Made by a program: the position numbers and the translations under genes
Virus record (IMG/VR): IMGVR_UViG_3300033145_000189
Span: 1 to 48,479 of that record
DNA from: a virus
Strand: one strand, 5' to 3'
Length of the DNA stretch: 48,479 bases
The notes under the pieces: generated by a model
What the model was told of the DNA's origin: nothing
What the model saw: the letters and a program-made list of their open reading frames with translations, nothing else
Database searches by the model: none
Part shown: positions 1 through 48,479 of the stretch, piece by piece
Layout of the letters: the number at the start of each line of letters is the position of its first letter
Numbering within the stretch: position 1 is the stretch's first letter

Positions 1-1
1 C

Positions 2-196
2 GGGGTTGAGGGTTATCTTGGCCTTAAGCCAGGTGAAAAGGATGAATTCTACATCGTCACGCCGGACGAACTGATTTCAGAACAGACACTCATTCCGTGC
101 ATAGCGTGCGGAAAAGGGTATACATCACGCTGTAACTATTGCCCCACGTGTGGGATGATGGTGGAAGAACAAGGAGATTCCCGTGACAAAACCTAA
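2..196 (+). CDS. Partial small zinc-ribbon-like protein (5' end outside window)
   Basis: An open frame enters from the left edge and stops at TAA 194-196, giving 64 visible residues. The visible C-terminal half has Cys pairs CIAC and CNYCPTC, the spacing of a small zinc-binding ribbon. The start is missing. The frame overlaps the next gene's GTG (183) by 14 bases, as is usual in this tightly packed block, and carries that gene's ribosome binding site (AAGGAGA, 171-177). The family is not recognised; the zinc-binding role is inferred from cysteine spacing only. Confidence 0.6.
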   Translation, partial: GVEGYLGLKPGEKDEFYIVTPDELISEQTLIPCIACGKGYTSRCNYCPTCGMMVEEQGDSRDKT

Positions 197-530
197 CGAG
201 GCGAGCAAGGCGACGGAGAGGCCGTGGAAATCTAACAAGAAAGGTCACACGGTAAGAATATGCGATAAGAGTGGTGGTGAAATAGCTGTAATGATAGAGT
301 TTATGTGTGGTAAGCCAGAGGTATTTGACAAGGACGGTTTCGCCAACGCCCGCCTCATCGTGACCGCCGTGAACGCGCATGAGAGGTTGAGGAAGATAGT
401 AGAGAGAGTGTGGGTAGAAAATCAATGCCATGAATGTGATGACAGTATGGTCTGTGAATCATGCTTGTATGAAGAAGCCCGCGCCCTGTTAGCAGAACTC
501 GACGAGATAGCATGGGAGGAAGGAGGTTGA
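183..530 (+). CDS. Small phage protein of unknown function
   Basis: 115 residues from a GTG start with AAGGAGA about 5 bases upstream. The middle carries the stretch ANARLIVTAVNAHERLR, a pattern that recurs in small early proteins of many phages. The C-terminal third has two Cys pairs (CHEC and CESC) that could bind zinc. No enzymatic motif is visible. The gene overlaps the preceding frame, and its 3' end contains the AGGAGG site of the next gene. No function is claimed. Confidence 0.7.
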   Translation: MTKPNEASKATERPWKSNKKGHTVRICDKSGGEIAVMIEFMCGKPEVFDKDGFANARLIVTAVNAHERLRKIVERVWVENQCHECDDSMVCESCLYEEARALLAELDEIAWEEGG

Positions 531-535
531 GAGTA

Positions 536-697
536 ATGTATTATGTTATCACTAATTGCCCGTCTTGTAACGGGAAAGATATTCAGATGACAGGATTTTC
601 ACATACATACAAGAGCTATACTTGTTGGGTGTGTGGTAACAAATGGACGATAGCTAAATCTACGATAGCGTGGGAGGGAGGAGGGGGTGATGAGTAA
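536..697 (+). CDS. Small zinc-ribbon protein
   Basis: 53 residues starting at ATG 536, chosen because AGGAGG (521-526) lies at suitable spacing; an upstream ATG at 512 has no such site. Residues CPSC and CWVC, about 20 residues apart, form a typical two-knuckle zinc ribbon. The gene overlaps the start of the next one (GTG 687 / ATG 690). Such proteins can bind nucleic acid or protein partners, but nothing here points to a specific partner. Confidence 0.6.
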   Translation: MYYVITNCPSCNGKDIQMTGFSHTYKSYTCWVCGNKWTIAKSTIAWEGGGGDE

Positions 698-947
698 ATC
701 ACAAAAATATCAATGTCCAGGATGTAATGGTAGTGGCAGGATAAGCGCACCTTTCGGGCCAATGACTGTCATCGGGGGGCCACCGCAAACGCAATCATGC
801 TCAGTATGTCGTGGGCGTGGATGGATAACGCTTGTACCATACAAGAAGCCAAAACCAAAGGATAACGAATTTCACACTTCTGTAAAATTCTCAGCAGAGC
901 AAGTAGAAGATATGATAAACAATATCGACAAGGAGGCCACCCCATGA
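690..947 (+). CDS. DnaJ-type zinc-finger small protein
   Basis: 85 residues from ATG 690 (GTG 687 is the alternative), with a G-rich ribosome site GGAGGAGG just upstream. Two CxxCxGxG motifs (CPGCNGSG near the N-terminus and CSVCRGRG about 25 residues later) are the signature of the DnaJ central zinc-finger domain. No J domain is present, so it is a free-standing zinc-binding module. The C-terminal part (SAEQVEDMINNID) looks helical. The substrate is unknown. Confidence 0.65.
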   Translation: MSKSQKYQCPGCNGSGRISAPFGPMTVIGGPPQTQSCSVCRGRGWITLVPYKKPKPKDNEFHTSVKFSAEQVEDMINNIDKEATP

Positions 948-1083
948 CCCGCCAAGACATGCTCGAATTGAAATAGAAGGATGCACCATAGATGTTCGGA
1001 ACTGGATTCTTAAAGGTATATTACCCACCGCGCAAGCCGTGGTGGACTTCCTGGTTGACTTGAAAGGAGAGAAGAATGAGTGA
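944..1083 (+). pseudogene. Frame-disrupted short ORF ending in a leader-like tail
   Basis: ATG 944 opens a frame that stops at TAG 974-976 after 10 residues. An overlapping frame continues as IEGCTIDVRNWILKG and then DFLVDLKGEKNE before TGA 1081-1083. Restoring one base near 965-975 would join the two into one protein of about 46 residues, so this is either a 1-nt deletion, a real -1 shift, or a sequencing error. The C-terminal tail and its overlap with the next start (ATG 1076) match the leader element at 1817-1876. Confidence 0.4.
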
Positions 1084-1360
1084 TTTTCTTGAGCTCAATA
1101 AAGAGCACAGAGCTATTTCGATTGACGCGAGGAATGTTATTGACACCTCATGGCATTACTCATGGCATTGGAAATATGACGGGGTATATCTTACTGACGA
1201 AGGAATGGCCAAAATGAAGTCAGACCTTGATCGTAGAATAGGCGGCACAAGAAACGAACTGGAGCGATTGGAAGGATTCCGTCAACGTGTTTTGAGGTAT
1301 GAACAAGGCATTGTGAGAGATATAAACGATGCCAATCCTCAAAAAATAAAATCTAAATGA
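1076..1360 (+). CDS. Small phage protein of unknown function
   Basis: 94 residues, starting at ATG 1076 with AAAGGAGA about 6 bases upstream. The sequence is charged, and its second half (LDRRIGGTRNELERLEGFRQRV) is likely a coiled coil. There are no cysteines, signal peptide or membrane segment. Its start lies inside the tail of the preceding short frame (stop at 1083), an arrangement that suggests translational coupling. The stop codon overlaps the ATG at 1357 of the next leader-like element. Confidence 0.65.
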   Translation: MSDFLELNKEHRAISIDARNVIDTSWHYSWHWKYDGVYLTDEGMAKMKSDLDRRIGGTRNELERLEGFRQRVLRYEQGIVRDINDANPQKIKSK

Positions 1361-1412
1361 CTCACATTAACCCCGCTGGACTTCCTGTGCGGGCTGAAAG
1401 GAGATAAGGATG
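1357..1412 (+). repeat. Leader-type direct repeat, copy B (frame-shifted)
   Basis: This stretch matches 1817-1871 almost base for base: ATGACTCACAT, then an extra T, then AACCCCGCTGGACTTC and TGTGCGGGCTGAAAGGAGA. The extra T changes the encoded peptide to a 16-residue product that stops at 1407. Like copy C it begins at the stop codon of the upstream gene (ATGA overlap) and supplies the AAAGGAGA ribosome site for the downstream gene at 1410. It is listed as a repeat because coding of copy B is doubtful. Confidence 0.7.
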
Positions 1413-1589
1413 AAATCGACATTTGAAATTAAACTATCAGAGGTTCGTGTACTTCTCAGTCTATTTATGGTATCCGACCCGTGGCCGCTTACTAATGGTA
1501 GCCATGAAATTATGAAAGAAATGCTTGACCGTATTGCAGTAGAACATGGATATAATTCGTGGGTAGAAATGTATCATAAAAAAGGATAA
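1410..1589 (+). CDS. Small phage protein of unknown function
   Basis: 59 residues from ATG 1410, preceded by AAAGGAGA within the leader repeat. Sequence features are a hydrophobic N-terminal helix (VRVLLSLFMV) that is too short to be a secure membrane anchor, and a helical remainder ending in HKKG. There are no cysteines. Because it is short it is easily missed, but the strong ribosome site and tidy packing between neighbours support it. No homologous family is recognised. Confidence 0.55.
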   Translation: MKSTFEIKLSEVRVLLSLFMVSDPWPLTNGSHEIMKEMLDRIAVEHGYNSWVEMYHKKG

Positions 1590-1598
1590 GGAGGCAAA

Positions 1599-1820
1599 AT
1601 GACCGACCGTGAGATGAGTGAGAAAAGAATTGATGCGCTTACTACGGACGCACCAATATGTTGGACATGCCCTCTTTTTACACGCGGTAGTATGCCTCGA
1701 TTTGGAGAGCGGGATGGCTGGTGTAAACATGAAAAACCTTATTCATATGAAGTTAATGCTTACCAGTCTTGCGCAAGACACCCAAGGATGGTTGAGATGT
1801 TTGGTCTGGAGGCCAAATGA
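1599..1820 (+). CDS. Cys-rich small protein
   Basis: 73 residues from ATG 1599 with GGAGG at 1590-1594. It contains CWTCP near residue 21 and single cysteines at WCKHEKP and SCARHP, a pattern that could form one zinc site or an Fe-S-like knuckle. The first bases of the gene (GGAGGCAAAATGACCGACCGTGA) recur at 2035-2057 in front of another gene, indicating local duplication of 5' ends. Its TGA overlaps the ATG of leader copy C. Confidence 0.65.
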   Translation: MTDREMSEKRIDALTTDAPICWTCPLFTRGSMPRFGERDGWCKHEKPYSYEVNAYQSCARHPRMVEMFGLEAK

Positions 1821-1876
1821 CTCACATAACCCCGCTGGACTTCTTGTGCGGGCTGAAAGGAGAGAAGGATGAGTGA
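1817..1876 (+). CDS. Putative 19-residue leader peptide (repeat copy C)
   Basis: ATG 1817 opens the peptide MTHITPLDFLCGLKGEKDE, stopping at TGA 1874-1876. The start overlaps the upstream stop (ATGA). The stop overlaps the downstream start region (ATG 1869), and the peptide codons include the AAAGGAGA ribosome site of the downstream gene. Copy B (1357-1412) and the tail of 944-1083 have the same design. This is the layout of a translational-coupling leader; whether the peptide itself matters is unknown. Confidence 0.45.
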   Translation: MTHITPLDFLCGLKGEKDE

Positions 1877-2045
1877 GAGATATTCCGTGGATAACTGTTG
1901 TAAAAAGTGTGGCAACAGCTCAATCGCTGACCACTACGACGAAAAATCTAACCGTATCGACAGATTGTGCAGGAGATGCGGATATAGCTGGTTGGAACTT
2001 CCGCTTGACTTCGGATACATACCATCCGAACAGGAGGCAAAATGA
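1869..2045 (+). CDS. Small zinc-ribbon protein
   Basis: 58 residues from ATG 1869, with AAAGGAGAGAAGG immediately upstream in leader copy C. Residues NCCKKCG near position 9 and LCRRCGYSW near position 33 form a clear two-knuckle zinc ribbon of the type found in transcription-factor-like and primase-like proteins. Its TGA (2043-2045) overlaps the next ATG (2042). The role is unknown. Confidence 0.65.
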   Translation: MSERYSVDNCCKKCGNSSIADHYDEKSNRIDRLCRRCGYSWLELPLDFGYIPSEQEAK

Positions 2046-2332
2046 CCGACCGTGACATCAAGATAATCAGAGAGTGGTGTAAAGAGAATACATCCATAGC
2101 ACAAGGTTATCCGCCGGATACCTTCGATGTTATCATGCCTTATAGAATTGAGAAGTTCCTCGACACCCTCGCCGCAGAGATCGCAGGGCGAAGGTGTGGG
2201 ACGTGTGGCACCTCACAAGCGGAGTGTCCGATATACGATGTGTTGCCTGCCCATGTATTACAAGTTAATAGCGACTTCTCCTGCTCCCACTACACCCCGC
2301 AACCGGAGAAGGTGGCCAAGAATGCAAACTGA
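2042..2332 (+). CDS. Cys-rich small protein
   Basis: 96 residues from ATG 2042, with CAGGAGG about 8 bases upstream. The N-terminal half is helical (IKIIREWCKEN). The middle has CGTCGTSQAEC and a later CSH, a likely metal site. The gene shares its 5' end sequence with the gene at 1599 (ATGACCGACCGTGA), though the proteins diverge quickly afterwards. It overlaps the following gene's ATG (2322). Confidence 0.65.
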   Translation: MTDRDIKIIREWCKENTSIAQGYPPDTFDVIMPYRIEKFLDTLAAEIAGRRCGTCGTSQAECPIYDVLPAHVLQVNSDFSCSHYTPQPEKVAKNAN

Positions 2333-2540
2333 ATTGATTTGCAAACATCTTGATAGGATGCCTCTGGCATTAGAGCCAGCTCCATTATATGGCTGGTGTA
2401 ACTATCCGTATCCAAATAGAAAAAAGGATGATACTTTTGGGTGCAGGGGTTTACAAATGTGTTTAGAGCGGGTTAGACAGAAACAATTCCACACCCCACC
2501 CCCCGACACGCGAGAGGAGAAGAACGATGACATTCGCTGA
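2322..2540 (+). CDS. Cys-containing small protein
   Basis: 72 residues from ATG 2322. The same frame is open upstream to 2127, but that part overlaps the preceding gene completely, so the internal ATG with GGAG about 14 bases upstream is preferred; the start is less secure than its neighbours'. Four cysteines (LICKH, WCNYPYP, GCRG, MCLER) could bind metal. The C-terminal tail is charged and includes the ribosome site for the gene at 2527. No family is recognised. Confidence 0.55.
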   Translation: MQTELICKHLDRMPLALEPAPLYGWCNYPYPNRKKDDTFGCRGLQMCLERVRQKQFHTPPPDTREEKNDDIR

Positions 2541-2736
2541 TGCACAAATATTCAAGATGCCGTTTGGAAAACACAAAGGGTTGACTCTAGATAAAATATC
2601 AGAGACAGATGAAGGGTTGCTTTATCTCGACTGGCTTGTCGGTAAAAATCTAAACCCCTATGTCAAGCAGGCACTCGAAACATACCTTGCCTACCCGTCG
2701 ATTCAGCGTGATGTAGCTGCGCTGTTGTACAAGTAA
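2527..2736 (+). CDS. Exonuclease X-T C-terminal-like / DUF3820-type small protein
   Basis: 69 residues from ATG 2527, preceded by GAGAGGAGA. The motif MPFGKHKG at residues 11-18, followed by TLDKI and later YLDWLV, is the hallmark of the small domain found at the C-terminus of some DnaQ-type exonucleases and as a free-standing phage protein. No nuclease catalytic domain is attached. A truncated copy of its first ~17 residues lies at 3134-3202. The function of the stand-alone domain is not established here. Confidence 0.75.
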   Translation: MTFADAQIFKMPFGKHKGLTLDKISETDEGLLYLDWLVGKNLNPYVKQALETYLAYPSIQRDVAALLYK

Positions 2737-2748
2737 AGGAGCCGCCCA

Positions 2749-3114
2749 ATGACACAGACACGCCCTAACTACCTCCCGCACCCCCTATGGCTCGCCCGTG
2801 ATAGCGAGGGTGCTGTGATAGGCCACGCCTGCAAGCCAGAGTATATCGAGTTCAACGATGGCTCATGGGCGTGGGAATGTAGTGGATGCAAATACCCTTC
2901 CACCTGCACATCCTACGACGTTGACTTCGGGCTGCAGCCGGGGGAGATCAGATATGTGTGCCCGCACCAGGAGGCACGCGAGATTGACAACGAACATCGC
3001 GCTAACCGTATGGAATTCGGCAAACCGTGTCCGCATAACACGACCCACACCGTCAGGAATCTGTGCGGGAAATTCGAGGCGTGTGAAGGTTATTGTTTCT
3101 ACCACACCACTTGA
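2749..3114 (+). CDS. Cys/His-rich phage protein of unknown function
   Basis: 121 residues from ATG 2749, with AAAGGAG upstream. There are nine cysteines, including WECSGCKYPSTC in the centre and a C-terminal group CPHNTTH...LCGKFEACEGYC, which together could form two metal sites. There is no signal peptide, so disulfide use is less likely than zinc binding. It is the last gene of the visibly G+C-richer opening block. No family is recognised. Confidence 0.65.
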   Translation: MTQTRPNYLPHPLWLARDSEGAVIGHACKPEYIEFNDGSWAWECSGCKYPSTCTSYDVDFGLQPGEIRYVCPHQEAREIDNEHRANRMEFGKPCPHNTTHTVRNLCGKFEACEGYCFYHTT

Positions 3115-3133
3115 GTGAGAGGAGGAGATATGG

Positions 3134-3202
3134 ATGAAATTTACTGATGCACAAATATTTAAGATGCCATTCGGGAAACATAATAAGAAAGTAGGAAAAT
3201 AA
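3134..3202 (+). pseudogene. Truncated copy of the MPFGKHKG gene
   Basis: ATG 3134 opens a 22-residue frame beginning MKFTDAQIFKMPFGKH and then diverging to NKKVGK before TAA 3200-3202. Fifteen of the first 16 or so residues match the gene at 2527, with mostly silent third-base differences, so this is an old partial duplication rather than an assembly repeat. It sits where the sequence changes from G+C-richer to A+T-rich. Its stop overlaps the ATG of the next gene. It could be an expressed mini-protein, but decay is simpler. Confidence 0.6.
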
Positions 3203-3537
3203 TGGGAGAAAAAATATTAAAACAAAGTTTCAGAAGATATAAAAATTCAGGTTCAAAGAATCGGGAAAAAAATTCTTTTATCAGGAATGGTGAATCGAAT
3301 ACCACCCGACAATGTACTTGTTGCGGCGAAAGACTTTCTTCTGCTTGTTTCAATAAAAATGATTCTTATTGTTTAAGTTGTATTAAGAAGAATAAAGAAA
3401 TTGCCGAAGGAAATAATTTATCAGAACGATTCAAGAATAATGAAATGATAAAGAATAATATCAAAGTAAATAAACATCTACAATGGAGTGAACCTATAAA
3501 ACGAAATCATGGGCCGGATTCAATTGTAATTCTTTAA
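3202..3537 (+). CDS. Zinc-knuckle protein of HNH-associated type
   Basis: 111 basic residues from ATG 3202. Around residues 38-60 it reads CTCCGERLSSACF followed by YCLSCIKK. This is the CxxC...F...YCxxC arrangement seen at the front of many phage HNH-type and recombination-associated proteins. No HNH catalytic histidines follow, so it is either a remnant or a stand-alone DNA/RNA-binding knuckle. Codon use is much more A+T-rich than in genes before 3.1 kb. The upstream ribosome site is weak, and coupling to the preceding stop (TAATG) is likely. Confidence 0.6.
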   Translation: MGEKILKQSFRRYKNSGSKNREKNSFIRNGESNTTRQCTCCGERLSSACFNKNDSYCLSCIKKNKEIAEGNNLSERFKNNEMIKNNIKVNKHLQWSEPIKRNHGPDSIVIL

Positions 3538-3553
3538 CGAAAGGAAAATAAAA

Positions 3554-3892
3554 ATGACCAGATTGGAATTTATGGAAGCTCAACAACTCTCTGATAAAGC
3601 AAATCCAGGACAGCGAGAAGATAGAATTGCTAAAAATATAAACGATACGTATCGTAAAGAAATATCAGATATTTATATGCGATTGAAATATTGTATTTTA
3701 TTAGCGATATGTCTACCTGTAGCATTTTTATTAGTAATTATAAGTCCAACTCTACTCCCAATTGCCTTGTTATTAGTAATCCCGGGAGTTCTCGGAGGAT
3801 GTGGGATAGTTCTTTGTTTTGCCTTTTGGGGTGGTGCGGGAATAGATAGACAAATGGACAGGGAGTGGTACGGAATTTCTGATTCAGACTGA
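3554..3892 (+). CDS. Small membrane protein with two transmembrane helices
   Basis: 112 residues from ATG 3554; GAAAGGAAAA lies just upstream in a context (TTCTTTAACGAAAGGA) repeated before the gene at 3936. After a soluble, charged N-terminal ~44 residues come two strongly hydrophobic stretches, roughly 45-65 and 68-92, separated by a Pro-containing turn. A short acidic tail follows. The topology is probably a hairpin with both ends cytoplasmic. No family is recognised; superinfection exclusion or lysis accessory roles are possible but unsupported. Confidence 0.6.
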   Translation: MTRLEFMEAQQLSDKANPGQREDRIAKNINDTYRKEISDIYMRLKYCILLAICLPVAFLLVIISPTLLPIALLLVIPGVLGGCGIVLCFAFWGGAGIDRQMDREWYGISDSD

Positions 3893-3935
3893 GATTATAA
3901 TGATTGATAATTCTTTAACGAAAGGAAGGTGCGAC

Positions 3936-4358
3936 ATGAAGTATGTTTCAATTTTAATTATGTTTTTATTTATTACAATGGGATGTGAAGATAAAACAGG
4001 AAAATCAACTGAAAATATTTTTGAAGGTGTTGGATATGTTGAACCTTCATATATTTTCAACGGGCGACTTAACGCTGATACACCGAACGCAGAACGTACT
4101 TTCATTGTTAATACGGTATCTACTATCAGGTTAAGTGTAAGATTGCCGCAGACGGGCTTCTACGTGCTTCTACGCGATGATACAGGGATGATTCGACAGT
4201 ATTGGGATTCAGGGCGCGAAGATTTACAACTTGGACCGGGAATATATACACTTCGTTTTGAATTATTGGATATATGGATGGATGATGTTTATCTTACAAA
4301 AGTATGGATTGTACCGGAAGAAATTGAAGAAGAAATCCCTACTGAACCGATTGAATAG
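3936..4358 (+). CDS. Putative lipoprotein
   Basis: 140 residues from ATG 3936, chosen over ATG 3900 because AAAGGAAGG (3921-3929) is well placed and the protein then begins with a clean signal peptide: a basic start, a hydrophobic run, and Cys17 in ITMGC. The -3 residue (Thr) is not ideal for a lipobox. The rest looks like a beta-rich domain (residues ~55-125) with an acidic C-terminus. Export to the envelope is inferred. The next gene (4408) encodes a membrane-anchored coiled coil, so the two could act together. Confidence 0.6.
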   Translation: MKYVSILIMFLFITMGCEDKTGKSTENIFEGVGYVEPSYIFNGRLNADTPNAERTFIVNTVSTIRLSVRLPQTGFYVLLRDDTGMIRQYWDSGREDLQLGPGIYTLRFELLDIWMDDVYLTKVWIVPEEIEEEIPTEPIE

Positions 4359-4407
4359 AAAGGTAAATTATGGCGATAGCAGATTTACTTTAATGAAAGG
4401 AAAAAAT

Positions 4408-4659
4408 ATGAGTGAAATAATTATAATTATCATAGGGTTCATTATATTTATTATTCAGCAATTATTGTTCAAACGTGCAACAAAAAAGAATTGTAAAAAC
4501 TATGGAGATTCCATAAATGATATTAAAGGAAAATATGAAGATGAATTACGCATACAGTCAGATAAATATTCAACTGCAATAGATGAAATGCGGCAACAGT
4601 ATATAGATGAATTCAAGATTTACGAAAGGAGAATAAATGAAAAAGATAGTATAAATTAA
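4408..4659 (+). CDS. Membrane-anchored coiled-coil protein
   Basis: 83 residues from ATG 4408, with GAAAGGAAAA directly upstream (ATG 4393 is an alternative). Residues 3-21 are a very hydrophobic Ile-rich segment. Residues ~35-80 are charged with heptad-like spacing (DELRIQSDKYSTAIDEMRQQ), so a coiled coil is likely. The layout resembles an inner-membrane spanin (Rz-like), but it is short and the lipoprotein precedes it instead of being nested downstream, so lysis function is only a possibility. Confidence 0.55.
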   Translation: MSEIIIIIIGFIIFIIQQLLFKRATKKNCKNYGDSINDIKGKYEDELRIQSDKYSTAIDEMRQQYIDEFKIYERRINEKDSIN

Positions 4660-4670
4660 AGGAGAATGAA

Positions 4671-4844
4671 ATGAAAGCACCACCGAAGGGAAGTAAATCA
4701 TGGCTTCATTATATTGCAGAGCAAGCAGATTATAAAGGTTTGGCTTGTGAATTACGCGACAATGATGAAACCATAACTAACGTAGATATTATGGTAGAAG
4801 TAAATCGAGAACTTGTATTCTTTACAGCAATGAAAGGAAAGTAA
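4671..4844 (+). CDS. Small protein of unknown function
   Basis: 57 residues from ATG 4671, with AAAGGAGA upstream (4658-4665). The sequence is soluble and mixed alpha/beta, with one cysteine and no recognisable motif. The length, clean ribosome site and 1-base gap to the next ATG (4846) support a real gene despite its size. No family is recognised. Confidence 0.55.
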   Translation: MKAPPKGSKSWLHYIAEQADYKGLACELRDNDETITNVDIMVEVNRELVFFTAMKGK

Positions 4845-4845
4845 A

Positions 4846-5211
4846 ATGAAAAAGCATTATGTGAGATTCTTTTATCCCGGAATGATCGTTTCGGAAACAT
4901 CATCAAAGGAAATTGCGGAAAGAAAGGTTGAAAGTGTTAATATACCAGATAACGCATACGGATTTCAGTTTTATGATCGTGAAATTATAATTAGTTTAGA
5001 TACAGGTAATGAAATGAAAGGCGAAATTCATAATATTTCTGGATGTTATTATCCAGATGGTAAAGTTTATGAAATATCAGATGTTGAGAAATTGGAACCG
5101 AAAGAAGAATATAAGATAATGTTATCAAATATGAAAAGTCATAGCCCACGTGTTGTCAAAACAAGACTTGGAACTTTCCCAACATTCAATGATAATGATT
5201 TTATAATTTAA
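4846..5211 (+). CDS. Small phage protein of unknown function
   Basis: 121 residues from ATG 4846, with GAAAGGAAAG upstream inside the end of the preceding gene. The N-terminal part (VRFFYPGMIVSET ... DNAYGFQFYDRE) resembles a recurrent small phage protein that keeps the AYGFxFYDR segment. Motifs for catalysis are absent. It is the last gene before a terminator (5315-5360), so the run 3.2-5.2 kb is probably one transcription unit ending here. Confidence 0.65.
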   Translation: MKKHYVRFFYPGMIVSETSSKEIAERKVESVNIPDNAYGFQFYDREIIISLDTGNEMKGEIHNISGCYYPDGKVYEISDVEKLEPKEEYKIMLSNMKSHSPRVVKTRLGTFPTFNDNDFII

Positions 5212-5477
5212 GGAAGATGAAAAATCAAATGACATAGCAAGTGACCTAAAAGAAAAAAATACTCAAACAGGCAGTTAAAAAAATCTTCAATAAGTAAAAA
5301 TTACAACCTCTCTTAAAAAACCGTTGACCTTTGAAATTATAAGGGTTTGCGGTTTTTTATTTACTTACAATGAAGCATCACAAAATATTTCCTCATTGAA
5401 AACACTTTTATATACGATAAACTGTTAGTAATAGAAACACGTATTCAAAACTATTCTATCAGATAAAAGGTGTTAAG
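5212..5477 (+). other. Intergenic region between early-type and head genes
   Basis: This 266-base gap contains a rho-independent terminator (5315-5360). Before it, a short frame from ATG 5230 reads M-T-stop-Q-V-T-stop and then KKKILKQAVKKIFNK, which looks like a decayed small gene. After the terminator the DNA is A+T-rich. TTGAAA at 5396-5401 followed by A+T-rich sequence is only a weak promoter candidate because no -10 box sits at 16-18 bases. A promoter for the head operon is expected here but cannot be fixed. Confidence 0.5.
5315..5360 (+). terminator. Rho-independent terminator after early-type genes
   Basis: AAAAAACCG (5315-5323) pairs with CGGTTTTTT (5350-5358); TTGACC and GGGTTTG inside the arms add partial pairing around an A+T-rich loop. 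The 3' arm ends in a run of T, as needed for intrinsic termination. The position, about 100 bases after the last gene of the block, fits. The long inner loop lowers certainty slightly. Confidence 0.65.
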
Positions 5478-6509
5478 ATGGCAAATCAGAAAGTGAAAAT
5501 GAAGAAGAAAAAGCGCGGCAAAGAAAAGAAAATAAAATCTGATACGCCAAAATTCCTTAATCGCGAACTGGTAAAAAAACCCTGTAAAGCCAGTAAGAAA
5601 GTAAAGAACAAAGTGAATTCCGGCGGCCAAGAAGCCCCAGTAGTAATAAATGAACCAGTAAGAGAGGTAGTAACATATGAAAAAGTAACGACAGAAGTAG
5701 TAGATAATATACGTACTCCAATATATAATCCATCCCCTACAAAGACCTCTACACTTACTGAAATACCAAAAACACCACGAAACCGCGCCTACCCTGAATC
5801 CGACAAGGAGTTGATAAGTTTAATTTACGGTAAAAAACCGAAGAAAAAGGGGAAGCGAATACGGGTAAATGCTACGCAACTTGAGAACAGATTAGCGAGT
5901 ATAAATCAGGCGTTACTTGAACAGCGTTTGCCGAAGGATGTGGTAGCGATTCAGGTATCGAATAGATATGATGTTACGCTTCGTCATGCATATCGAATGA
6001 TTAAAAAAGCAGAGCAACGGCGCAGGGATTTAATTGCTGGTTCTCATACTCAGTTACTTTCAAATGCGATTGCTGAATACGATATGATTATTGTTCTTGC
6101 ATTGAACGGAAAAAAGGAAAAGAAAACTGTTGAACGGAATAAGAAACTAAAAAATGGTAAGGTCAAAAGAATTACAAAGGAAGTTGAATTTTATTTAATT
6201 CATCCGAATCCGATGTTGGCATTGAAAGCTATGCGCGAAAGAAATGAAATGCTTGGGTTGATTGGTACGAAGGGCGGTGTTGCGTTAAATATTATGAACA
6301 TGAACATGAATCAAGAGGATGTAGGTGCATCCAATTACGCAAACATGAAACAGATTGTAGCAGGAATTCCTACAGACGTTCTGGAGAAGATACGGCAACC
6401 GATGACATACGAACAATTTTCAGATGATAAAGATGGTGGAGTTTTTGAAGGTACGACATGGGATATAAAGAAAAAGGGAAAACTTCTTAAAACAAGTCAG
6501 GTGTCGTAA
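5478..6509 (+). CDS. Putative terminase small subunit
   Basis: 343 residues from ATG 5478 with AAAAGG upstream. The N-terminal ~130 residues are Lys-rich and low-complexity. Residues ~150-180 (KDVVAIQVSNRYDVTLRHAYRMIKKA) read as a helix-turn-helix. Residues ~245-263 (MLALKAMRERNEMLGLIG) match the closing helix commonly seen in phage small terminase subunits. Position directly before the large terminase (the stop overlaps its ATG at 6509) supports the call. It would recognise phage DNA for packaging. The long basic N-terminal extension is unusual. Confidence 0.7.
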   Translation: MANQKVKMKKKKRGKEKKIKSDTPKFLNRELVKKPCKASKKVKNKVNSGGQEAPVVINEPVREVVTYEKVTTEVVDNIRTPIYNPSPTKTSTLTEIPKTPRNRAYPESDKELISLIYGKKPKKKGKRIRVNATQLENRLASINQALLEQRLPKDVVAIQVSNRYDVTLRHAYRMIKKAEQRRRDLIAGSHTQLLSNAIAEYDMIIVLALNGKKEKKTVERNKKLKNGKVKRITKEVEFYLIHPNPMLALKAMRERNEMLGLIGTKGGVALNIMNMNMNQEDVGASNYANMKQIVAGIPTDVLEKIRQPMTYEQFSDDKDGGVFEGTTWDIKKKGKLLKTSQVS

Positions 6510-8185
6510 TGGGAAATGATATTCATTCAGAGCGATTGAGTAAAGCAGATATTAAACTTCTACAATACGCTATTTCTGTAAATGATTATGAAACTGCTTA
6601 TGAAATTCTATGGCGTGAACGTCCTGTATCAATGCGGCAATTTATGCTTGATGAAGATTTTTTGGGTTCAAGTGCCACAACACATCCGAGGATTCTTCAA
6701 CTGGCAGAAGCAATCGACTTACCTGAAATCAGACATGCTCATCTAAACATTGGTAAGGGGTCAGGAAAGACATATCTAATCGCAAGGGCTATGTTAGCAC
6801 GTGGGGTTTATTTACAACTTTGTTATCGTGACCCACACGCGATATTTGATCTTGCACGCGGAACGGAATTGCTTTCAATAAATTTATCAACTGCAACATT
6901 ACAGGCACATGAAGCATTATTCGCGGAATTAAAATCGGCAATCGAACATAGCAAATGGTTTGAAGGTAAATACGTAATGGGTAATGACAAGATAACCTTC
7001 CCAAATAATATCAAGTGCATCTGTGGTCATAGTAAAGGCCAGTCGTTTGAGGGGCTTGCAATATGGCGTGGTGCGCTGGATGAAAGTAATCTCCAGCGGG
7101 ATAAAATTGGAAAGAGTAATGCAGATGAAAACTTTAATATTCTTGTTGAAGGTGGTGTTTCAAGATTCCCCGGTGCATATAAAGTATTTACTATCGGTCG
7201 TTCTGTTCACGACAATGATTTTGAAAGTCGCCGACAAGAACAGATCGCTAATAAGGGAATGAAATTAAAAACATCATTCTTTGATAATTTAGAATTGCCG
7301 GGCAAAAAGGAACTGCAATCGATTGCAGTCAAGAAACGTAAAGTATCAGAACATAAATTTTCAACTACTGTCGGATTACATCCAGATGATTACCCAACTG
7401 ATATATGGTTTAACGGAAATGAAATGGCAGTTAAAGGGCCAACATGGTTCTTCAACCCTACTCGTGGATGGGAATCATTCAAAGATGAATTTGAACGGCG
7501 ACCAGAGAGAGCATCAGCAGTATACGGATGTCGCCCGATACGCGGCGGTGTGAACAGAGTATTCCCGAATCCGAATATAATCATTAAGAAATCAACAGAA
7601 CGTCTTACACATCCATTTGACGTGAATCAGCTATTGCTTGAAAGTTTTCAACCCGGACCATTCTTATATTATGCTCACTTCGATTTATCGGCAAAGAAGG
7701 ATTGTACTGGTTTTGCATTATGCCATGTAGATCAAGACAGGAATAAAATTGTCATTGATGCGATGCTTGAAATACCAGTCCCGCCCGGTGGTGAATTACG
7801 ATTGGCTCATAATAGAAAACTTCTATACGAATTGAATGATAGAGGTTTTGAAATCAAAGTAGTTTCGTTCGACGGATGGCAGTCATTAGAATCGCGGCAG
7901 GAATTATCAATAAGAGGATTCAATGTTGAATATGCTTCGGTCGATCGGACGAGTGAGGGATATGATACTCTTGTTGATTTGATGTATGATAATAAACTTG
8001 AATTCTATTACTATCATCCGTTTTATGAATGTTGCCGTGATTTAATTTACATATCGAAAAACGGGAAAGTAGATCACGATCCCGAAGTACCAGATAGCAA
8101 AAAGGATGTTAGCGATGCAGTAGCCGCAGTATGTTCAAGATGCGTCCATGAACTACGGGGATTCACAGGAATAATTGCGGCATAA
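6509..8185 (+). CDS. terL: Terminase large subunit
   Basis: 558 residues. The ATPase has a Walker A motif GKGSGKT at residues 82-88 and a Walker B-like LAIWRGALDES at 183-193, with Asp191-Glu192. A C-terminal RNase H-like nuclease is indicated by HFDLSAKKDCTG around Asp392, VVSFDGWQS with Asp455, and KKDVSDAVAA at 532-540. The protein powers DNA translocation into the prohead and cuts the concatemer. The ATG overlaps the stop of the small subunit. One copy of the 16-bp palindrome (7313-7328) lies in the coding sequence and encodes LQSIA. Confidence 0.92.
   Translation: MGNDIHSERLSKADIKLLQYAISVNDYETAYEILWRERPVSMRQFMLDEDFLGSSATTHPRILQLAEAIDLPEIRHAHLNIGKGSGKTYLIARAMLARGVYLQLCYRDPHAIFDLARGTELLSINLSTATLQAHEALFAELKSAIEHSKWFEGKYVMGNDKITFPNNIKCICGHSKGQSFEGLAIWRGALDESNLQRDKIGKSNADENFNILVEGGVSRFPGAYKVFTIGRSVHDNDFESRRQEQIANKGMKLKTSFFDNLELPGKKELQSIAVKKRKVSEHKFSTTVGLHPDDYPTDIWFNGNEMAVKGPTWFFNPTRGWESFKDEFERRPERASAVYGCRPIRGGVNRVFPNPNIIIKKSTERLTHPFDVNQLLLESFQPGPFLYYAHFDLSAKKDCTGFALCHVDQDRNKIVIDAMLEIPVPPGGELRLAHNRKLLYELNDRGFEIKVVSFDGWQSLESRQELSIRGFNVEYASVDRTSEGYDTLVDLMYDNKLEFYYYHPFYECCRDLIYISKNGKVDHDPEVPDSKKDVSDAVAAVCSRCVHELRGFTGIIAA
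7313..7328 (+). repeat. 16-bp palindrome, copy 1 (inside terL)
   Basis: CTGCAATCGATTGCAG, perfect two-fold symmetry, preceded by AA. This is the only one of five copies inside a gene; it is read in frame as L-Q-S-I-A. In RNA it could form a 6-bp stem with a UCGA loop. Confidence 0.9.
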
Positions 8186-8201
8186 ATGAAAGGAAGATTC
8201 A

Positions 8202-8699
8202 ATGGCGGAATACGACAATCATAATGCGGATGCTAAAGTGGGTTCGTGGGAGTACGATGAACGTGTAGGGCATCTATGGGAAGCCAGTCATCGTGATGAT
8301 GATTTAGATAATGGCGAAATCATTGATGTAGTTATTCCATGCCCTTCTGAATGGGATGGTAAGGGAATGGAAGTAAAAGTAGAGATAGAAGCAAACGAAG
8401 GATTGAATATTGATATATGGAGAAAAGTAAGAGGGATAACAGGAGGTAACCCGCAAGAGAGTTTCTATAATAAGAATGATAATTATGGTGACTTGGGAAC
8501 TCAATTGAAAATATCTCCTACAATGGTTTTTGGCGGTGATAGGATTCAAAGATTATTTATCGGAGCAGATGATGGTGGAAGCAGAATGGAAGATGTAAGA
8601 ACTGTTGAGGCAGAAAGAGGAATTCGTTATGTGATTACTTCTGTTACTGACGATACAAGGGTGTCAATACGTGTCCAGGTTCGCAGGGCTTACAGATAA
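8202..8699 (+). CDS. Head-region protein of unknown function
   Basis: 165 residues from ATG 8202, with AAAGGAAG upstream. The sequence is acidic and rich in predicted beta strands (EVKVEIEANEGLNIDIWRKV; RYVITSVTDDTRVSIRVQVRRAYR). There is no membrane segment and no cysteine-based motif. Its location between the large terminase and the portal suggests a virion or assembly part, perhaps a small decoration-like protein, but that rests on position alone. No family is recognised. Confidence 0.65.
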   Translation: MAEYDNHNADAKVGSWEYDERVGHLWEASHRDDDLDNGEIIDVVIPCPSEWDGKGMEVKVEIEANEGLNIDIWRKVRGITGGNPQESFYNKNDNYGDLGTQLKISPTMVFGGDRIQRLFIGADDGGSRMEDVRTVEAERGIRYVITSVTDDTRVSIRVQVRRAYR

Positions 8700-8715
8700 T
8701 AAAAGGAACTTACTG

Positions 8716-10959
8716 ATGCCGAAGAAAATAAAAGAAGTAGAATATAAAGCGGTACAACATACAGATGGTGAGTGGTGGGCAGTACCAATCCAAGAACAAT
8801 CTGGATGGAATAAATTTAAGAAGTGGTGTCCCTATTTATCTCCTGAACCGATAGAAAAACAATTATCAAAACAACTTGAACGGGAAACTACTTTCGGAAC
8901 AGGTTCATATAATTCTAATTTCATGTCAGACCCATTCAGTAATAAATCAGATGAAGATTATTATCGTACTGTTACATGGGTTTACAGATGCATCACTACG
9001 ATTGCTCAAGCGGCGGCGGGTGCTCCATTCAAGTTAATGCAGAAGACAATGACTGACGGGAAAGAGACAAAAGAAGAAATAAAAGAAGGTGATGTATATG
9101 AATTACTACAGAACCCGAATCCGCTTTCAACTTGGTATGATTTCACCGAAGCAGTATTTATTAATATGGAATTATTCGGTACATCGTTTTGGGAGAAGAT
9201 TCCATTCCGTGGTGATGATAAAGATAAGATTGCTCAATTATGGTGCTTGCTTTCCGGCAAGATGCAAGTAGTACCACATCCGACTAAATATATCGACCAC
9301 TTCAAGTATATTCCGATATGGGGTAATATCCAGAAGTTACCAGTCGAAGATGTTGTCTACATGAAATATTATGACCCATCGAGTGATGTTGCTGGATTAG
9401 GGCCGACTACTCCTGCGTTATCTGCAATTCATATGGATATACGAGTAGCAACTTACGGCGATGATTATTTCAGGAATGGAGCGGTTCCATTAATCGCCCT
9501 TGAAGCAAAAGATAAAGATGTTGTATTTAGTAAGCCACAAGTCAATAGAATGAAAGCTGATTGGAATTCAATTCATAAGGGATATAAAAATTGGCATAAG
9601 ATAGCAGTTCTTCCCGGTGGATTATCTTTGAAGGTATTAAGCAGTACATTAAAGAATCTTGACTTATCCAGTTTACGTGATTACAGCCGTAAAGAAATCA
9701 TGGCGGCGTATGGTGTACAACCTGTAATGATAACGGATATGGAAGGTGCAACAAAAGCGAATGCGTTTGTACAGCAAGCTCAATTCTGGAACGGTACGAT
9801 GCTTCCAAAATTGATTAAGTACGCGCAGATGTGGAATAAATATATCATTCATCCAATGGACGAATCACTTTCATTGGAAGTAGATATTTCAAACTTCCTC
9901 GTATCTCCAGAACAAGCAAACTTCAATAAAAAATTACAGGTAACGCTTTTTGAAAAAGGAATCACGATACTGAATGAAGCGAGAGATTATTTTCAACTTG
10001 GGCCTGATAAAAGTGGCCGTGGTAATTTATATATGTTCGACATAAATACTCCTTCATTACCAGCAACGATTGAACAAACAATCGAACTTGAAGAAGAAGT
10101 ACCAGTACCACAGGACAATAAGATGATTGCGGGTACAGAAGTTGATGATAAATTCATCGACACATTCAAGGTGGATGATGCGGTTGCGATAGCATTTAAT
10201 ACGGTTAAAGACCGTGAGGATGATAAATTTAGTATAATCATTAACAATCTATTCAAACGCCAAATAGACGCTATTACGCCGTTAATAGATGTATGGGAGA
10301 AGCAGAGTGAGAAGTCAAGTTTAAGAAAAGCAGATGAATTGAATATGGATATTGTTCTTGAAACTTTGGATAAGAGTTTTGAAGAAGTGAAAATTGAAGT
10401 AGCGGCAGGAATAAGACAATCAACAAAGTCAGGATATAAAATAGCATATCGGATATTGAAGTTAAAACCTGATGAAAGATATGTTTCTTCTGAAGGATTC
10501 GCTCAGGAGTTTATCGCTAAAAAAACTTTGAAATTAAAAGGGGATTTGAATTCAACTACGACTGCTCATATTAAATCGACAATTGACAGAGGAATTAAAG
10601 AGGGACATTCAATTGCTCGTATAGCAGAAGGATTGAAAGAAGGTCTTGACGATACAATAATGAGTAATGATAGGGCACTTATGGTTGCGAGAACAGAAGT
10701 AAATGGTGCGGTTAATTTCGGGGCTGAAGAAAGTTATCGTGATAGTGGAGTAGTAAAAACTCAAAGATGGTTGGCAACATCAGATGATAGAGTTCGTGAT
10801 ACTCATGCGGCGGCAAGTGGTCAAGAACGAAAATTGGATGAAAAATTTAGTGTAGGTTCAGATATGCTTGAACGACCCGGCGATCCGAATGGTTCACCCG
10901 GTGAAATCATAAATTGTAGATGTTGTTTAATTCCCGGAAAAATGAAAGGAAGGGAGTAA
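8716..10959 (+). CDS. Portal protein fused to Mu gpF-like head morphogenesis domain
   Basis: 747 residues from ATG 8716 (AAAAGGAA upstream; the in-frame GTG 8671 lacks such a site). The first ~450 residues are an HK97-type portal, with the typical segment YRTVTWVYRCITTIAQAAAGAPFKL near residues 83-107 and LRDYSRKEIMAAYGV later. The last ~90 residues are a Mu gpF / SPP1 gp7-like domain: ARTEVNGAVNFG, then VRDTHAAASGQ, then PNGSPGEIINCRC. Usually these are separate adjacent genes. The portal forms the DNA entry ring and connector base; the gpF-like part is a minor head component. Confidence 0.88.
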   Translation: MPKKIKEVEYKAVQHTDGEWWAVPIQEQSGWNKFKKWCPYLSPEPIEKQLSKQLERETTFGTGSYNSNFMSDPFSNKSDEDYYRTVTWVYRCITTIAQAAAGAPFKLMQKTMTDGKETKEEIKEGDVYELLQNPNPLSTWYDFTEAVFINMELFGTSFWEKIPFRGDDKDKIAQLWCLLSGKMQVVPHPTKYIDHFKYIPIWGNIQKLPVEDVVYMKYYDPSSDVAGLGPTTPALSAIHMDIRVATYGDDYFRNGAVPLIALEAKDKDVVFSKPQVNRMKADWNSIHKGYKNWHKIAVLPGGLSLKVLSSTLKNLDLSSLRDYSRKEIMAAYGVQPVMITDMEGATKANAFVQQAQFWNGTMLPKLIKYAQMWNKYIIHPMDESLSLEVDISNFLVSPEQANFNKKLQVTLFEKGITILNEARDYFQLGPDKSGRGNLYMFDINTPSLPATIEQTIELEEEVPVPQDNKMIAGTEVDDKFIDTFKVDDAVAIAFNTVKDREDDKFSIIINNLFKRQIDAITPLIDVWEKQSEKSSLRKADELNMDIVLETLDKSFEEVKIEVAAGIRQSTKSGYKIAYRILKLKPDERYVSSEGFAQEFIAKKTLKLKGDLNSTTTAHIKSTIDRGIKEGHSIARIAEGLKEGLDDTIMSNDRALMVARTEVNGAVNFGAEESYRDSGVVKTQRWLATSDDRVRDTHAAASGQERKLDEKFSVGSDMLERPGDPNGSPGEIINCRCCLIPGKMKGRE

Positions 10960-10961
10960 CG

Positions 10962-11750
10962 ATGAGCAGAAAGACCAGAAAGAGAGCTGAAAAGAAAAAG
11001 AAACGTACAGTTGAGAAGTTGACTCGTAAGGGATTGATACTCCCTCCGAAGCGTACAGTCGATGTTCATTTCACGATCAATGAACAGGAAAGCGAATTAC
11101 CTGAAATTGAAATTGATGATGATGAAATTGATGATGATGAAATTGACGATGATGAAGAAGAAGAAATTGAAGAAGAAAAAGCTCGTGGTGATGGTCAAGG
11201 CAATGGTGGTGAAAGACAAGGTGATGGTGGTGCTGATACATGCACTTGCCCTGAATGCGGTGCTGTTACTAAAAAAGAAAAAGGAGTTCCTTGTTCTTCT
11301 TTAATATGTTCTGAATGTGATGTGAAATTAACAGGAACTAATGAAAAGAAAAAAGAAACTAAAAAATTTACAAAACAAATGACTAATAAATATGTACCAA
11401 TCGTAAAACTGAATGATGAAAAACATTTAGTATACGGGGTTGTTTACGGGCCTGATGAAGTTGATTCACAAGGTGAATATGCAACCGCAGAGGAAATAGA
11501 AAAGGCATGTCATATATTCGTTAAAGATTATCTTGAAATGAATGTTGAACATCGTCAACACGCTAATCCGAATTTAATACCAGTCGAAATTTTCATTGCG
11601 CCAATAGATTTCAAGTGGGGGGATTTAACAGTAAGGAAAGGAAGTTGGTGTCTTGTTACTAAAGTATTGGATGAACGAGTTTGGAAGTTGGTTAAAGCAG
11701 GGGAATTAACTGGATATTCAATGGAAGGCGAAGCAATGCGTGCCGAATAA
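10962..11750 (+). CDS. XkdF-like putative prohead serine protease with zinc ribbon
   Basis: 262 residues from ATG 10962 with AAGGGAG upstream. It has a basic N-terminus, then an acidic low-complexity run at residues ~48-73 made by three 15-base repeats (11109-11153). A zinc ribbon with CTCPEC and CSEC at ~94-119 comes next. Residues ~143-258 are an XkdF (peptidase S78_2)-like domain: VYGVVYGPDEVDSQG, NVEHRQH, IAPIDFKWGDLTVRKGSW and GELTGYSMEGEA. His197/His200 and Ser253 are candidate catalytic residues. It probably matures the prohead; the acidic and zinc regions may contribute to scaffolding. Confidence 0.82.
   Translation: MSRKTRKRAEKKKKRTVEKLTRKGLILPPKRTVDVHFTINEQESELPEIEIDDDEIDDDEIDDDEEEEIEEEKARGDGQGNGGERQGDGGADTCTCPECGAVTKKEKGVPCSSLICSECDVKLTGTNEKKKETKKFTKQMTNKYVPIVKLNDEKHLVYGVVYGPDEVDSQGEYATAEEIEKACHIFVKDYLEMNVEHRQHANPNLIPVEIFIAPIDFKWGDLTVRKGSWCLVTKVLDERVWKLVKAGELTGYSMEGEAMRAE
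11109..11153 (+). repeat. Three tandem 15-bp repeats coding acidic EIDDD units
   Basis: GAAATTGATGATGAT occurs at 11109-11123 and 11124-11138, with a near-copy at 11139-11153 (GAC for one GAT). Each unit encodes Glu-Ile-Asp-Asp-Asp. The array lies in the linker between the basic N-terminus and the zinc ribbon of the protease-like protein and could vary in copy number by slippage. Confidence 0.85.
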
Positions 11751-11762
11751 TAGGAGTATGAT

Positions 11763-12437
11763 ATGGACAAGGCAGATAAACGAGAAGTGAAAGAAATAAA
11801 AGGAATTATTCCAAGGCGTGTATCTATTGTAGGTACAGCCGCGACATTAAAAAAATTTCCGTTATGGAAAAGTGCTGATTGGAAAGGAGAAGAAACAACG
11901 AACGAGGAAGGTAATACCGAAGAATTTCATAATGAACTTTTAGCTCCTATCATATCTGTACGGAGCGGTATGGAATCCATTAAGAAACATTTCAGAAAGG
12001 AGTTGGACAAGATGGCGAAGCAAACTTTGCAGGACGTTCTTAAAGGAACTGCCGCTTCCATTAAAGAAACAATCTCTGCACTCAGTAAATTTAAGGGTGA
12101 AGAAACCGGGAGCGACAAGGAAGAAACCGATAAGGACACTACGGAAACAACCGAAGATGAATCAACAGAAAAGTCGGCTGAACAACTGGTAAAAGAGTTG
12201 ACCGCATTGAGTGAATCACTTGCTGATTTTCCTGAAATGCTTACAAAGCATTCGGAGCATATTGAATCACTTAAAGCTGAAATCAAGACCATACAGGATG
12301 GTCGCCAATCTGATATGGATGAATTTGAGAAGATGCTCGACGCTCATTCCAAACAGATTGATGAAATCAAAAAGAGTATTGAAGACCGTGTAAAAGCTGG
12401 TATCGATGCTTATGTGAAAAGCCAGCAGGATAATTAA
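11763..12437 (+). CDS. Putative capsid scaffold protein
   Basis: 224 residues from ATG 11763 with AGGAG upstream. The first ~30 residues (RRVSIVGTAATLKKFPLWKS) resemble the C-terminal end found after XkdF-like protease domains, as if a protease tail had been split onto this gene. Then comes an acidic Thr/Glu-rich linker (~110-140), followed by a long helical, charged C-terminal half (~145-220) of coiled-coil character. Position between protease and major capsid fits a scaffold. This is inference; there is no catalytic motif. Confidence 0.65.
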   Translation: MDKADKREVKEIKGIIPRRVSIVGTAATLKKFPLWKSADWKGEETTNEEGNTEEFHNELLAPIISVRSGMESIKKHFRKELDKMAKQTLQDVLKGTAASIKETISALSKFKGEETGSDKEETDKDTTETTEDESTEKSAEQLVKELTALSESLADFPEMLTKHSEHIESLKAEIKTIQDGRQSDMDEFEKMLDAHSKQIDEIKKSIEDRVKAGIDAYVKSQQDN

Positions 12438-12504
12438 TTTTCCTAACCTTAAAGGGTAACAAGGTAAATAATAAATTTCTTAAACAATGTGGAGGATAAG
12501 AGTA

Positions 12505-13860
12505 ATGAGTAAACCGAAAATGAATATGGACGAATTGAAAAAGAAAGCACATGATATTTCTGAACGCGCTGGTAAAGTATCCAACGAAACGGAAATTCAA
12601 AAGACTGTTGAGGATATGGCAAAACGGTATCCTGAACAGAAGCAAACTTCTTTCGGTTATCAAGCGGCTGGAAGTGGACCGCTGTTCAAATCAGCGAATG
12701 AACTTCTTTTCAAGAGTGTTCAAGGTAATGATGAATTGGATGCATTCCGTAAATGGAATGACGATCTGATGATTATTGATGCCGTACTTTCAAAAAGTGA
12801 TTCTGCCTATTATCATAAGGGTGGAATTTACGGAACAAAATTCTATCAGGAAACGAAAGCCCAACATGCCGGAATGCTCAAACATATGACAAAAGCTCTT
12901 TCGTCTACCGGAACTGCAACAGGTGATGAATGGGTTCCGACTGGTTGGAGTTCTGATCTGTATGAGCGTATTCGTATCGCACAGAAGGTTTCGGCGTTAT
13001 TTCCGACAATCAATATGCCTACGAATCCGTATCGTGTTCCAGCGGCTGGTGCAGACCCTACGGCTTATCTTACTGCGGAAAATACTTCTGATAGTCCTAC
13101 TGCTTCAACTGCTTCAACTCGTGGAACGGCACAGAGGGAATTCGATGCTAAGAAGTTGATGGTTCGTAATATTCTTTCAGAAGAAATTCGTGAAGATTCC
13201 ATTGTCCCGATTCTTGAGATTGTACGGAATGATATTGTTCAGGCATTCTCAAATGCAATCGAAGACGGGACGGTCAATGGTGATACTACAAATCCGCACA
13301 TGGATGATGATGTTGATACCGCTACCGACCATCGTAAGGCATGGAGAGGGCCACGTAAGCAAGCGAATTCCGCAAGTACAGAAGTTGCCGCTGGTGGAAC
13401 ATTGACTGCTGACATGATGACGCAAGCACAGGTTATCATGGGGAGGTTCGGTGCTGATATTTCTAATCTGGTTTGGTTGGTTTCAACTCAATCATATGGA
13501 CAGATTAAAAATCTCACCGAAGTTCAGACGGTTGATAAATTCGGGCCGGGTGCTTCTATTCTGGCTGGTGAAATTGGTAAGATTTACAATATACCAATTA
13601 TCCTTTCAGAATATGTTAGAACCAATCTCGCGGCTGATGGAACTTACGATGGAACAACTAAGAACACCACGGAAATGCTCCTGATTAACCGGAGAGCATT
13701 CTGGTATGGTAATCGTCGTGAGCTTACGATTAAGATTAAGGACGAGCCGGAATATGACCAGATGCAGATGATTGGTTCTATCCGCAAGGCATTCCGTTGT
13801 ATGGAGGCAACGACTGCTACTTGTTGTGCGGCAATCATCAATATCACTAACTTCTCGTAA
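12505..13860 (+). CDS. HK97-fold major capsid protein
   Basis: 451 residues from ATG 12505, with GGAGGA about 9 bases upstream. The N-terminal ~60 residues are charged and helical, a likely delta domain removed on maturation. Residues from about 140 onward (GDEWVPTGWSSDLYERIRIAQKV), then VPAAGADPTAYLTAE and later ILAGEIGKIYNIPIILSEYV, follow the usual plan of HK97-type capsid proteins. It follows protease and scaffold genes as expected. A palindrome copy and a glycosyltransferase gene follow directly, which is unusual. Confidence 0.88.
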   Translation: MSKPKMNMDELKKKAHDISERAGKVSNETEIQKTVEDMAKRYPEQKQTSFGYQAAGSGPLFKSANELLFKSVQGNDELDAFRKWNDDLMIIDAVLSKSDSAYYHKGGIYGTKFYQETKAQHAGMLKHMTKALSSTGTATGDEWVPTGWSSDLYERIRIAQKVSALFPTINMPTNPYRVPAAGADPTAYLTAENTSDSPTASTASTRGTAQREFDAKKLMVRNILSEEIREDSIVPILEIVRNDIVQAFSNAIEDGTVNGDTTNPHMDDDVDTATDHRKAWRGPRKQANSASTEVAAGGTLTADMMTQAQVIMGRFGADISNLVWLVSTQSYGQIKNLTEVQTVDKFGPGASILAGEIGKIYNIPIILSEYVRTNLAADGTYDGTTKNTTEMLLINRRAFWYGNRRELTIKIKDEPEYDQMQMIGSIRKAFRCMEATTATCCAAIINITNFS

Positions 13861-13865
13861 GTCAA

Positions 13866-13881
13866 CTGCAATCGATTGCAG
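13866..13881 (+). repeat. 16-bp palindrome, copy 2
   Basis: CTGCAATCGATTGCAG preceded by AA, 5 bases after the capsid stop codon and 22 bases before the ATG at 13904. The ribosome site AAGGAG lies at 13888-13893, just downstream of the palindrome. Confidence 0.92.
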
Positions 13882-13903
13882 TAATACAAGGAGTTAATTG
13901 ATA

Positions 13904-14533
13904 ATGTATTATGGTTGTGTAAATGTGTTCCAAGATAAGAACGGTTTAAGGGAGTGCCTTTCGGCATTACGGGGGGCACTCCCTGCTGATTCTAAATTAG
14001 TAGTTGTTGATGGAGCATATAAAGAATTTCCACACGATAAACCATATTCAACTGACGGGACAATTGAAGTAGCACATGAACTTGCGGATATTGTAATTGA
14101 AACAAAAGAAGCATGGGAAAATGAAGAAATAAAACGCAGTCAATATTTTATCGGTAAAGAAGATGATGTTTATATTGTAGTTGATGCTGACGAAACAATT
14201 CAAGGTAAAATCTCAGAAGGTATAACAGAAGATCATTGGATTTTACTTCGCAGAACGAATACACCAGAAAAACCATACTATATCTATCGTATTCACGTCC
14301 ATAAGCCCGGTATTCGCTATCAGGGCACACATCATGCCGTTTGGGATGATATATACGGGTTACGGAATATACTGCTTGAAAACCGTACAAAGAAACGGCG
14401 TATCGTGAACTGTGAATTAAAGCATAATGTTTGCGATAGAAGATTGAATGATTTGAAATACGGTAAACGTGGTGACTATCATAGATGGTTGCAAGAACAC
14501 GAAAGAGAATTCAGGAGACAGCACTCTTTATAG
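13904..14533 (+). CDS. Glycosyltransferase-like protein placed after the capsid gene
   Basis: 209 residues from ATG 13904 with AAGGAG at 13888-13893 (the TTG at 13898 is too close). It starts MYYGCVNVFQDKNGLRECLSAL, has LVVVDGAYKEFPHD near residue 35 and the acid motif VVDADET near residue 90. This is the plan of a short GT-A (family 2-like) glycosyltransferase in which the DxD binds metal and nucleotide-sugar. It sits between capsid and adaptor genes and is preceded by palindrome copy 2, so it looks like an inserted cassette. Glycosylation of a head protein is an attractive inference, not shown. Confidence 0.65.
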   Translation: MYYGCVNVFQDKNGLRECLSALRGALPADSKLVVVDGAYKEFPHDKPYSTDGTIEVAHELADIVIETKEAWENEEIKRSQYFIGKEDDVYIVVDADETIQGKISEGITEDHWILLRRTNTPEKPYYIYRIHVHKPGIRYQGTHHAVWDDIYGLRNILLENRTKKRRIVNCELKHNVCDRRLNDLKYGKRGDYHRWLQEHEREFRRQHSL

Positions 14534-14543
14534 GCGGTGAAAA

Positions 14544-15122
14544 ATGGTAACTGCTTTAACTACTTCAACACAGGTAAAAAAATTCTATCAAGGGAATGTA
14601 CTTGGTAATTATAACGATGAAATCAATCTTTTGATTGAAGGTATATCAACAGGAATGGCTTTATGGCTTGGCAGGGATTTAGGTGAAGAAGATGAAACCA
14701 CATATTACAATGGTTCAGGAATGAACAGATTATATCCGAGAAGAACTCCAATAACATCTATATCAGAATTGAATATTGATAGTGGTAGAACTTTTGGAAC
14801 ATCAACTGCATTAGTAGAGGATACTGATTTTATAATTGACCCCGAAGATTCAGAATCAATAATCTTTCTTGGTGGTGTATTCCCAAAGAATGTGAAGAAT
14901 ATTAAATTAACTTCTCTCGCTGGTTATCCAACAATACCGAGTGATGTACAAATGGCAATTGCGGCATGGGTTGCAAGTCTGCTTGAACAGGCAGGGAAAT
15001 TAATCGTTACCAGTTTCACGGTGATAAATATTACTACTAATTTTGACGTCAATAAAATGATGCCGAAGTTTGTTCAGTTAGTAATGCAGAATTATAAACG
15101 AAATTCATTCGGAACATTCTAA
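14544..15122 (+). CDS. Head-tail connector (adaptor) protein, gp6-like
   Basis: 192 residues from ATG 14544, with GGCGGTG upstream. It begins with helices (TSTQVKKFYQGN ... LLIEGISTGMALWLGRDL), has a central beta part (RRTPITSISELNID), and later SLAGYPTIPSDVQMAIAAWVASLLEQ. That helix-beta-helix order, with Y/F-rich substrate loops, is typical of HK97 gp6 / SPP1 gp15 adaptors, which attach below the portal. The position before the stopper and gp10-like genes agrees. It would complete the neck after DNA packaging. Confidence 0.78.
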   Translation: MVTALTTSTQVKKFYQGNVLGNYNDEINLLIEGISTGMALWLGRDLGEEDETTYYNGSGMNRLYPRRTPITSISELNIDSGRTFGTSTALVEDTDFIIDPEDSESIIFLGGVFPKNVKNIKLTSLAGYPTIPSDVQMAIAAWVASLLEQAGKLIVTSFTVINITTNFDVNKMMPKFVQLVMQNYKRNSFGTF

Positions 15123-15478
15123 TGATATTCATGGCTAATACAGTAGTTGATATAAAACGACAGAATAAAACTTTCTCCGATGGTGAATTTACATATACGT
15201 GGGAGGATGTGAATACAGACTGTCCTGCATTTATAACTCCTACGGGTGGCGGTCAAGCCGGAACAATATTAGGAAGATTTCCAGAAGCAACTCATACGGT
15301 GTTAATGGAAATAGATTCACCCGTAACCAATAATGATAGATTATATCGAACGATTGATGGATTAGTTTATCATTATGAAGTGCTTCATTCAGAGCGTCCG
15401 TCAATAGGAATTGGTGAACATCACAAGACGTTATATGTTAAGGAGATTCCTCAAGATGACGTTCCGATTAGGGGCTAA
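15122..15478 (+). CDS. Head closure (stopper) protein
   Basis: 118 residues from ATG 15122, which overlaps the preceding TAA; ATG 15131 is an alternative and the ribosome site is weak either way. The sequence is mainly beta (DIKRQNKTFSDGEFTYTWEDV ... CPAFITPTGGGQAGTILGRFPEATHTVLMEID ... DRLYRTIDGLVYHYEVL), as in SPP1 gp16-like stoppers that plug the portal channel after packaging. Gene order adaptor-stopper-gp10 supports the call. Detection is by pattern and position only. Confidence 0.72.
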   Translation: MIFMANTVVDIKRQNKTFSDGEFTYTWEDVNTDCPAFITPTGGGQAGTILGRFPEATHTVLMEIDSPVTNNDRLYRTIDGLVYHYEVLHSERPSIGIGEHHKTLYVKEIPQDDVPIRG

Positions 15479-15905
15479 AGTAACTGGATTCAAAGGAGTA
15501 AAAACGGCCTTGAAAGATCAAGGGCAAAGGGTAGTAAATGCAATATCAGATGAAATAAAAATGATGGCTCTTGAAGTTGAGAAAGGAGCAAAGTTAAGGG
15601 CACCAGTTGATACAGGAAGATTAAGGGGTTCATACGGAACTTTTTTTGGTCATCGTGGTGGAACTCTTGATTATGCAACAGTTGGAACAAATGTTGAATA
15701 TGCACTTCATGTTGAATTTGGAACTCGTCCTCATGTGATAAAGGTAAAAAAGAAAAAGGTTTTGGCATCACGGACTCAAATATTCGGAAAGGTAGTAAAT
15801 CATCCCGGTACAAGAGCAAGACCACATTTAATTCCTGCTTTGAATGAAGTCAAAAGAACAATGACAACGAGAATGCAACGAGTATTAAAAAGAACAAGTG
15901 ATTAA
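15456..15905 (+). CDS. HK97 gp10-like neck / tail completion protein
   Basis: 149 residues from ATG 15456, with AAGGAG at 15440-15445 inside the stopper gene. The motif LRAPVDTGRLRGSYG near residue 50 and VGTNVEYALHVEFGTRPH near residue 80, followed by ARPHLIPALNE, is the classic signature of the HK97 gp10 family. This protein takes part in joining head and tail. It overlaps the stopper gene by 23 bases. The expected tail terminator gene does not follow at once; a 4-kb fibre block intervenes. Confidence 0.85.
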   Translation: MTFRLGAKVTGFKGVKTALKDQGQRVVNAISDEIKMMALEVEKGAKLRAPVDTGRLRGSYGTFFGHRGGTLDYATVGTNVEYALHVEFGTRPHVIKVKKKKVLASRTQIFGKVVNHPGTRARPHLIPALNEVKRTMTTRMQRVLKRTSD

Positions 15906-15924
15906 CATAGAGAGGAATATATCT

Positions 15925-16017
15925 GTGACAGCGCCTAAAAAAAATAACATACTTTTCAAGATTGGAGTGCCATTGTTCTTGACATTATTGGGGTTGGGAA
16001 CTTTCAAGTTACACTGA
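15925..16017 (+). CDS. Small single-span membrane protein, possibly frame-disrupted
   Basis: 30 residues from GTG 15925, with AGAGGAA upstream. It is a basic N-terminus followed by a hydrophobic segment (GVPLFLTLLGLGTFKL). It stops at TGA 16015-16017. A second open frame (+1) covers 15983-16138 and continues plausibly as TEGDRFRFTSNDKAGK without a usable start of its own, so a single-base change could have split a protein of about 70 residues. A holin-like role is possible because an XhlA-like gene follows. Confidence 0.4.
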   Translation: MTAPKKNNILFKIGVPLFLTLLGLGTFKLH

Positions 16018-16152
16018 AGGAGATCGCTTTAGGTTTACATCGTCTAATGACAAGGCAGGCAAGGTGGCACATATGTTAGCCGTTGAGAAGAATGTGAATG
16101 CTCCGGTGAGTGCTGCTCCTACATATCCTGATAGTTAGTGAGGAGTATGTCA
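16018..16152 (+). other. Short gap with an orphan open frame
   Basis: No independent gene can be supported here. The frame ending at TAG 16136-16138 has protein-like content (AHMLAVEKNVNAPVSAAPTYPDS at its end, in two parts) but no ribosome site near an internal ATG (16079). It is best read as the displaced 3' part of the gene beginning at 15925. Confidence 0.4.
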
Positions 16153-16401
16153 GTGACACAGCAAGAGATTGAATTTTTCAAAGAGATGGTGCAGGATATA
16201 AAGGATAATGTAAAAACTATAACTGCTACAGTCTCCGAGCTTTGTATTGATTCAGCAACAGAGAAGGAAAGAATAAAAGGTCTTTTAGGTTTTGAAAAAG
16301 CTCATAAAAGAAAACATGAAAATATGGCAAAGAAAATGTGGGGATTATTTCTGTCACTTCTTGGACTTATCGGACTTGTATTACGGGAGATATTTAAGTA
16401 A
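16153..16401 (+). CDS. XhlA/holin-like membrane protein
   Basis: 82 residues from GTG 16153, seven bases after AGGAG (16141-16145); ATG 16147 is too close to that site. Residues 1-60 are charged and coiled-coil-like (MVQDIKDNVKTITATVSEL). Residues ~62-80 are one transmembrane helix (MWGLFLSLLGLIGLVLREIF). This soluble-coil-then-C-terminal-anchor plan is that of XhlA-type haemolysin/holin accessory proteins. Its stop overlaps the ATG of the next gene. A lysis role is inferred from architecture; no endolysin is visible nearby. Confidence 0.6.
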   Translation: MTQQEIEFFKEMVQDIKDNVKTITATVSELCIDSATEKERIKGLLGFEKAHKRKHENMAKKMWGLFLSLLGLIGLVLREIFK

Positions 16402-17414
16402 TGACCATCTCAAAAATTGGCCTTGACGTAAAAGATTATTCCGGCGTGCTTGATAGCGATCTTGAGCTTGCAGAGGGTGATTCCCAAGTGCGTCTGGAGT
16501 TCAAAACTATTTGGGACGATGACTTCAACAGCGGGTATATCGCTGGCAATTGGCCAACGGTGACCGAGACGGGGGTAGGGCATGTTACGTGGCAGAATAA
16601 TCGCGTCGAGCTTGACGGTATCATCGCTACCGATGTAAATGGCACATCTTCCAAAGCGCTGACTTTTGCTGACGGGAATTATCTTGAGATTGAAATTTAT
16701 TCTTCTTCCGATATGAATTTCATGTTTGGGTTGTCTGGTAATTCAGCATTGCACTTTGACGCTAATCCGGGCTGTATATTTAACTGGGCGGCAGGAAGCA
16801 TATATGTTCGGAAAGATGGGGTTTTAATAGATCTCGTTTTTGATTATTCCTATGTTACGAATTACACACTACGATTTGTATGTCAGGATGGCCCTGATGT
16901 TGGCGGGACAAACTCAATTATAGTCCAAATAAAGGGTGGGACGTGGACAGACTGGACAGGAATATATACTTACGCTACATCCATGACCACGATGTATTTT
17001 CAAATGCAATGTTACAGTAACCATACTGGCCTGTTGTATTTCGACAATTTCAAATGGTACGGCGAATATGCCGATGACTCCCCTGAAGTAGAATTCACAG
17101 AAATCGACCTTGAATCCTCTCGCACTATCGAGGTAACAAATATCATCGAGAACCCCGGCAGTGAGGCCGGGAGTGAAAAATATCAGTACAAGATCGACGG
17201 CGGTGCATGGAGCGGTTCATGGCTGACACTCGCGCAATTGAAGGTGGCGCTTGACGGAACTGGATCAGGAGCCGCTGTGGCTTTCAAGGTGCAGTTTAAT
17301 TCAGATGGATCGCAGGGTGCGGCGATAGCCAACACTGGCGATTTACTTGAGATAGGTTCGGCTTCGGGCGGCGGCGGCGAAGACAATTACACTTTTGATC
17401 CAATAAGAGGTTAA
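16401..17414 (+). CDS. Fibre or decoration protein with lectin-like domain
   Basis: 337 residues from ATG 16401 (TAATG overlap). Residues ~38-225 (WDDDFNSGYIAGNWPTV ... NNRVELDG ... LYFDNFKWYGEY) have the beta-sandwich pattern of concanavalin/LamG-like carbohydrate-binding domains. Residues ~240-320 form a second beta domain built around YQYKIDGGAWSGSWLTL. The end is Gly-rich. Base composition is G+C-richer than the neighbours. Placement between neck and tail genes suggests a surface-exposed virion or adhesion protein acquired as part of a cassette. No family is assigned with certainty. Confidence 0.6.
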   Translation: MTISKIGLDVKDYSGVLDSDLELAEGDSQVRLEFKTIWDDDFNSGYIAGNWPTVTETGVGHVTWQNNRVELDGIIATDVNGTSSKALTFADGNYLEIEIYSSSDMNFMFGLSGNSALHFDANPGCIFNWAAGSIYVRKDGVLIDLVFDYSYVTNYTLRFVCQDGPDVGGTNSIIVQIKGGTWTDWTGIYTYATSMTTMYFQMQCYSNHTGLLYFDNFKWYGEYADDSPEVEFTEIDLESSRTIEVTNIIENPGSEAGSEKYQYKIDGGAWSGSWLTLAQLKVALDGTGSGAAVAFKVQFNSDGSQGAAIANTGDLLEIGSASGGGGEDNYTFDPIRG

Positions 17415-17415
17415 T

Positions 17416-19914
17416 ATGCGATACCCGAGCAATGCGAAATCATCGGAAACTGAATATTTCATCGGCAAGTTTACCGATGCCACGAATACTGTTACGATAA
17501 AAGTTTATGACTTATCTGACGGCTCAGAGGCTGGGCTTTCAGCGAGTAGTTGTTCTGCTTTTGCGTCAGGTGCTAACTGGCGAATGTTTAAGTGGGCATC
17601 GAGTAGCTTTTCCGTTCAGCCGCCATCTTATTCACAGTTTGCGTTTGTGATGACGGACTCAGACGACACTGACTTGCAACAGTTTGGCAAGATTACTTTC
17701 GGCGCGGAATTGGACACAATAGTAACCACGAATACTAATATCGGTACTCCTGTTGCACTTGATGGAGGTGCTGCAACAGTTGGTGGTATGCTCACAAAAA
17801 TGGCGGATGATAGCGGAGGGTCAGGCTTTGATGCAGAGACTGATTCTCAGGAGGCCATAGCTAACTCAATTACTGCTGCGGCAGACGCTATTTATAATCC
17901 CGATACAAGTAGCACTATTGTCACTGGCAATCAAGATTCAGGTACATGGGCAAGCACTGCAACAAATGATGGCACTTACTGGGATATTGGAGATTTAGGC
18001 TCTGGTATTGAAGTTGTTTGTGAGTGTAACCTTGGCACTAATCGTGATGCAACATCAGTAACTATCACTGGATATTTTGACAGTGGTGGTCAGCGTATAG
18101 TTGAGATATATGTTTATAATTATTCAAGTTTAGGATATGATAAACTTAGCGCAGGGACAGCGGCAACAGAGATGCGGAACAGGTCTGGCGATCTTAGTTA
18201 TGTATTCGCTTTGTCAGCAGCGCATACTAAGCCAACATCTACGATTGGCGAAGTAAAGATAAGATTCTTATCGGCGCAGAGTAATAATGGAGATACACTT
18301 AAATTAGATTACATAGGTGTAACAGGTGCATCGAGTGGTGGAGTATCGCCAGACGCGATAGCAAATGCTGTGTGGTCAACTGATGAAGCACATGACTTAA
18401 AGCATATCAAAAAATATATTGGGGAAACATATTACCTGAGTCTAACAAAGGGTAATGACTCAAACTCCGGAGATTCAGCACATCAACCATGGAAGACATG
18501 GGCAAAAGCAGTTGCAACGATGGCTGCTGGCGATAGGATATTTGTTTTCGCTGACACGTTTACTGAGTCAGGTATTGTGTTTACTGCGGCAGGCATTGAG
18601 GTTCACTGTGAGATAGGCGCAACCATGACGGGTGGTGGTGGAACTGCGCTGAGAATGAATGGTGCATCATCTCTTGTCGTTGGGCTAAAGGCTACTCCCG
18701 CTGCTAACCAAACAGGGATTCAGATGGATGGCGCAAGTAGTGACTTACGTTATTGCACTACATCTGGCGGTGCAGTTGGTTTTGACATTAACGGCGAAGG
18801 CACAAGTATAAGTAATAGTCGAGCACATGAACCTACGACAACCGGGTTTGATGTGGGAGCGTCTGATGTATTTCTGGATGACTGTGTTGCAGGTGGTTCT
18901 GGTGGAGCAACAAGAGGTTTCTATCTCTCAGCAGCGTCATCGCACGTTATTGTACGAAAGTGTCTTAGCATTGGAAATGCCACTGCATCGTTTGAGATTG
19001 CAAGTGGAGCTACTTACAACCTCCTTGATCGTTGTGGTGGAGATATTGAACCAGCTAATAATTCTGGTAATACAACAAACGGTGTATATGATTATCGCAT
19101 TACAGGGTTGGTTTCACCGGGTGAATCATCCGATCAGCAGATAAAAGATGTATATGACAAAACTGTAACCATCGATGGCAAGGTAGATACAATTGATAGC
19201 AACGTTGACACGATTAATGGGAATGTCGATGAGCCTATCTCCTCGCGTGCACCCTCTGGTGAATATGATACTGAAATGGGCTATATCCCATCAAATCTTA
19301 GTGACGTGGCAACGGCAGCCGAGGACAACACGGCTCATGGAGCGGGGGCGTGGACAACAGCAAATGTGAGCGCACTTGCGACGTCAGCGGCGCTCGCTAC
19401 TACCGATGGCAAGGTGGATACCGTAGACGGTGTGGTCGATTCAATCCTTGTCAATACGGATGTAAAATCATCTTCCCGTGCCCCCTCTGGTGAATACGAT
19501 ACTGAAATGGGTTATATCCCATCCGATCTCGGAGATGTACCGACAGATGCAGAATTAGATGCCGCACATGGAGAAGATGGATGGGAAACCGCAGATGTTT
19601 CAGCCCTTGCCACTTCATCTGAACTTTCAACCACTGAAGGTAAAGTTGATGCGGTAGGAGTTATTGTAGCATCTACTAATTCAAAAGTTGATGCTATGGA
19701 TATTTTAATTGATAGGGCACTTGGGTTATTACAAGAGAATTTCAGGATTACTTCACCAGTATTTTCCAGTAATCAAATGACAAGTTGTACTGTAAAGATT
19801 TATCCTTCTGCGGCAGATGCAACGAATGACACGAATGAAATAGCATCATATTCAAAAACTATTACTTACGATGCCAACGGTGATGTTGATACTTTCCTTG
19901 TAGTAAAGGATTAA
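17416..19914 (+). CDS. Tail fibre / tailspike-like protein with beta-helix domain
   Basis: 832 residues from ATG 17416 with AGAGG upstream. The N-terminal ~110 residues form a beta domain. Residues ~340-565 read as a right-handed parallel beta-helix (YYLSLTKGNDSNSGD, PWKTWAKAVATMAAGDRIFVFA, then repeated short Gly/Asp-rich turns). Two 77-residue repeats begin near residues 608 and 685, each with SSRAPSGEYDTEMGYIPS and a DGKVDTIDxxVD coil. The C-terminus (TYDANGDVDTFLVVKD) is a small beta cap. It is probably a trimeric receptor-binding fibre; no catalytic residues were identified. Confidence 0.68.
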   Translation: MRYPSNAKSSETEYFIGKFTDATNTVTIKVYDLSDGSEAGLSASSCSAFASGANWRMFKWASSSFSVQPPSYSQFAFVMTDSDDTDLQQFGKITFGAELDTIVTTNTNIGTPVALDGGAATVGGMLTKMADDSGGSGFDAETDSQEAIANSITAAADAIYNPDTSSTIVTGNQDSGTWASTATNDGTYWDIGDLGSGIEVVCECNLGTNRDATSVTITGYFDSGGQRIVEIYVYNYSSLGYDKLSAGTAATEMRNRSGDLSYVFALSAAHTKPTSTIGEVKIRFLSAQSNNGDTLKLDYIGVTGASSGGVSPDAIANAVWSTDEAHDLKHIKKYIGETYYLSLTKGNDSNSGDSAHQPWKTWAKAVATMAAGDRIFVFADTFTESGIVFTAAGIEVHCEIGATMTGGGGTALRMNGASSLVVGLKATPAANQTGIQMDGASSDLRYCTTSGGAVGFDINGEGTSISNSRAHEPTTTGFDVGASDVFLDDCVAGGSGGATRGFYLSAASSHVIVRKCLSIGNATASFEIASGATYNLLDRCGGDIEPANNSGNTTNGVYDYRITGLVSPGESSDQQIKDVYDKTVTIDGKVDTIDSNVDTINGNVDEPISSRAPSGEYDTEMGYIPSNLSDVATAAEDNTAHGAGAWTTANVSALATSAALATTDGKVDTVDGVVDSILVNTDVKSSSRAPSGEYDTEMGYIPSDLGDVPTDAELDAAHGEDGWETADVSALATSSELSTTEGKVDAVGVIVASTNSKVDAMDILIDRALGLLQENFRITSPVFSSNQMTSCTVKIYPSAADATNDTNEIASYSKTITYDANGDVDTFLVVKD
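19240..19660 (+). repeat. Two ~231-bp repeats in the fibre gene
   Basis: CCCTCTGGTGAATA(T/C)GATAC occurs near 19252 and again near 19483, a period of 231 bases (77 residues). Each unit encodes a segment with GEYDTEMGYIPS followed by an ALATS-containing stretch and a KVDxVD coil. A partial third coil follows. Such duplicated shaft units are common in fibres and may alter its length. Confidence 0.75.
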
Positions 19915-19917
19915 ATA

Positions 19918-20778
19918 ATGGGTCTTGGCGTAAGTATTGCAACTCAAGGATGGGTAACAGGGTGTTTGCCTTCAGGGGCACATCCATCTGTCCCTACTCT
20001 ACATGGAGTTACAGGTTCCGGTACAACTGCAACTTTAGAAATCACTCCTTCAATAAACGATTATAATCATTCAATGATAGGCGTAATGCAGTATATGCCG
20101 ACTGCGGCAACCAGTTTCACTTTCACTAAATATACAGGTACGGCAGGAACGCGCGGAAATACCACCATAACGGGCTTAACTCAAGGGTATACGTATTACT
20201 TCATTATATATGATGTAAGTGCTTTAGGGGCGAAGTCTGCACCTTCTATGGTGATTAAAGCATATATGGAACCATCGGCTGGAGCGGCTTGGTATTGTCA
20301 CGACCTTGATGTAATCAACGAATGGATTAGAGTTATAAATGCGAGCACATTCAAAACAGGTGGAACGGTAGAAAAAGTAGTACGCGGTGCATTAGAATAT
20401 TTACCGAATATGGGATTGCTTTCTACTTATGTTCCTTGTGTATTTATTCAGCCATTATATACAAGGCGAACTCAAAGAACTTTATCCGCCAATATTGTTG
20501 AAACTGTTTTTCAACGTTTCGTTTATGTGTTCACATTTAAGGGAGCGGAAAAAATAATTAGTAAAAAAATGACAGACATAAGACATCTTGTAAAAGTAGT
20601 TGAAGAAAATTTCGCATTGACTGAATTATCATTAAGTAATGGTCAAGTAAAAAAATCATGGATTGATGATATTGAATATCGACCTATTGAAGATGAATTC
20701 TGCGCACAGAAAGAAGTAACGATTCAAGCTACCGCCTGTGCCATAAATGTAATGACAGAAGTTTACTGTGATAGGTAA
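19918..20778 (+). CDS. Putative tail terminator with N-terminal fibronectin III domain
   Basis: 286 residues from ATG 19918. Residues ~25-120 have an FN3-like pattern (VPTLHGVTGSGTTATLEITPS ... TTITGLTQGYTYYFIIYDVSALGAKSAPS). The remaining ~160 residues (ENYLPNMG-like start, VFIQPLYTRRTQRTLSANIVE, FVYVFTFKGAE, then a C-terminal beta part) suit a tail terminator or completion protein. The call relies on position just before the tail tube. FN3 domains on virion proteins usually aid surface binding. The fusion is uncommon. The C-terminal assignment is tentative. Confidence 0.5.
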   Translation: MGLGVSIATQGWVTGCLPSGAHPSVPTLHGVTGSGTTATLEITPSINDYNHSMIGVMQYMPTAATSFTFTKYTGTAGTRGNTTITGLTQGYTYYFIIYDVSALGAKSAPSMVIKAYMEPSAGAAWYCHDLDVINEWIRVINASTFKTGGTVEKVVRGALEYLPNMGLLSTYVPCVFIQPLYTRRTQRTLSANIVETVFQRFVYVFTFKGAEKIISKKMTDIRHLVKVVEENFALTELSLSNGQVKKSWIDDIEYRPIEDEFCAQKEVTIQATACAINVMTEVYCDR

Positions 20779-20785
20779 TAATAAA

Positions 20786-21055
20786 ATGAATAGAAAAACC
20801 GTAAAGATAGAAATAGATACAGATGGATCACGCGAAGGTACTGTCGTTATCGTTGATGGGAATCGTTATGAAAATCTTGTTGAATTCTGTATATCTTTGA
20901 AACCGGGAAGGAGAAGTAAACCGAAGATGCAAATGGTTACACATATTAAAGGGCAGGGAAATATTCCATTAAGTTTTTTTGCTGGTGACTTTGAAAAATT
21001 CAATAAAAATGCACCAGAACCAGAATCATTTATAGGTTGTGACAGGAAGGAGTAA
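20786..21055 (+). CDS. Small protein before tail tube gene
   Basis: 89 residues from ATG 20786; GTG 20768 in the same frame overlaps the preceding gene and is an alternative. The ribosome site is weak (AGGTAAT). The protein is a small beta-rich unit (TVKIEIDTDGSREGTVVIVDGNRYENL) with a basic middle and no membrane segment. Its 3' end provides AGGAAGGAG for the tail tube gene. Location suggests an assembly or minor virion role, but no family is recognised. Confidence 0.6.
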   Translation: MNRKTVKIEIDTDGSREGTVVIVDGNRYENLVEFCISLKPGRRSKPKMQMVTHIKGQGNIPLSFFAGDFEKFNKNAPEPESFIGCDRKE

Positions 21056-21059
21056 GACA

Positions 21060-22055
21060 ATGAGTACAATTAGGACAGGTGAGGGATTTAAGACTTACCT
21101 TGGAGTAGCGCGAGAAGCTACGTTTGGTACAGAAGCGGCACGTTCGGCATTTTTTGAAGTAAATGATGAATCGTTAGCTAAAACGCAAGAAACTCTTGTG
21201 AGTGGAACTGTATATGGTGCTGGAATACATAATGACAATGCCACAAAGGGGCGTACAGGCGCTGGTGGTGGAATCTCTTATGATTGTCATTATACAAGTG
21301 GAGAAGTGCTGTTAGAAGCCATGTTTGGTACATCTACTTCGTATCAACCAGATGCAACAGCAAGTTCAACTGTATGGCGTCATCATTTCTCAATACGCGA
21401 TCATCTTGACCGTCCATTAACAATGGAAGTATATCGAGATACTTCACGATTTGAATCTGACGCAAATAAACCATTTATTTATGCTGGCTGTGAAATCAAT
21501 AGTGCTGAATGGTCTATTTCCGAAAATGGCATTCTTGTTTGTTCGTTAGATATTATTGGGCAAAATGAAGTTGCTGGTGATGCAGATGAAAAATCTACAC
21601 CAACCTTCACACGTGGCAATATTATTACTTACGCACAAGGTGTTTTGAAATGGAATGATGAAGAAGTATCAGTTTCAGATGCTACTATCACTATGAATAA
21701 TAATCTTGATGGTGATAGACGTTTCATCGGTTCATATTTACGTTCGCAAGCACTTCGGGCTGGTGATATTTCAGTTGCTGGTAGATTCGTTGCAGAGTTT
21801 GATGACTGGACTTCATACGATGATTTCTGCAATAATACCAGTAGGGCTTTTTCTTTAACCTTCACAGGAGCGGCAATTGATTTATCGTATGATTATGCAA
21901 TACAGTTTGATGTTACGAAAGCAAAATTTCAAGGTCACGGATGTACAGTAAGTGATAAAGGAAAGATCACAGAAGAAATGGAATTCAATGCTTATCGTGA
22001 TGTTAATTACAATGAACTTCGCGTAACTCTTACGAATATAAATGATACATTCTAA
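21060..22055 (+). CDS. Phage tail tube (major tail) protein
   Basis: 331 residues from ATG 21060, with GGAAGGAG upstream (the in-frame ATG 21039 overlaps the previous gene). The opening GFKTYLGVAREATFGTEAARSAFFEVNDES is the characteristic start of the phage tail tube family. It is followed by a long beta-rich body with regularly spaced Gly/Asp turns. The protein polymerises into the tail tube around the tape measure. Gene order (terminator, tube, chaperones, tape measure) matches siphovirus tails. Confidence 0.82.
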   Translation: MSTIRTGEGFKTYLGVAREATFGTEAARSAFFEVNDESLAKTQETLVSGTVYGAGIHNDNATKGRTGAGGGISYDCHYTSGEVLLEAMFGTSTSYQPDATASSTVWRHHFSIRDHLDRPLTMEVYRDTSRFESDANKPFIYAGCEINSAEWSISENGILVCSLDIIGQNEVAGDADEKSTPTFTRGNIITYAQGVLKWNDEEVSVSDATITMNNNLDGDRRFIGSYLRSQALRAGDISVAGRFVAEFDDWTSYDDFCNNTSRAFSLTFTGAAIDLSYDYAIQFDVTKAKFQGHGCTVSDKGKITEEMEFNAYRDVNYNELRVTLTNINDTF

Positions 22056-22081
22056 ATTAGAATGTAATTAAAGAACTTTAA

Positions 22082-22097
22082 CTGCAATCGATTGCAG
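22082..22097 (+). repeat. 16-bp palindrome, copy 3
   Basis: CTGCAATCGATTGCAG preceded by AA, 26 bases after the tail tube stop and 13 bases before the ATG at 22111. It is followed directly by GGGGAG, the ribosome site of the tail chaperone gene. Confidence 0.92.
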
Positions 22098-22110
22098 GGG
22101 AGAAATCAAA

Positions 22111-22746
22111 ATGGGAAAAATGACACAGAAGAACTTGGCTAAAAAGAAAGCCAGAAAGAAAAAGAAGAATAAAGAAAAACTCGTTTCAGTAGTGAATCGT
22201 GATAAGAAGAATCTTGGAATCCCCGAACCTTCTAATGAAGTTCTTAAAAGGCGTACGAAACATATCAAGATAGTACGCGAATCATTGAATAGAAAATATA
22301 ATGATTTAGATAGATTAGAAGGTCGGGGACCGATCCTTTTAGATTTCACAGGTGAATTGATTTATACAATGCCATTGGATGTTGTAGATTTTTATGAAGC
22401 TGAAATTGAATATGGTCCATTGGCTGAAATTGAGAAACGCGGAAAGAAGAAAATCATTGCCGCAGACGGGAAGAAAAAGAAGCGCGGTAATTTCATGGAG
22501 ATGTGTTACTACGTTTGGCTTGGAGCAAGGAAATATGGCATAAGCACTGAACAAAGGAAACGCAGGAAATGGAGAGAGGATTGCCAAAGTTTTGATTTCT
22601 TTATTCGTCGATGTGGGTATGGAGAACAATTACTTATTGTTACTGCATACATGAAATTAATCGAAGTATCAACTGTGGAAGTCAATACCATTGATGGTGA
22701 AACGCCGGAAAAAAACTCCGAAGGCGGGTCCGTCGAACCCGCATAG
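22111..22746 (+). CDS. Tail assembly chaperone (gpG-like, zero-frame product)
   Basis: 211 residues from ATG 22111, with GGGGAG upstream. The N-terminal ~30 residues are extremely Lys-rich. The rest is a soluble helical domain (YYVWLGARKYGISTEQRKRRKWREDC), consistent with gpG-type chaperones that coat the tape measure during tail assembly. Near its 3' end lies an A AAA AAC slippery site followed by a hairpin, so a fraction of ribosomes should produce a longer gpGT-like protein. Position between tail tube and tape measure is as expected. Confidence 0.82.
   Translation: MGKMTQKNLAKKKARKKKKNKEKLVSVVNRDKKNLGIPEPSNEVLKRRTKHIKIVRESLNRKYNDLDRLEGRGPILLDFTGELIYTMPLDVVDFYEAEIEYGPLAEIEKRGKKKIIAADGKKKKRGNFMEMCYYVWLGARKYGISTEQRKRRKWREDCQSFDFFIRRCGYGEQLLIVTAYMKLIEVSTVEVNTIDGETPEKNSEGGSVEPA
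22710..22742 (+). promoter_or_regulatory. Programmed -1 ribosomal frameshift signal
   Basis: The heptamer A AAA AAC occupies 22710-22716 with the zero-frame codons AAA and AAC in the correct phase (GAA AAA AAC). After a 7-base spacer, GCGGGT (22724-22729) pairs with ACCCGC (22737-22742) around a 7-base loop. Slippery site, spacer length and stem match the known requirements for -1 frameshifting, and a 98-residue extension is open in the -1 frame. Confidence 0.88.
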
Positions 22747-23012
22747 GTGATATAAAAAAGGGGTTAGTCCAAGAAGGTAAATTCTGGACTTCGACATTTT
22801 TCTTTTTTCTCGATAAAGGGATACCGCCGAATGAGTTGATATATTACTCTCCGGCGGTTATCTTTATGATGATAGGAGAAAACAATAGACAGAATAAAGC
22901 ACTTGAACGAATGAGTAATAAGGATTCAGAAGAAACTCTTGATATAAATCCGAAATCAGGAATTACGAAAGAACAAATAAGGAAAGCGCAAAATGTCCGA
23001 AAACACCTTTGA
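22716..23012 (+). CDS. Tail assembly chaperone frameshift extension (gpT-like)
   Basis: The -1 frame from 22716 runs to TGA 23010-23012 and adds 98 residues to the first 202 residues of the zero-frame protein, making a product of about 300 residues. The extension contains KFWTSTFFFFLDKGIPPNELIYY and a helical C-terminal part. It has no suitable start of its own and overlaps the tape measure ATG (22993), as gpT reading frames do in lambda-like tails. It would be made at low ratio to the short form. Confidence 0.85.
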   Translation, partial: LRRRVRRTRIGDIKKGLVQEGKFWTSTFFFFLDKGIPPNELIYYSPAVIFMMIGENNRQNKALERMSNKDSEETLDINPKSGITKEQIRKAQNVRKHL

Positions 23013-26000
23013 AATTCGATTGGAACTTGAAGAACAAATTGGCGCGGCCATAAAAAAAGCTATGGATAGTGCCGACAGGGCTATTAGTGCTGGTGAAAAG
23101 AAGATTGGAAAATCCACAAAAACAGTTTCAAAAGACTTTACTAAAATGGAATCAAGGATTGGGAAAGCAACAAAAGCAATCGCACAAAAAGTAAAAGTGA
23201 TGGTTTCAAAAATGGGTAGCGGTTTCAAAAAAATAGGTTCCGCTATGTCAAATGTAGCGAAAGGAGTTGCATCGAAAGCAAAGTTAATTGGTGTAGCAAT
23301 GGTTGGAATTGGTGCTATTTCAATTCGTTCGGCAATGAAATTTGAAGAAGGAATGGCTAAAATATCTACATTAATGGATAATGTCACTAAAGGAGAATTA
23401 GAAGAAATAAGTAATGGGTTGAAAAAGTTTTCAATTCAATACGCTCAAACGGCTGATAGTTTATTAGACGCTGAATATGATATTTTATCTGCTGGTTTTC
23501 AGGATGTTTCTGAATCATTGGAAATGATAGAAGTATCATCAAAACTTGCTGTTGGTGGTGTTAGTGATGTAAAAATAACAGCAGACCTTTTAACTTCCAC
23601 CTTAAATGCTTATCAAAAAACAACTAAAGAAGCATTATCTGTTTCTGATGATTTTTTCCAAATTGTCAAGCTCGGTAAAACTGAGATTAAACTCCTTGCT
23701 CAATATTTTCCTGAATTAGTTGCAACAGGTGCGGCTTATGAAATAAGCGTCAAAGAATTAGGGGCGGCTCTTGCTACTTTAACTGCTGGTGGTATAAAAA
23801 CCTCTAAATCAAATACTTCTTTAAGAGCTACTATAAATGGATTGGTAAAGCCAACAGAAGCAATGAAAGGATTAATTCAAGAGCAGGGGTTTGAAACAGG
23901 CGCTTTAATGTTAAAAAATATTGGATTAGCTGGTTCAATTAAAATGTTAGGAAATGCTGTTAAATCAGGTAATTACGAATGGGAGACTTTATTCAGTAGT
24001 ATAGAAGCCAATACTGCTGTTTTACCTTTAGCTGGTAAAATGGCAGATGATTATATAAAAAAACAAAAAGGTATGACAGATACCATTGGCGAAACTGGTA
24101 AAGCAGTTGATAAAATAACTGCTACTACAATGTTTAAATATAAACAAGGGATACAACAAGTAAATGATGAAATGATTAAACTCGGTACTGAAATGATGCC
24201 AATGGTAATTAAATTGCTTCCTGAATTTGTGAAAGTTTTTAAAGGTGCATTACCGATTTTTGGATTGGTTGCTAAATCAATAAGTTTTATTGCTTTAGGA
24301 TTAAATGAATTAATAGCTGTTCTTCGTACTTTGCCTGTTCAATTAAGGTTTGCTTATGAACAATCCAAAGCTGTTTTTACAGGTGTTGGTATACTTGCTA
24401 AAAAATTATATTTAGCTGTGAAAAAGAATTTTAATTTAATGTCCGCTTCAATAATGACTACATTAGGGAAAGCTTTAAATTGGGTTGGAGATAAAATTGA
24501 AAGTATAGCTAAATCCGCAATTATACCAAAATCAATTGAAAATAAAATGCTTAATTTTGCAGATTCAATTACAGGGGCTTTTGATAAATCAGCACAAGCG
24601 GCAAAACATTCAGCGGAAATAGCTGAAAAAGAATTAGGTAGAATGCCAAAAGATTCAGGAATTCTTAAAGCTCTTGATGCGGCAGAAAGTAAACGAAAAA
24701 AAGCATTGGGTGATATTCAAAAACAAAGATTATTTATAAATGAAAATTTTGTAACTCCATTAGATGCTGTTGGTGATGCAATTCTTAATATGGCAGATAA
24801 TACTAAAAAAGCATTTGAAAAAACAAATAAAGAAATTAAAAAGACAGGAAAGGAATTAAAGAAGATTGTACCTAAACAGAAAATAGTGGTCGATAGAAAA
24901 ATGCAAGCTGAGTTGTTTTTTACTAAACAAAAAACTGCAAGACAGGCAGAAATTAATCGTACAATAATGGAAAATGAAGCTAATGAAGCGAGTATAAAGG
25001 CAACAAAAGAATTGGAAAGTCATACAAAAACAATGGGAATAGTTAATTCAGAATTATCAAATTTTGCAGGATCATTAATAAATGCTTCTATATCAATAGG
25101 TGATTCAATTAAAAATTTTGGTAAAAATTTCGGTTCATCTATGATGAAAAGAATGGTTGATGATGTAATGATAGACGTTTCAGATGAGATTGGTGATGCG
25201 ATTGGAGCAACTGGTGACACTTTATTAAAAGTCGCTGGTGGAATAATGTCTATGTATAATTCATTCCGGGCAATTGCATCAGGTGAAACAGATAGCAGGG
25301 CCGGAATAGCGTCAATGACTATGCAGGGTACGGCAATGGGAGCTTCAGTAGGAGGTCCAATTGGTGCTGGTGTTGGTGCGGTTATGGGAGCGCAATTTGG
25401 GTGGATAGGTGCTCGTAAAGGTCGTAAAGAACAAAAGAAGGATATTAAAAAACAGATTGCGGCAATGGCAGAACAAAGAGAACAAGAAAAGAAATGGCGT
25501 TCATATAATGATCCTACATCAAAAGAATTTCAAGCTCGTTGGGGAACGAGGATGGAAGGTATAAAAATCAAAGTATCAAATGCAATGGGTTCTATTGTTG
25601 GTTCAGTTGGTGACATGGCTACCGCAATAGAAGATTCAAGTGAGGTAATTACTGATGCTTATGAATCTGTTTTATCTGCAAGGTCTGGTAAGACATCTGC
25701 CGCAGGAGCATTAACTTCTGCTATTGCAGATTCAGGATTAGAAGAAGAAATAAAATCGGCATTGGAAGCCGCAGAGATCACTAAAATACAAGCTGAAGGT
25801 TCACAGGAAGCTCTTGATAATGCTTTGAATATAGAACGAATACATCATGCTATTGGTTCATCGTGGACGACTATTATCAAGGCGGCACAATTACGAATGG
25901 AAGCAGAAGATAATTTAGTTGAAAAGAAAAAGATAGCAGAAGAAGCCGCATTGTACGCACAAAATTTAATTGATAGCAGACAACTTGAAATTGTGGACTT

Positions 26001-26382
26001 AAAGCAGAATTTAATTGATTCTGAATTACATTTAGTAGCGGAGCAATTCAGATTAATTAATGAGCAAAAAGGATTCATTACAGGGACGCTTGGCAGGGGA
26101 TTGGCAACTACTGCAATGCAGGAGACTATGGGTTCAATTCTTTCTTACGGTTTATCAGGTGCAGAAGCTGAACACGTTGCATCATGGCAACAGGGAGGTA
26201 TGAGGCAGGCATTAACTCCAATGGCTGGTGCTACAACTAATAATTCATCAAGTACAAGTGTAGGCGGTACGAATGTGACTATTAATGCTACTCTCGGAAG
26301 TCAAGTAGATGTAACGAATCTTGGAAATCAACTTGGTGATGCAATGGCATATAAATTGAAAAGTAATATGGGGCGAATCTAA
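22993..26382 (+). CDS. Tail tape measure protein
   Basis: 1129 residues, the longest gene here, from ATG 22993 with AAGGAAAG upstream. A Lys-rich helical N-terminus is followed by a TP901-type core (residues ~115-330, e.g. MKFEEGMAKISTLMDNV and LKKFSIQYAQTADSLLDAEYDILSAG). Several hydrophobic helices follow (~410-450 and ~770-800, GPIGAGVGAVMG), then long coiled-coil stretches. It sets tail length and is ejected with DNA. At the usual ~0.15 nm per residue it predicts a tail near 170 nm; this is an estimate from length only. Confidence 0.9.
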   Translation: MSENTFEIRLELEEQIGAAIKKAMDSADRAISAGEKKIGKSTKTVSKDFTKMESRIGKATKAIAQKVKVMVSKMGSGFKKIGSAMSNVAKGVASKAKLIGVAMVGIGAISIRSAMKFEEGMAKISTLMDNVTKGELEEISNGLKKFSIQYAQTADSLLDAEYDILSAGFQDVSESLEMIEVSSKLAVGGVSDVKITADLLTSTLNAYQKTTKEALSVSDDFFQIVKLGKTEIKLLAQYFPELVATGAAYEISVKELGAALATLTAGGIKTSKSNTSLRATINGLVKPTEAMKGLIQEQGFETGALMLKNIGLAGSIKMLGNAVKSGNYEWETLFSSIEANTAVLPLAGKMADDYIKKQKGMTDTIGETGKAVDKITATTMFKYKQGIQQVNDEMIKLGTEMMPMVIKLLPEFVKVFKGALPIFGLVAKSISFIALGLNELIAVLRTLPVQLRFAYEQSKAVFTGVGILAKKLYLAVKKNFNLMSASIMTTLGKALNWVGDKIESIAKSAIIPKSIENKMLNFADSITGAFDKSAQAAKHSAEIAEKELGRMPKDSGILKALDAAESKRKKALGDIQKQRLFINENFVTPLDAVGDAILNMADNTKKAFEKTNKEIKKTGKELKKIVPKQKIVVDRKMQAELFFTKQKTARQAEINRTIMENEANEASIKATKELESHTKTMGIVNSELSNFAGSLINASISIGDSIKNFGKNFGSSMMKRMVDDVMIDVSDEIGDAIGATGDTLLKVAGGIMSMYNSFRAIASGETDSRAGIASMTMQGTAMGASVGGPIGAGVGAVMGAQFGWIGARKGRKEQKKDIKKQIAAMAEQREQEKKWRSYNDPTSKEFQARWGTRMEGIKIKVSNAMGSIVGSVGDMATAIEDSSEVITDAYESVLSARSGKTSAAGALTSAIADSGLEEEIKSALEAAEITKIQAEGSQEALDNALNIERIHHAIGSSWTTIIKAAQLRMEAEDNLVEKKKIAEEAALYAQNLIDSRQLEIVDLKQNLIDSELHLVAEQFRLINEQKGFITGTLGRGLATTAMQETMGSILSYGLSGAEAEHVASWQQGGMRQALTPMAGATTNNSSSTSVGGTNVTINATLGSQVDVTNLGNQLGDAMAYKLKSNMGRI

Positions 26383-27221
26383 TGGCGATAAGTATTCAAT
26401 TCGGTTCATATACAATGGTTGGTGCAGTAAAATCTTGGGGTGAACAAGGTAATGTAAGGATTATTGCGCAGACAATAGCAGGGTTTGACGGAGCGGTACT
26501 TGATACGACTACCCCTCCGCGTGATTCTCGTATTATATCTATCCGTGGAATGCTTTTCGGTTCGAGCCAAGATAATTTACGAACATTACGAGATAATCTT
26601 CGCGCTGCTTTGAATAGTGGTGTACAGAAATTACATTTTTATACTGATCGATACTTAAATGCTTACATGGAAAATTGCAGGGAAAAATATGTAAAGGGTA
26701 GTGCTGGAACTGTCCTTGAATATGATGTAGATTTCTTTTGTGCTGATCCTTTTGTTTATGGAAATGAAATTGTATATGATATGGGCACAGTATTATATTG
26801 GACTAATCCAGAAAAAGGCGATGTAAAAATTATTCATAACCCCGGTAATGTCATTATATATCCTCGTTTTCGTATGATTGTTGGGGATGCTGGAAATTCG
26901 GAATCCAATAATATATCGGTAACAAATGATACCATAAGTAAATCTTTTATATTGACAACTGCAATTGGAATTAAAAATGGTTTTGAAGTAAACACTTCAG
27001 AATTAACAGTTAGAAAAACAAGTGTAGTAGCATATATTGATTATACTGGATATTGGATGGATGATAATTATACCGGAACTCCGGTTGACGATAGGGATAA
27101 TTGGTCTGGTGATTTCATTTGGCTTGAACCGGGAGATAACAGTATAACATGTACATGGGATGATGTTGTTAATGTAAATAGAATTCATATGGGTATTAGA
27201 TTCAATCCAAGGTGGCAATAA
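26382..27221 (+). CDS. Distal tail protein (Dit-like), copy 1
   Basis: 279 residues from ATG 26382 (TAATG overlap with the tape measure). Residues ~28-60 (IAGFDGAVLDTTTPPRDSRIISIRG) and ~88-125 (LHFYTDRYLNAYM, YDVDFFCADPFVYGN) match the N-terminal ring domain of Dit/sipho_tail proteins. The C-terminal half is a beta domain ending in RIHMGIRFNPRWQ. Dit forms the hub ring at the tail tip. The next gene is a clear paralogue, so this arose by tandem duplication. Confidence 0.82.
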   Translation: MAISIQFGSYTMVGAVKSWGEQGNVRIIAQTIAGFDGAVLDTTTPPRDSRIISIRGMLFGSSQDNLRTLRDNLRAALNSGVQKLHFYTDRYLNAYMENCREKYVKGSAGTVLEYDVDFFCADPFVYGNEIVYDMGTVLYWTNPEKGDVKIIHNPGNVIIYPRFRMIVGDAGNSESNNISVTNDTISKSFILTTAIGIKNGFEVNTSELTVRKTSVVAYIDYTGYWMDDNYTGTPVDDRDNWSGDFIWLEPGDNSITCTWDDVVNVNRIHMGIRFNPRWQ

Positions 27222-27970
27222 TGTCTTTTGCTATGAAATTTGGAACATTGGATTTAGATGGCTATATTTCTTCTTGGGAAGAAGAATGCGGTAATCGTCT
27301 AACTCCATTAAAGATAGCTGGTGTTCATGGTGCAGTGATAACCGAAGACCCACCGCCGAGAGATTCCAAAATCGTGCGCGTACAGGGTTGGTTAAGTGAA
27401 AACAGCGATACAACATTAAGAGACAAAAGAGATGCCTTTAAGGGTGCATTATACGACGATGAACAGAACCTTTACTTACATTCAGACCGCTACTTAAAAG
27501 CGAACCTTCGTGATTATTCTGATAATTATAAAGAAGCGGCAATGGCATTAGATTTTGATGCTGAATTCTTTTGTGCTGATCCTTACGAATATGCCTTGAC
27601 CCCAATTGTAAATCAAGTTTCCCCATATACGAGCGGTAATTTATTGGCTAATGATCCGAGTTGTAACTCTAAACTATTTCCATCTTTTCATCTTTATCCT
27701 ACAGGCGGTGCTATTTCTAATATTACGGTTACAAATACAAGTCTGTCTCCTGTTAGGAGTTTTAATTATAGCGGCACAATAGCAGACGGAGGGTATCTTG
27801 GGGTGAGCAGTTCACAATATGTAGTTTTGAATAGCGGCAATTTAGACATGGCTAATTTTTCTGGTGATTTTTTATGGGTTTCTGGTTTAGAATTGAATTA
27901 CATTAGTGCTACTTTTACAGGTTCCCCTACAGTTCTCTTTGGTTTAGTATATACTCCAAGGTGGTATTAA
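27221..27970 (+). CDS. Distal tail protein (Dit-like), copy 2
   Basis: 249 residues from ATG 27221 (TAATG overlap; GTG 27212 is an alternative). It shows the same landmarks as copy 1: IAGVHGAVITEDPPPRDSKIVRVQG, LHSDRYLKANL, FDAEFFCADPYEYAL and the ending LFGLVYTPRWY. Identity outside these landmarks is low, so the duplication is old. The two proteins may form two stacked rings or a mixed ring; the sequence cannot tell which. Confidence 0.8.
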   Translation: MSFAMKFGTLDLDGYISSWEEECGNRLTPLKIAGVHGAVITEDPPPRDSKIVRVQGWLSENSDTTLRDKRDAFKGALYDDEQNLYLHSDRYLKANLRDYSDNYKEAAMALDFDAEFFCADPYEYALTPIVNQVSPYTSGNLLANDPSCNSKLFPSFHLYPTGGAISNITVTNTSLSPVRSFNYSGTIADGGYLGVSSSQYVVLNSGNLDMANFSGDFLWVSGLELNYISATFTGSPTVLFGLVYTPRWY

Positions 27971-29323
27971 ATGCCTAATATTCAAAATGATGTTCAAATT
28001 TCACTTTATCAAATTGGTGGTACTCCTGTTTGCGGTGCTACTGCAACATGGACGTTTCATAGTTACCTGAAACCGATATATATGCAATGGTGTGATTTTC
28101 GCCTTGGAGGTAATGCTTGGTTTGATTTATATGTTGAAGATACATTCACTGAAAATGTAAGAAATCAATCTGCAAGACAGGAATGGGAAATACATGTAGG
28201 GGTAAAATTAACTGATGAAAGTGTATTTACTACATGGTATCGAGGGTTAATTGAACGAAGTGCAGAAGTAAGAGTTGGCGGTAGTATTTATACTCATTTT
28301 ATGGGTAATGGATATTCATATAAATATATGGCTCGTGGTTATCATTGGAGGGATTCAACAACTGAAACCATATCGACAATTTTACAAAAAATATTTGACA
28401 CCAGTCCTAATCTTGTATCAAATTCACGGTGTTTGTGGGATGCTTCAAAGTTATCTATGGCAAGTGAATATACTGTTAATGCTTGGAATTTTAAGGGCGA
28501 TTCACTTCATGCTGTTCAATTTCTTTCAATACTGCAAGGCGGGACAGGTGTATTATCTCCTATGGAATGGAAGATAGATCCTACCGATAGAAAATTTTAT
28601 TTTCAAGACCCAACTAATACAGTAACAGAAGGGTCTTTATTTATTGCAGGGAAAGATATTACAGATGTAGCAGAATCAGGAATGAGTGGTGATGGTGGTA
28701 ATCAATTAATAGGGTTTGGAATAGATCGCGGGGGGGATGTATATTATCGACTTTGGCAAAATGCAGGAGATATAGCCAGTGAAGGTATTCGTAGTGAACT
28801 TCTTGATATTACACCTTTATCTAATGATACTGATGCAGATCGATATTTACAAAGTCATTATATGGTTACGCATTGGACTACTTCTAATCTACTTACTTTT
28901 ATGTGGCCGGAAGTTACTTGGTGGTTGCATAAATATATACCTATTGGAAAAATTCGTGTTCATTTACCTGAAAGCGATGAAGCTGCGCGACAAGAAACAT
29001 TTCAACTCCATAAAGTAATTTATGAATTTGGGCAAATTCCAAGTGTTGAAAAAAATGAGATTAAACAAGAGTCGTCTTGGATTAAAGCTCAAGTATTTCT
29101 CGGTAATCAGGGTTTTGGGCTTATGGAAGAAATTGTACGAATTTCAGATAGACAATATTGGAGTGGTATGCGTAATTGGAATAGAAATCGAACTTATCCG
29201 TTAGCATATTCTTCTGACCCTGCCGCCGGAGATTTCCCCGGTCAAATGATTCATAATACGACAACTCATCTTAATAAATATTGGGATGATAATGCTGGTG
29301 CTTGGGTTACTCCCGCCCCGTAA
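27971..29323 (+). CDS. Putative tail hub / baseplate protein
   Basis: 450 residues from ATG 27971, immediately after the Dit-like pair. It begins with beta-rich segments (QISLYQIGGTPVCGATATW; GGNAWFDLYVEDTFTENV), has a helical middle (ETISTILQKIFDTSPNLV) and a further beta part. A C-terminal segment (YPLAYSSDPAAGDFPGQMIHNTTTHLNKYW) resembles short collar or tip repeats found at the ends of tail proteins. The order of elements and the genome position suit a Tal/gp27-like hub. No peptidase or lysozyme motif was seen. Family assignment is tentative. Confidence 0.6.
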   Translation: MPNIQNDVQISLYQIGGTPVCGATATWTFHSYLKPIYMQWCDFRLGGNAWFDLYVEDTFTENVRNQSARQEWEIHVGVKLTDESVFTTWYRGLIERSAEVRVGGSIYTHFMGNGYSYKYMARGYHWRDSTTETISTILQKIFDTSPNLVSNSRCLWDASKLSMASEYTVNAWNFKGDSLHAVQFLSILQGGTGVLSPMEWKIDPTDRKFYFQDPTNTVTEGSLFIAGKDITDVAESGMSGDGGNQLIGFGIDRGGDVYYRLWQNAGDIASEGIRSELLDITPLSNDTDADRYLQSHYMVTHWTTSNLLTFMWPEVTWWLHKYIPIGKIRVHLPESDEAARQETFQLHKVIYEFGQIPSVEKNEIKQESSWIKAQVFLGNQGFGLMEEIVRISDRQYWSGMRNWNRNRTYPLAYSSDPAAGDFPGQMIHNTTTHLNKYWDDNAGAWVTPAP

Positions 29324-29433
29324 GAATATTGAACTCTTGAAAAAAAATATATTTCTTACCTTGACAAATGTTTTCTGTGTTGTATTCTTCTTGCGGCATT
29401 ACCGAAGAACTTATTGTTATATAAGGAGATATA
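29324..29433 (+). other. Intergenic region with hairpin and promoter
   Basis: This 110-base gap separates the tail genes from the glycan module. GTAAGAA (29320-29326) can pair with TTCTTAC (29353-29359) around an A-rich loop; no T run follows, so it is not a convincing terminator. A sigma70-like promoter (29361-29388) and a ribosome site AAGGAG (29423-29428) complete the gap. Confidence 0.55.
29361..29388 (+). promoter_or_regulatory. Sigma70-type promoter for the glycan module
   Basis: TTGACA (29361-29366) is a perfect -35 box; after a 16-base spacer comes TATTCT (29383-29388), four of six matches to TATAAT. Transcription would start near 29395, about 40 bases before the ATG at 29434. It lies in one of the few gaps in a long + strand array, which makes a chance match less likely. 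Confidence 0.55.
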
Positions 29434-30174
29434 ATGGTTACACGATTACGAATAATCATACCTACTATTCGGATTGATAGTCTGAAAAAATCTCTTGATT
29501 CTATTTTAAGGCAGATACCAATTGTAGATATATTTGTTCGTATAGTAATCGTTTATGATGGTTCATTATTAAATCCGCCTGAATATAAAGAAGAAAGTCC
29601 TTTCTATAAAGTAACATCACATCAAATTAATTATACTGGAAATCCTGCTCGTGCAGTAAATGATGAAATGCAATATAAACACGATTTCATTATGCACTGG
29701 TTTGATGATGATTTAATGTTACCGAATTCTATTTCTGCATTATTGAAAGGTGCAGAAAATGGAGCGGATGTAATTTGCGGTTGTGTAGAATCTAAAGAAT
29801 TTTCTTTTGAATTGAAAAATTTATATGGGCGTTATCCAGATAAAGGGTTACGAGTAATTTTAAGTAAGAATTTTATGCCACTTCAAGGATTGTTAATCCG
29901 TGGTGATTTCTTTCGTAAATTAAAAGGATTTAATGAGAAATTCAAATATACTTACGATTGGGATTTTTCAATTCGCTGCTGCATGTACGGACAACTCGCT
30001 TTCATATTTGATAAGGTCGCATTATGGCTCCCTTCTGATGATGGTATGATTGGTTCTTACATGGGATTAAATACAAAATTAACTGATGCTGAAAGAAAAG
30101 AATATAAAGATAATTGGAATTTACGCCGACAGGAACTTGGGAAAGAATGGGAGGAATCATGTCCGAATCATTAG
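29434..30174 (+). CDS. Family 2-like glycosyltransferase
   Basis: 246 residues from ATG 29434 with AAGGAG upstream. The N-terminus LRIIIPTIRIDSLKKSLDSILRQ is the usual GT-A opening, VIVYDGS follows near residue 46, and MHWFDDDLMLP near residue 86 carries the DxD-type metal and nucleotide-sugar site. KLKGFNEKFKYTYDWDFSIRC provides the acceptor-side acidic region. The enzyme would transfer a sugar from an activated donor; donor and acceptor are unknown. It is the first gene after the promoter at 29361. Confidence 0.8.
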   Translation: MVTRLRIIIPTIRIDSLKKSLDSILRQIPIVDIFVRIVIVYDGSLLNPPEYKEESPFYKVTSHQINYTGNPARAVNDEMQYKHDFIMHWFDDDLMLPNSISALLKGAENGADVICGCVESKEFSFELKNLYGRYPDKGLRVILSKNFMPLQGLLIRGDFFRKLKGFNEKFKYTYDWDFSIRCCMYGQLAFIFDKVALWLPSDDGMIGSYMGLNTKLTDAERKEYKDNWNLRRQELGKEWEESCPNH

Positions 30175-31463
30175 AAAGTTTACTACCTCAAATTGGTGGA
30201 AATGTACCTCGTCTTTGGCATTTAATATGGGAGCATAATTCGGATTTAAGAACCCATGCTGATATGGATTCTCCGAATAGTATTGCTTACTGTAATTGGA
30301 CACGTTCTTGCGGGATGCGTGAACTACATGGACGTGTTGTAGGCCTTGAATTGGACGAAGAAGCTGATACTCAATATCAACGACTTTGTACGTTGATGAA
30401 TCAGACTCCAGAAAAAATCAAAGTTATTGAAAATGCTAAACCATCTGGAAAGAAATCAATTGCTTTAGTTTATAACAGTAAAGATCAATGCGGGATTGCC
30501 CAACATACTGAATATTGGGTTAATCATCTTCATACCAGTTTTATCAAAATAAATTATCAACCAGATTCAAATTCATATCCTGACATTCTGCGTCAATGCC
30601 GTGTTCATGGTATTTCAATAGTTCATTTTCAACATGAATTTGCACTATTCCCGAATCAAGATGCTTTTACTGAATTGCTTATGGCATTGAAAAAAGATAG
30701 TCGTAAAATAATAATTGAATTCCATTCCGTTTCATCAATGTATCTGGATAGGCAAAGAGAGTATACTGAATTGGCTGATGTGGTAATATTACACCATGCG
30801 ACTGATGATTTATCTGGTTACGGAGCAGAAATCAAATTGATTGATCTGGCTCTACCAGAAAAAGAAGCTCGTCTTGCATCATTCAGGGCGAGGCATAAAT
30901 ATATCGTCGCTCTGTTTGGTTTCCCTGTTGATCATAAGCGTTTTCCAAGTTTGATTAAAGAAATTGCATCGGTTAAGAAAAAGAAACTCGGATTGCTTAT
31001 GATTACCCCTTACGACAAAGAAGTGCCGAATAAAGATGTTGCCGATATGGAGAAAGAAATAAACGAAACAGGATTAATGGAACATACTCTTTGGATAAAT
31101 GAATTTCTACCTATCGAGGAAGTAATCAGTACATTGAAATATGCTGATATTACTTATTTTAATTATGATCCTGAAGTGGGTCAAGGGAGTGCAAGTGGAG
31201 CGGCGGCAATCGCATTACTTGCAGGTAGAGTGATTGTAAATGAATCATCTATGTATGAAGACCTTCCAGTAGAATTCCGTGGTGATAAAACTTGGCGAGA
31301 TATTATTTTGAAAGGATATAAAGCCAAAGGCAAACGCCATCATTATAAAGCGTGGAAAAAGGTTGCAAAATTAATGGACACCAGAGCCAGTTCAAATGTT
31401 GCAAGCGGATACGATCAGATTTACATTCAATTGCTCACGAAAGAAGGTAAAGTAAATGGATAA
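30159..31463 (+). CDS. GT-B fold glycosyltransferase (GT4/GT1-like)
   Basis: 434 residues from ATG 30159, with GGGAGG about 5 bases upstream; it overlaps the previous gene by 16 bases. The first ~90 residues are an extra domain. From residue ~97 a Rossmann-type half follows (KSIALVYNSKDQCGIAQHTEYW), with IVHFQHEFALF in the middle. The second half has YIVALFGFPVDHKRFPSLI, WINEFLPIEEVISTLKYADITYF and the phosphate-binding region GSASGAAAIALLAGRVIV. This plan matches GT4-type enzymes. Donor and acceptor are unknown. Confidence 0.72.
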   Translation: MSESLESLLPQIGGNVPRLWHLIWEHNSDLRTHADMDSPNSIAYCNWTRSCGMRELHGRVVGLELDEEADTQYQRLCTLMNQTPEKIKVIENAKPSGKKSIALVYNSKDQCGIAQHTEYWVNHLHTSFIKINYQPDSNSYPDILRQCRVHGISIVHFQHEFALFPNQDAFTELLMALKKDSRKIIIEFHSVSSMYLDRQREYTELADVVILHHATDDLSGYGAEIKLIDLALPEKEARLASFRARHKYIVALFGFPVDHKRFPSLIKEIASVKKKKLGLLMITPYDKEVPNKDVADMEKEINETGLMEHTLWINEFLPIEEVISTLKYADITYFNYDPEVGQGSASGAAAIALLAGRVIVNESSMYEDLPVEFRGDKTWRDIILKGYKAKGKRHHYKAWKKVAKLMDTRASSNVASGYDQIYIQLLTKEGKVNG

Positions 31464-32334
31464 AGAGGAACGAATTGAAATTAAAAAGATACAAGAGATT
31501 TCTGAATCTCCTATAATTGAACATCAAGAAATATTTGGGATAGGTATTGGAACTATCAATGCCCCAGAACGACTCTTAAATTTACTTGAGTCGATAGTTG
31601 AATTTACTAAAAGACCTTACAGGGTTTATGTTCTCGATGATGGTTCAGATGAAGAATTGATAAATTACAATCGGACGATTTGTAAATTGATGAATGTACA
31701 TCTTGGAGAACATAGAGGGCAAAATGGAGAACCTTTGAATCATGGGATTTCAATAACGTGGAACAATTGTGTCAATGCTCTTGATGATTGTAAATACATT
31801 GCATTATTGAATGATGATGTTGTACTGACAGAAGATTGGGATGAAGCATTGATAGGTTCTTTGGAACGGAATGAAAATATAGGAATGGTTTCTTTACCGG
31901 AAAAACTTTTCTCACATGACACCAGAATCAAAACAAATGAATTTCCAATCCAAGTTCTTTCTTCTCAAGGATTCTGTTTTGCTTTCAGTCATAAAGATTG
32001 GTTAGGTGTCGGACACTTCAATGAAATGTATAAAAGTTTCTATGAAGAAGTACAGTTCGGTAATGACATGATAAGTAAACTTGGGAAATCAAATTACATA
32101 TTACCTTATCCAGTCATAAAACATAATCACGAAGAAGGTCATGCGTTTTCTGAAAATCCAAAATTACGACCATCACTCCGAATGAAACTATCAAAAAAGA
32201 TTTACGAATTAAAATATAATGAAGAACAATTAGATGAATTGTTTAATAATTATACTGCACAACCAATTGTTTTTTTCAACGGTAAAGAATGGAAAACAAT
32301 GGAAAAATCACCGGAAATTTTCAGGAGATTATAA
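31456..32334 (+). CDS. Family 2-like glycosyltransferase
   Basis: 292 residues from ATG 31456, overlapping the previous stop. Key parts are GIGIGTINAPERLLNLLESIVE (start of the GT-A fold), VYVLDDGSDEELI, a DxD-type site IALLNDDVVLTEDWDEAL near residue 115, and FNEMYKSFYEEVQFGNDMISKL as the acceptor-side acidic cluster. A C-terminal ~60 residues extend beyond the core. It probably adds one residue in a chain with the neighbouring transferases. The next gene is a relative. Confidence 0.8.
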   Translation: MDKEERIEIKKIQEISESPIIEHQEIFGIGIGTINAPERLLNLLESIVEFTKRPYRVYVLDDGSDEELINYNRTICKLMNVHLGEHRGQNGEPLNHGISITWNNCVNALDDCKYIALLNDDVVLTEDWDEALIGSLERNENIGMVSLPEKLFSHDTRIKTNEFPIQVLSSQGFCFAFSHKDWLGVGHFNEMYKSFYEEVQFGNDMISKLGKSNYILPYPVIKHNHEEGHAFSENPKLRPSLRMKLSKKIYELKYNEEQLDELFNNYTAQPIVFFNGKEWKTMEKSPEIFRRL

Positions 32335-33233
32335 TGAGAGTATTAGTAGGAAGTAACAGTTTCAACGGCGCACAAAGATGGGAGAAATTATTCTGGTCGA
32401 TCCGTAATGTAGATTGCGGTCATAGTAATTATGAATTGCTTGCGGTAGACGATGGCACACCGGGCGGCCAAGGCAGTAATATGATGGCTGTTGGTCAAAA
32501 GTATGGTGCGGCTTGCCTTCGATTTCAGAATAATAAAGGGATAGCGGCTGGATGGAATGCCATTGGTAATTATGCTTTTCATAATAATTTCGATGCATTT
32601 ATGATTGTCAATGATGATGTGATTGTTACTGATGATTGGCTTCGTACTTTCGTTTATTTCCTTGAACATAATCCGCACGTTAAAGGTTGCGTAAGTTACA
32701 ATCAATGGTTCTTCCGCGGTGAAGAATTTTATGGAAGTGAACTTAATACTCCTGCGAAAAGAATGCATCCCGGTACAAGAGAAAATCAAAACGACTTACC
32801 CATTTATTCTGACAGACCGGGCAGGGTAATGTGCGCACCCGGCATGGCGTTTGGAATGAGTATAGATACATTTATTATGATAGGTGGATTCGACGAAAAG
32901 AATTTCAATACATTCTTCGAGGAAAGTGATTTCGGAACTCGGCTGGCGATGGCTGGTCATGCTTCTTGGGTGCTTCCTTATCCTCAAGTTTATCACGCAT
33001 GGTCTGATACGTTCAAACATAATCCGAATCTGGATGCGGGTAAACGAGCGGATGAAAGTAGATTGAATTACATTCAGAAGTATCGTATTCCAGATGAAGG
33101 TCAATATCATCAACATCCATTTAGTTATACTGACCCGAAATATTATGGGCCGTTACCTTCTGTGGATGTTGAATATCTCTATAAAGATATTGACGGTGAC
33201 GGAATTTTGAAAGAAGGAAGATGTTTAGTTTAA
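32334..33233 (+). CDS. Family 2-like glycosyltransferase
   Basis: 299 residues from ATG 32334 (TAATG overlap). It contains LLAVDDGTPGGQGSNMMAVG, NNKGIAAGWNAIGNYA, the DxD-type site MIVNDDVIVTDDWL near residue 94, and GGFDEKNFNTFFEESDFGTRLAMAG as the acceptor-side acidic loop. This is a complete rhamnosyltransferase-like GT2 order. A C-terminal extension ends with a Ca-loop-like stretch (DIDGDGILKEG). Palindrome copy 4 begins right after the stop. Confidence 0.82.
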   Translation: MRVLVGSNSFNGAQRWEKLFWSIRNVDCGHSNYELLAVDDGTPGGQGSNMMAVGQKYGAACLRFQNNKGIAAGWNAIGNYAFHNNFDAFMIVNDDVIVTDDWLRTFVYFLEHNPHVKGCVSYNQWFFRGEEFYGSELNTPAKRMHPGTRENQNDLPIYSDRPGRVMCAPGMAFGMSIDTFIMIGGFDEKNFNTFFEESDFGTRLAMAGHASWVLPYPQVYHAWSDTFKHNPNLDAGKRADESRLNYIQKYRIPDEGQYHQHPFSYTDPKYYGPLPSVDVEYLYKDIDGDGILKEGRCLV

Positions 33234-33249
33234 CTGCAATCGATTGCAG
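33234..33249 (+). repeat. 16-bp palindrome, copy 4
   Basis: CTGCAATCGATTGCAG, with its left AA formed by the upstream stop codon TAA (33231-33233). The next gene's ATG is at 33271, and its ribosome site is an all-G run (GGGGGG) between palindrome and ATG. Confidence 0.92.
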
Positions 33250-33270
33250 TTTACTTTGGGGGGATTATAA

Positions 33271-33537
33271 ATGACATTGCCAACGATAAATGGAAATAAC
33301 TTTCCAGAAATATTAATGACTTCTGCATTGACTATGACCAATGGAAAGCCGAATCCAATTCAAGGATTCAATGTTCCAGATAAACCACCTCCAGAATCCG
33401 CTACTGAAAATGCAAAACAAGCGGCAAAAATAGCAGGAAATAATGCTCATAAAAGCGCATTACGGATTCAAGAGAATTTCAGACAGGTAGTCAGAAATGA
33501 AAGTGGCATTGGGAGAATATTTAATTTTATCACCTGA
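33271..33537 (+). CDS. Small protein of unknown function
   Basis: 88 residues from ATG 33271, with a G-only ribosome site (GGGGGGA) instead of the usual AAGGAG. The N-terminal part is Pro/Asn-rich (KPNPIQGFNVPDKPPPES); the rest is an Ala/Lys-rich helix. No motif or membrane segment is visible. It is the first gene after palindrome copy 4 and precedes a methyltransferase-like gene. No family is recognised. Confidence 0.55.
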   Translation: MTLPTINGNNFPEILMTSALTMTNGKPNPIQGFNVPDKPPPESATENAKQAAKIAGNNAHKSALRIQENFRQVVRNESGIGRIFNFIT

Positions 33538-33546
33538 AAGGTTATT

Positions 33547-34224
33547 ATGATTCCATTACACGATGTAACTCTTGAAATGATTCAAGCAATTAAAACAGGT
33601 CACGAATATCTTCTTGAATTCTATCCAGATTATGATTATCGGGTTAAATTAAATCCTTCTATTTTTGAAGGGCGTGAAGATATTACGAATGATACTGGAA
33701 TTAAACAACGGGCTTTTAATATCTGGTGGGCTATTCGTCAATGCTGGATGAAAAGTGATATTGGAATTGAATTTGGTTCCGGTGGCGTGAAAGCTCCATT
33801 TTGTATTTCTACTGATTATTCTGCTGGTTTGGAGTCTGATTACGGTGGTCGGTCTAATGGATGTCATTTTCGTGTTGATTTAGATCGTTTAGACGATGCT
33901 CACGGCATTGGTTTTTGGGAACCATGTATGTTTGCATTAATTTTGGCTAATCATGTTATGGAGCATTTAGAGCGTCCTTACGAAGCATTACAATTTATGG
34001 CAGAAATAACAAAGCAAGATGGAATTATTGCTCTTATAATTCCAGACCACGGAAAATGGGATACGATGATGCACGATAAGACGCATAAACATTGCTGGTC
34101 GGCAGATGAATTCAAAGAGCAATTCTTAAATGAAAACTCACTGAAAGAAATGGGATTAGAATTATTAGAATTCAATACCCTTGATAATAACTTTTCATTT
34201 GATGTAGTTTTAAGGAAGATATAA
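33547..34224 (+). CDS. SAM-dependent methyltransferase-like protein
   Basis: 225 residues from ATG 33547, with AAAGG upstream. IGIEFGSGGVKAP near residue 73 is a class I motif I (SAM-binding loop), and ILANHVMEHLERPYEALQFMAEI near residue 132 is the typical motif IV region of sugar or lipid O-methyltransferases. LIIPDHGKWD follows as the next strand. The protein is close to full length for this class. It most likely methylates a glycan or small-molecule intermediate made by its neighbours; the acceptor is not known. Confidence 0.75.
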   Translation: MIPLHDVTLEMIQAIKTGHEYLLEFYPDYDYRVKLNPSIFEGREDITNDTGIKQRAFNIWWAIRQCWMKSDIGIEFGSGGVKAPFCISTDYSAGLESDYGGRSNGCHFRVDLDRLDDAHGIGFWEPCMFALILANHVMEHLERPYEALQFMAEITKQDGIIALIIPDHGKWDTMMHDKTHKHCWSADEFKEQFLNENSLKEMGLELLEFNTLDNNFSFDVVLRKI

Positions 34225-35208
34225 ATGGGAAAGATACTTTACATCACAGCACCGGAAGCAGATTTTCAATCGTCGTTAATTTATAAAGGATTGTGTAATG
34301 TTCTCGGAGTTGAGAACGTAGTTGATTTCCCATTGAAGAAATCATATCACGGGGAAACAGAACGATATAGTTTGAAACCAATTTACGGGACAGATGAAGA
34401 AGGAGTTACAGCACCTTTTGAATGGTTCATAGCAGAACCATATCATAACTGGACTGTTGATGAAATTGGAAATAATGCAGAAGTTTTTGATTTCGTAATT
34501 CTGGAATCAGTTAGAAAATTAACTGGTGAAGTTTATGAAATGCTTTGTGCTAATTATCCTAAAATAAATTCTCTACCGATGGCTATAATTGATGGCGAAG
34601 ATTACGGTGGTGTTGTTACCGAGTTCAAAGAAAAGAATAATTGCATTGCATATTTCAAACGTGAATTAACTGTACTCGAAAAAAATGTTTATCCATTCCC
34701 GTTTTCTACTCCTGTTCCACAATATTATGGTAGGGACTGGACTGAAAAAAAAGACAATGAAGAATTAAATGGAATGAATGTTCTTTGCTCGTTCAATAAA
34801 ACACATCCACAAAGAGATGTATTCAAAAATGCAATGGATGGTTCATCACATACTTTAATAAGAAAAGGATTGTGTTATGCGGATTACCTCTCTGCATTGA
34901 GTAAGGCACGTATAGCATTATCGGTACGAGGTTGGGGGTGGGATACTTTAAGACGGTGGGAAATAGCATCGTTTAAGACTTTGTTATTTACAGATCAACT
35001 TGGAATTATTGACCCGAATCCATATCGTGATAGAGTTCATTGCGTTTATGTTACTCCTGACGATGTTGTAGAAAAAGGGAGATATTATTTAGACCATCCT
35101 GAAGAAGCGATGACGATTGCCAAAGCAGGACAAGCGCATACCCTTGAATATCATACTCCCGAAAAACGAGTAAAGGATATGTTAAAAATACTGGTCGAGA
35201 AATCTTAA
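34225..35208 (+). CDS. CgeB-like / family 1-type glycosyltransferase
   Basis: 327 residues from ATG 34225, with AAGG upstream and no gap to the previous stop. The first half has KILYITAPEADFQSSLIYKGL. The second half has MNVLCSFNKTHPQR, then LSALSKARIALSVRGWGWDTLRRWEIASFKTLLFTD and finally AGQAHTLEYHTPEKRVKDML. This last pattern is characteristic of the C-terminal nucleotide-sugar-binding half of CgeB-like (Glyco_trans_1_2) enzymes. It is a GT-B type transferase of unknown donor. Confidence 0.7.
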   Translation: MGKILYITAPEADFQSSLIYKGLCNVLGVENVVDFPLKKSYHGETERYSLKPIYGTDEEGVTAPFEWFIAEPYHNWTVDEIGNNAEVFDFVILESVRKLTGEVYEMLCANYPKINSLPMAIIDGEDYGGVVTEFKEKNNCIAYFKRELTVLEKNVYPFPFSTPVPQYYGRDWTEKKDNEELNGMNVLCSFNKTHPQRDVFKNAMDGSSHTLIRKGLCYADYLSALSKARIALSVRGWGWDTLRRWEIASFKTLLFTDQLGIIDPNPYRDRVHCVYVTPDDVVEKGRYYLDHPEEAMTIAKAGQAHTLEYHTPEKRVKDMLKILVEKS

Positions 35209-35221
35209 GGAGAAGAATGGA

Positions 35222-35494
35222 ATGAATACTATTGTAATTACAAAAGAAAAAGATTGTTATCGTGCAACAAGGCCGGAACATTTTTTAACTGGTGAAAAGA
35301 CTCAATACGAATGTAATTCTGCATATCATACTTGTACAGGTAAAACACCAGAAGAAGCAATCGGAAATATGGTAATGTTATGTCCGATAGAGTTTGCAAT
35401 TATAAATATTGCAATAAGCCAAGATGATGAAAACGAAACGTGGAAGATAATTAAAACTGAACGAACAGTTAAAACGCATATCAGAAAAAGATAA
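35222..35494 (+). CDS. Small protein, possibly HicB-like fold
   Basis: 90 residues from ATG 35222 with AAGGAG upstream. The order ITKEKDCYRATRPE, then a Cys-containing loop, then GKTPEEAIGNMVM resembles the start of HicB-like antitoxin domains (strand, CYxA, GxTxEEA helix), but no HicA partner or DNA-binding tail is present. It may be a stand-alone relative. The gene is expressed within the glycan module. The function is unknown. Confidence 0.55.
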   Translation: MNTIVITKEKDCYRATRPEHFLTGEKTQYECNSAYHTCTGKTPEEAIGNMVMLCPIEFAIINIAISQDDENETWKIIKTERTVKTHIRKR

Positions 35495-35505
35495 AGGAAT
35501 TGATT

Positions 35506-35916
35506 ATGGATAAAGAATTTCTAAAACGAGTATCTTTGATTTCAAAAGAAATTTCTAAACGATGCGACAGAGCAAAACAATTAGCTTCAAATTCAAGGAT
35601 AAATAAACATACCGCAGATGCGTATTACTTTTCTCACGCAGAAGTATTGTTACGTGGGATTCTTAAAGCCGTTGACGTATGTAAAAACTTATATGAACTT
35701 GAAGCAGTTATTGATGTAATTGATTCGGTTCAGATAATTTCATTTCCTCATAGATATGAAGTGCGTTCAGCAAATGAAGCACACTATCTTAAACATAAGT
35801 GGAGTAAAGAAACTTCTATTAAAATACTTTTTGAACAACTCACCGAAGGTCATAATTGGGATAAAAATTTTCCAATCAATAATAAGGACGATTCTATTGT
35901 AGATAAAGGAGAATAA
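35506..35916 (+). CDS. Small helical protein of unknown function
   Basis: 136 residues from ATG 35506, with AAAGGA at 35494-35499 (TTG 35500 is too close). The sequence is largely helical and charged (FLKRVSLISKEISKRCDRAKQLA; AHYLKHKWSKETSIKILFEQL), without membrane segments or catalytic motifs. It is followed after two bases by the epimerase gene at 35919 and is probably co-translated with it. No family is recognised. Confidence 0.6.
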   Translation: MDKEFLKRVSLISKEISKRCDRAKQLASNSRINKHTADAYYFSHAEVLLRGILKAVDVCKNLYELEAVIDVIDSVQIISFPHRYEVRSANEAHYLKHKWSKETSIKILFEQLTEGHNWDKNFPINNKDDSIVDKGE

Positions 35917-35918
35917 AA

Positions 35919-36647
35919 ATGAAAATTATGATTATTGGGCATCTTGGAAGACTCGGCTTTCCTTTATTCAAATCATTTTGTGACGCAGGACATGAAGTAT
36001 TCGGAGTAGATAATCGTACAGACCATGATAGTAATGTAGATATACGTGATAGGGAAGCAATAGTAGAACATATCGATTTAATTAAACCTGAAATCGTACT
36101 TCATCTTGCCGCAATACCAGACCCGGTAGGGCGTAAATCAATTGAACAGATGGAACGTATATGGGCAATCAATGTTGAAGGTACTCGTAATGTCATTTAT
36201 GGATGCCTCAAAGCAAAAGTACGTCACTTTGTTTATTATTCTTCTGGTGCAGTTTATGGGTGGGATGATATTCAAAATTGCGGTGAAGAAAAAGGATTCC
36301 TGATAGACCCTTATCCTGTAACTAAACGCACCTGTGAAGATTTAACTCGATGGGCTTCCGGTCCGAAATCAGACCCCGATTGGAATATGAAATGTTCTGT
36401 ACTTCGTTCCGCTCCATATGGTGATTCGGCATTACGTAATTTTTATTATGCTTGTTCGCATCCAGAAGATGTTCTTGAAATTACTGAATTGGCAATCAAT
36501 AATCAAGAAGAACAATATGCTCAATACTTCGTTTGTGCAAAAGAACAAGTAGATGCTTCTGGAAAAACTATCAAACCTATGATGCCGCGTGGACGTGTTA
36601 ATTCTGCATTTGACAGAGTTCCTTGCTATAAAGAATGGATAAATTAA
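35919..36647 (+). CDS. NAD-dependent epimerase/dehydratase (extended SDR)
   Basis: 242 residues from ATG 35919 with AAAGGAGAA upstream. GHLGRLG at residues 7-13 is a GxxGxxG NAD-binding motif, though His8 replaces the usual small residue. LHLAAIPDP at ~61-69, VYYSSGAVYG at ~105-114 and Tyr132-PVT-Lys136 (YxxxK) complete the SDR active site. At 242 residues it is shorter than typical (~310), with a reduced substrate-binding C-terminal part. It would act on a nucleotide-sugar. The next gene, a radical SAM protein, starts at the base after its stop. Confidence 0.82.
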   Translation: MKIMIIGHLGRLGFPLFKSFCDAGHEVFGVDNRTDHDSNVDIRDREAIVEHIDLIKPEIVLHLAAIPDPVGRKSIEQMERIWAINVEGTRNVIYGCLKAKVRHFVYYSSGAVYGWDDIQNCGEEKGFLIDPYPVTKRTCEDLTRWASGPKSDPDWNMKCSVLRSAPYGDSALRNFYYACSHPEDVLEITELAINNQEEQYAQYFVCAKEQVDASGKTIKPMMPRGRVNSAFDRVPCYKEWIN

Positions 36648-37394
36648 GTGACAGTTACATTACCTCCAAGGCATTATTCTGATGAGCATATTTTATCATG
36701 TCTTGAGTTTGAAATAACTCACAGGTGTAATAAGATGTGTACTAAATGTGACCATTTTATTCATTCATCAAAATTTGATTACACGACACTTGATGAATGG
36801 GAATATTTAATGTCATGTATTGATCATCGGGAAAAAATACATAACATATTAATTTCAGGTGGAGAATGTACGCTTCATCCTAACTTTGAAGATATAATAA
36901 GAAGTGTACGCGGCCATTTCCCTGATAGTGGATTAAGGATTTTCACTAACGGTTCAATGCTTGATACTATTAATATCGAGATTCTTGATATGATTGGGGA
37001 GATAATAATAACCGATTATGGTGAATGGAATAAAGATGTTATTGAAAAATATCGTAATCGTGGAAATGTAGCATTAACTGATAGGTCGAGAGGCGATGAA
37101 TCATTTTCAAATCCATTTAGAAAAAATACTTGCTCAGAAGATGCGGCAAAATGGGTTCGGAATAAATGTTTACATCAGGTACGAATAGTCGGCACTAAAT
37201 TATATGGATGTTGTATTTCAGAAGGTGTCGCTCGTTATCATACACAAGAAGATATAGGGATTCTATTTACTAAAAATTGGAGGGAAGATTTTTTTAATCT
37301 ACCTACCTGGAAAGCGTGCCAACATTGTTATCGTGGTTGTGAAGATGTGCATTATCAAAATTGGCTTATTCAAACCGGACAGGAGGATATGTAA
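36648..37394 (+). CDS. Radical SAM protein
   Basis: 248 residues from GTG 36648, directly abutting the epimerase stop. Cys27-xxx-Cys31-xx-Cys34 (CNKMCTKC) is the radical SAM Fe4S4 motif, and ILISGGECTLHP at ~68-77 is the GGE motif that holds SAM. Further Cys residues near the end (CLHQVR, GCCISE, CQHCYRGC) could ligate an auxiliary cluster, SPASM-like. Its place between an epimerase and a methyltransferase suggests radical chemistry on a sugar or other small substrate; that is inference. Confidence 0.82.
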   Translation: MTVTLPPRHYSDEHILSCLEFEITHRCNKMCTKCDHFIHSSKFDYTTLDEWEYLMSCIDHREKIHNILISGGECTLHPNFEDIIRSVRGHFPDSGLRIFTNGSMLDTINIEILDMIGEIIITDYGEWNKDVIEKYRNRGNVALTDRSRGDESFSNPFRKNTCSEDAAKWVRNKCLHQVRIVGTKLYGCCISEGVARYHTQEDIGILFTKNWREDFFNLPTWKACQHCYRGCEDVHYQNWLIQTGQEDM

Positions 37395-38104
37395 TGCCGT
37401 TTACAGATCAAGATATTTTAAGTTTCTTTCGTCGTATTCCTAAAGGAAAAGTAACGCAACGGGATATAGATTACTCAGAAGATGTTTGGACATTACAGCC
37501 ATTACTTTTTTATATGCCGTATTCGATAAGAGCTAAAACACTAATTGAAATTGGCGTTGCTGATGGTTCTACAACTATGCCATTGCTAAAAGCGGCGGCA
37601 GAAAATGGTGGAATTTTACATTCGATAGACCCGTCAGGTTGTGAAGATGCTAAACGTCTTGTTAAGAGTTCTGGATTAGAACAACACTGGCGATTCCATA
37701 ATATGACCAGTGATGAATTTTTTGAAAACTATCGGGAATTAGTAGGTTCAGATAAACTTGAAATTGACTTCGGATTTATTGATGGCGATCATACATGGCA
37801 ATGGGTAGCAAAAGATGTTCGTAATTCATGTTTACGCCTTGCTAAAAATGGAATACTTTTTGTTTCTGATTTTCAATGTTCATTCAATTGGGTTCCAGAA
37901 GCATTGAATCCTGAGATTTACACTACTAATAAAAATACAGAACAAGATGGTTCAAATGGAATTTACAAAGGGCTTCGATTAGTTATGGAGGATTTTCCAC
38001 ATCTATCTACAATACTTCTTGCCGCAAGATGTAACCCTTCAATTTTAATTTCTCGTCCGTATAATTACAAAGGAAAGCCGGAGGAATATTGCAATGAGGA
38101 ATAA
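37394..38104 (+). CDS. Class I SAM methyltransferase (Methyltransf_24-like)
   Basis: 236 residues from ATG 37394 (TAATG overlap, GGAGG upstream). The SAM-binding motif I is LIEIGVADGST at ~50-60; LHSIDPSG at ~75-82 is the acidic motif II; and FGFIDGDHTWQWVAKDV at ~127-143 is the DGDH motif of the Methyltransf_24 family (O-methyltransferases such as cephalosporin hydroxylase-linked enzymes). It overlaps the next gene by 11 bases. The probable substrate is a sugar in the glycan pathway. Confidence 0.8.
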   Translation: MPFTDQDILSFFRRIPKGKVTQRDIDYSEDVWTLQPLLFYMPYSIRAKTLIEIGVADGSTTMPLLKAAAENGGILHSIDPSGCEDAKRLVKSSGLEQHWRFHNMTSDEFFENYRELVGSDKLEIDFGFIDGDHTWQWVAKDVRNSCLRLAKNGILFVSDFQCSFNWVPEALNPEIYTTNKNTEQDGSNGIYKGLRLVMEDFPHLSTILLAARCNPSILISRPYNYKGKPEEYCNEE

Positions 38105-39143
38105 AATATCAGTAGTGATTTCATCTTACAACAGGGCGCATCATTTAATTGATACGCTACCAACTTTAATCTGCCAACCTATTCCTAAAGAGGATTATGA
38201 AATTGTAATAGTTGATGATCGTAGTACGGATAACACTCGTGAAGTTTGTATGTCATTCGCAGACCAATGTAATATTAGATACATTCGACTTGATGAAGAT
38301 ATGCGCGGTCCAATCATTGATCCTGAATTAGCACATCATGTTGAAATAAAAGGTGAATTTGATGGGACGGATTTTGAATATCGTAATTGTTCATATCCGA
38401 AAAATGTAGGTTGGAAGTCTGCTAAACATGATATTATTATGTTTACCGATCCAGAAGTTTTTCATCTTACTGACACGATGATAGATCATTTACATTTACA
38501 GAATGCAACATTATATAATAATCTACAACCTAAATATCGAATGGGCAATATAGCTGGTTATGTCTACGGTAAAAATGACGGTCCGGGCCGACCGATAGAA
38601 AAGGCATTCTATGATGAATTCCTGAAACTCTCTCCTGTAAATGGTATGCGTTCTAAATTTGATACATTGGCATTGTGTAAAAAACACGACCTTCGTTTAA
38701 TCCATGAAGCATATCCATTCTGTATAACTCTTGAGCGTGGAACACTTGAAGATGTCAATGGATGGGATGCTCGATTTATTCATTGGGGAATGGAAGATAA
38801 TGATGCCATGCAACGGCTTGCATGGGCGCATAATTGCGGGGTAAGTTTTGCTGAAATTGATCACGACCTTTCGAAAGAAAGTAAGATGTGGAAACCACGA
38901 TACGTCCACTTATGGCATGATCAAATGAGAATCAATAATCATACATACAATAGACTCCTTTGCGAACGTTGGCTTCATCTGTATGCGCGTATCTGGAATA
39001 ATTGTAAACCACTTTTACCTGATTGTAAAAGATTCTTAAAAGCAAACCATCGCAGGGTACTTACTGTTGAGGAAGAACGTCAACTCACAGAAAATGAAGC
39101 ACGATTTAAGGAGACCGGAGAATGGGAAGAACATACACAATAG
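38094..39143 (+). CDS. Family 2-like glycosyltransferase
   Basis: 349 residues from ATG 38094, with GGAGG upstream. SVVISSYNRAHHLIDTLPTL at ~6-25 and EIVIVDDRSTDNTREV at ~36-51 are the classic GT2 start. IIMFTDPEVFHLTD around residue 117 is the acid site (TDPE rather than DxD). LEDVNGWDARFIHWGMEDNDAMQRLAW near ~215-240 is the ED-containing acceptor region. This is the longest GT2 here. It overlaps the following methyltransferase by 22 bases, so the two are coupled. Confidence 0.83.
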   Translation: MRNKISVVISSYNRAHHLIDTLPTLICQPIPKEDYEIVIVDDRSTDNTREVCMSFADQCNIRYIRLDEDMRGPIIDPELAHHVEIKGEFDGTDFEYRNCSYPKNVGWKSAKHDIIMFTDPEVFHLTDTMIDHLHLQNATLYNNLQPKYRMGNIAGYVYGKNDGPGRPIEKAFYDEFLKLSPVNGMRSKFDTLALCKKHDLRLIHEAYPFCITLERGTLEDVNGWDARFIHWGMEDNDAMQRLAWAHNCGVSFAEIDHDLSKESKMWKPRYVHLWHDQMRINNHTYNRLLCERWLHLYARIWNNCKPLLPDCKRFLKANHRRVLTVEEERQLTENEARFKETGEWEEHTQ

Positions 39144-39883
39144 ATAATTTTGATGTAGAGTTTGAAATATTCTTTGGCAAACCGCAAGAACACTATCATT
39201 CCTTACATCGTTCACAAGAAGGAGCAGGACAGCATCGTGATTTATTTAAGGAAGTTGATTCTTTAACTAATGAGCAGATACGTAATAAATATCTTGATGA
39301 ACGTTGGTATTGCCCGGCGGCAAGCAATCTAAATGCTGAATTCTTTAATGGCCTTGCAGAAACAAAAGCGTACCATGAATCAACTCAATGGTGTTTTGAT
39401 TTATATTCAGAATCATGTCGTGCTCTTGATTACGGTTGTGGCCATTCTTTTGTTGGTTTAATGTTAGCACTTCATGGTTACCAAACTACTCTGGCAGATA
39501 TTCCTTCAAAGTATTTTAAGTTTCTTGAATATATCTGTCCCAAAGTTGGAATCTCTACCGTAGATTTTATTCCAATAAAAACAGAGCGTGACCTGATTGA
39601 TATGTATGACTTCATGGTTTGCGCTGATGTTCTTGAGCACGTTTGGGAACCAGTTGAAGTATTACGTCATTTAATAGAACATCTGAAACCGGGTGGACAT
39701 ATTTGGCTCATGCCATTCTTTGACCACATGGAATCTCCAGAGTTTCCGAATGGTGTAGACCCATCACACCTAAAGAGAAACACTTGGCGTTATCAAGAAG
39801 TTGCAAAATGGGTAAAGATAGTTGATGACTTGGGACTTGAATCACTTGACCCTGGACTAAATCATAAATACAGAAAGAGGTAA
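39122..39883 (+). CDS. SAM-dependent methyltransferase-like protein
   Basis: 253 residues from ATG 39122, with AGGAGA upstream. The core has ALDYGCGHSFVGL at 101-113 (motif I), TLADIPSKYFKFL at ~123-135 (motif II) and FMVCADVLEHVWEPVEVLRHLIEHLKPGG at ~164-192 (motif IV/V), all typical for class I methyltransferases. The first ~90 residues are an additional N-terminal region. It ends in a basic tail. The acceptor is unknown; context suggests a sugar. Confidence 0.8.
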   Translation: MGRTYTIDNFDVEFEIFFGKPQEHYHSLHRSQEGAGQHRDLFKEVDSLTNEQIRNKYLDERWYCPAASNLNAEFFNGLAETKAYHESTQWCFDLYSESCRALDYGCGHSFVGLMLALHGYQTTLADIPSKYFKFLEYICPKVGISTVDFIPIKTERDLIDMYDFMVCADVLEHVWEPVEVLRHLIEHLKPGGHIWLMPFFDHMESPEFPNGVDPSHLKRNTWRYQEVAKWVKIVDDLGLESLDPGLNHKYRKR

Positions 39884-39887
39884 TGAA

Positions 39888-40964
39888 ATGAAAATCGGAT
39901 TTGTTTTTGTTACTTGCCGACCTGAAACAATACTCGACGTGATAACTGCATACGTCGATAATGCGATTCAGTTCAAACAGAAATTTGATATTATTCTTAT
40001 GGAAGATTCTTTAGAAGAACCGCGTGAAAAATTAATCAGAGAAATAAAATATCTTGCTGTAAATAATATGGATACAAAAGCATTTTATTATACTCATGCT
40101 TCTGCAAAAGAAGATTTAGGTGAGGATGCTTATATCTTCCCTCATAAGGCCGGAGCTTGTCGTGGATATGGCCTCTTAAAAGCGTATGAAATGGGTTACG
40201 ATGTAATACTTACCATTGATGATGATGTATGGCCTATTGATGGAGAGAACTTCGTAGGCAAGCATTTAAGAGCGCTTAACGGTAAGGGTGATGGTTGTTG
40301 GTGGAATCCATTTAAGAATATCATCGGACTTGAAAAATATTACTCAAGAGGATTTCCTTATAATGTGCGGGAAAATTCAGAAGTAGTTTTGAATCAGGGA
40401 ATACAACTTCATGGTGCTGATGTTGATTCAATAACACTTCAAGAATGTAATGCGGAATCAGGTATCTTTCCTCATGTTGGAAATTGTACTTATATTCCTC
40501 ATGGTGTGATAATTCCGAATGGAAGTTACACTACGATTGCATATACATCGGTAGCAATAAAAAGGAAAGCCATGCCAGTTTATTATTCTCAACTTATGAA
40601 TACAGAAGTTGATGGAAAAATGATTGGTAGATTCGATGATATATGGAGCGGAGTATTTCTACAAAGAATCGCAAGGCATTTTGATTGTTGTGTTAGTCAT
40701 GCGCCGCCGATGTCTGACCATCGAAAGATACCACGTCCATTACAAAAAGATATTGATGCAGAAGCACCTGGCATTAAACTGAATGAAGATATGTGGAAGA
40801 TTGCAGATGAATGTCAATTTATATCTCGTTCATGGATAGATTGCTATGAAGAATTGGCGCACTTCGTAGCATCTAAAGCGGTATCTTTTGATTATCCTGA
40901 TTACATACGAAAGAACTGCGAAGCTATGTTGGTCTGGTGTAAATTAATAAGAGAAAGGGAATAA
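39888..40964 (+). CDS. GT75-like protein (reversibly glycosylated polypeptide / UDP-arabinose mutase family)
   Basis: 358 residues from ATG 39888, with AGAGG upstream. Asp111-113 (LTIDDDVWP) forms the DxD motif. SRGFPYNVRENSEVVLNQG at ~153-171 matches the RGYPFSLR region of plant RGP/UAM proteins, where the Arg before Gly (here Arg154) is the reversibly glycosylated residue. GSYTTIAYTSVAIKRK and MIGRFDDIWSGVFLQRI at ~246-261 match later conserved blocks. It may interconvert UDP-pyranose and furanose sugars or act as a transferase. It is rare outside plants; the assignment is by motif only. Confidence 0.7.
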   Translation: MKIGFVFVTCRPETILDVITAYVDNAIQFKQKFDIILMEDSLEEPREKLIREIKYLAVNNMDTKAFYYTHASAKEDLGEDAYIFPHKAGACRGYGLLKAYEMGYDVILTIDDDVWPIDGENFVGKHLRALNGKGDGCWWNPFKNIIGLEKYYSRGFPYNVRENSEVVLNQGIQLHGADVDSITLQECNAESGIFPHVGNCTYIPHGVIIPNGSYTTIAYTSVAIKRKAMPVYYSQLMNTEVDGKMIGRFDDIWSGVFLQRIARHFDCCVSHAPPMSDHRKIPRPLQKDIDAEAPGIKLNEDMWKIADECQFISRSWIDCYEELAHFVASKAVSFDYPDYIRKNCEAMLVWCKLIRERE

Positions 40965-40966
40965 TA

Positions 40967-41158
40967 ATGAGTTTATTCTTGGTAGGAATTGCGAGTTTTA
41001 CGTTTGGATTATTCGTTGGTGGTTTTGCTGTTTTATTTCTTTCACTTATAATGTCTGGAAGAAGTAATCGTTATATGAAATATGATACGAATAAAGGTTC
41101 GCAAAGTTTAGCTGTCGAAGAATTACCATCAATTAAAAAAAGACCGGAAGGGAAATAA
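40967..41158 (+). CDS. Small single-span membrane protein
   Basis: 63 residues from ATG 40967, with AAAGGGA upstream. Residues ~3-28 form one transmembrane helix (FLVGIASFTFGLFVGGFAVLFLSLIM), followed by a basic, soluble tail. Such short N-anchored proteins are common in phage genomes (DUF3789-like layout). It sits between the GT75-like and epimerase genes. The function is unknown; it may tether or help the glycan enzymes at the membrane. Confidence 0.6.
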   Translation: MSLFLVGIASFTFGLFVGGFAVLFLSLIMSGRSNRYMKYDTNKGSQSLAVEELPSIKKRPEGK

Positions 41159-41159
41159 T

Positions 41160-42164
41160 ATGAGAATTCTAATAACTGGCGCTGGTGGTTTCATGGGTTC
41201 GCATATTACTGATGCGTTAAAATCTCAAGGTCATATTGTTTACGGTGTTGATGATTTTTCAGGTGGTTATCCAAGAAACGTTTCTGATGAATGGGATTTC
41301 TTTTCCAAGTTTGATATTCGTTCGTTAGAACTATGTAAGATCATTGCTAATGATTTCAGGCCGGAAGTCATTTATCATCTTGCCGCCAATGCAAGAGAGG
41401 GTGCTTCTTTCTTTCAGCCGTATGAAGTTGGTTCAAGAAATTATGGTGCGTATATTCCTATATTGGAATCATGTATCGCTACTGGTTATCTGAAACGAGT
41501 AATTCTTTTTTCAAGTATGGCAGTTTACGGTGATGCGAATCAACCACCTTTTGATGAACGAATGTTACCAACACCGATTGATCCTTACGGCGTAAGTAAA
41601 TTAGCAATGGAAGAAACTACGAAGATGCTTTCTGAATGTCATGGATTTGATTATGTAATTATCAGACCGCATAATGTTTTTGGAAGTCGTCAGAATTTAA
41701 GTGATAAATATAGAAATGTTATTGCGATATTTCTAAATAATATCATGCGTGGAGAACCGATAACGATTTACGGTGACGGAGAACAGGAAAGAGCATTTTC
41801 ACATATTAGCGATTCGTTACCTTGCTATGTAAATGCTTTATATGATGCAACTGGTGAAATAGTTAATATCGGTGGTAAAGAATCTATTACCGTGAATCAA
41901 TTAGCAGATGAAATTATTTCAGCATACCTTGGAAAAGATGCAGAATGGCCTGTTGAACATATCCCTACAAGGCATGGTGAAGCAAAATATGCATATTGCA
42001 CCACAGAGAAATCAGAACGCCTTTTAGGGTACAAAGAAACGGTTGGATGGAAAGATGGTATTAAGCAGATGGTTCAGTATGCGCGGAGTTGTGGAAAGCA
42101 AGAATGGAAATTAGATCATCTTCCGTTATTAAATGATAAAGCACCTGAAACTTGGAAAGTATAA
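41160..42164 (+). CDS. NAD-dependent sugar epimerase/dehydratase (GalE-like SDR)
   Basis: 334 residues from ATG 41160, the usual size for the family. GAGGFMG at 7-13 binds NAD, VYGVDDFSGG at ~27-36 binds the cofactor ribose, YHLAANARE at ~72-80 and LFSSMAVYG at ~116-124 supply the catalytic Ser, and Tyr143-GVS-Lys147 is the YxxxK pair. HNVFGSRQNLSDKYRNV and FSHISDSLPCYV fit the nucleotide-sugar-binding C-terminal part. It probably interconverts a UDP- or dTDP-sugar used by the transferases nearby. Confidence 0.88.
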   Translation: MRILITGAGGFMGSHITDALKSQGHIVYGVDDFSGGYPRNVSDEWDFFSKFDIRSLELCKIIANDFRPEVIYHLAANAREGASFFQPYEVGSRNYGAYIPILESCIATGYLKRVILFSSMAVYGDANQPPFDERMLPTPIDPYGVSKLAMEETTKMLSECHGFDYVIIRPHNVFGSRQNLSDKYRNVIAIFLNNIMRGEPITIYGDGEQERAFSHISDSLPCYVNALYDATGEIVNIGGKESITVNQLADEIISAYLGKDAEWPVEHIPTRHGEAKYAYCTTEKSERLLGYKETVGWKDGIKQMVQYARSCGKQEWKLDHLPLLNDKAPETWKV

Positions 42165-42199
42165 ATCAGTCTGGTTCATATTAATTGGAGGGTAAAGTA

Positions 42200-42805
42200 A
42201 TGAAAAGAATTGGGATTGTAATGGCGATTATTTTTTTAGTATCAATCGCTTCTGGATGTTCTTGGATTGAAAAAAAAATGACCGGGTATGCTACAGAAAT
42301 TGCTGTTGAAAAGGTTCGTGGTCAACTCGATAAAGCGAATGAAAAGATTGACAAGATGATTGATAAACTTCCGACCGAGATTATCGATAAGGCAACCGGG
42401 AAAATAAGCGATAAAATTAATATTGTTATCGCGCGTAATAATGTTGAATTAAAAGCTCAAGGATTAGAAACTCGCGAAATACTTATCAAGAAATATGATA
42501 CAAATAAAGATGGCATCCTTCAAACAAAAGAAATCCTGAAAACTGGTACTGGTGAAATGAAACAAGTTATGGATTATCGTCTTGGTGAAATATCAAAACG
42601 TATTCAAGCAGGAGGGAATCCAAAAGAAGTTCTTGCTGATGAAGGATGGGGTACTACAAAAGATTTTGCTGCAATACTTGCACTCCTTGTATCTCTTACC
42701 GCCACCGAAGTTGTCAGACGTAAACGTGATAGTGAAAAACGAACAGTAATACATAATCGAATTGATAAAGTGGAAACTGCGAATGCGAAAGGCGGTACAG
42801 TATGA
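42200..42805 (+). CDS. Lipoprotein with EF-hand-like loop and C-terminal membrane helix
   Basis: 201 residues from ATG 42200, with GGAGGG upstream. The signal peptide ends in a good lipobox, ASGC, with Cys20. A helical coiled-coil region follows (~25-75). Then DTNKDGILQTKE around residues 100-111 matches the 12-residue EF-hand calcium loop with acids at positions 1, 5 and 12. Near the C-terminus FAAILALLVSLTATEVV could span a membrane, with a basic tail. A protein anchored at both ends could bridge two membranes, but that is inference. It overlaps the next lipoprotein gene. Confidence 0.65.
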   Translation: MKRIGIVMAIIFLVSIASGCSWIEKKMTGYATEIAVEKVRGQLDKANEKIDKMIDKLPTEIIDKATGKISDKINIVIARNNVELKAQGLETREILIKKYDTNKDGILQTKEILKTGTGEMKQVMDYRLGEISKRIQAGGNPKEVLADEGWGTTKDFAAILALLVSLTATEVVRRKRDSEKRTVIHNRIDKVETANAKGGTV

Positions 42806-43104
42806 AAATCTTCTTTGTAATACTAATCATGTTGATGTTGATTTCTGGTTGCTGTGGTTCTGAAAAGAAATTTACAGAAGCCGAAAAAATAACAGCATTG
42901 AATAATTACCGGGCGGCATGGGAATTCAAGACATATAATCCTACAAGTAATTATGCAGAATTTCTTTCACTCGCGGCAGAAGTACATCTAAAAGAAATTG
43001 GAAATCCGAATCCGATTCCATTACCTGTTAACTGGAATAACGCTATCGAACGTGAAGCGGCATTGGATATTGCAAGACAAGCACATCAGGACGCAGGAAA
43101 TTAA
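42802..43104 (+). CDS. Small lipoprotein
   Basis: 100 residues from ATG 42802 (ATGA overlap with the preceding gene). Signal peptide: MKIFFVILIMLMLISGC, with lipobox LISGC and Cys17. The mature part of ~84 residues is helical and soluble (FTEAEKITALNNYRAAWEF ... EREAALDIARQAHQDAGN). The pairing with the larger lipoprotein directly upstream suggests a joint envelope function; an outer-membrane spanin-like role is possible, but no typical Pro-rich segment is seen. Confidence 0.65.
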   Translation: MKIFFVILIMLMLISGCCGSEKKFTEAEKITALNNYRAAWEFKTYNPTSNYAEFLSLAAEVHLKEIGNPNPIPLPVNWNNAIEREAALDIARQAHQDAGN

Positions 43105-43116
43105 AGGAGTTTAATC

Positions 43117-43881
43117 ATTAAGACTGACGCACATTACTTCCTCACCTATCATATTTTTAGGGTGGCCGGATATAAGCCCAACGAAGCAAAGATTATTGCG
43201 GCTTCTTGTGAATTCGTGAATCATTGCACACCATCAGACTGTCCAGAGTTTCGGCTCGGCAAACAACAAAAGATTCCGACTTATACACAAGACCGTTATA
43301 ATAATAATTGCACTACAAGTAAAATTGAAGTGCAGTTACCTTTTCATTACGTACCGGGTTTAGAAAATTCAACTAAATTAAACGTAGTGAAAAATGGGCT
43401 TATTGTAAAAACTCTTCTAAGGCAAGTTCTCGCTATGCCTTTTAATCCGTATTTAATCGGTATAGCATTTCATGCCTTTCAAGATTCATTTACACATAAG
43501 GGGTATTCCGCTTATGTATCCGGCCACTATCCTAAAGAGCGTGACAACGATTTACTTATATTTTCTGAATGTTCTGAAAAAGCTCTAATCAATTTAGGGT
43601 TTGTGAATCTGGAATTGAGACAGAAGATAAAAGAAGTACAGGATAATGGTTTCTTCGATTCCAATGATTCTGAATGTAGGATTGATGCTATCAATCGTCG
43701 GTGGGCAATTAAGGATAAAGGTATTTACCCACCGCAATCAAAATGGTATTCAAACGCACGTAAGAAGAAAAGTTTGAAAAAATATATTCATTCCGATTTC
43801 GCAAAATTTCAGAATGCCGCGCGAGAATATAAATCAATGGTTTGGGAAATGCTTATCTCGCATAATGTAGTGAGGGCATAA
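43117..43881 (+). CDS. DUF6765-like protein with apparent ATT start
   Basis: 254 residues if started at ATT 43117, seven bases after AGGAG (43105-43109). The nearest ordinary start, GTG 43162, lacks a ribosome site and would remove the conserved-looking KTDAHYFLTYHIFRVAGYKP. Residues with His/Asp (TDAHYFLTYH, PFHYVPG, GIAFHAFQDSFTHKGYSAY) resemble the metal-dependent, phospholipase C-like arrangement of DUF6765. Molecular function is unknown. Either a rare start codon is used or the ATG was lost by mutation. Confidence 0.6.
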   Translation: MKTDAHYFLTYHIFRVAGYKPNEAKIIAASCEFVNHCTPSDCPEFRLGKQQKIPTYTQDRYNNNCTTSKIEVQLPFHYVPGLENSTKLNVVKNGLIVKTLLRQVLAMPFNPYLIGIAFHAFQDSFTHKGYSAYVSGHYPKERDNDLLIFSECSEKALINLGFVNLELRQKIKEVQDNGFFDSNDSECRIDAINRRWAIKDKGIYPPQSKWYSNARKKKSLKKYIHSDFAKFQNAAREYKSMVWEMLISHNVVRA

Positions 43882-44876
43882 TGAAAATATTAATTGAAGA
43901 TTATGCATTAAATCATATTGGTGGTGGACAGAAATTTAGTTGTCTTATGGCCGAACATCTATCACAGAAGCATGAAGTATTTTTGACTTCTGGTTCGCGG
44001 ATGGATAAAGGTTATCTTCAAAATTTCTACGGTGTAGATTTATCAAAAGTGAAATTAATTCTTGAAGGTGAATTGACAGGTAATTACGATTTACATATTC
44101 AAGCTGAACATGCTTCATGGTTACCACCGCGCGGAAAGATTTCAATTCTTCTATGTCATATTCCTGCACCGAATAAACCGCTTACTTATATTGATGATTA
44201 TGATTTTATTTTCTGTGCCTCTGAATACGCCAGAAACATCATTAAAAAGCATTGGAATAAAGAATCATATATAACCAGTCTTTATTCATCAGACATCCTT
44301 CCTGCACCCAAAGAACGACAGATACTGACTGTTAATCGTATTACTCATCATAAGTATCTAATGGAGATGATTGAGCAGTTCAGATTAAGGAATTTTGCAT
44401 TGCGTGGATGGAAATTAAAAATCATTGGCGCAACAGGTTGGAATCCGCAATATGATTTACTTCTGAAAAATCAAAGTGATATACCGGGAATATCTTTCTT
44501 ATTTAATATTCCATGGGAATTAGTCGAGCAGGAATATGCTCGTTCTTCAATATACTGGCATTTAGGTGGACTATCAAAAAATGAATTTGAGGGTGAATCA
44601 TGGAGTATGACAACCGCAGAAGCAATGAGTGCAGGATGTTATCCTTTAGTTCCTGCGATCGGTGGGAGTTCAGAAGTCCCGCCGATTGGTTCTTACGCAG
44701 AAGAATATAGGGTTGATGATGCTGAACATCTTGGAATCATTACCGAAAGTATGATTAAGGATAGGATTGATTTCAATACTTATTCTAAATCATGTATTGA
44801 ACACGCGCGAAATTTCAAAAAGAAATTCTGGAATAATCTACAATCATTTTTGAAGCCATTAAATATTGAATTATAA
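43881..44876 (+). CDS. GT-B fold glycosyltransferase (GT4-like)
   Basis: 331 residues from ATG 43881 (TAATG overlap). It starts KILIEDYALNHIGGGQKFSCLMAEHLSQKHEVFL, the standard GT4 N-terminus with a Gly-rich acceptor loop. YDFIFCASEYARNIIKKHW lies in the middle. The C-terminal half has ILTVNRITHHKYLMEMIEQF, FNIPWELVEQEYARSSIYWHLGG and SWSMTTAEAMSAGCYPLVPAIGGSSE, the E-x7-E region that binds nucleotide-sugar. Donor unknown. Palindrome copy 5 overlaps the end of the stop codon's flanking AA. Confidence 0.85.
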   Translation: MKILIEDYALNHIGGGQKFSCLMAEHLSQKHEVFLTSGSRMDKGYLQNFYGVDLSKVKLILEGELTGNYDLHIQAEHASWLPPRGKISILLCHIPAPNKPLTYIDDYDFIFCASEYARNIIKKHWNKESYITSLYSSDILPAPKERQILTVNRITHHKYLMEMIEQFRLRNFALRGWKLKIIGATGWNPQYDLLLKNQSDIPGISFLFNIPWELVEQEYARSSIYWHLGGLSKNEFEGESWSMTTAEAMSAGCYPLVPAIGGSSEVPPIGSYAEEYRVDDAEHLGIITESMIKDRIDFNTYSKSCIEHARNFKKKFWNNLQSFLKPLNIEL

Positions 44877-44892
44877 CTGCAATCGATTGCAG
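44877..44892 (+). repeat. 16-bp palindrome, copy 5
   Basis: CTGCAATCGATTGCAG; its left AA is the end of the upstream TAA (44874-44876). It is followed by GGGG and ATTTTATG, so the ribosome site of the gene at 44902 is a G-only run touching the palindrome. Confidence 0.92.
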
Positions 44893-44901
44893 GGGGATTT
44901 T

Positions 44902-45624
44902 ATGTTTAAGGTAGCAATCATAATAACACATTACGGTGAACAAACTTCATTTCTTGAACGATGTAGGAATATTCGTTTACAGTTACTTGGTTTGTATGAT
45001 TACACTTATTTTATTGAAAGTGATAATACTTACGCAAAGAAGAATCTTTCATTACTTTGGAATGAATTAAGTAAATCTTGCAATACAGAGTGGGTATGTT
45101 TTCTTAATCCCGATGTTTTACTTACTCCTAATTGGTTGAAGTCAATGTTCGACGCAATTCAATCAGATGACAATAAAGATAATATCGCAGTCATTGGGCC
45201 ATCTGCTAATGAAGGTTCTACAAAAATGGATGTTCCGTTCACAGTAGGGATGCCACCTTCATTCGGAGAATTACTTGATCTTGAAACTCATGCCAGAACT
45301 ATTCATGGTGCTGGAGATAGAATTATTCGTGAAAACGCTAAAGTATATGGCCATTGTTACATGGTTCGCAAAAGTATTTTTGATGAACTTGGCGGATTCG
45401 ATACTGACTTCCCTTTATACGGACAGGATACAGATTATAATAACCGAGTGATTGAAAATGGTTATCGTGTTGTTCAAGCAAGGCAATCATACGTTTGGCA
45501 TTGGGGGGGATACACCGGACGAAATGAAATAAAACGAATCAGTATTGATAAGAAAAATGCAGTTGAACTTTGCAAACAAAAACAACTTGAAAGGAAAAGT
45601 AACAATGAAAAAAGAAATAATTAA
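44902..45624 (+). CDS. Family 2-like glycosyltransferase
   Basis: 240 residues from ATG 44902, with GGGGGA just upstream (the in-frame ATG 44866 lies in the previous gene). KVAIIITHYGEQTSFLERCRNI opens the GT-A fold; VCFLNPDVLLTPNWLKSM near residue 74 is the NPDV acid site; GGFDTDFPLYGQDTDYNNRVIENGYRVVQA near ~160-190 is the acceptor-side acidic loop. This matches rhamnosyltransferase-like GT2 enzymes. It overlaps the ParB-like gene by 20 bases. Confidence 0.83.
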   Translation: MFKVAIIITHYGEQTSFLERCRNIRLQLLGLYDYTYFIESDNTYAKKNLSLLWNELSKSCNTEWVCFLNPDVLLTPNWLKSMFDAIQSDDNKDNIAVIGPSANEGSTKMDVPFTVGMPPSFGELLDLETHARTIHGAGDRIIRENAKVYGHCYMVRKSIFDELGGFDTDFPLYGQDTDYNNRVIENGYRVVQARQSYVWHWGGYTGRNEIKRISIDKKNAVELCKQKQLERKSNNEKRNN

Positions 45625-46264
45625 AGATACCAATAAGCCAAGAATAAAAATGTATTCAGTCAAGAAACTAAAACCACATCCTAAGAATCCACGGATACAT
45701 CCTGATTCGATGATTGCTAAACTATGTGAATCAATTAAAACCTTCGGATTCAAAGCTCCAATTATTGCAACTACTGATAATATTATTCTTGCTGGTCATG
45801 GTCGTATAAAAGCGGCAAAGTATCTAAAGATTAAAAAAGTCCCGGTTATGTTTGTAAAAATGTCACCGGAAAAAGCTCTTGCTTATTGTTTGGCAGATAA
45901 CAAGATTTCTGAATTGAGTAAATGGGATGATGCTATGCTTGGTAATGTGTTCAGGGAGTTACATGATAAGTCTTTTGACTTGACGTTAATGGGTTTTGAT
46001 ATAGAGGATTTAAGCATGATGGATATAGATAATTTTGAACGCCCAAAATTAGAAGAACTTTCACAAGAAGAATTAGATCAAATAAAATCTGATTCAAAAT
46101 CTAAGAATAAGAAGAACGGAAATTGGTTGTATGTTGAATATTATACAGATAATGTAAAGTATAGGAAATTAGTTGAAAAATTAATATCTCTAAACATCAT
46201 ACAAAGTAAATCATCGCATGACTTAAATCCTGATATTTTTTACGATATTATTATGGGAGTATAG
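45605..46264 (+). CDS. Stand-alone ParB/Srx-fold protein
   Basis: 219 residues from ATG 45605, with AAAGGAAAAG upstream. KLKPHPKNPRIHPDSMIAKLCESIKTFGFKAPII at ~21-54 and ILAGHGRIKAAKYLKIKKVPVMF at ~61-83 (GHGR) are the ParB-like nuclease/NTPase signature, followed by LADNKISEL. This variant is usually the N-terminal domain of DNA methyltransferases, but here no methylase motifs follow; instead there is a C-terminal ~110-residue region of unknown type. The next gene is a radical SAM enzyme, so the pair may act together, possibly on DNA. Confidence 0.8.
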   Translation: MKKEIIKDTNKPRIKMYSVKKLKPHPKNPRIHPDSMIAKLCESIKTFGFKAPIIATTDNIILAGHGRIKAAKYLKIKKVPVMFVKMSPEKALAYCLADNKISELSKWDDAMLGNVFRELHDKSFDLTLMGFDIEDLSMMDIDNFERPKLEELSQEELDQIKSDSKSKNKKNGNWLYVEYYTDNVKYRKLVEKLISLNIIQSKSSHDLNPDIFYDIIMGV

Positions 46265-46265
46265 T

Positions 46266-47660
46266 ATGAGTTTAAGATATGAATTGAAAGATGTATGTGG
46301 AAGTTGCGGGAAGTGTGACGGTTCTATTTGTGAGCCAGTACGCAAACCATTACGTAAATATAATGGGATACGATTAACAAGTGATGGTTTCGACTGTGCT
46401 TTACCTGTAACTATTGATAGCCATTCCGTATGTTCGTACAGTTGTTTGTATTGTTTTTCAGATAATATAATGTCGCATAGGGAAGGTAAGTCAAATCCAA
46501 TTGGGCAAACATCATTACGTTCTATTGAAAATATATTTTCTGGAAAAGAAGGTAAATATGCAGACCAGATACGCTATGCTTTGAAATACCACAAACTGAA
46601 TTCAGGTGGTTATCCATGCCCTGTTCAGGTTGGTGGGCTTACAGACCCTTGCGATGACATTGAACGCAATCAGGGTTGGTTGTTGAAATTGATCAAACTT
46701 GCAATTAAATATAAACAACCATTGCGTCTATCGACGAAGGGTAATTTATTCTGTGATAAAGAATATTTAGATGCTGTATCCGAACATCCTGAATTGTTTT
46801 GGGTAGCATTTTCAATTATATCTATTGATGATTCTATTATGAAAAAGGTTGATAGGCGCGCACCTTTGCCTTCGGAACGATTGGAAACATTAAGACGCCT
46901 ATCAGAACGTGGCGTTAAAACCAGTTTAAGGTTCCGGCCATTAATTCCTGGCATTTCTGATAGAACAAAGAAACACCCTAAAGCATATAAAGAACTTATT
47001 GAAAAAGCGGCTGAATATGGTGCAAACGCTATTAGTTATGAGTGCGCATTTGCACCCGGTATAGCACCGAAAGCCATGCAACTTAATTGGAAAATCATTG
47101 AGCAATTATCTGGATATCCACTGTACAATATTTATAAATCATTTGGTCCACGTCAAGCGTGTATGAGGCCAGCTTATACTTGGACAGAGCATATTATGCA
47201 CGCAGTTAAAGAGGTTGCTGTTAATAATGGTTTGAGTGTAGGCGTTAGTGATCCGGCGTGGAAGCAACTTTCTGATACAGGATGCTGTTGTGGTATATTA
47301 CCTGACGACCCTGTTTTTGGTAATTGGGAAGAAGAAAATGCAACCAATGCAATGGTTAAAGCAATGAAAACAGGGAAACTTATTACATTTGAAGATATAT
47401 GTCCACCGTGGGCATATAAGATACGAGCAGATAAATTAGTTGCCTATGGTGCTGGTCCAACTAATCAATATGAACGTAGGCATACTACATGGTCTGATAA
47501 ATTAAAATCGATTTGGAATGATGTTACTAAAGAACGTGGGCCGATGAGTTATTTCCAAGGTGCATTAAAGCCGGAAGGCATTGATGCGAATGGGAATATG
47601 CGTTATCGATATCTTGGTCTAACCAGAAAGAATAAAAAAAGCTGGTGCTGGAATGTTTAA
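46266..47660 (+). CDS. Radical SAM protein, spore photoproduct lyase-like
   Basis: 464 residues from ATG 46266, one base after the ParB-like stop. Near the N-terminus CGSCGKCDGSIC (~11-22) may hold an extra cluster. Cys56-xxx-Cys60-xx-Cys63 (CSYSCLYC) is the radical SAM motif. VGGLTDPCDDIE, LRLSTKG and RRLSERGVKTSLRFRPLIPGISD follow the layout of SplB/Rv2578c-like enzymes. SDTGCCCGILPDDP near residue 350 offers more cysteines. A role in nucleic-acid repair or modification is suggested by this similarity and the ParB-like neighbour. Confidence 0.8.
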   Translation: MSLRYELKDVCGSCGKCDGSICEPVRKPLRKYNGIRLTSDGFDCALPVTIDSHSVCSYSCLYCFSDNIMSHREGKSNPIGQTSLRSIENIFSGKEGKYADQIRYALKYHKLNSGGYPCPVQVGGLTDPCDDIERNQGWLLKLIKLAIKYKQPLRLSTKGNLFCDKEYLDAVSEHPELFWVAFSIISIDDSIMKKVDRRAPLPSERLETLRRLSERGVKTSLRFRPLIPGISDRTKKHPKAYKELIEKAAEYGANAISYECAFAPGIAPKAMQLNWKIIEQLSGYPLYNIYKSFGPRQACMRPAYTWTEHIMHAVKEVAVNNGLSVGVSDPAWKQLSDTGCCCGILPDDPVFGNWEEENATNAMVKAMKTGKLITFEDICPPWAYKIRADKLVAYGAGPTNQYERRHTTWSDKLKSIWNDVTKERGPMSYFQGALKPEGIDANGNMRYRYLGLTRKNKKSWCWNV

Positions 47661-47862
47661 GTCAATTTAGACTGGTTCAAATGAGTATTATTATAAGACT
47701 CGTTGGGTATCTATTCGCCGCGATGTTAAAAAAATAAAGTCACTCTCCAGAATGTATTTCCGCAAAGAACATCTTTATTATTGAAAAATCCATCTTATAA
47801 CTCGTAAAAATAACTGCATTTATAACAATCAAGATTTATTCCTGAATAATTAAATTTTAACC

Positions 47863-47891
47863 TTGCATGTTTACTTGTGTTGAGGTATACT
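47863..47891 (+). promoter_or_regulatory. Sigma70-type promoter
   Basis: TTGCAT (47863-47868), 17-base spacer, then TATACT (47886-47891; five of six to consensus). A+T-rich sequence lies upstream (AAATTTTAA). Transcription would start near 47898 and read into the structured leader and the gene at 48108. Confidence 0.65.
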
Positions 47892-47897
47892 GATGTC

Positions 47898-48050
47898 AGT
47901 TAAGTAAATTGTTCTTTGATTACTACGATGTTTGCGAAAGATGACTTTCCTTGCGGGAAAGAAAAACATCAATATGAACGGTGGCGAGAAACGCGATGTG
48001 AATCGCAGTCGTAAATTCCGAAACGCCCAAAAGAAAATTGGGCGTCTTTC
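47898..48050 (+). ncRNA. Putative small RNA or structured 5' leader
   Basis: Downstream of the promoter, GATGTTT (47927-47933) pairs with AAACATC (47964-47970), enclosing CTTTCC/GGAAAG (47945-47950 with 47956-47961). Then GCGAT/ATCGC (47993-47997 with 48002-48006) closes a GUGA tetraloop. Last comes the terminator-like stem 48023-48045. No ORF with a ribosome site overlaps it. It could be a free RNA of about 150 nt or a leader that controls entry into the gene at 48108. It matches no riboswitch that I recognise. Confidence 0.45.
48023..48050 (+). terminator. Terminator-like hairpin at end of structured RNA
   Basis: ACGCCCAA (48023-48030) pairs perfectly with TTGGGCGT (48038-48045) around AAGAAAA, followed by CTTTC. 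The stem is G+C-rich; the T run is short, so termination may be partial, allowing read-through to 48108. Confidence 0.6.
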
Positions 48051-48107
48051 AATCTGGCAAATTGAAACTGATGAGGATGCCAATCACATTATTAAAGGAG
48101 AAATGAA

Positions 48108-48401
48108 ATGAATAAAAATCGTAAACGAGAAATTGCTGAGAAAGCTTGTAGAATAAGAGAAGCAAGAGGTGATATAATCGAGAAAACAAGGCCAAAAAAT
48201 AAGAAAAATAAAATGGCCGCATACAAAGTTTTTTCTTACGATTATTTTCTTGCTGTTCAAAAAATACCAACCGAAAAAGGAGGGTCATACCACGAGCGGA
48301 ACTTGCACTGTGGTACAGAGGCCAGCGCGAAACGCCGTGTGAAATACTGGGCAGAGAAAGGCGATCAACTCTGGGACCGGCTCGCGTCAGAAGATAACTA
48401 A
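48108..48401 (+). CDS. Small basic protein of unknown function
   Basis: 97 residues from ATG 48108, with AAAGGAG upstream; an ATG five bases earlier stops after two codons. The N-terminal ~35 residues are very basic. The second half (GSYHERNLHCGTEASAKRRVKYWAEKGDQLWDRL) is compact and could be a small nucleic-acid-binding domain. It is the first gene behind the promoter and structured leader. No family is recognised. Confidence 0.6.
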   Translation: MNKNRKREIAEKACRIREARGDIIEKTRPKNKKNKMAAYKVFSYDYFLAVQKIPTEKGGSYHERNLHCGTEASAKRRVKYWAEKGDQLWDRLASEDN

Positions 48402-48437
48402 TCCGCTAACGCGCTGAAAAGTTAAAGGAGAAATGAA

Positions 48438-48479
48438 ATGGTTTATTACATCGCATTTGCAAGAGAAAACGGAGATTGG
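48438..48479 (+). CDS. 5' end of a truncated gene (runs off window)
   Basis: ATG 48438 opens MVYYIAFARENGDW to the window edge, with AAAGGAG upstream. The same AAAGGAGAAATGAAATG arrangement precedes 48108, where the second ATG is the true start, so 48438 is preferred over ATG 48433, whose frame is also still open. Nothing can be said about function. Confidence 0.45.
   Translation, partial: MVYYIAFARENGDW

Follow-up and report, generated by a model that had tools for sequence, protein, structure and literature searches.

A glycan gene module behind the tail genes of a siphovirus-like phage, with the virion as its favoured target

The window considered here is the whole 48,479-nt viral record IMGVR_UViG_3300033145_000189. 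Its segment from 29434 to 45624 holds 15 glycan-type genes, recognised by Pfam profiles, motifs and the list of open reading frames (ORFs), and these genes occupy 27% of the whole 48 kb. The module ORFs all lie head-to-tail on the + strand; neighbours are spaced by −23 to +57 nt, mostly by no more than ±10. A sequence-only reading had given these positions correctly. Immediately upstream, on the same strand, a string of tail genes (21039..29323) encodes a tail tube (Phage_tube_2, 9.9e-35), a tape measure and a Dit, both identified by PHROG matches, and a tail protein. Further upstream are putative fibre-like proteins (16401..19914, +), of which the one at 17416-19914 has a beta-helix domain (PF13229, 2.1e-7). 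Both sets are candidate glycan acceptors.

A gap of 110 nt, the only sizeable one before the module, separates it from the last tail gene. It contains a promoter-like site, TTGACA-16-TATTCT (29361..29388, +; 10/12), which is suggestive only, as such sites are no commoner in the region than in shuffled DNA; no terminator-like site was found between the tail genes and the module. Codon usage in the module closely follows that of the structural genes (r=0.978), and the possibility that the record is a chimera or contains host contamination was dismissed, since codon usage and composition speak against it.

The first gene of the module encodes a probable GT2 (GT-A) glycosyltransferase (29434..30174); it has no Pfam match, is related by hhalign to the GT2s of the window (P=2e-4), and has BLAST matches to ORFs near GT75 in two other viral contigs (L051 and L062). 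Next is a GT4-like (GT-B) candidate (30159..31463), unconfirmed, whose motifs were read by eye only and whose start has SD support. Family profiles, PDB, hhalign and structure gave no support for its GT-B identity; an AlphaFold2 single-sequence model of 30159-31460 had a pLDDT of 37, and a fold search with it gave no meaningful match. Two GT2 glycosyltransferases follow, at 31456..32334 (PF00535, 8.3e-10) and 32334..33233 (listed as 32289; PF00535, 2.1e-8), and then a weak methyltransferase (33547..34224; PF13489, 8.9e-6, one bit under the cut-off) and a CgeB-like GT-B glycosyltransferase (34225..35208; PF13524, 9.5e-16).

The central part of the module begins with a short SDR epimerase/dehydratase (35919..36647; PF01370, 2.1e-20), a radical SAM enzyme with the CxxxCxxC motif (36648..37394; PF04055, 4.4e-9) and a Methyltransf_24 methyltransferase (37394..38104; PF13578, 7.5e-17). 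These are followed by a further GT2 (38094..39143; PF00535, 8.9e-14, and PF02709, 2.3e-6), a SAM methyltransferase (39122..39883; PF13489, 1.2e-10), the GT75 gene discussed below, and a full-length SDR resembling UDP-glucose 4-epimerase (41160..42164; PF01370, 6e-47), for which the best PDB match is 4zrm (8e-44). A GT4 (GT-B) glycosyltransferase (43881..44876; PF00534, 1.6e-10) and a last GT2 (44902..45624, listed as 44866; PF00535, 1.3e-5) complete the set, with a ParB-like gene at 45605 behind them. Interspersed are non-sugar ORFs at 33271, 35222, 35500 and 40967, a DUF6765 gene at 43162, and lipoprotein ORFs at 42200 and 42802.

Pfam thus confirms four GT2s, two GT-Bs and the GT75; two further glycosyltransferase candidates are weaker, and the tally is completed by three methyltransferases, two SDRs and a radical SAM gene. 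Nine glycosyltransferase-like genes had been proposed; seven have a Pfam match, and those at 29434 and 30159 stand on weaker ground. The proposed methyltransferase, SDR and radical SAM genes were all recovered by Pfam, the methyltransferase at 33547 just below threshold, and the family content supports the proposal of a phage-borne module for making and methylating a glycan. Outside the module, an ORF at 13898..14533 (+), 38 nt downstream of the gene for the major capsid protein, carries STDGT and DADE motifs, read by eye, and is a GT-A-like candidate. Every profile test of this identity was negative, and an AlphaFold2 single-sequence model of 13904-14530 was unusable (pLDDT 34). Its equation, as a tenth glycosyltransferase, with the GT2 found behind the capsid gene in another lineage was unsupported by HMM and hhalign, and the candidate is a lead only.

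The gene at 39888..40964 belongs to the GT75/RGP family (PF03214, 2.3e-16) and matches MtdL structures at 1.6e-20. MtdL and Hyg20 are GT75 NDP-pyranose mutases, and the known members of the family are enzymes of plant cell-wall or antibiotic pathways (PMC9937993); in the literature searched, the mutase family was nowhere tied to phages. By sequence, the phage protein falls in the same fold family. Its DDD motif, D111-D113, and metal-binding H278 align with D109-D111 and H287 of MtdL. The nucleophile Arg159, base Asp260 and substrate-binding Arg257 of MtdL map to R154, D251 and R248, and the counterpart of Asp195, read from the alignment, is D178. Equivalents of R154, D178, R248 and D251 are invariant in 11 phage GT75 copies. 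Given this conservation of MtdL's proposed catalytic residues, the protein is better read as a predicted NDP-pyranose mutase supplying a furanose donor than as a glycosyltransferase; the family assignment of the sequence-only reading holds, but the role that it gave to the gene is the weaker choice. Unlike MtdL, the phage protein has Y219/T220 in place of the sugar-site residues S228/Q229, where most other phage copies have CGMN, and K280/R283 in place of the phosphate contacts R289/H292. These changes are variation at the substrate site and do not place the protein outside the GT75 family.

The density of glycan genes exceeds the ordinary: the record has four Pfam GT2s in its 48 kb, and the 16 records of 17-595 kb used for comparison have 0-5. 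In tblastn searches of 50,697 phage records, the first ten module proteins had no relatives; for the remaining queries, the matches listed were to the ParB-like gene behind the module and to GT75, GT75 in a single 595-kb jumbo phage. Single-protein scans of viral contigs with TerL, GT75, 32289 and 34225 found no relatives, nor did a scan of genome contigs with the portal protein. The claim that the module is unusually large is therefore upheld in relation to cultured phages, in which the tested proteins, GT75 and the ParB-like one apart, lack BLAST relatives, but not in relation to metagenomic phages, since some environmental contigs equal or surpass this record in glycosyltransferase density.

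GT75 is carried by 61 IMG/VR contigs. In 15 distinct contigs its neighbourhood could be seen to include portal, scaffold, capsid or tail genes, always on the same strand. In L005, a tape measure and tail genes precede about 13 glycan-type genes, including GT75, radical SAM and Methyltransf_24. The order in L029 is minor head protein, a six-gene cassette with GT75, scaffold and major capsid protein (MCP); in L030, L037 and L042 the cassette follows the portal; and in L053, L054, L059, L060, L064 and L070 the order is portal, scaffold, MCP and cassette, with adaptor or fibre genes after it where the contig extends. Individual enzymes recur as well. By BLAST, the CgeB-like protein has a relative in the L049 cassette and the short SDR in the GT75 loci L053, L054, L060, L064 and L070; relatives of the radical SAM enzyme occur in L005 and L020-L024, and the Methyltransf_24 family is present in 21/50 GT75 virus records. 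The phage GT75s split into several separate clades. With the capsid protein as the only query, a GT2 cassette gene was found at most 2 kb behind the MCP in 20/20 new, non-reference contigs that extend 2 kb or more beyond that gene, and upstream in none; this is linkage through shared descent, found from cassette-bearing phages, and not 20 independent events. The phage studied here is outside this capsid-cassette lineage and has its own cassette at the tail end. In the window and its relatives alike, glycosyltransferase genes lie within the morphogenesis gene string.

The genes might be cargo with no set target in the phage: morons gained singly, whose substrates would be small molecules or unrelated compounds of the host, with the radical SAM enzyme and the SDRs not in one pathway. 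No complete pathway can be written from the module, non-sugar ORFs interrupt it, and relatives of the radical SAM gene in L020 and L024 adjoin oxygenase-like genes. However, the same families co-occur with GT75 in unrelated phages, and the module is tightly packed and uniform in codon usage; we regard the cargo explanation as quite improbable.

The target had been left open among virion, host surface and DNA. Modification of LPS, capsule or another surface glycan, with receptor change or phage exclusion as the outcome, is suggested by the combination of glycosyltransferases and epimerases, which resembles the P-SSM2-type cyanophage polysaccharide (“LPS”) clusters, interpreted as acting on the host surface (PMC7824862), and by the occurrence of cellular GT75 homologues in many bacteria and archaea. 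Against this, Pfam matches and a TM check reveal in the module no multi-TM protein, flippase/GtrA, polymerase, membrane-anchored GtrB-type glycosyltransferase or lipid-linked initiating glycosyl-1-phosphate transferase, and its enzymes look soluble. Since there is no multi-TM protein, the module has nothing to export a lipid-linked glycan. Its Pfam matches include no sugar kinase or nucleotidyltransferase, in contrast to the P-SSM2 cluster, and it trails the tail genes in one string, so that a receptor change would come late. A host-surface role thus appears unlikely.

Sugars might instead be assembled on modified bases in the DNA of the phage, blocking host restriction. Hydroxymethylated bases are glycosylated by phage glycosyltransferases according to work cited in PMC12619734, and in one record with a distant GT75 (L017/G015) three TET-associated glycosyltransferases lie beside the GT75-like gene. 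But TAGT (PF20691) is absent from the window, although the same search matched 3/50 records; no T4-type glycosyltransferase is among the module's Pfam or PHROG matches; the ParB-like gene is the only one for DNA metabolism within the module or close to it; and GT75 cassettes elsewhere lie among head and tail genes. The TET/JBP profile PF12851 was silent on every record and on its control alike. Replication genes are absent from the record, which may be incomplete, so a partner in DNA modification could be encoded beyond its ends. We consider this explanation very improbable.

Since flippase, polymerase, initiating transferase and TAGT are all lacking, and since cassettes recur in head and tail strings, a virion target is favoured; gene content and placement thus strengthen this option and weaken the other two. 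The reading that we prefer, and hold to be probable by a modest degree, is of a modular cassette whose product, methylated and probably containing a furanose, is a glycan attached to virion proteins; in this phage the likeliest acceptor would be a tail or fibre protein. Both SDRs, along with the radical SAM enzyme, would remodel host NDP-sugars, and the GT75 mutase would ring-contract one sugar to a furanose donor. Six to eight soluble glycosyltransferases would then assemble an oligosaccharide on the acceptor, and the methyltransferases would cap it. Assembly would be cytoplasmic, and the module would be transcribed late, together with the virion genes to which it belongs. The enzymes could also act on another late-made substrate.

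The related sets inside the particle-building genes of many viruses suggest that phages may coat themselves with custom sugars. More tentatively, and with a confidence that stops short of even, we propose that in many uncultured phages constant sites of the head/tail string hold a virion glycan locus of variable make-up, often just downstream of the major capsid gene and in some cases with its own GT75 making furanose, so that their particles would bear methylated sugar coats specific to the lineage, a counterpart to the capsule types of bacteria. The window would exemplify this in a siphovirus-like phage, its locus lying at the tail-tip end. Were this so, complex virion glycosylation would be common in environmental phages, built by a shared, reshuffled toolkit in the capsid/tail string with furanose sugars made through GT75 mutases. 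A glycosyltransferase cassette behind capsid or tail genes would be a simple genomic signature of such phages, and the role of phage sugar coats in adhesion, shielding or host recognition would become testable.

Phage-encoded glycosylation is already known in kind, and the module is a variant of it. Like the P-SSM2-type clusters, it is a large phage-borne set with several glycosyltransferase families and SDR epimerase/dehydratases. Those clusters belong to large cyanophages and can include sugar kinases and nucleotidyltransferases, whereas the present one, in a 48-kb siphovirus-like record, lies behind tail genes, has methyltransferases and GT75, and does not make nucleotide sugars from scratch. 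It shares phage glycosyltransferases with the TET/TAGT DNA-hypermodification clusters, which in L017 once lie beside a distant GT75-like gene, but the window has no TAGT and its cassette sits with virion genes. A parallel in presumed target is offered by mycobacteriophages: they encode glycosyltransferases whose substrates are believed to be the subunits of capsid and tail tube (Freeman et al. 2023, as cited in PMC12619734); here, virion proteins are the presumed target. For mycobacteriophages such as Maravista, only two putative glycosyltransferases are reported (PMC11256854), compared with about 15 enzymes here, including methyltransferases, SDRs, a radical SAM enzyme and a predicted furanose mutase.

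The IMG/VR record, 48,479 bases in all, carries a structural string of tailed-phage type, with TerL (gene start at 6509), a portal–MuF fusion (8671), an HK97-type major capsid protein (MCP, 12487), the tail tube (21039), the tape measure (22993), Dit (27212) and a tail protein (27971), and a dense run of sugar genes comes next on the same strand. The 15 glycan-type genes of this module (29434–45624) amount to 13.3 kb, or 27% of the record, and their intergenic gaps, after a single gap of 110 nt, lie mostly within ±10 nt. The module and the structural genes agree in codon usage (r = 0.978) as closely as the halves of either set do (0.973 and 0.974), and GC and skew continue without a break. Therefore, recent foreign DNA or a chimera is ruled out as the origin of the sugar run. 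Since neither an integrase nor any gene for replication could be recognised in the window, the record may be incomplete. Its left end (1–3000) has a GC of ~0.45–0.47 and small ORFs, unlike most other parts. Two fibre-like genes, one with a β-helix, lie between the head-completion and tail-tube genes (16401–19914), where GC (~0.45 vs. 0.36) and GC3 exceed the remainder of the window; this is possibly a swapped-in fibre cassette. Behind the sugar module, a ParB-like gene adjoins a PA0069/Rv2578c-like radical SAM gene (45605–47660).

Pfam identifies four GT2 genes in the module (31456, 32334, 38094 and 44902), a CgeB-like GT-B (34225), a GT4 (43881), a GT75/RGP (39888), a short SDR (35919), a UDP-glucose 4-epimerase-like SDR (41160; also PDB 4zrm), a radical SAM gene (36648) and methyltransferases at 37394, 39122 and, weakly, 33547. 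The gene at 29434 is probably a GT2, and that at 30159 looks GT4-like by eye, computed support being absent. Non-sugar genes are interspersed at 33271, 35222 and 35500, together with a 63-aa membrane protein (40967), two small lipoproteins (42200 and 42802) and a DUF6765 protein (43162). The lipoproteins and the DUF6765 protein (42200–43881) may serve in lysis or in the envelope.

Enzymes of family GT75 are mutases that need a metal and turn NDP-pyranoses into NDP-furanoses (PMC9937993), and the solved structures nearest to the window GT75 are those of MtdL (1.6e-20). Residue mapping places the MtdL DDD motif at D111–113, the nucleophile Arg159 at R154, the base Asp260 at D251, Arg257 at R248 and the metal ligand His287 at H278, with Asp195 read off the alignment to the MtdL structures as D178. 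The two proteins differ at the sugar-site residues S228/Q229 and at the phosphate contacts R289/H292. Judged from its sequence, the window GT75 likely performs the furanose-forming step, on a sugar that these residues do not name.

Searches of the scanned collections with TerL and with the portal found no close relative of the window's phage. An alignment of 11 GT75 sequences, used as search handle, matched 61 IMG/VR contigs and 55 cellular loci. Phage and cellular labels are clustered in a tree of 100 sequences (9 changes vs. ~33 when shuffled) and do not form one group each, at least three changes being forced by well-supported branches; the window copy sits on a long branch and is poorly placed. 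Direct neighbours of phage GT75s point in the same direction in 82 of 97 cases, and many of them belong to GT2, Methyltransf_24, SDR or further sugar families. Methyltransf_24 is present in 21 of 50 GT75 records, the window's included; in 13 of the 20 besides the window it is co-directional with GT75 and no more than 5 kb away, against ~7 expected on any strand. By BLAST, the window's short SDR, methyltransferases, GT2s, CgeB-like GT and radical SAM match genes in other GT75 loci. As far as sequence similarity can tell, the module and these loci draw on one toolkit, reshuffled.

Where do such cassettes sit in other phages? The 39-kb contig L005 has the same order as the window, tape measure and tail genes being followed by ~13 genes of glycan type, several of them assigned by eye; GT75, three Methyltransf_24 and two radical SAMs are among these. 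In L029, a cassette of six genes, GT75 among them, separates the minor head protein from scaffold/MCP; cassettes stand behind the portal in L030, L037 and L042, and behind MCP in L053, L054/L055, L059, L060, L064 and L070, the last group (L053–L070) continuing into adaptor, stabiliser or fibre genes where the contig extends that far. PHROGs support the portal and MCP labels; those of adaptor, stabiliser and fibre, like that of the protease in L049, are our own reading. Wherever BLAST found hallmark genes, in 16 loci (15 distinct), they share the strand of GT75; in the remaining 42 viral loci that have a GT75 ORF, BLAST against the same small reference set recognised none. By eye, a 213-kb phage contig (L016, G014; 399–15549) carries three radical SAM-like genes, two apparently B12-binding, with GT9-like genes, GT75, two SDRs and a UDP-GlcNAc 2-epimerase-like gene adjoining virion-type genes. 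Phage contigs L020 and L024 have a related radical SAM gene, amid several 2OG-oxygenase-like genes (by eye), followed by carbamoyltransferase-like and tail-fibre-type genes.

A search with MCP alone, not selected on sugar genes, gave 35 loci, of a lineage different from that of the window's phage. In 20 of 20 non-reference contigs with at least 2 kb beyond MCP, a GT2 gene starts <2 kb behind it. The genes that come next vary and are of GT, methyltransferase, SDR, sulfotransferase-like or GT75 type; upstream of MCP, these 20 have no cassette gene. Pfam finds GT2 in 20 of the 25 records taken from the MCP search, in several as the very gene behind MCP. Because these contigs are related by descent and the query was an MCP of phages that carry cassettes, the result shows strong linkage and does not count as 20 independent events. 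Every long-enough contig of L126–L160 and L053–L070, with the order portal–scaffold–MCP, has a GT2 gene of ~590–850 aa close behind MCP and then a sugar cassette whose content varies greatly, a candidate locus for variation of capsid glycans.

The simplest reading of the module is cytoplasmic glycosylation of virion proteins; by gene position, the likeliest acceptors in the window's phage would be tail, tail-tip or fibre proteins. Membrane spans are predicted in none of the module's confirmed enzymes, and neither a flippase nor a polymerase was found in it. Modification of the host surface is less likely, since the module has no export machinery. Modification of DNA is likewise less likely, because the window has no TET-associated glycosyltransferase (TAGT, PF20691) and no DNA-modification gene adjoins the module, a basis that does not extend to TET/JBP. 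Elsewhere, L017 (G015; 5449–9464) has a ParB-like gene and then a group of three TAGTs that also includes a very distant GT75-like protein, and resembles a cluster for DNA hypermodification.

The papers searched, mostly outside subscription journals, did not contain the combination seen here, in which the morphogenesis strings of many uncultured phages hold large cassettes of GT, methyltransferase and SDR genes together with a GT75 mutase. The components are known: GT clusters occur in cyanophage P-SSM2 (PMC7824862), and virion glycosylation has been described in mycobacteriophages, as cited in PMC12619734.

Follow-up and report, generated by a model that had tools for sequence, protein, structure and literature searches.

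A divergent GT75 protein, a candidate NDP-pyranose mutase, in the sugar module of a tailed phage, and the association of MtdL-type GT75 genes with GDP-mannose-3,5-epimerase in aquatic phages

Introduction

The closest described systems are MtdL of Marinactinospora, a GDP-L-galactose/L-fucose pyranose-furanose mutase (7xps, 7yua), and the UAM/RGP proteins of plants, represented by rice UAM2 (8cid). According to the accessible part of PMC9937993, from which all statements below on MtdL variants and plant paralogues are taken, MtdL D109N, D195N, R159K, R257K and D260N yielded no detectable product, S86D lost GDP binding, and Q229A, D87N and D87S lost activity. Active RGPs carry, against guanine, an Asp at the position of MtdL S86. 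Some plant GT75 paralogues are inactive; AtRGP5, one without activity, lacks equivalents of R257 and H287, and rice UAM2 is reported to be inactive as well (PMC9937993).

Phage-encoded GT75 and GT2 are reported from soil (accessible part of PMC12016548, 2025, citing Xu et al. 2024, PNAS), and one BFVD/UniProt entry is named "Reversibly glycosylated polypeptide (Fragment) [uncultured Caudovirales phage]". For cyanophage S-SCSM1, a GDP-mannose-3,5-epimerase is already in print (accessible part of PMC9602691); a search of its main text for "furanose" and "mutase" gave nothing. Titles and abstract openings, for the most part of papers outside subscription journals, described no phage furanose pathway. 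A preliminary description of the gene considered here, made from the sequence alone, had pointed to a phage copy of GT75. A phage GT75 it is, though not the first, given 38 other IMG/VR loci, the UniProt phage entry and the 2025 paper; the gene is a divergent member of a family already known in phages.

Results and Discussion

A full-length GT75 gene in a tailed-phage record

The window, that is, the whole stretch of DNA analysed, corresponds to a linear contig from IMG/VR, 48,479 bases long. It is a tailed-phage record, with genes for a portal (E 1.8e-95), a tape measure (E 1.6e-37) and a major head protein (E 4.3e-17). The terminase match in it was weak (E 4.6e-5), and a genome-wide search with the same terminase family gave no match in the window. 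The gene under study has the extent already assigned to it in the preliminary description:

39888–40964 (+): GT75/RGP-family NDP-pyranose mutase candidate (Pfam, PDB search, structure model)

The ORF starts with ATG, is preceded at a distance of ~7 nt by GAGG, which resembles a ribosome-binding site, and encodes 358 amino acids without an internal stop; its GC content is 36.5%, compared with 37.8% for the window.

The ORF encodes a full-length, divergent GT75 (Pfam RGP) protein. It matched Pfam RGP (PF03214) with 60.3 bits (E 2.3e-16), the curated cut-off being 23.8 bits; PHROGs and NCBIfam contained no family for it. Five distinct PDB sequences scored below E 0.001. Four are versions of MtdL, with E between 1.6e-20 and 4.1e-20, and the fifth is rice UAM2 (E 6.6e-9); the bit scores were 76.7 for MtdL versus 38.4 for UAM2. 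The predicted structure, built with 49 sequences (pLDDT 90.3, pTM 0.90), contains the GT75 fold, consisting of GT-A core, unique core and C-terminal helices, over residues 1–358. The best seven PDB chains retrieved with it by Foldseek were six of MtdL and that of rice UAM2 (E 1.7e-22 to 2.4e-17), rank 8 following at E 1.1e-6. VIA-align gave Z 36.5 for MtdL (321 residues) and Z 33.6 for UAM2 (319 residues), the next fold being GlfT2 (GT2) at Z 16.9. The GT75/RGP assignment of the preliminary description is borne out by the Pfam score and the structural ranking alike: the fold search, which it had proposed as a check, returned MtdL and UAM2 rather than an unrelated GT-A family, with R154 on the GT75 arginine.

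Catalytic residues are kept, substrate contacts are not

Residue counts refer to 65 relatives, comprising all 38 IMG/VR loci, 24 GTDB loci (293 loci matched in GTDB, 80 were kept, and 24 of these were aligned), two genes from plasmids, and LR756511; one of the 65, L041, carries an intein. The catalytic positions are as follows:

40218–40226 (+): DDD motif, residues 111–113 (MtdL D109–D111; metal and nucleotide), identical in 65/65 relatives
40347–40349 (+): R154 (MtdL R159; the glycosylated arginine of plant RGP/UAM), Arg in 65/65 relatives
40419–40421 (+): D178 (MtdL D195), Asp in 65/65 relatives
40629–40640 (+): R248...D251 in GRFDDIWSG (MtdL R257 and the proposed general base D260), both identical in 65/65 relatives
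40719–40721 (+): H278 (MtdL H287, a Mn2+ ligand), His in 63/65 relatives

In the alignment, D111, D112, D113, R154, D178, R248 and D251 correspond to MtdL D109, D110, D111, R159, D195, R257 and D260, respectively. Arg154 had been named in the preliminary description as the RGP arginine, and the DDD, RGFP and RFDD motifs as retained; both statements agree with the alignment, in which RGFP begins at R154 and RFDD at R248. Rice UAM2 has no equivalents of R257 and H287 in the same alignment.

Two further sites are those at which MtdL contacts its substrate:

40149–40154 (+): A88-G89, at the MtdL S86-D87 site of base and sugar choice (roles from the accessible part of PMC9937993); neither the GDP nor the UDP pattern
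40542–40550 (+): Y219-T220-S221, at the sugar/phosphate loop, replacing C-[GS]-M-N of most relatives or S-Q-N of the MtdL type (alignment)

A88 stands at the position of MtdL S86, where 61 of the 65 relatives have S, T, D or N; the Asp of active RGPs is not present there. G89 takes the position of D87. Y219 and T220 occupy those of S228 (G or S in 60/65 relatives) and Q229 (Met in 63/65), and the corresponding contacts of MtdL are not kept. V8 replaces a Pro found in 59/65 relatives; as the N-terminal residues of MtdL lie outside the aligned stretch, we infer from the P-T-[IC]-R context that V8 is the equivalent of MtdL T13. In view of the effects of S86D, Q229A, D87N and D87S in MtdL, these changes bear on donor choice, and the departures at T220, Y219 and G89 make altered or lost activity possible. 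The contact positions conform to neither of the two known patterns, that of plants (UDP) and that of MtdL (GDP), and they indicate no single donor.

Compared with the described systems, the protein has the fold, DDD, R159, D195, R257, D260 and H287 in common with MtdL but is only 22% identical to it, has A, G, Y and T at S86, D87, S228 and Q229, and lies outside the MtdL clade. With rice UAM2 it shares the fold, the Arg and the RGFP/RGYP block, again at 22% identity, but lacks a C-G-M-N-like loop. The GT75 proteins of the uncultured phage LR756511.1 and the 38 IMG/VR loci are likewise phage-borne and have the same catalytic set; they are at most 31% identical, however, and most have P-T-I-R, W173 and C-[GS]-M-N, none of which is found in the query. 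MtdL-type GT75 of aquatic phages (e.g., gp110 of Synechococcus phage S-T4) is also phage-borne, with the Arg and Asp set and a sugar module, but forms a clade of its own, carries Ile at D87 (81/82) and Gln at H287 (82/82), and usually has a GDP-mannose-3,5-epimerase gene nearby.

A lone lineage in the family tree

A pattern scan of IMG/VR that used only the query sequence found no relatives; a five-sequence profile scan found the 38 other loci with GT75. No relative in IMG/VR and among GTDB representatives exceeded 31% identity, which was also the best value, and the branch of the query is 1.7 changes per site long. A quick tree, in which rice UAM2 formed a very long branch and from which L041, L024, L038 and L044 were omitted, placed the query in a set of 17 rows together with archaeal proteins, MtdL and two viral proteins resembling MtdL (support 99). 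The same grouping was obtained at 100/99 in a careful tree; from this tree and from the AU tests, UAM, L036, L031 and L042 were omitted as well. The AU test rejected no placement tried (archaeal set, p 0.58; plant-like/bacterial/phage rest, p 0.52), and with only three MtdL-type rows in the tree the query joined the MtdL set provisionally, at 90/20. With 21 MtdL-type rows in a quick tree, the MtdL clade closed without the query (SH-aLRT 100). In the enlarged quick tree, built without UAM from 18 of the 80 MtdL-type loci described below plus 40 of the 66 proteins used before, the query among them, support was 100 for the MtdL type, 98 for the plant-like/bacterial/phage rest, and 86 for the archaeal proteins with L010 and L013; the query stood alone near this last group (support 40). 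On these trees, the query is read as a lone, separate and apparently deep GT75 lineage.

The sugar module

The GT75 gene is part of a co-directional sugar module of ~16 kb (29434–45624), downstream of the tail genes. Besides GT75, it contains six glycosyltransferase ORFs (31456, 32334, 34225, 38094, 43881 and 44902; family E 0.01 or better), three methyltransferase-like genes, two SDR epimerase-like genes and one radical SAM gene; ORFs 29434 and 30159 are glycosyltransferase-like by eye, without a Pfam match.

31456–32334 (+): GT2 glycosyltransferase
32334–33233 (+): GT2 glycosyltransferase
34225–35208 (+): GT-B type glycosyltransferase (Glyco_trans_1_2)
35919–36647 (+): second, short SDR epimerase/dehydratase, 242 aa
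38094–39143 (+): GT2/galactosyltransferase-type glycosyltransferase
39122–39883 (+): SAM methyltransferase, next to GT75 on the upstream side
41160–42164 (+): GalE-like extended SDR epimerase (Pfam Epimerase E 6e-47; PDB 4zrm E 8e-44)
43881–44876 (+): GT4-type glycosyltransferase
44902–45624 (+): GT2 glycosyltransferase

The GalE-like gene, ~200 bp downstream of GT75 with one ORF of 63 aa in between, is the nearest sugar-nucleotide gene. Its best PDB match was the UDP-glucose 4-epimerase 4zrm, followed more weakly by UDP-GlcA decarboxylases (best 4.7e-30) and GDP-mannose 3,5-epimerase (9.1e-22); as it scored 109 bits against NCBIfam GalE, the cut-off being 262, its own substrate is a guess. 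By its position, the epimerase likely supplies the pyranose substrate of GT75. A DUF6765 protein (43162–43881, E 1.5e-22) is also encoded inside the module, and a ParB-like protein, followed by a PA0069-type radical SAM protein, at 45602–47660.

Proposed activity and donor

To judge from its family, fold, aligned catalytic residues and gene context, the gene probably encodes an active furanose mutase of the metal-dependent, flavin-free NDP-pyranose/furanose type. As proposed for MtdL, D251 would activate R154 for attack on C1 of the NDP-pyranose, giving a transient adduct between Arg and sugar; the sugar ring would then open and reclose through O4, and the NDP-furanose would leave. DDD and H278 would hold the metal. 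The NDP-furanose would very likely be used by the phage's own glycosyltransferases of the 29.4–45.6 kb module, for a glycan that might be carried by the virion, the host surface or DNA.

Because the nearest sugar-nucleotide gene is GalE-like, UDP-galactopyranose made by that enzyme is a slightly favoured substrate, and UDP-galactofuranose the corresponding product, although this is guilt by association; UDP-Gal is proposed tentatively, by judgement and not by computation. What this judgement leaves after UDP-Gal, arabinose and GDP-sugars goes to other donors or to inactivity. The flavin-dependent UDP-galactopyranose mutase Glf has an FAD fold unrelated to GT75, and its product is the one that GT75 would form from UDP-Gal; no match to Glf was found among the module proteins scanned. 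A more speculative proposal, which we consider rather doubtful, is that the protein represents a fourth deep GT75 lineage with a donor specificity of its own. Together with the GalE-like enzyme it would then lead from UDP-glucose to UDP-galactofuranose in two steps and without flavin, and this would be one among several phage furanose pathways independent of each other; the combination of GDP-mannose-3,5-epimerase with MtdL-type GT75 in aquatic phages would be another.

The preliminary description had suggested a furanose sugar such as arabinofuranose, which would correspond to a plant-like UDP-L-arabinopyranose mutase forming UDP-arabinofuranose. The family is indeed the same (Pfam RGP), rice UAM2 is a structural match (Z 33.6), and Y219, a bulky residue of the sugar pocket, could favour a pentose. 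The suggestion of arabinofuranose is nevertheless not supported. The best sequence and structure match is the bacterial GDP-L-galactose/L-fucose mutase MtdL (76.7 bits) and not the plant enzyme (38.4 bits), although the latter, reported to be inactive (PMC9937993, accessible part), is a poor yardstick. The contact positions follow neither group, the protein has neither the C-G-M-N loop seen in most relatives that are not of the MtdL type nor the active-RGP Asp, the nearest sugar-nucleotide gene is GalE-like, and no UDP-xylose synthase scored above cut-off among the module proteins scanned; arabinose is considered an unlikely donor.

A GDP-sugar mutase like MtdL/Hyg20, converting GDP-L-fucose or GDP-L-galactose to the furanose, would agree with MtdL being the best PDB match and with A88, which is small and not the guanine-blocking Asp of MtdL S86D (PMC9937993, accessible part). 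Yet the query lies outside the MtdL-type clade (100 SH-aLRT), lacks the S-Q-N loop and apparently has V8 for T13, judging from its neighbours; the window contains no GDP-mannose dehydratase (gmd) that scores above cut-off, and the SDR downstream resembles GalE and not GDP-mannose-3,5-epimerase. A GDP-sugar donor is considered improbable. Still less probable is a catalytically dead or self-glycosylating GT75 serving as scaffold or sugar carrier, like some plant paralogues: the substrate loop is divergent and inactive plant paralogues exist, but the catalytic and metal residues are kept, including the equivalents of R257 and H287 that are absent from inactive AtRGP5 (PMC9937993, accessible part). 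A GT-A glycosyltransferase merely resembling GT75 and glycosylating another acceptor is very improbable, since, despite the GT-A core and GT2 enzymes such as GlfT2 as next structural neighbours, the match covers residues 1–358 including the C-terminal helices, its Z is twice that of any GT2, and the sequence scores above the GT75 cut-off.

GT75 loci of other viruses and plasmids

In other phages, too, GT75 genes lie with glycosyltransferases and sugar-nucleotide enzymes, according to a survey of 81 of 149 listed neighbours (the automatic choice of the GT75 ORF was wrong for L009, L014, L030 and L040, none of them among the 81). A search for gmd in 31 records gave some match in six and none over the cut-off; on the sequence covered, most of these phages would need other sources of NDP-sugars. 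A GDP-L-fucose-synthase-like gene lies near a non-MtdL-type GT75 in L012 (5371–6366, −; 307.7 bits, cut-off 500), a case at odds with a simple rule by which GDP-sugar genes would go only with MtdL-type GT75.

DNA hypermodification was considered as a target of the glycan and rejected, a TET-associated glycosyltransferase being present in one of 40 viral GT75 records, and not in the window; a TET/JBP search was negative in all 40, but its control matched nowhere, so that this absence carries no weight. In L044 (~6116–9461), three TET-associated-glycosyltransferase genes flank GT75, a possible link to DNA base glycosylation. The viral GT75 of L041 (5675–7660, +) is interrupted at the conserved C-G-M-N active-site loop by an intein in which Pfam identifies a LAGLIDADG domain (E 1.2e-11 and 2.5e-9). 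L019 (7755–8780, +), a protein of a viral contig, resembles plant UAM (RGP 199 bits; E 8.8e-31 to rice UAM2 vs 6e-19 to MtdL), and its gene adjoins one resembling uracil-DNA glycosylase. DUF3431 genes occur near GT75 in L016, L025 and L027, and one adjoins GT75 on the planctomycete plasmid NZ_CP011275.1 (L004); B12-binding radical SAM genes flank GT75 in others, e.g., L021 and L043.

MtdL-type GT75 usually lies with a GDP-mannose-3,5-epimerase-like gene

Two IMG/VR loci, L040 and L043, encode MtdL-like proteins (L040 vs MtdL, E 3.7e-39). Each also carries a gene resembling GDP-mannose-3,5-epimerase: in L040 it directly follows GT75 and matches the solved enzyme with E 8.6e-89, and in L043 it lies ~1.5 kb downstream (E 2.7e-88). 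The product of this epimerase, GDP-L-galactose, is the natural substrate of MtdL (accessible parts of PMC9937993 and PMC9602691). When IMG/VR was scanned with the two proteins, 239 loci matched MtdL-type GT75; 80 of them, among these both seed contigs, were retained. The epimerase-like gene was present in 64/80 of these, compared with 0/36 other viral IMG/VR GT75 loci scored with the same script; because many locus stretches are short, the 16 misses are no proof of absence. An ORF was counted when it scored more than 150 bits to the GDP-mannose-3,5-epimerase references and exceeded other SDR references by 50 bits or more; the smallest margin observed was 222 bits. In 21 of the 64 loci the epimerase lay within 120 bp of GT75, and counted by GT75 cluster it was present in 45/53, 29/35 and 7/11 at 95, 80 and 60% identity, respectively.

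Among annotated phages, MtdL-type GT75 was present in three Synechococcus phages, represented by four records, and in one uncultured phage with two records. In S-T4 (gp110; L205) and Sf-CH8 (Sf-CH8_159; L206), the GT75 is deposited as "hypothetical protein" and the epimerase as "nucleotide-sugar epimerase" or "NAD-dependent dehydratase". As their modules also contain annotated heptose kinase/adenyltransferase, phosphoheptose isomerase and cytidyltransferase genes, GDP-heptose is a possible alternative substrate there. In all 82 aligned phage MtdL-type proteins R159, D260 and Q229 are kept; their mutase activity is still putative, because Gln replaces the metal ligand His287 in 82/82 and Ile replaces D87 in 81/82. 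The gene association suggests a putative phage pathway to GDP-L-galactofuranose (or heptofuranose), and it is a stronger result than the donor assignment for the protein of the window.

Many GT75 genes of phages, at least some of which were deposited as hypothetical proteins (S-T4 gp110, Sf-CH8_159), are found alongside an enzyme that makes MtdL's natural substrate, and the role of phage GT75 becomes directly testable in cultured cyanophages. If the protein encoded in the window is active, the phage would make its own furanose donor and would not depend on its host for it, and part of the structure of its glycan would become predictable and testable.
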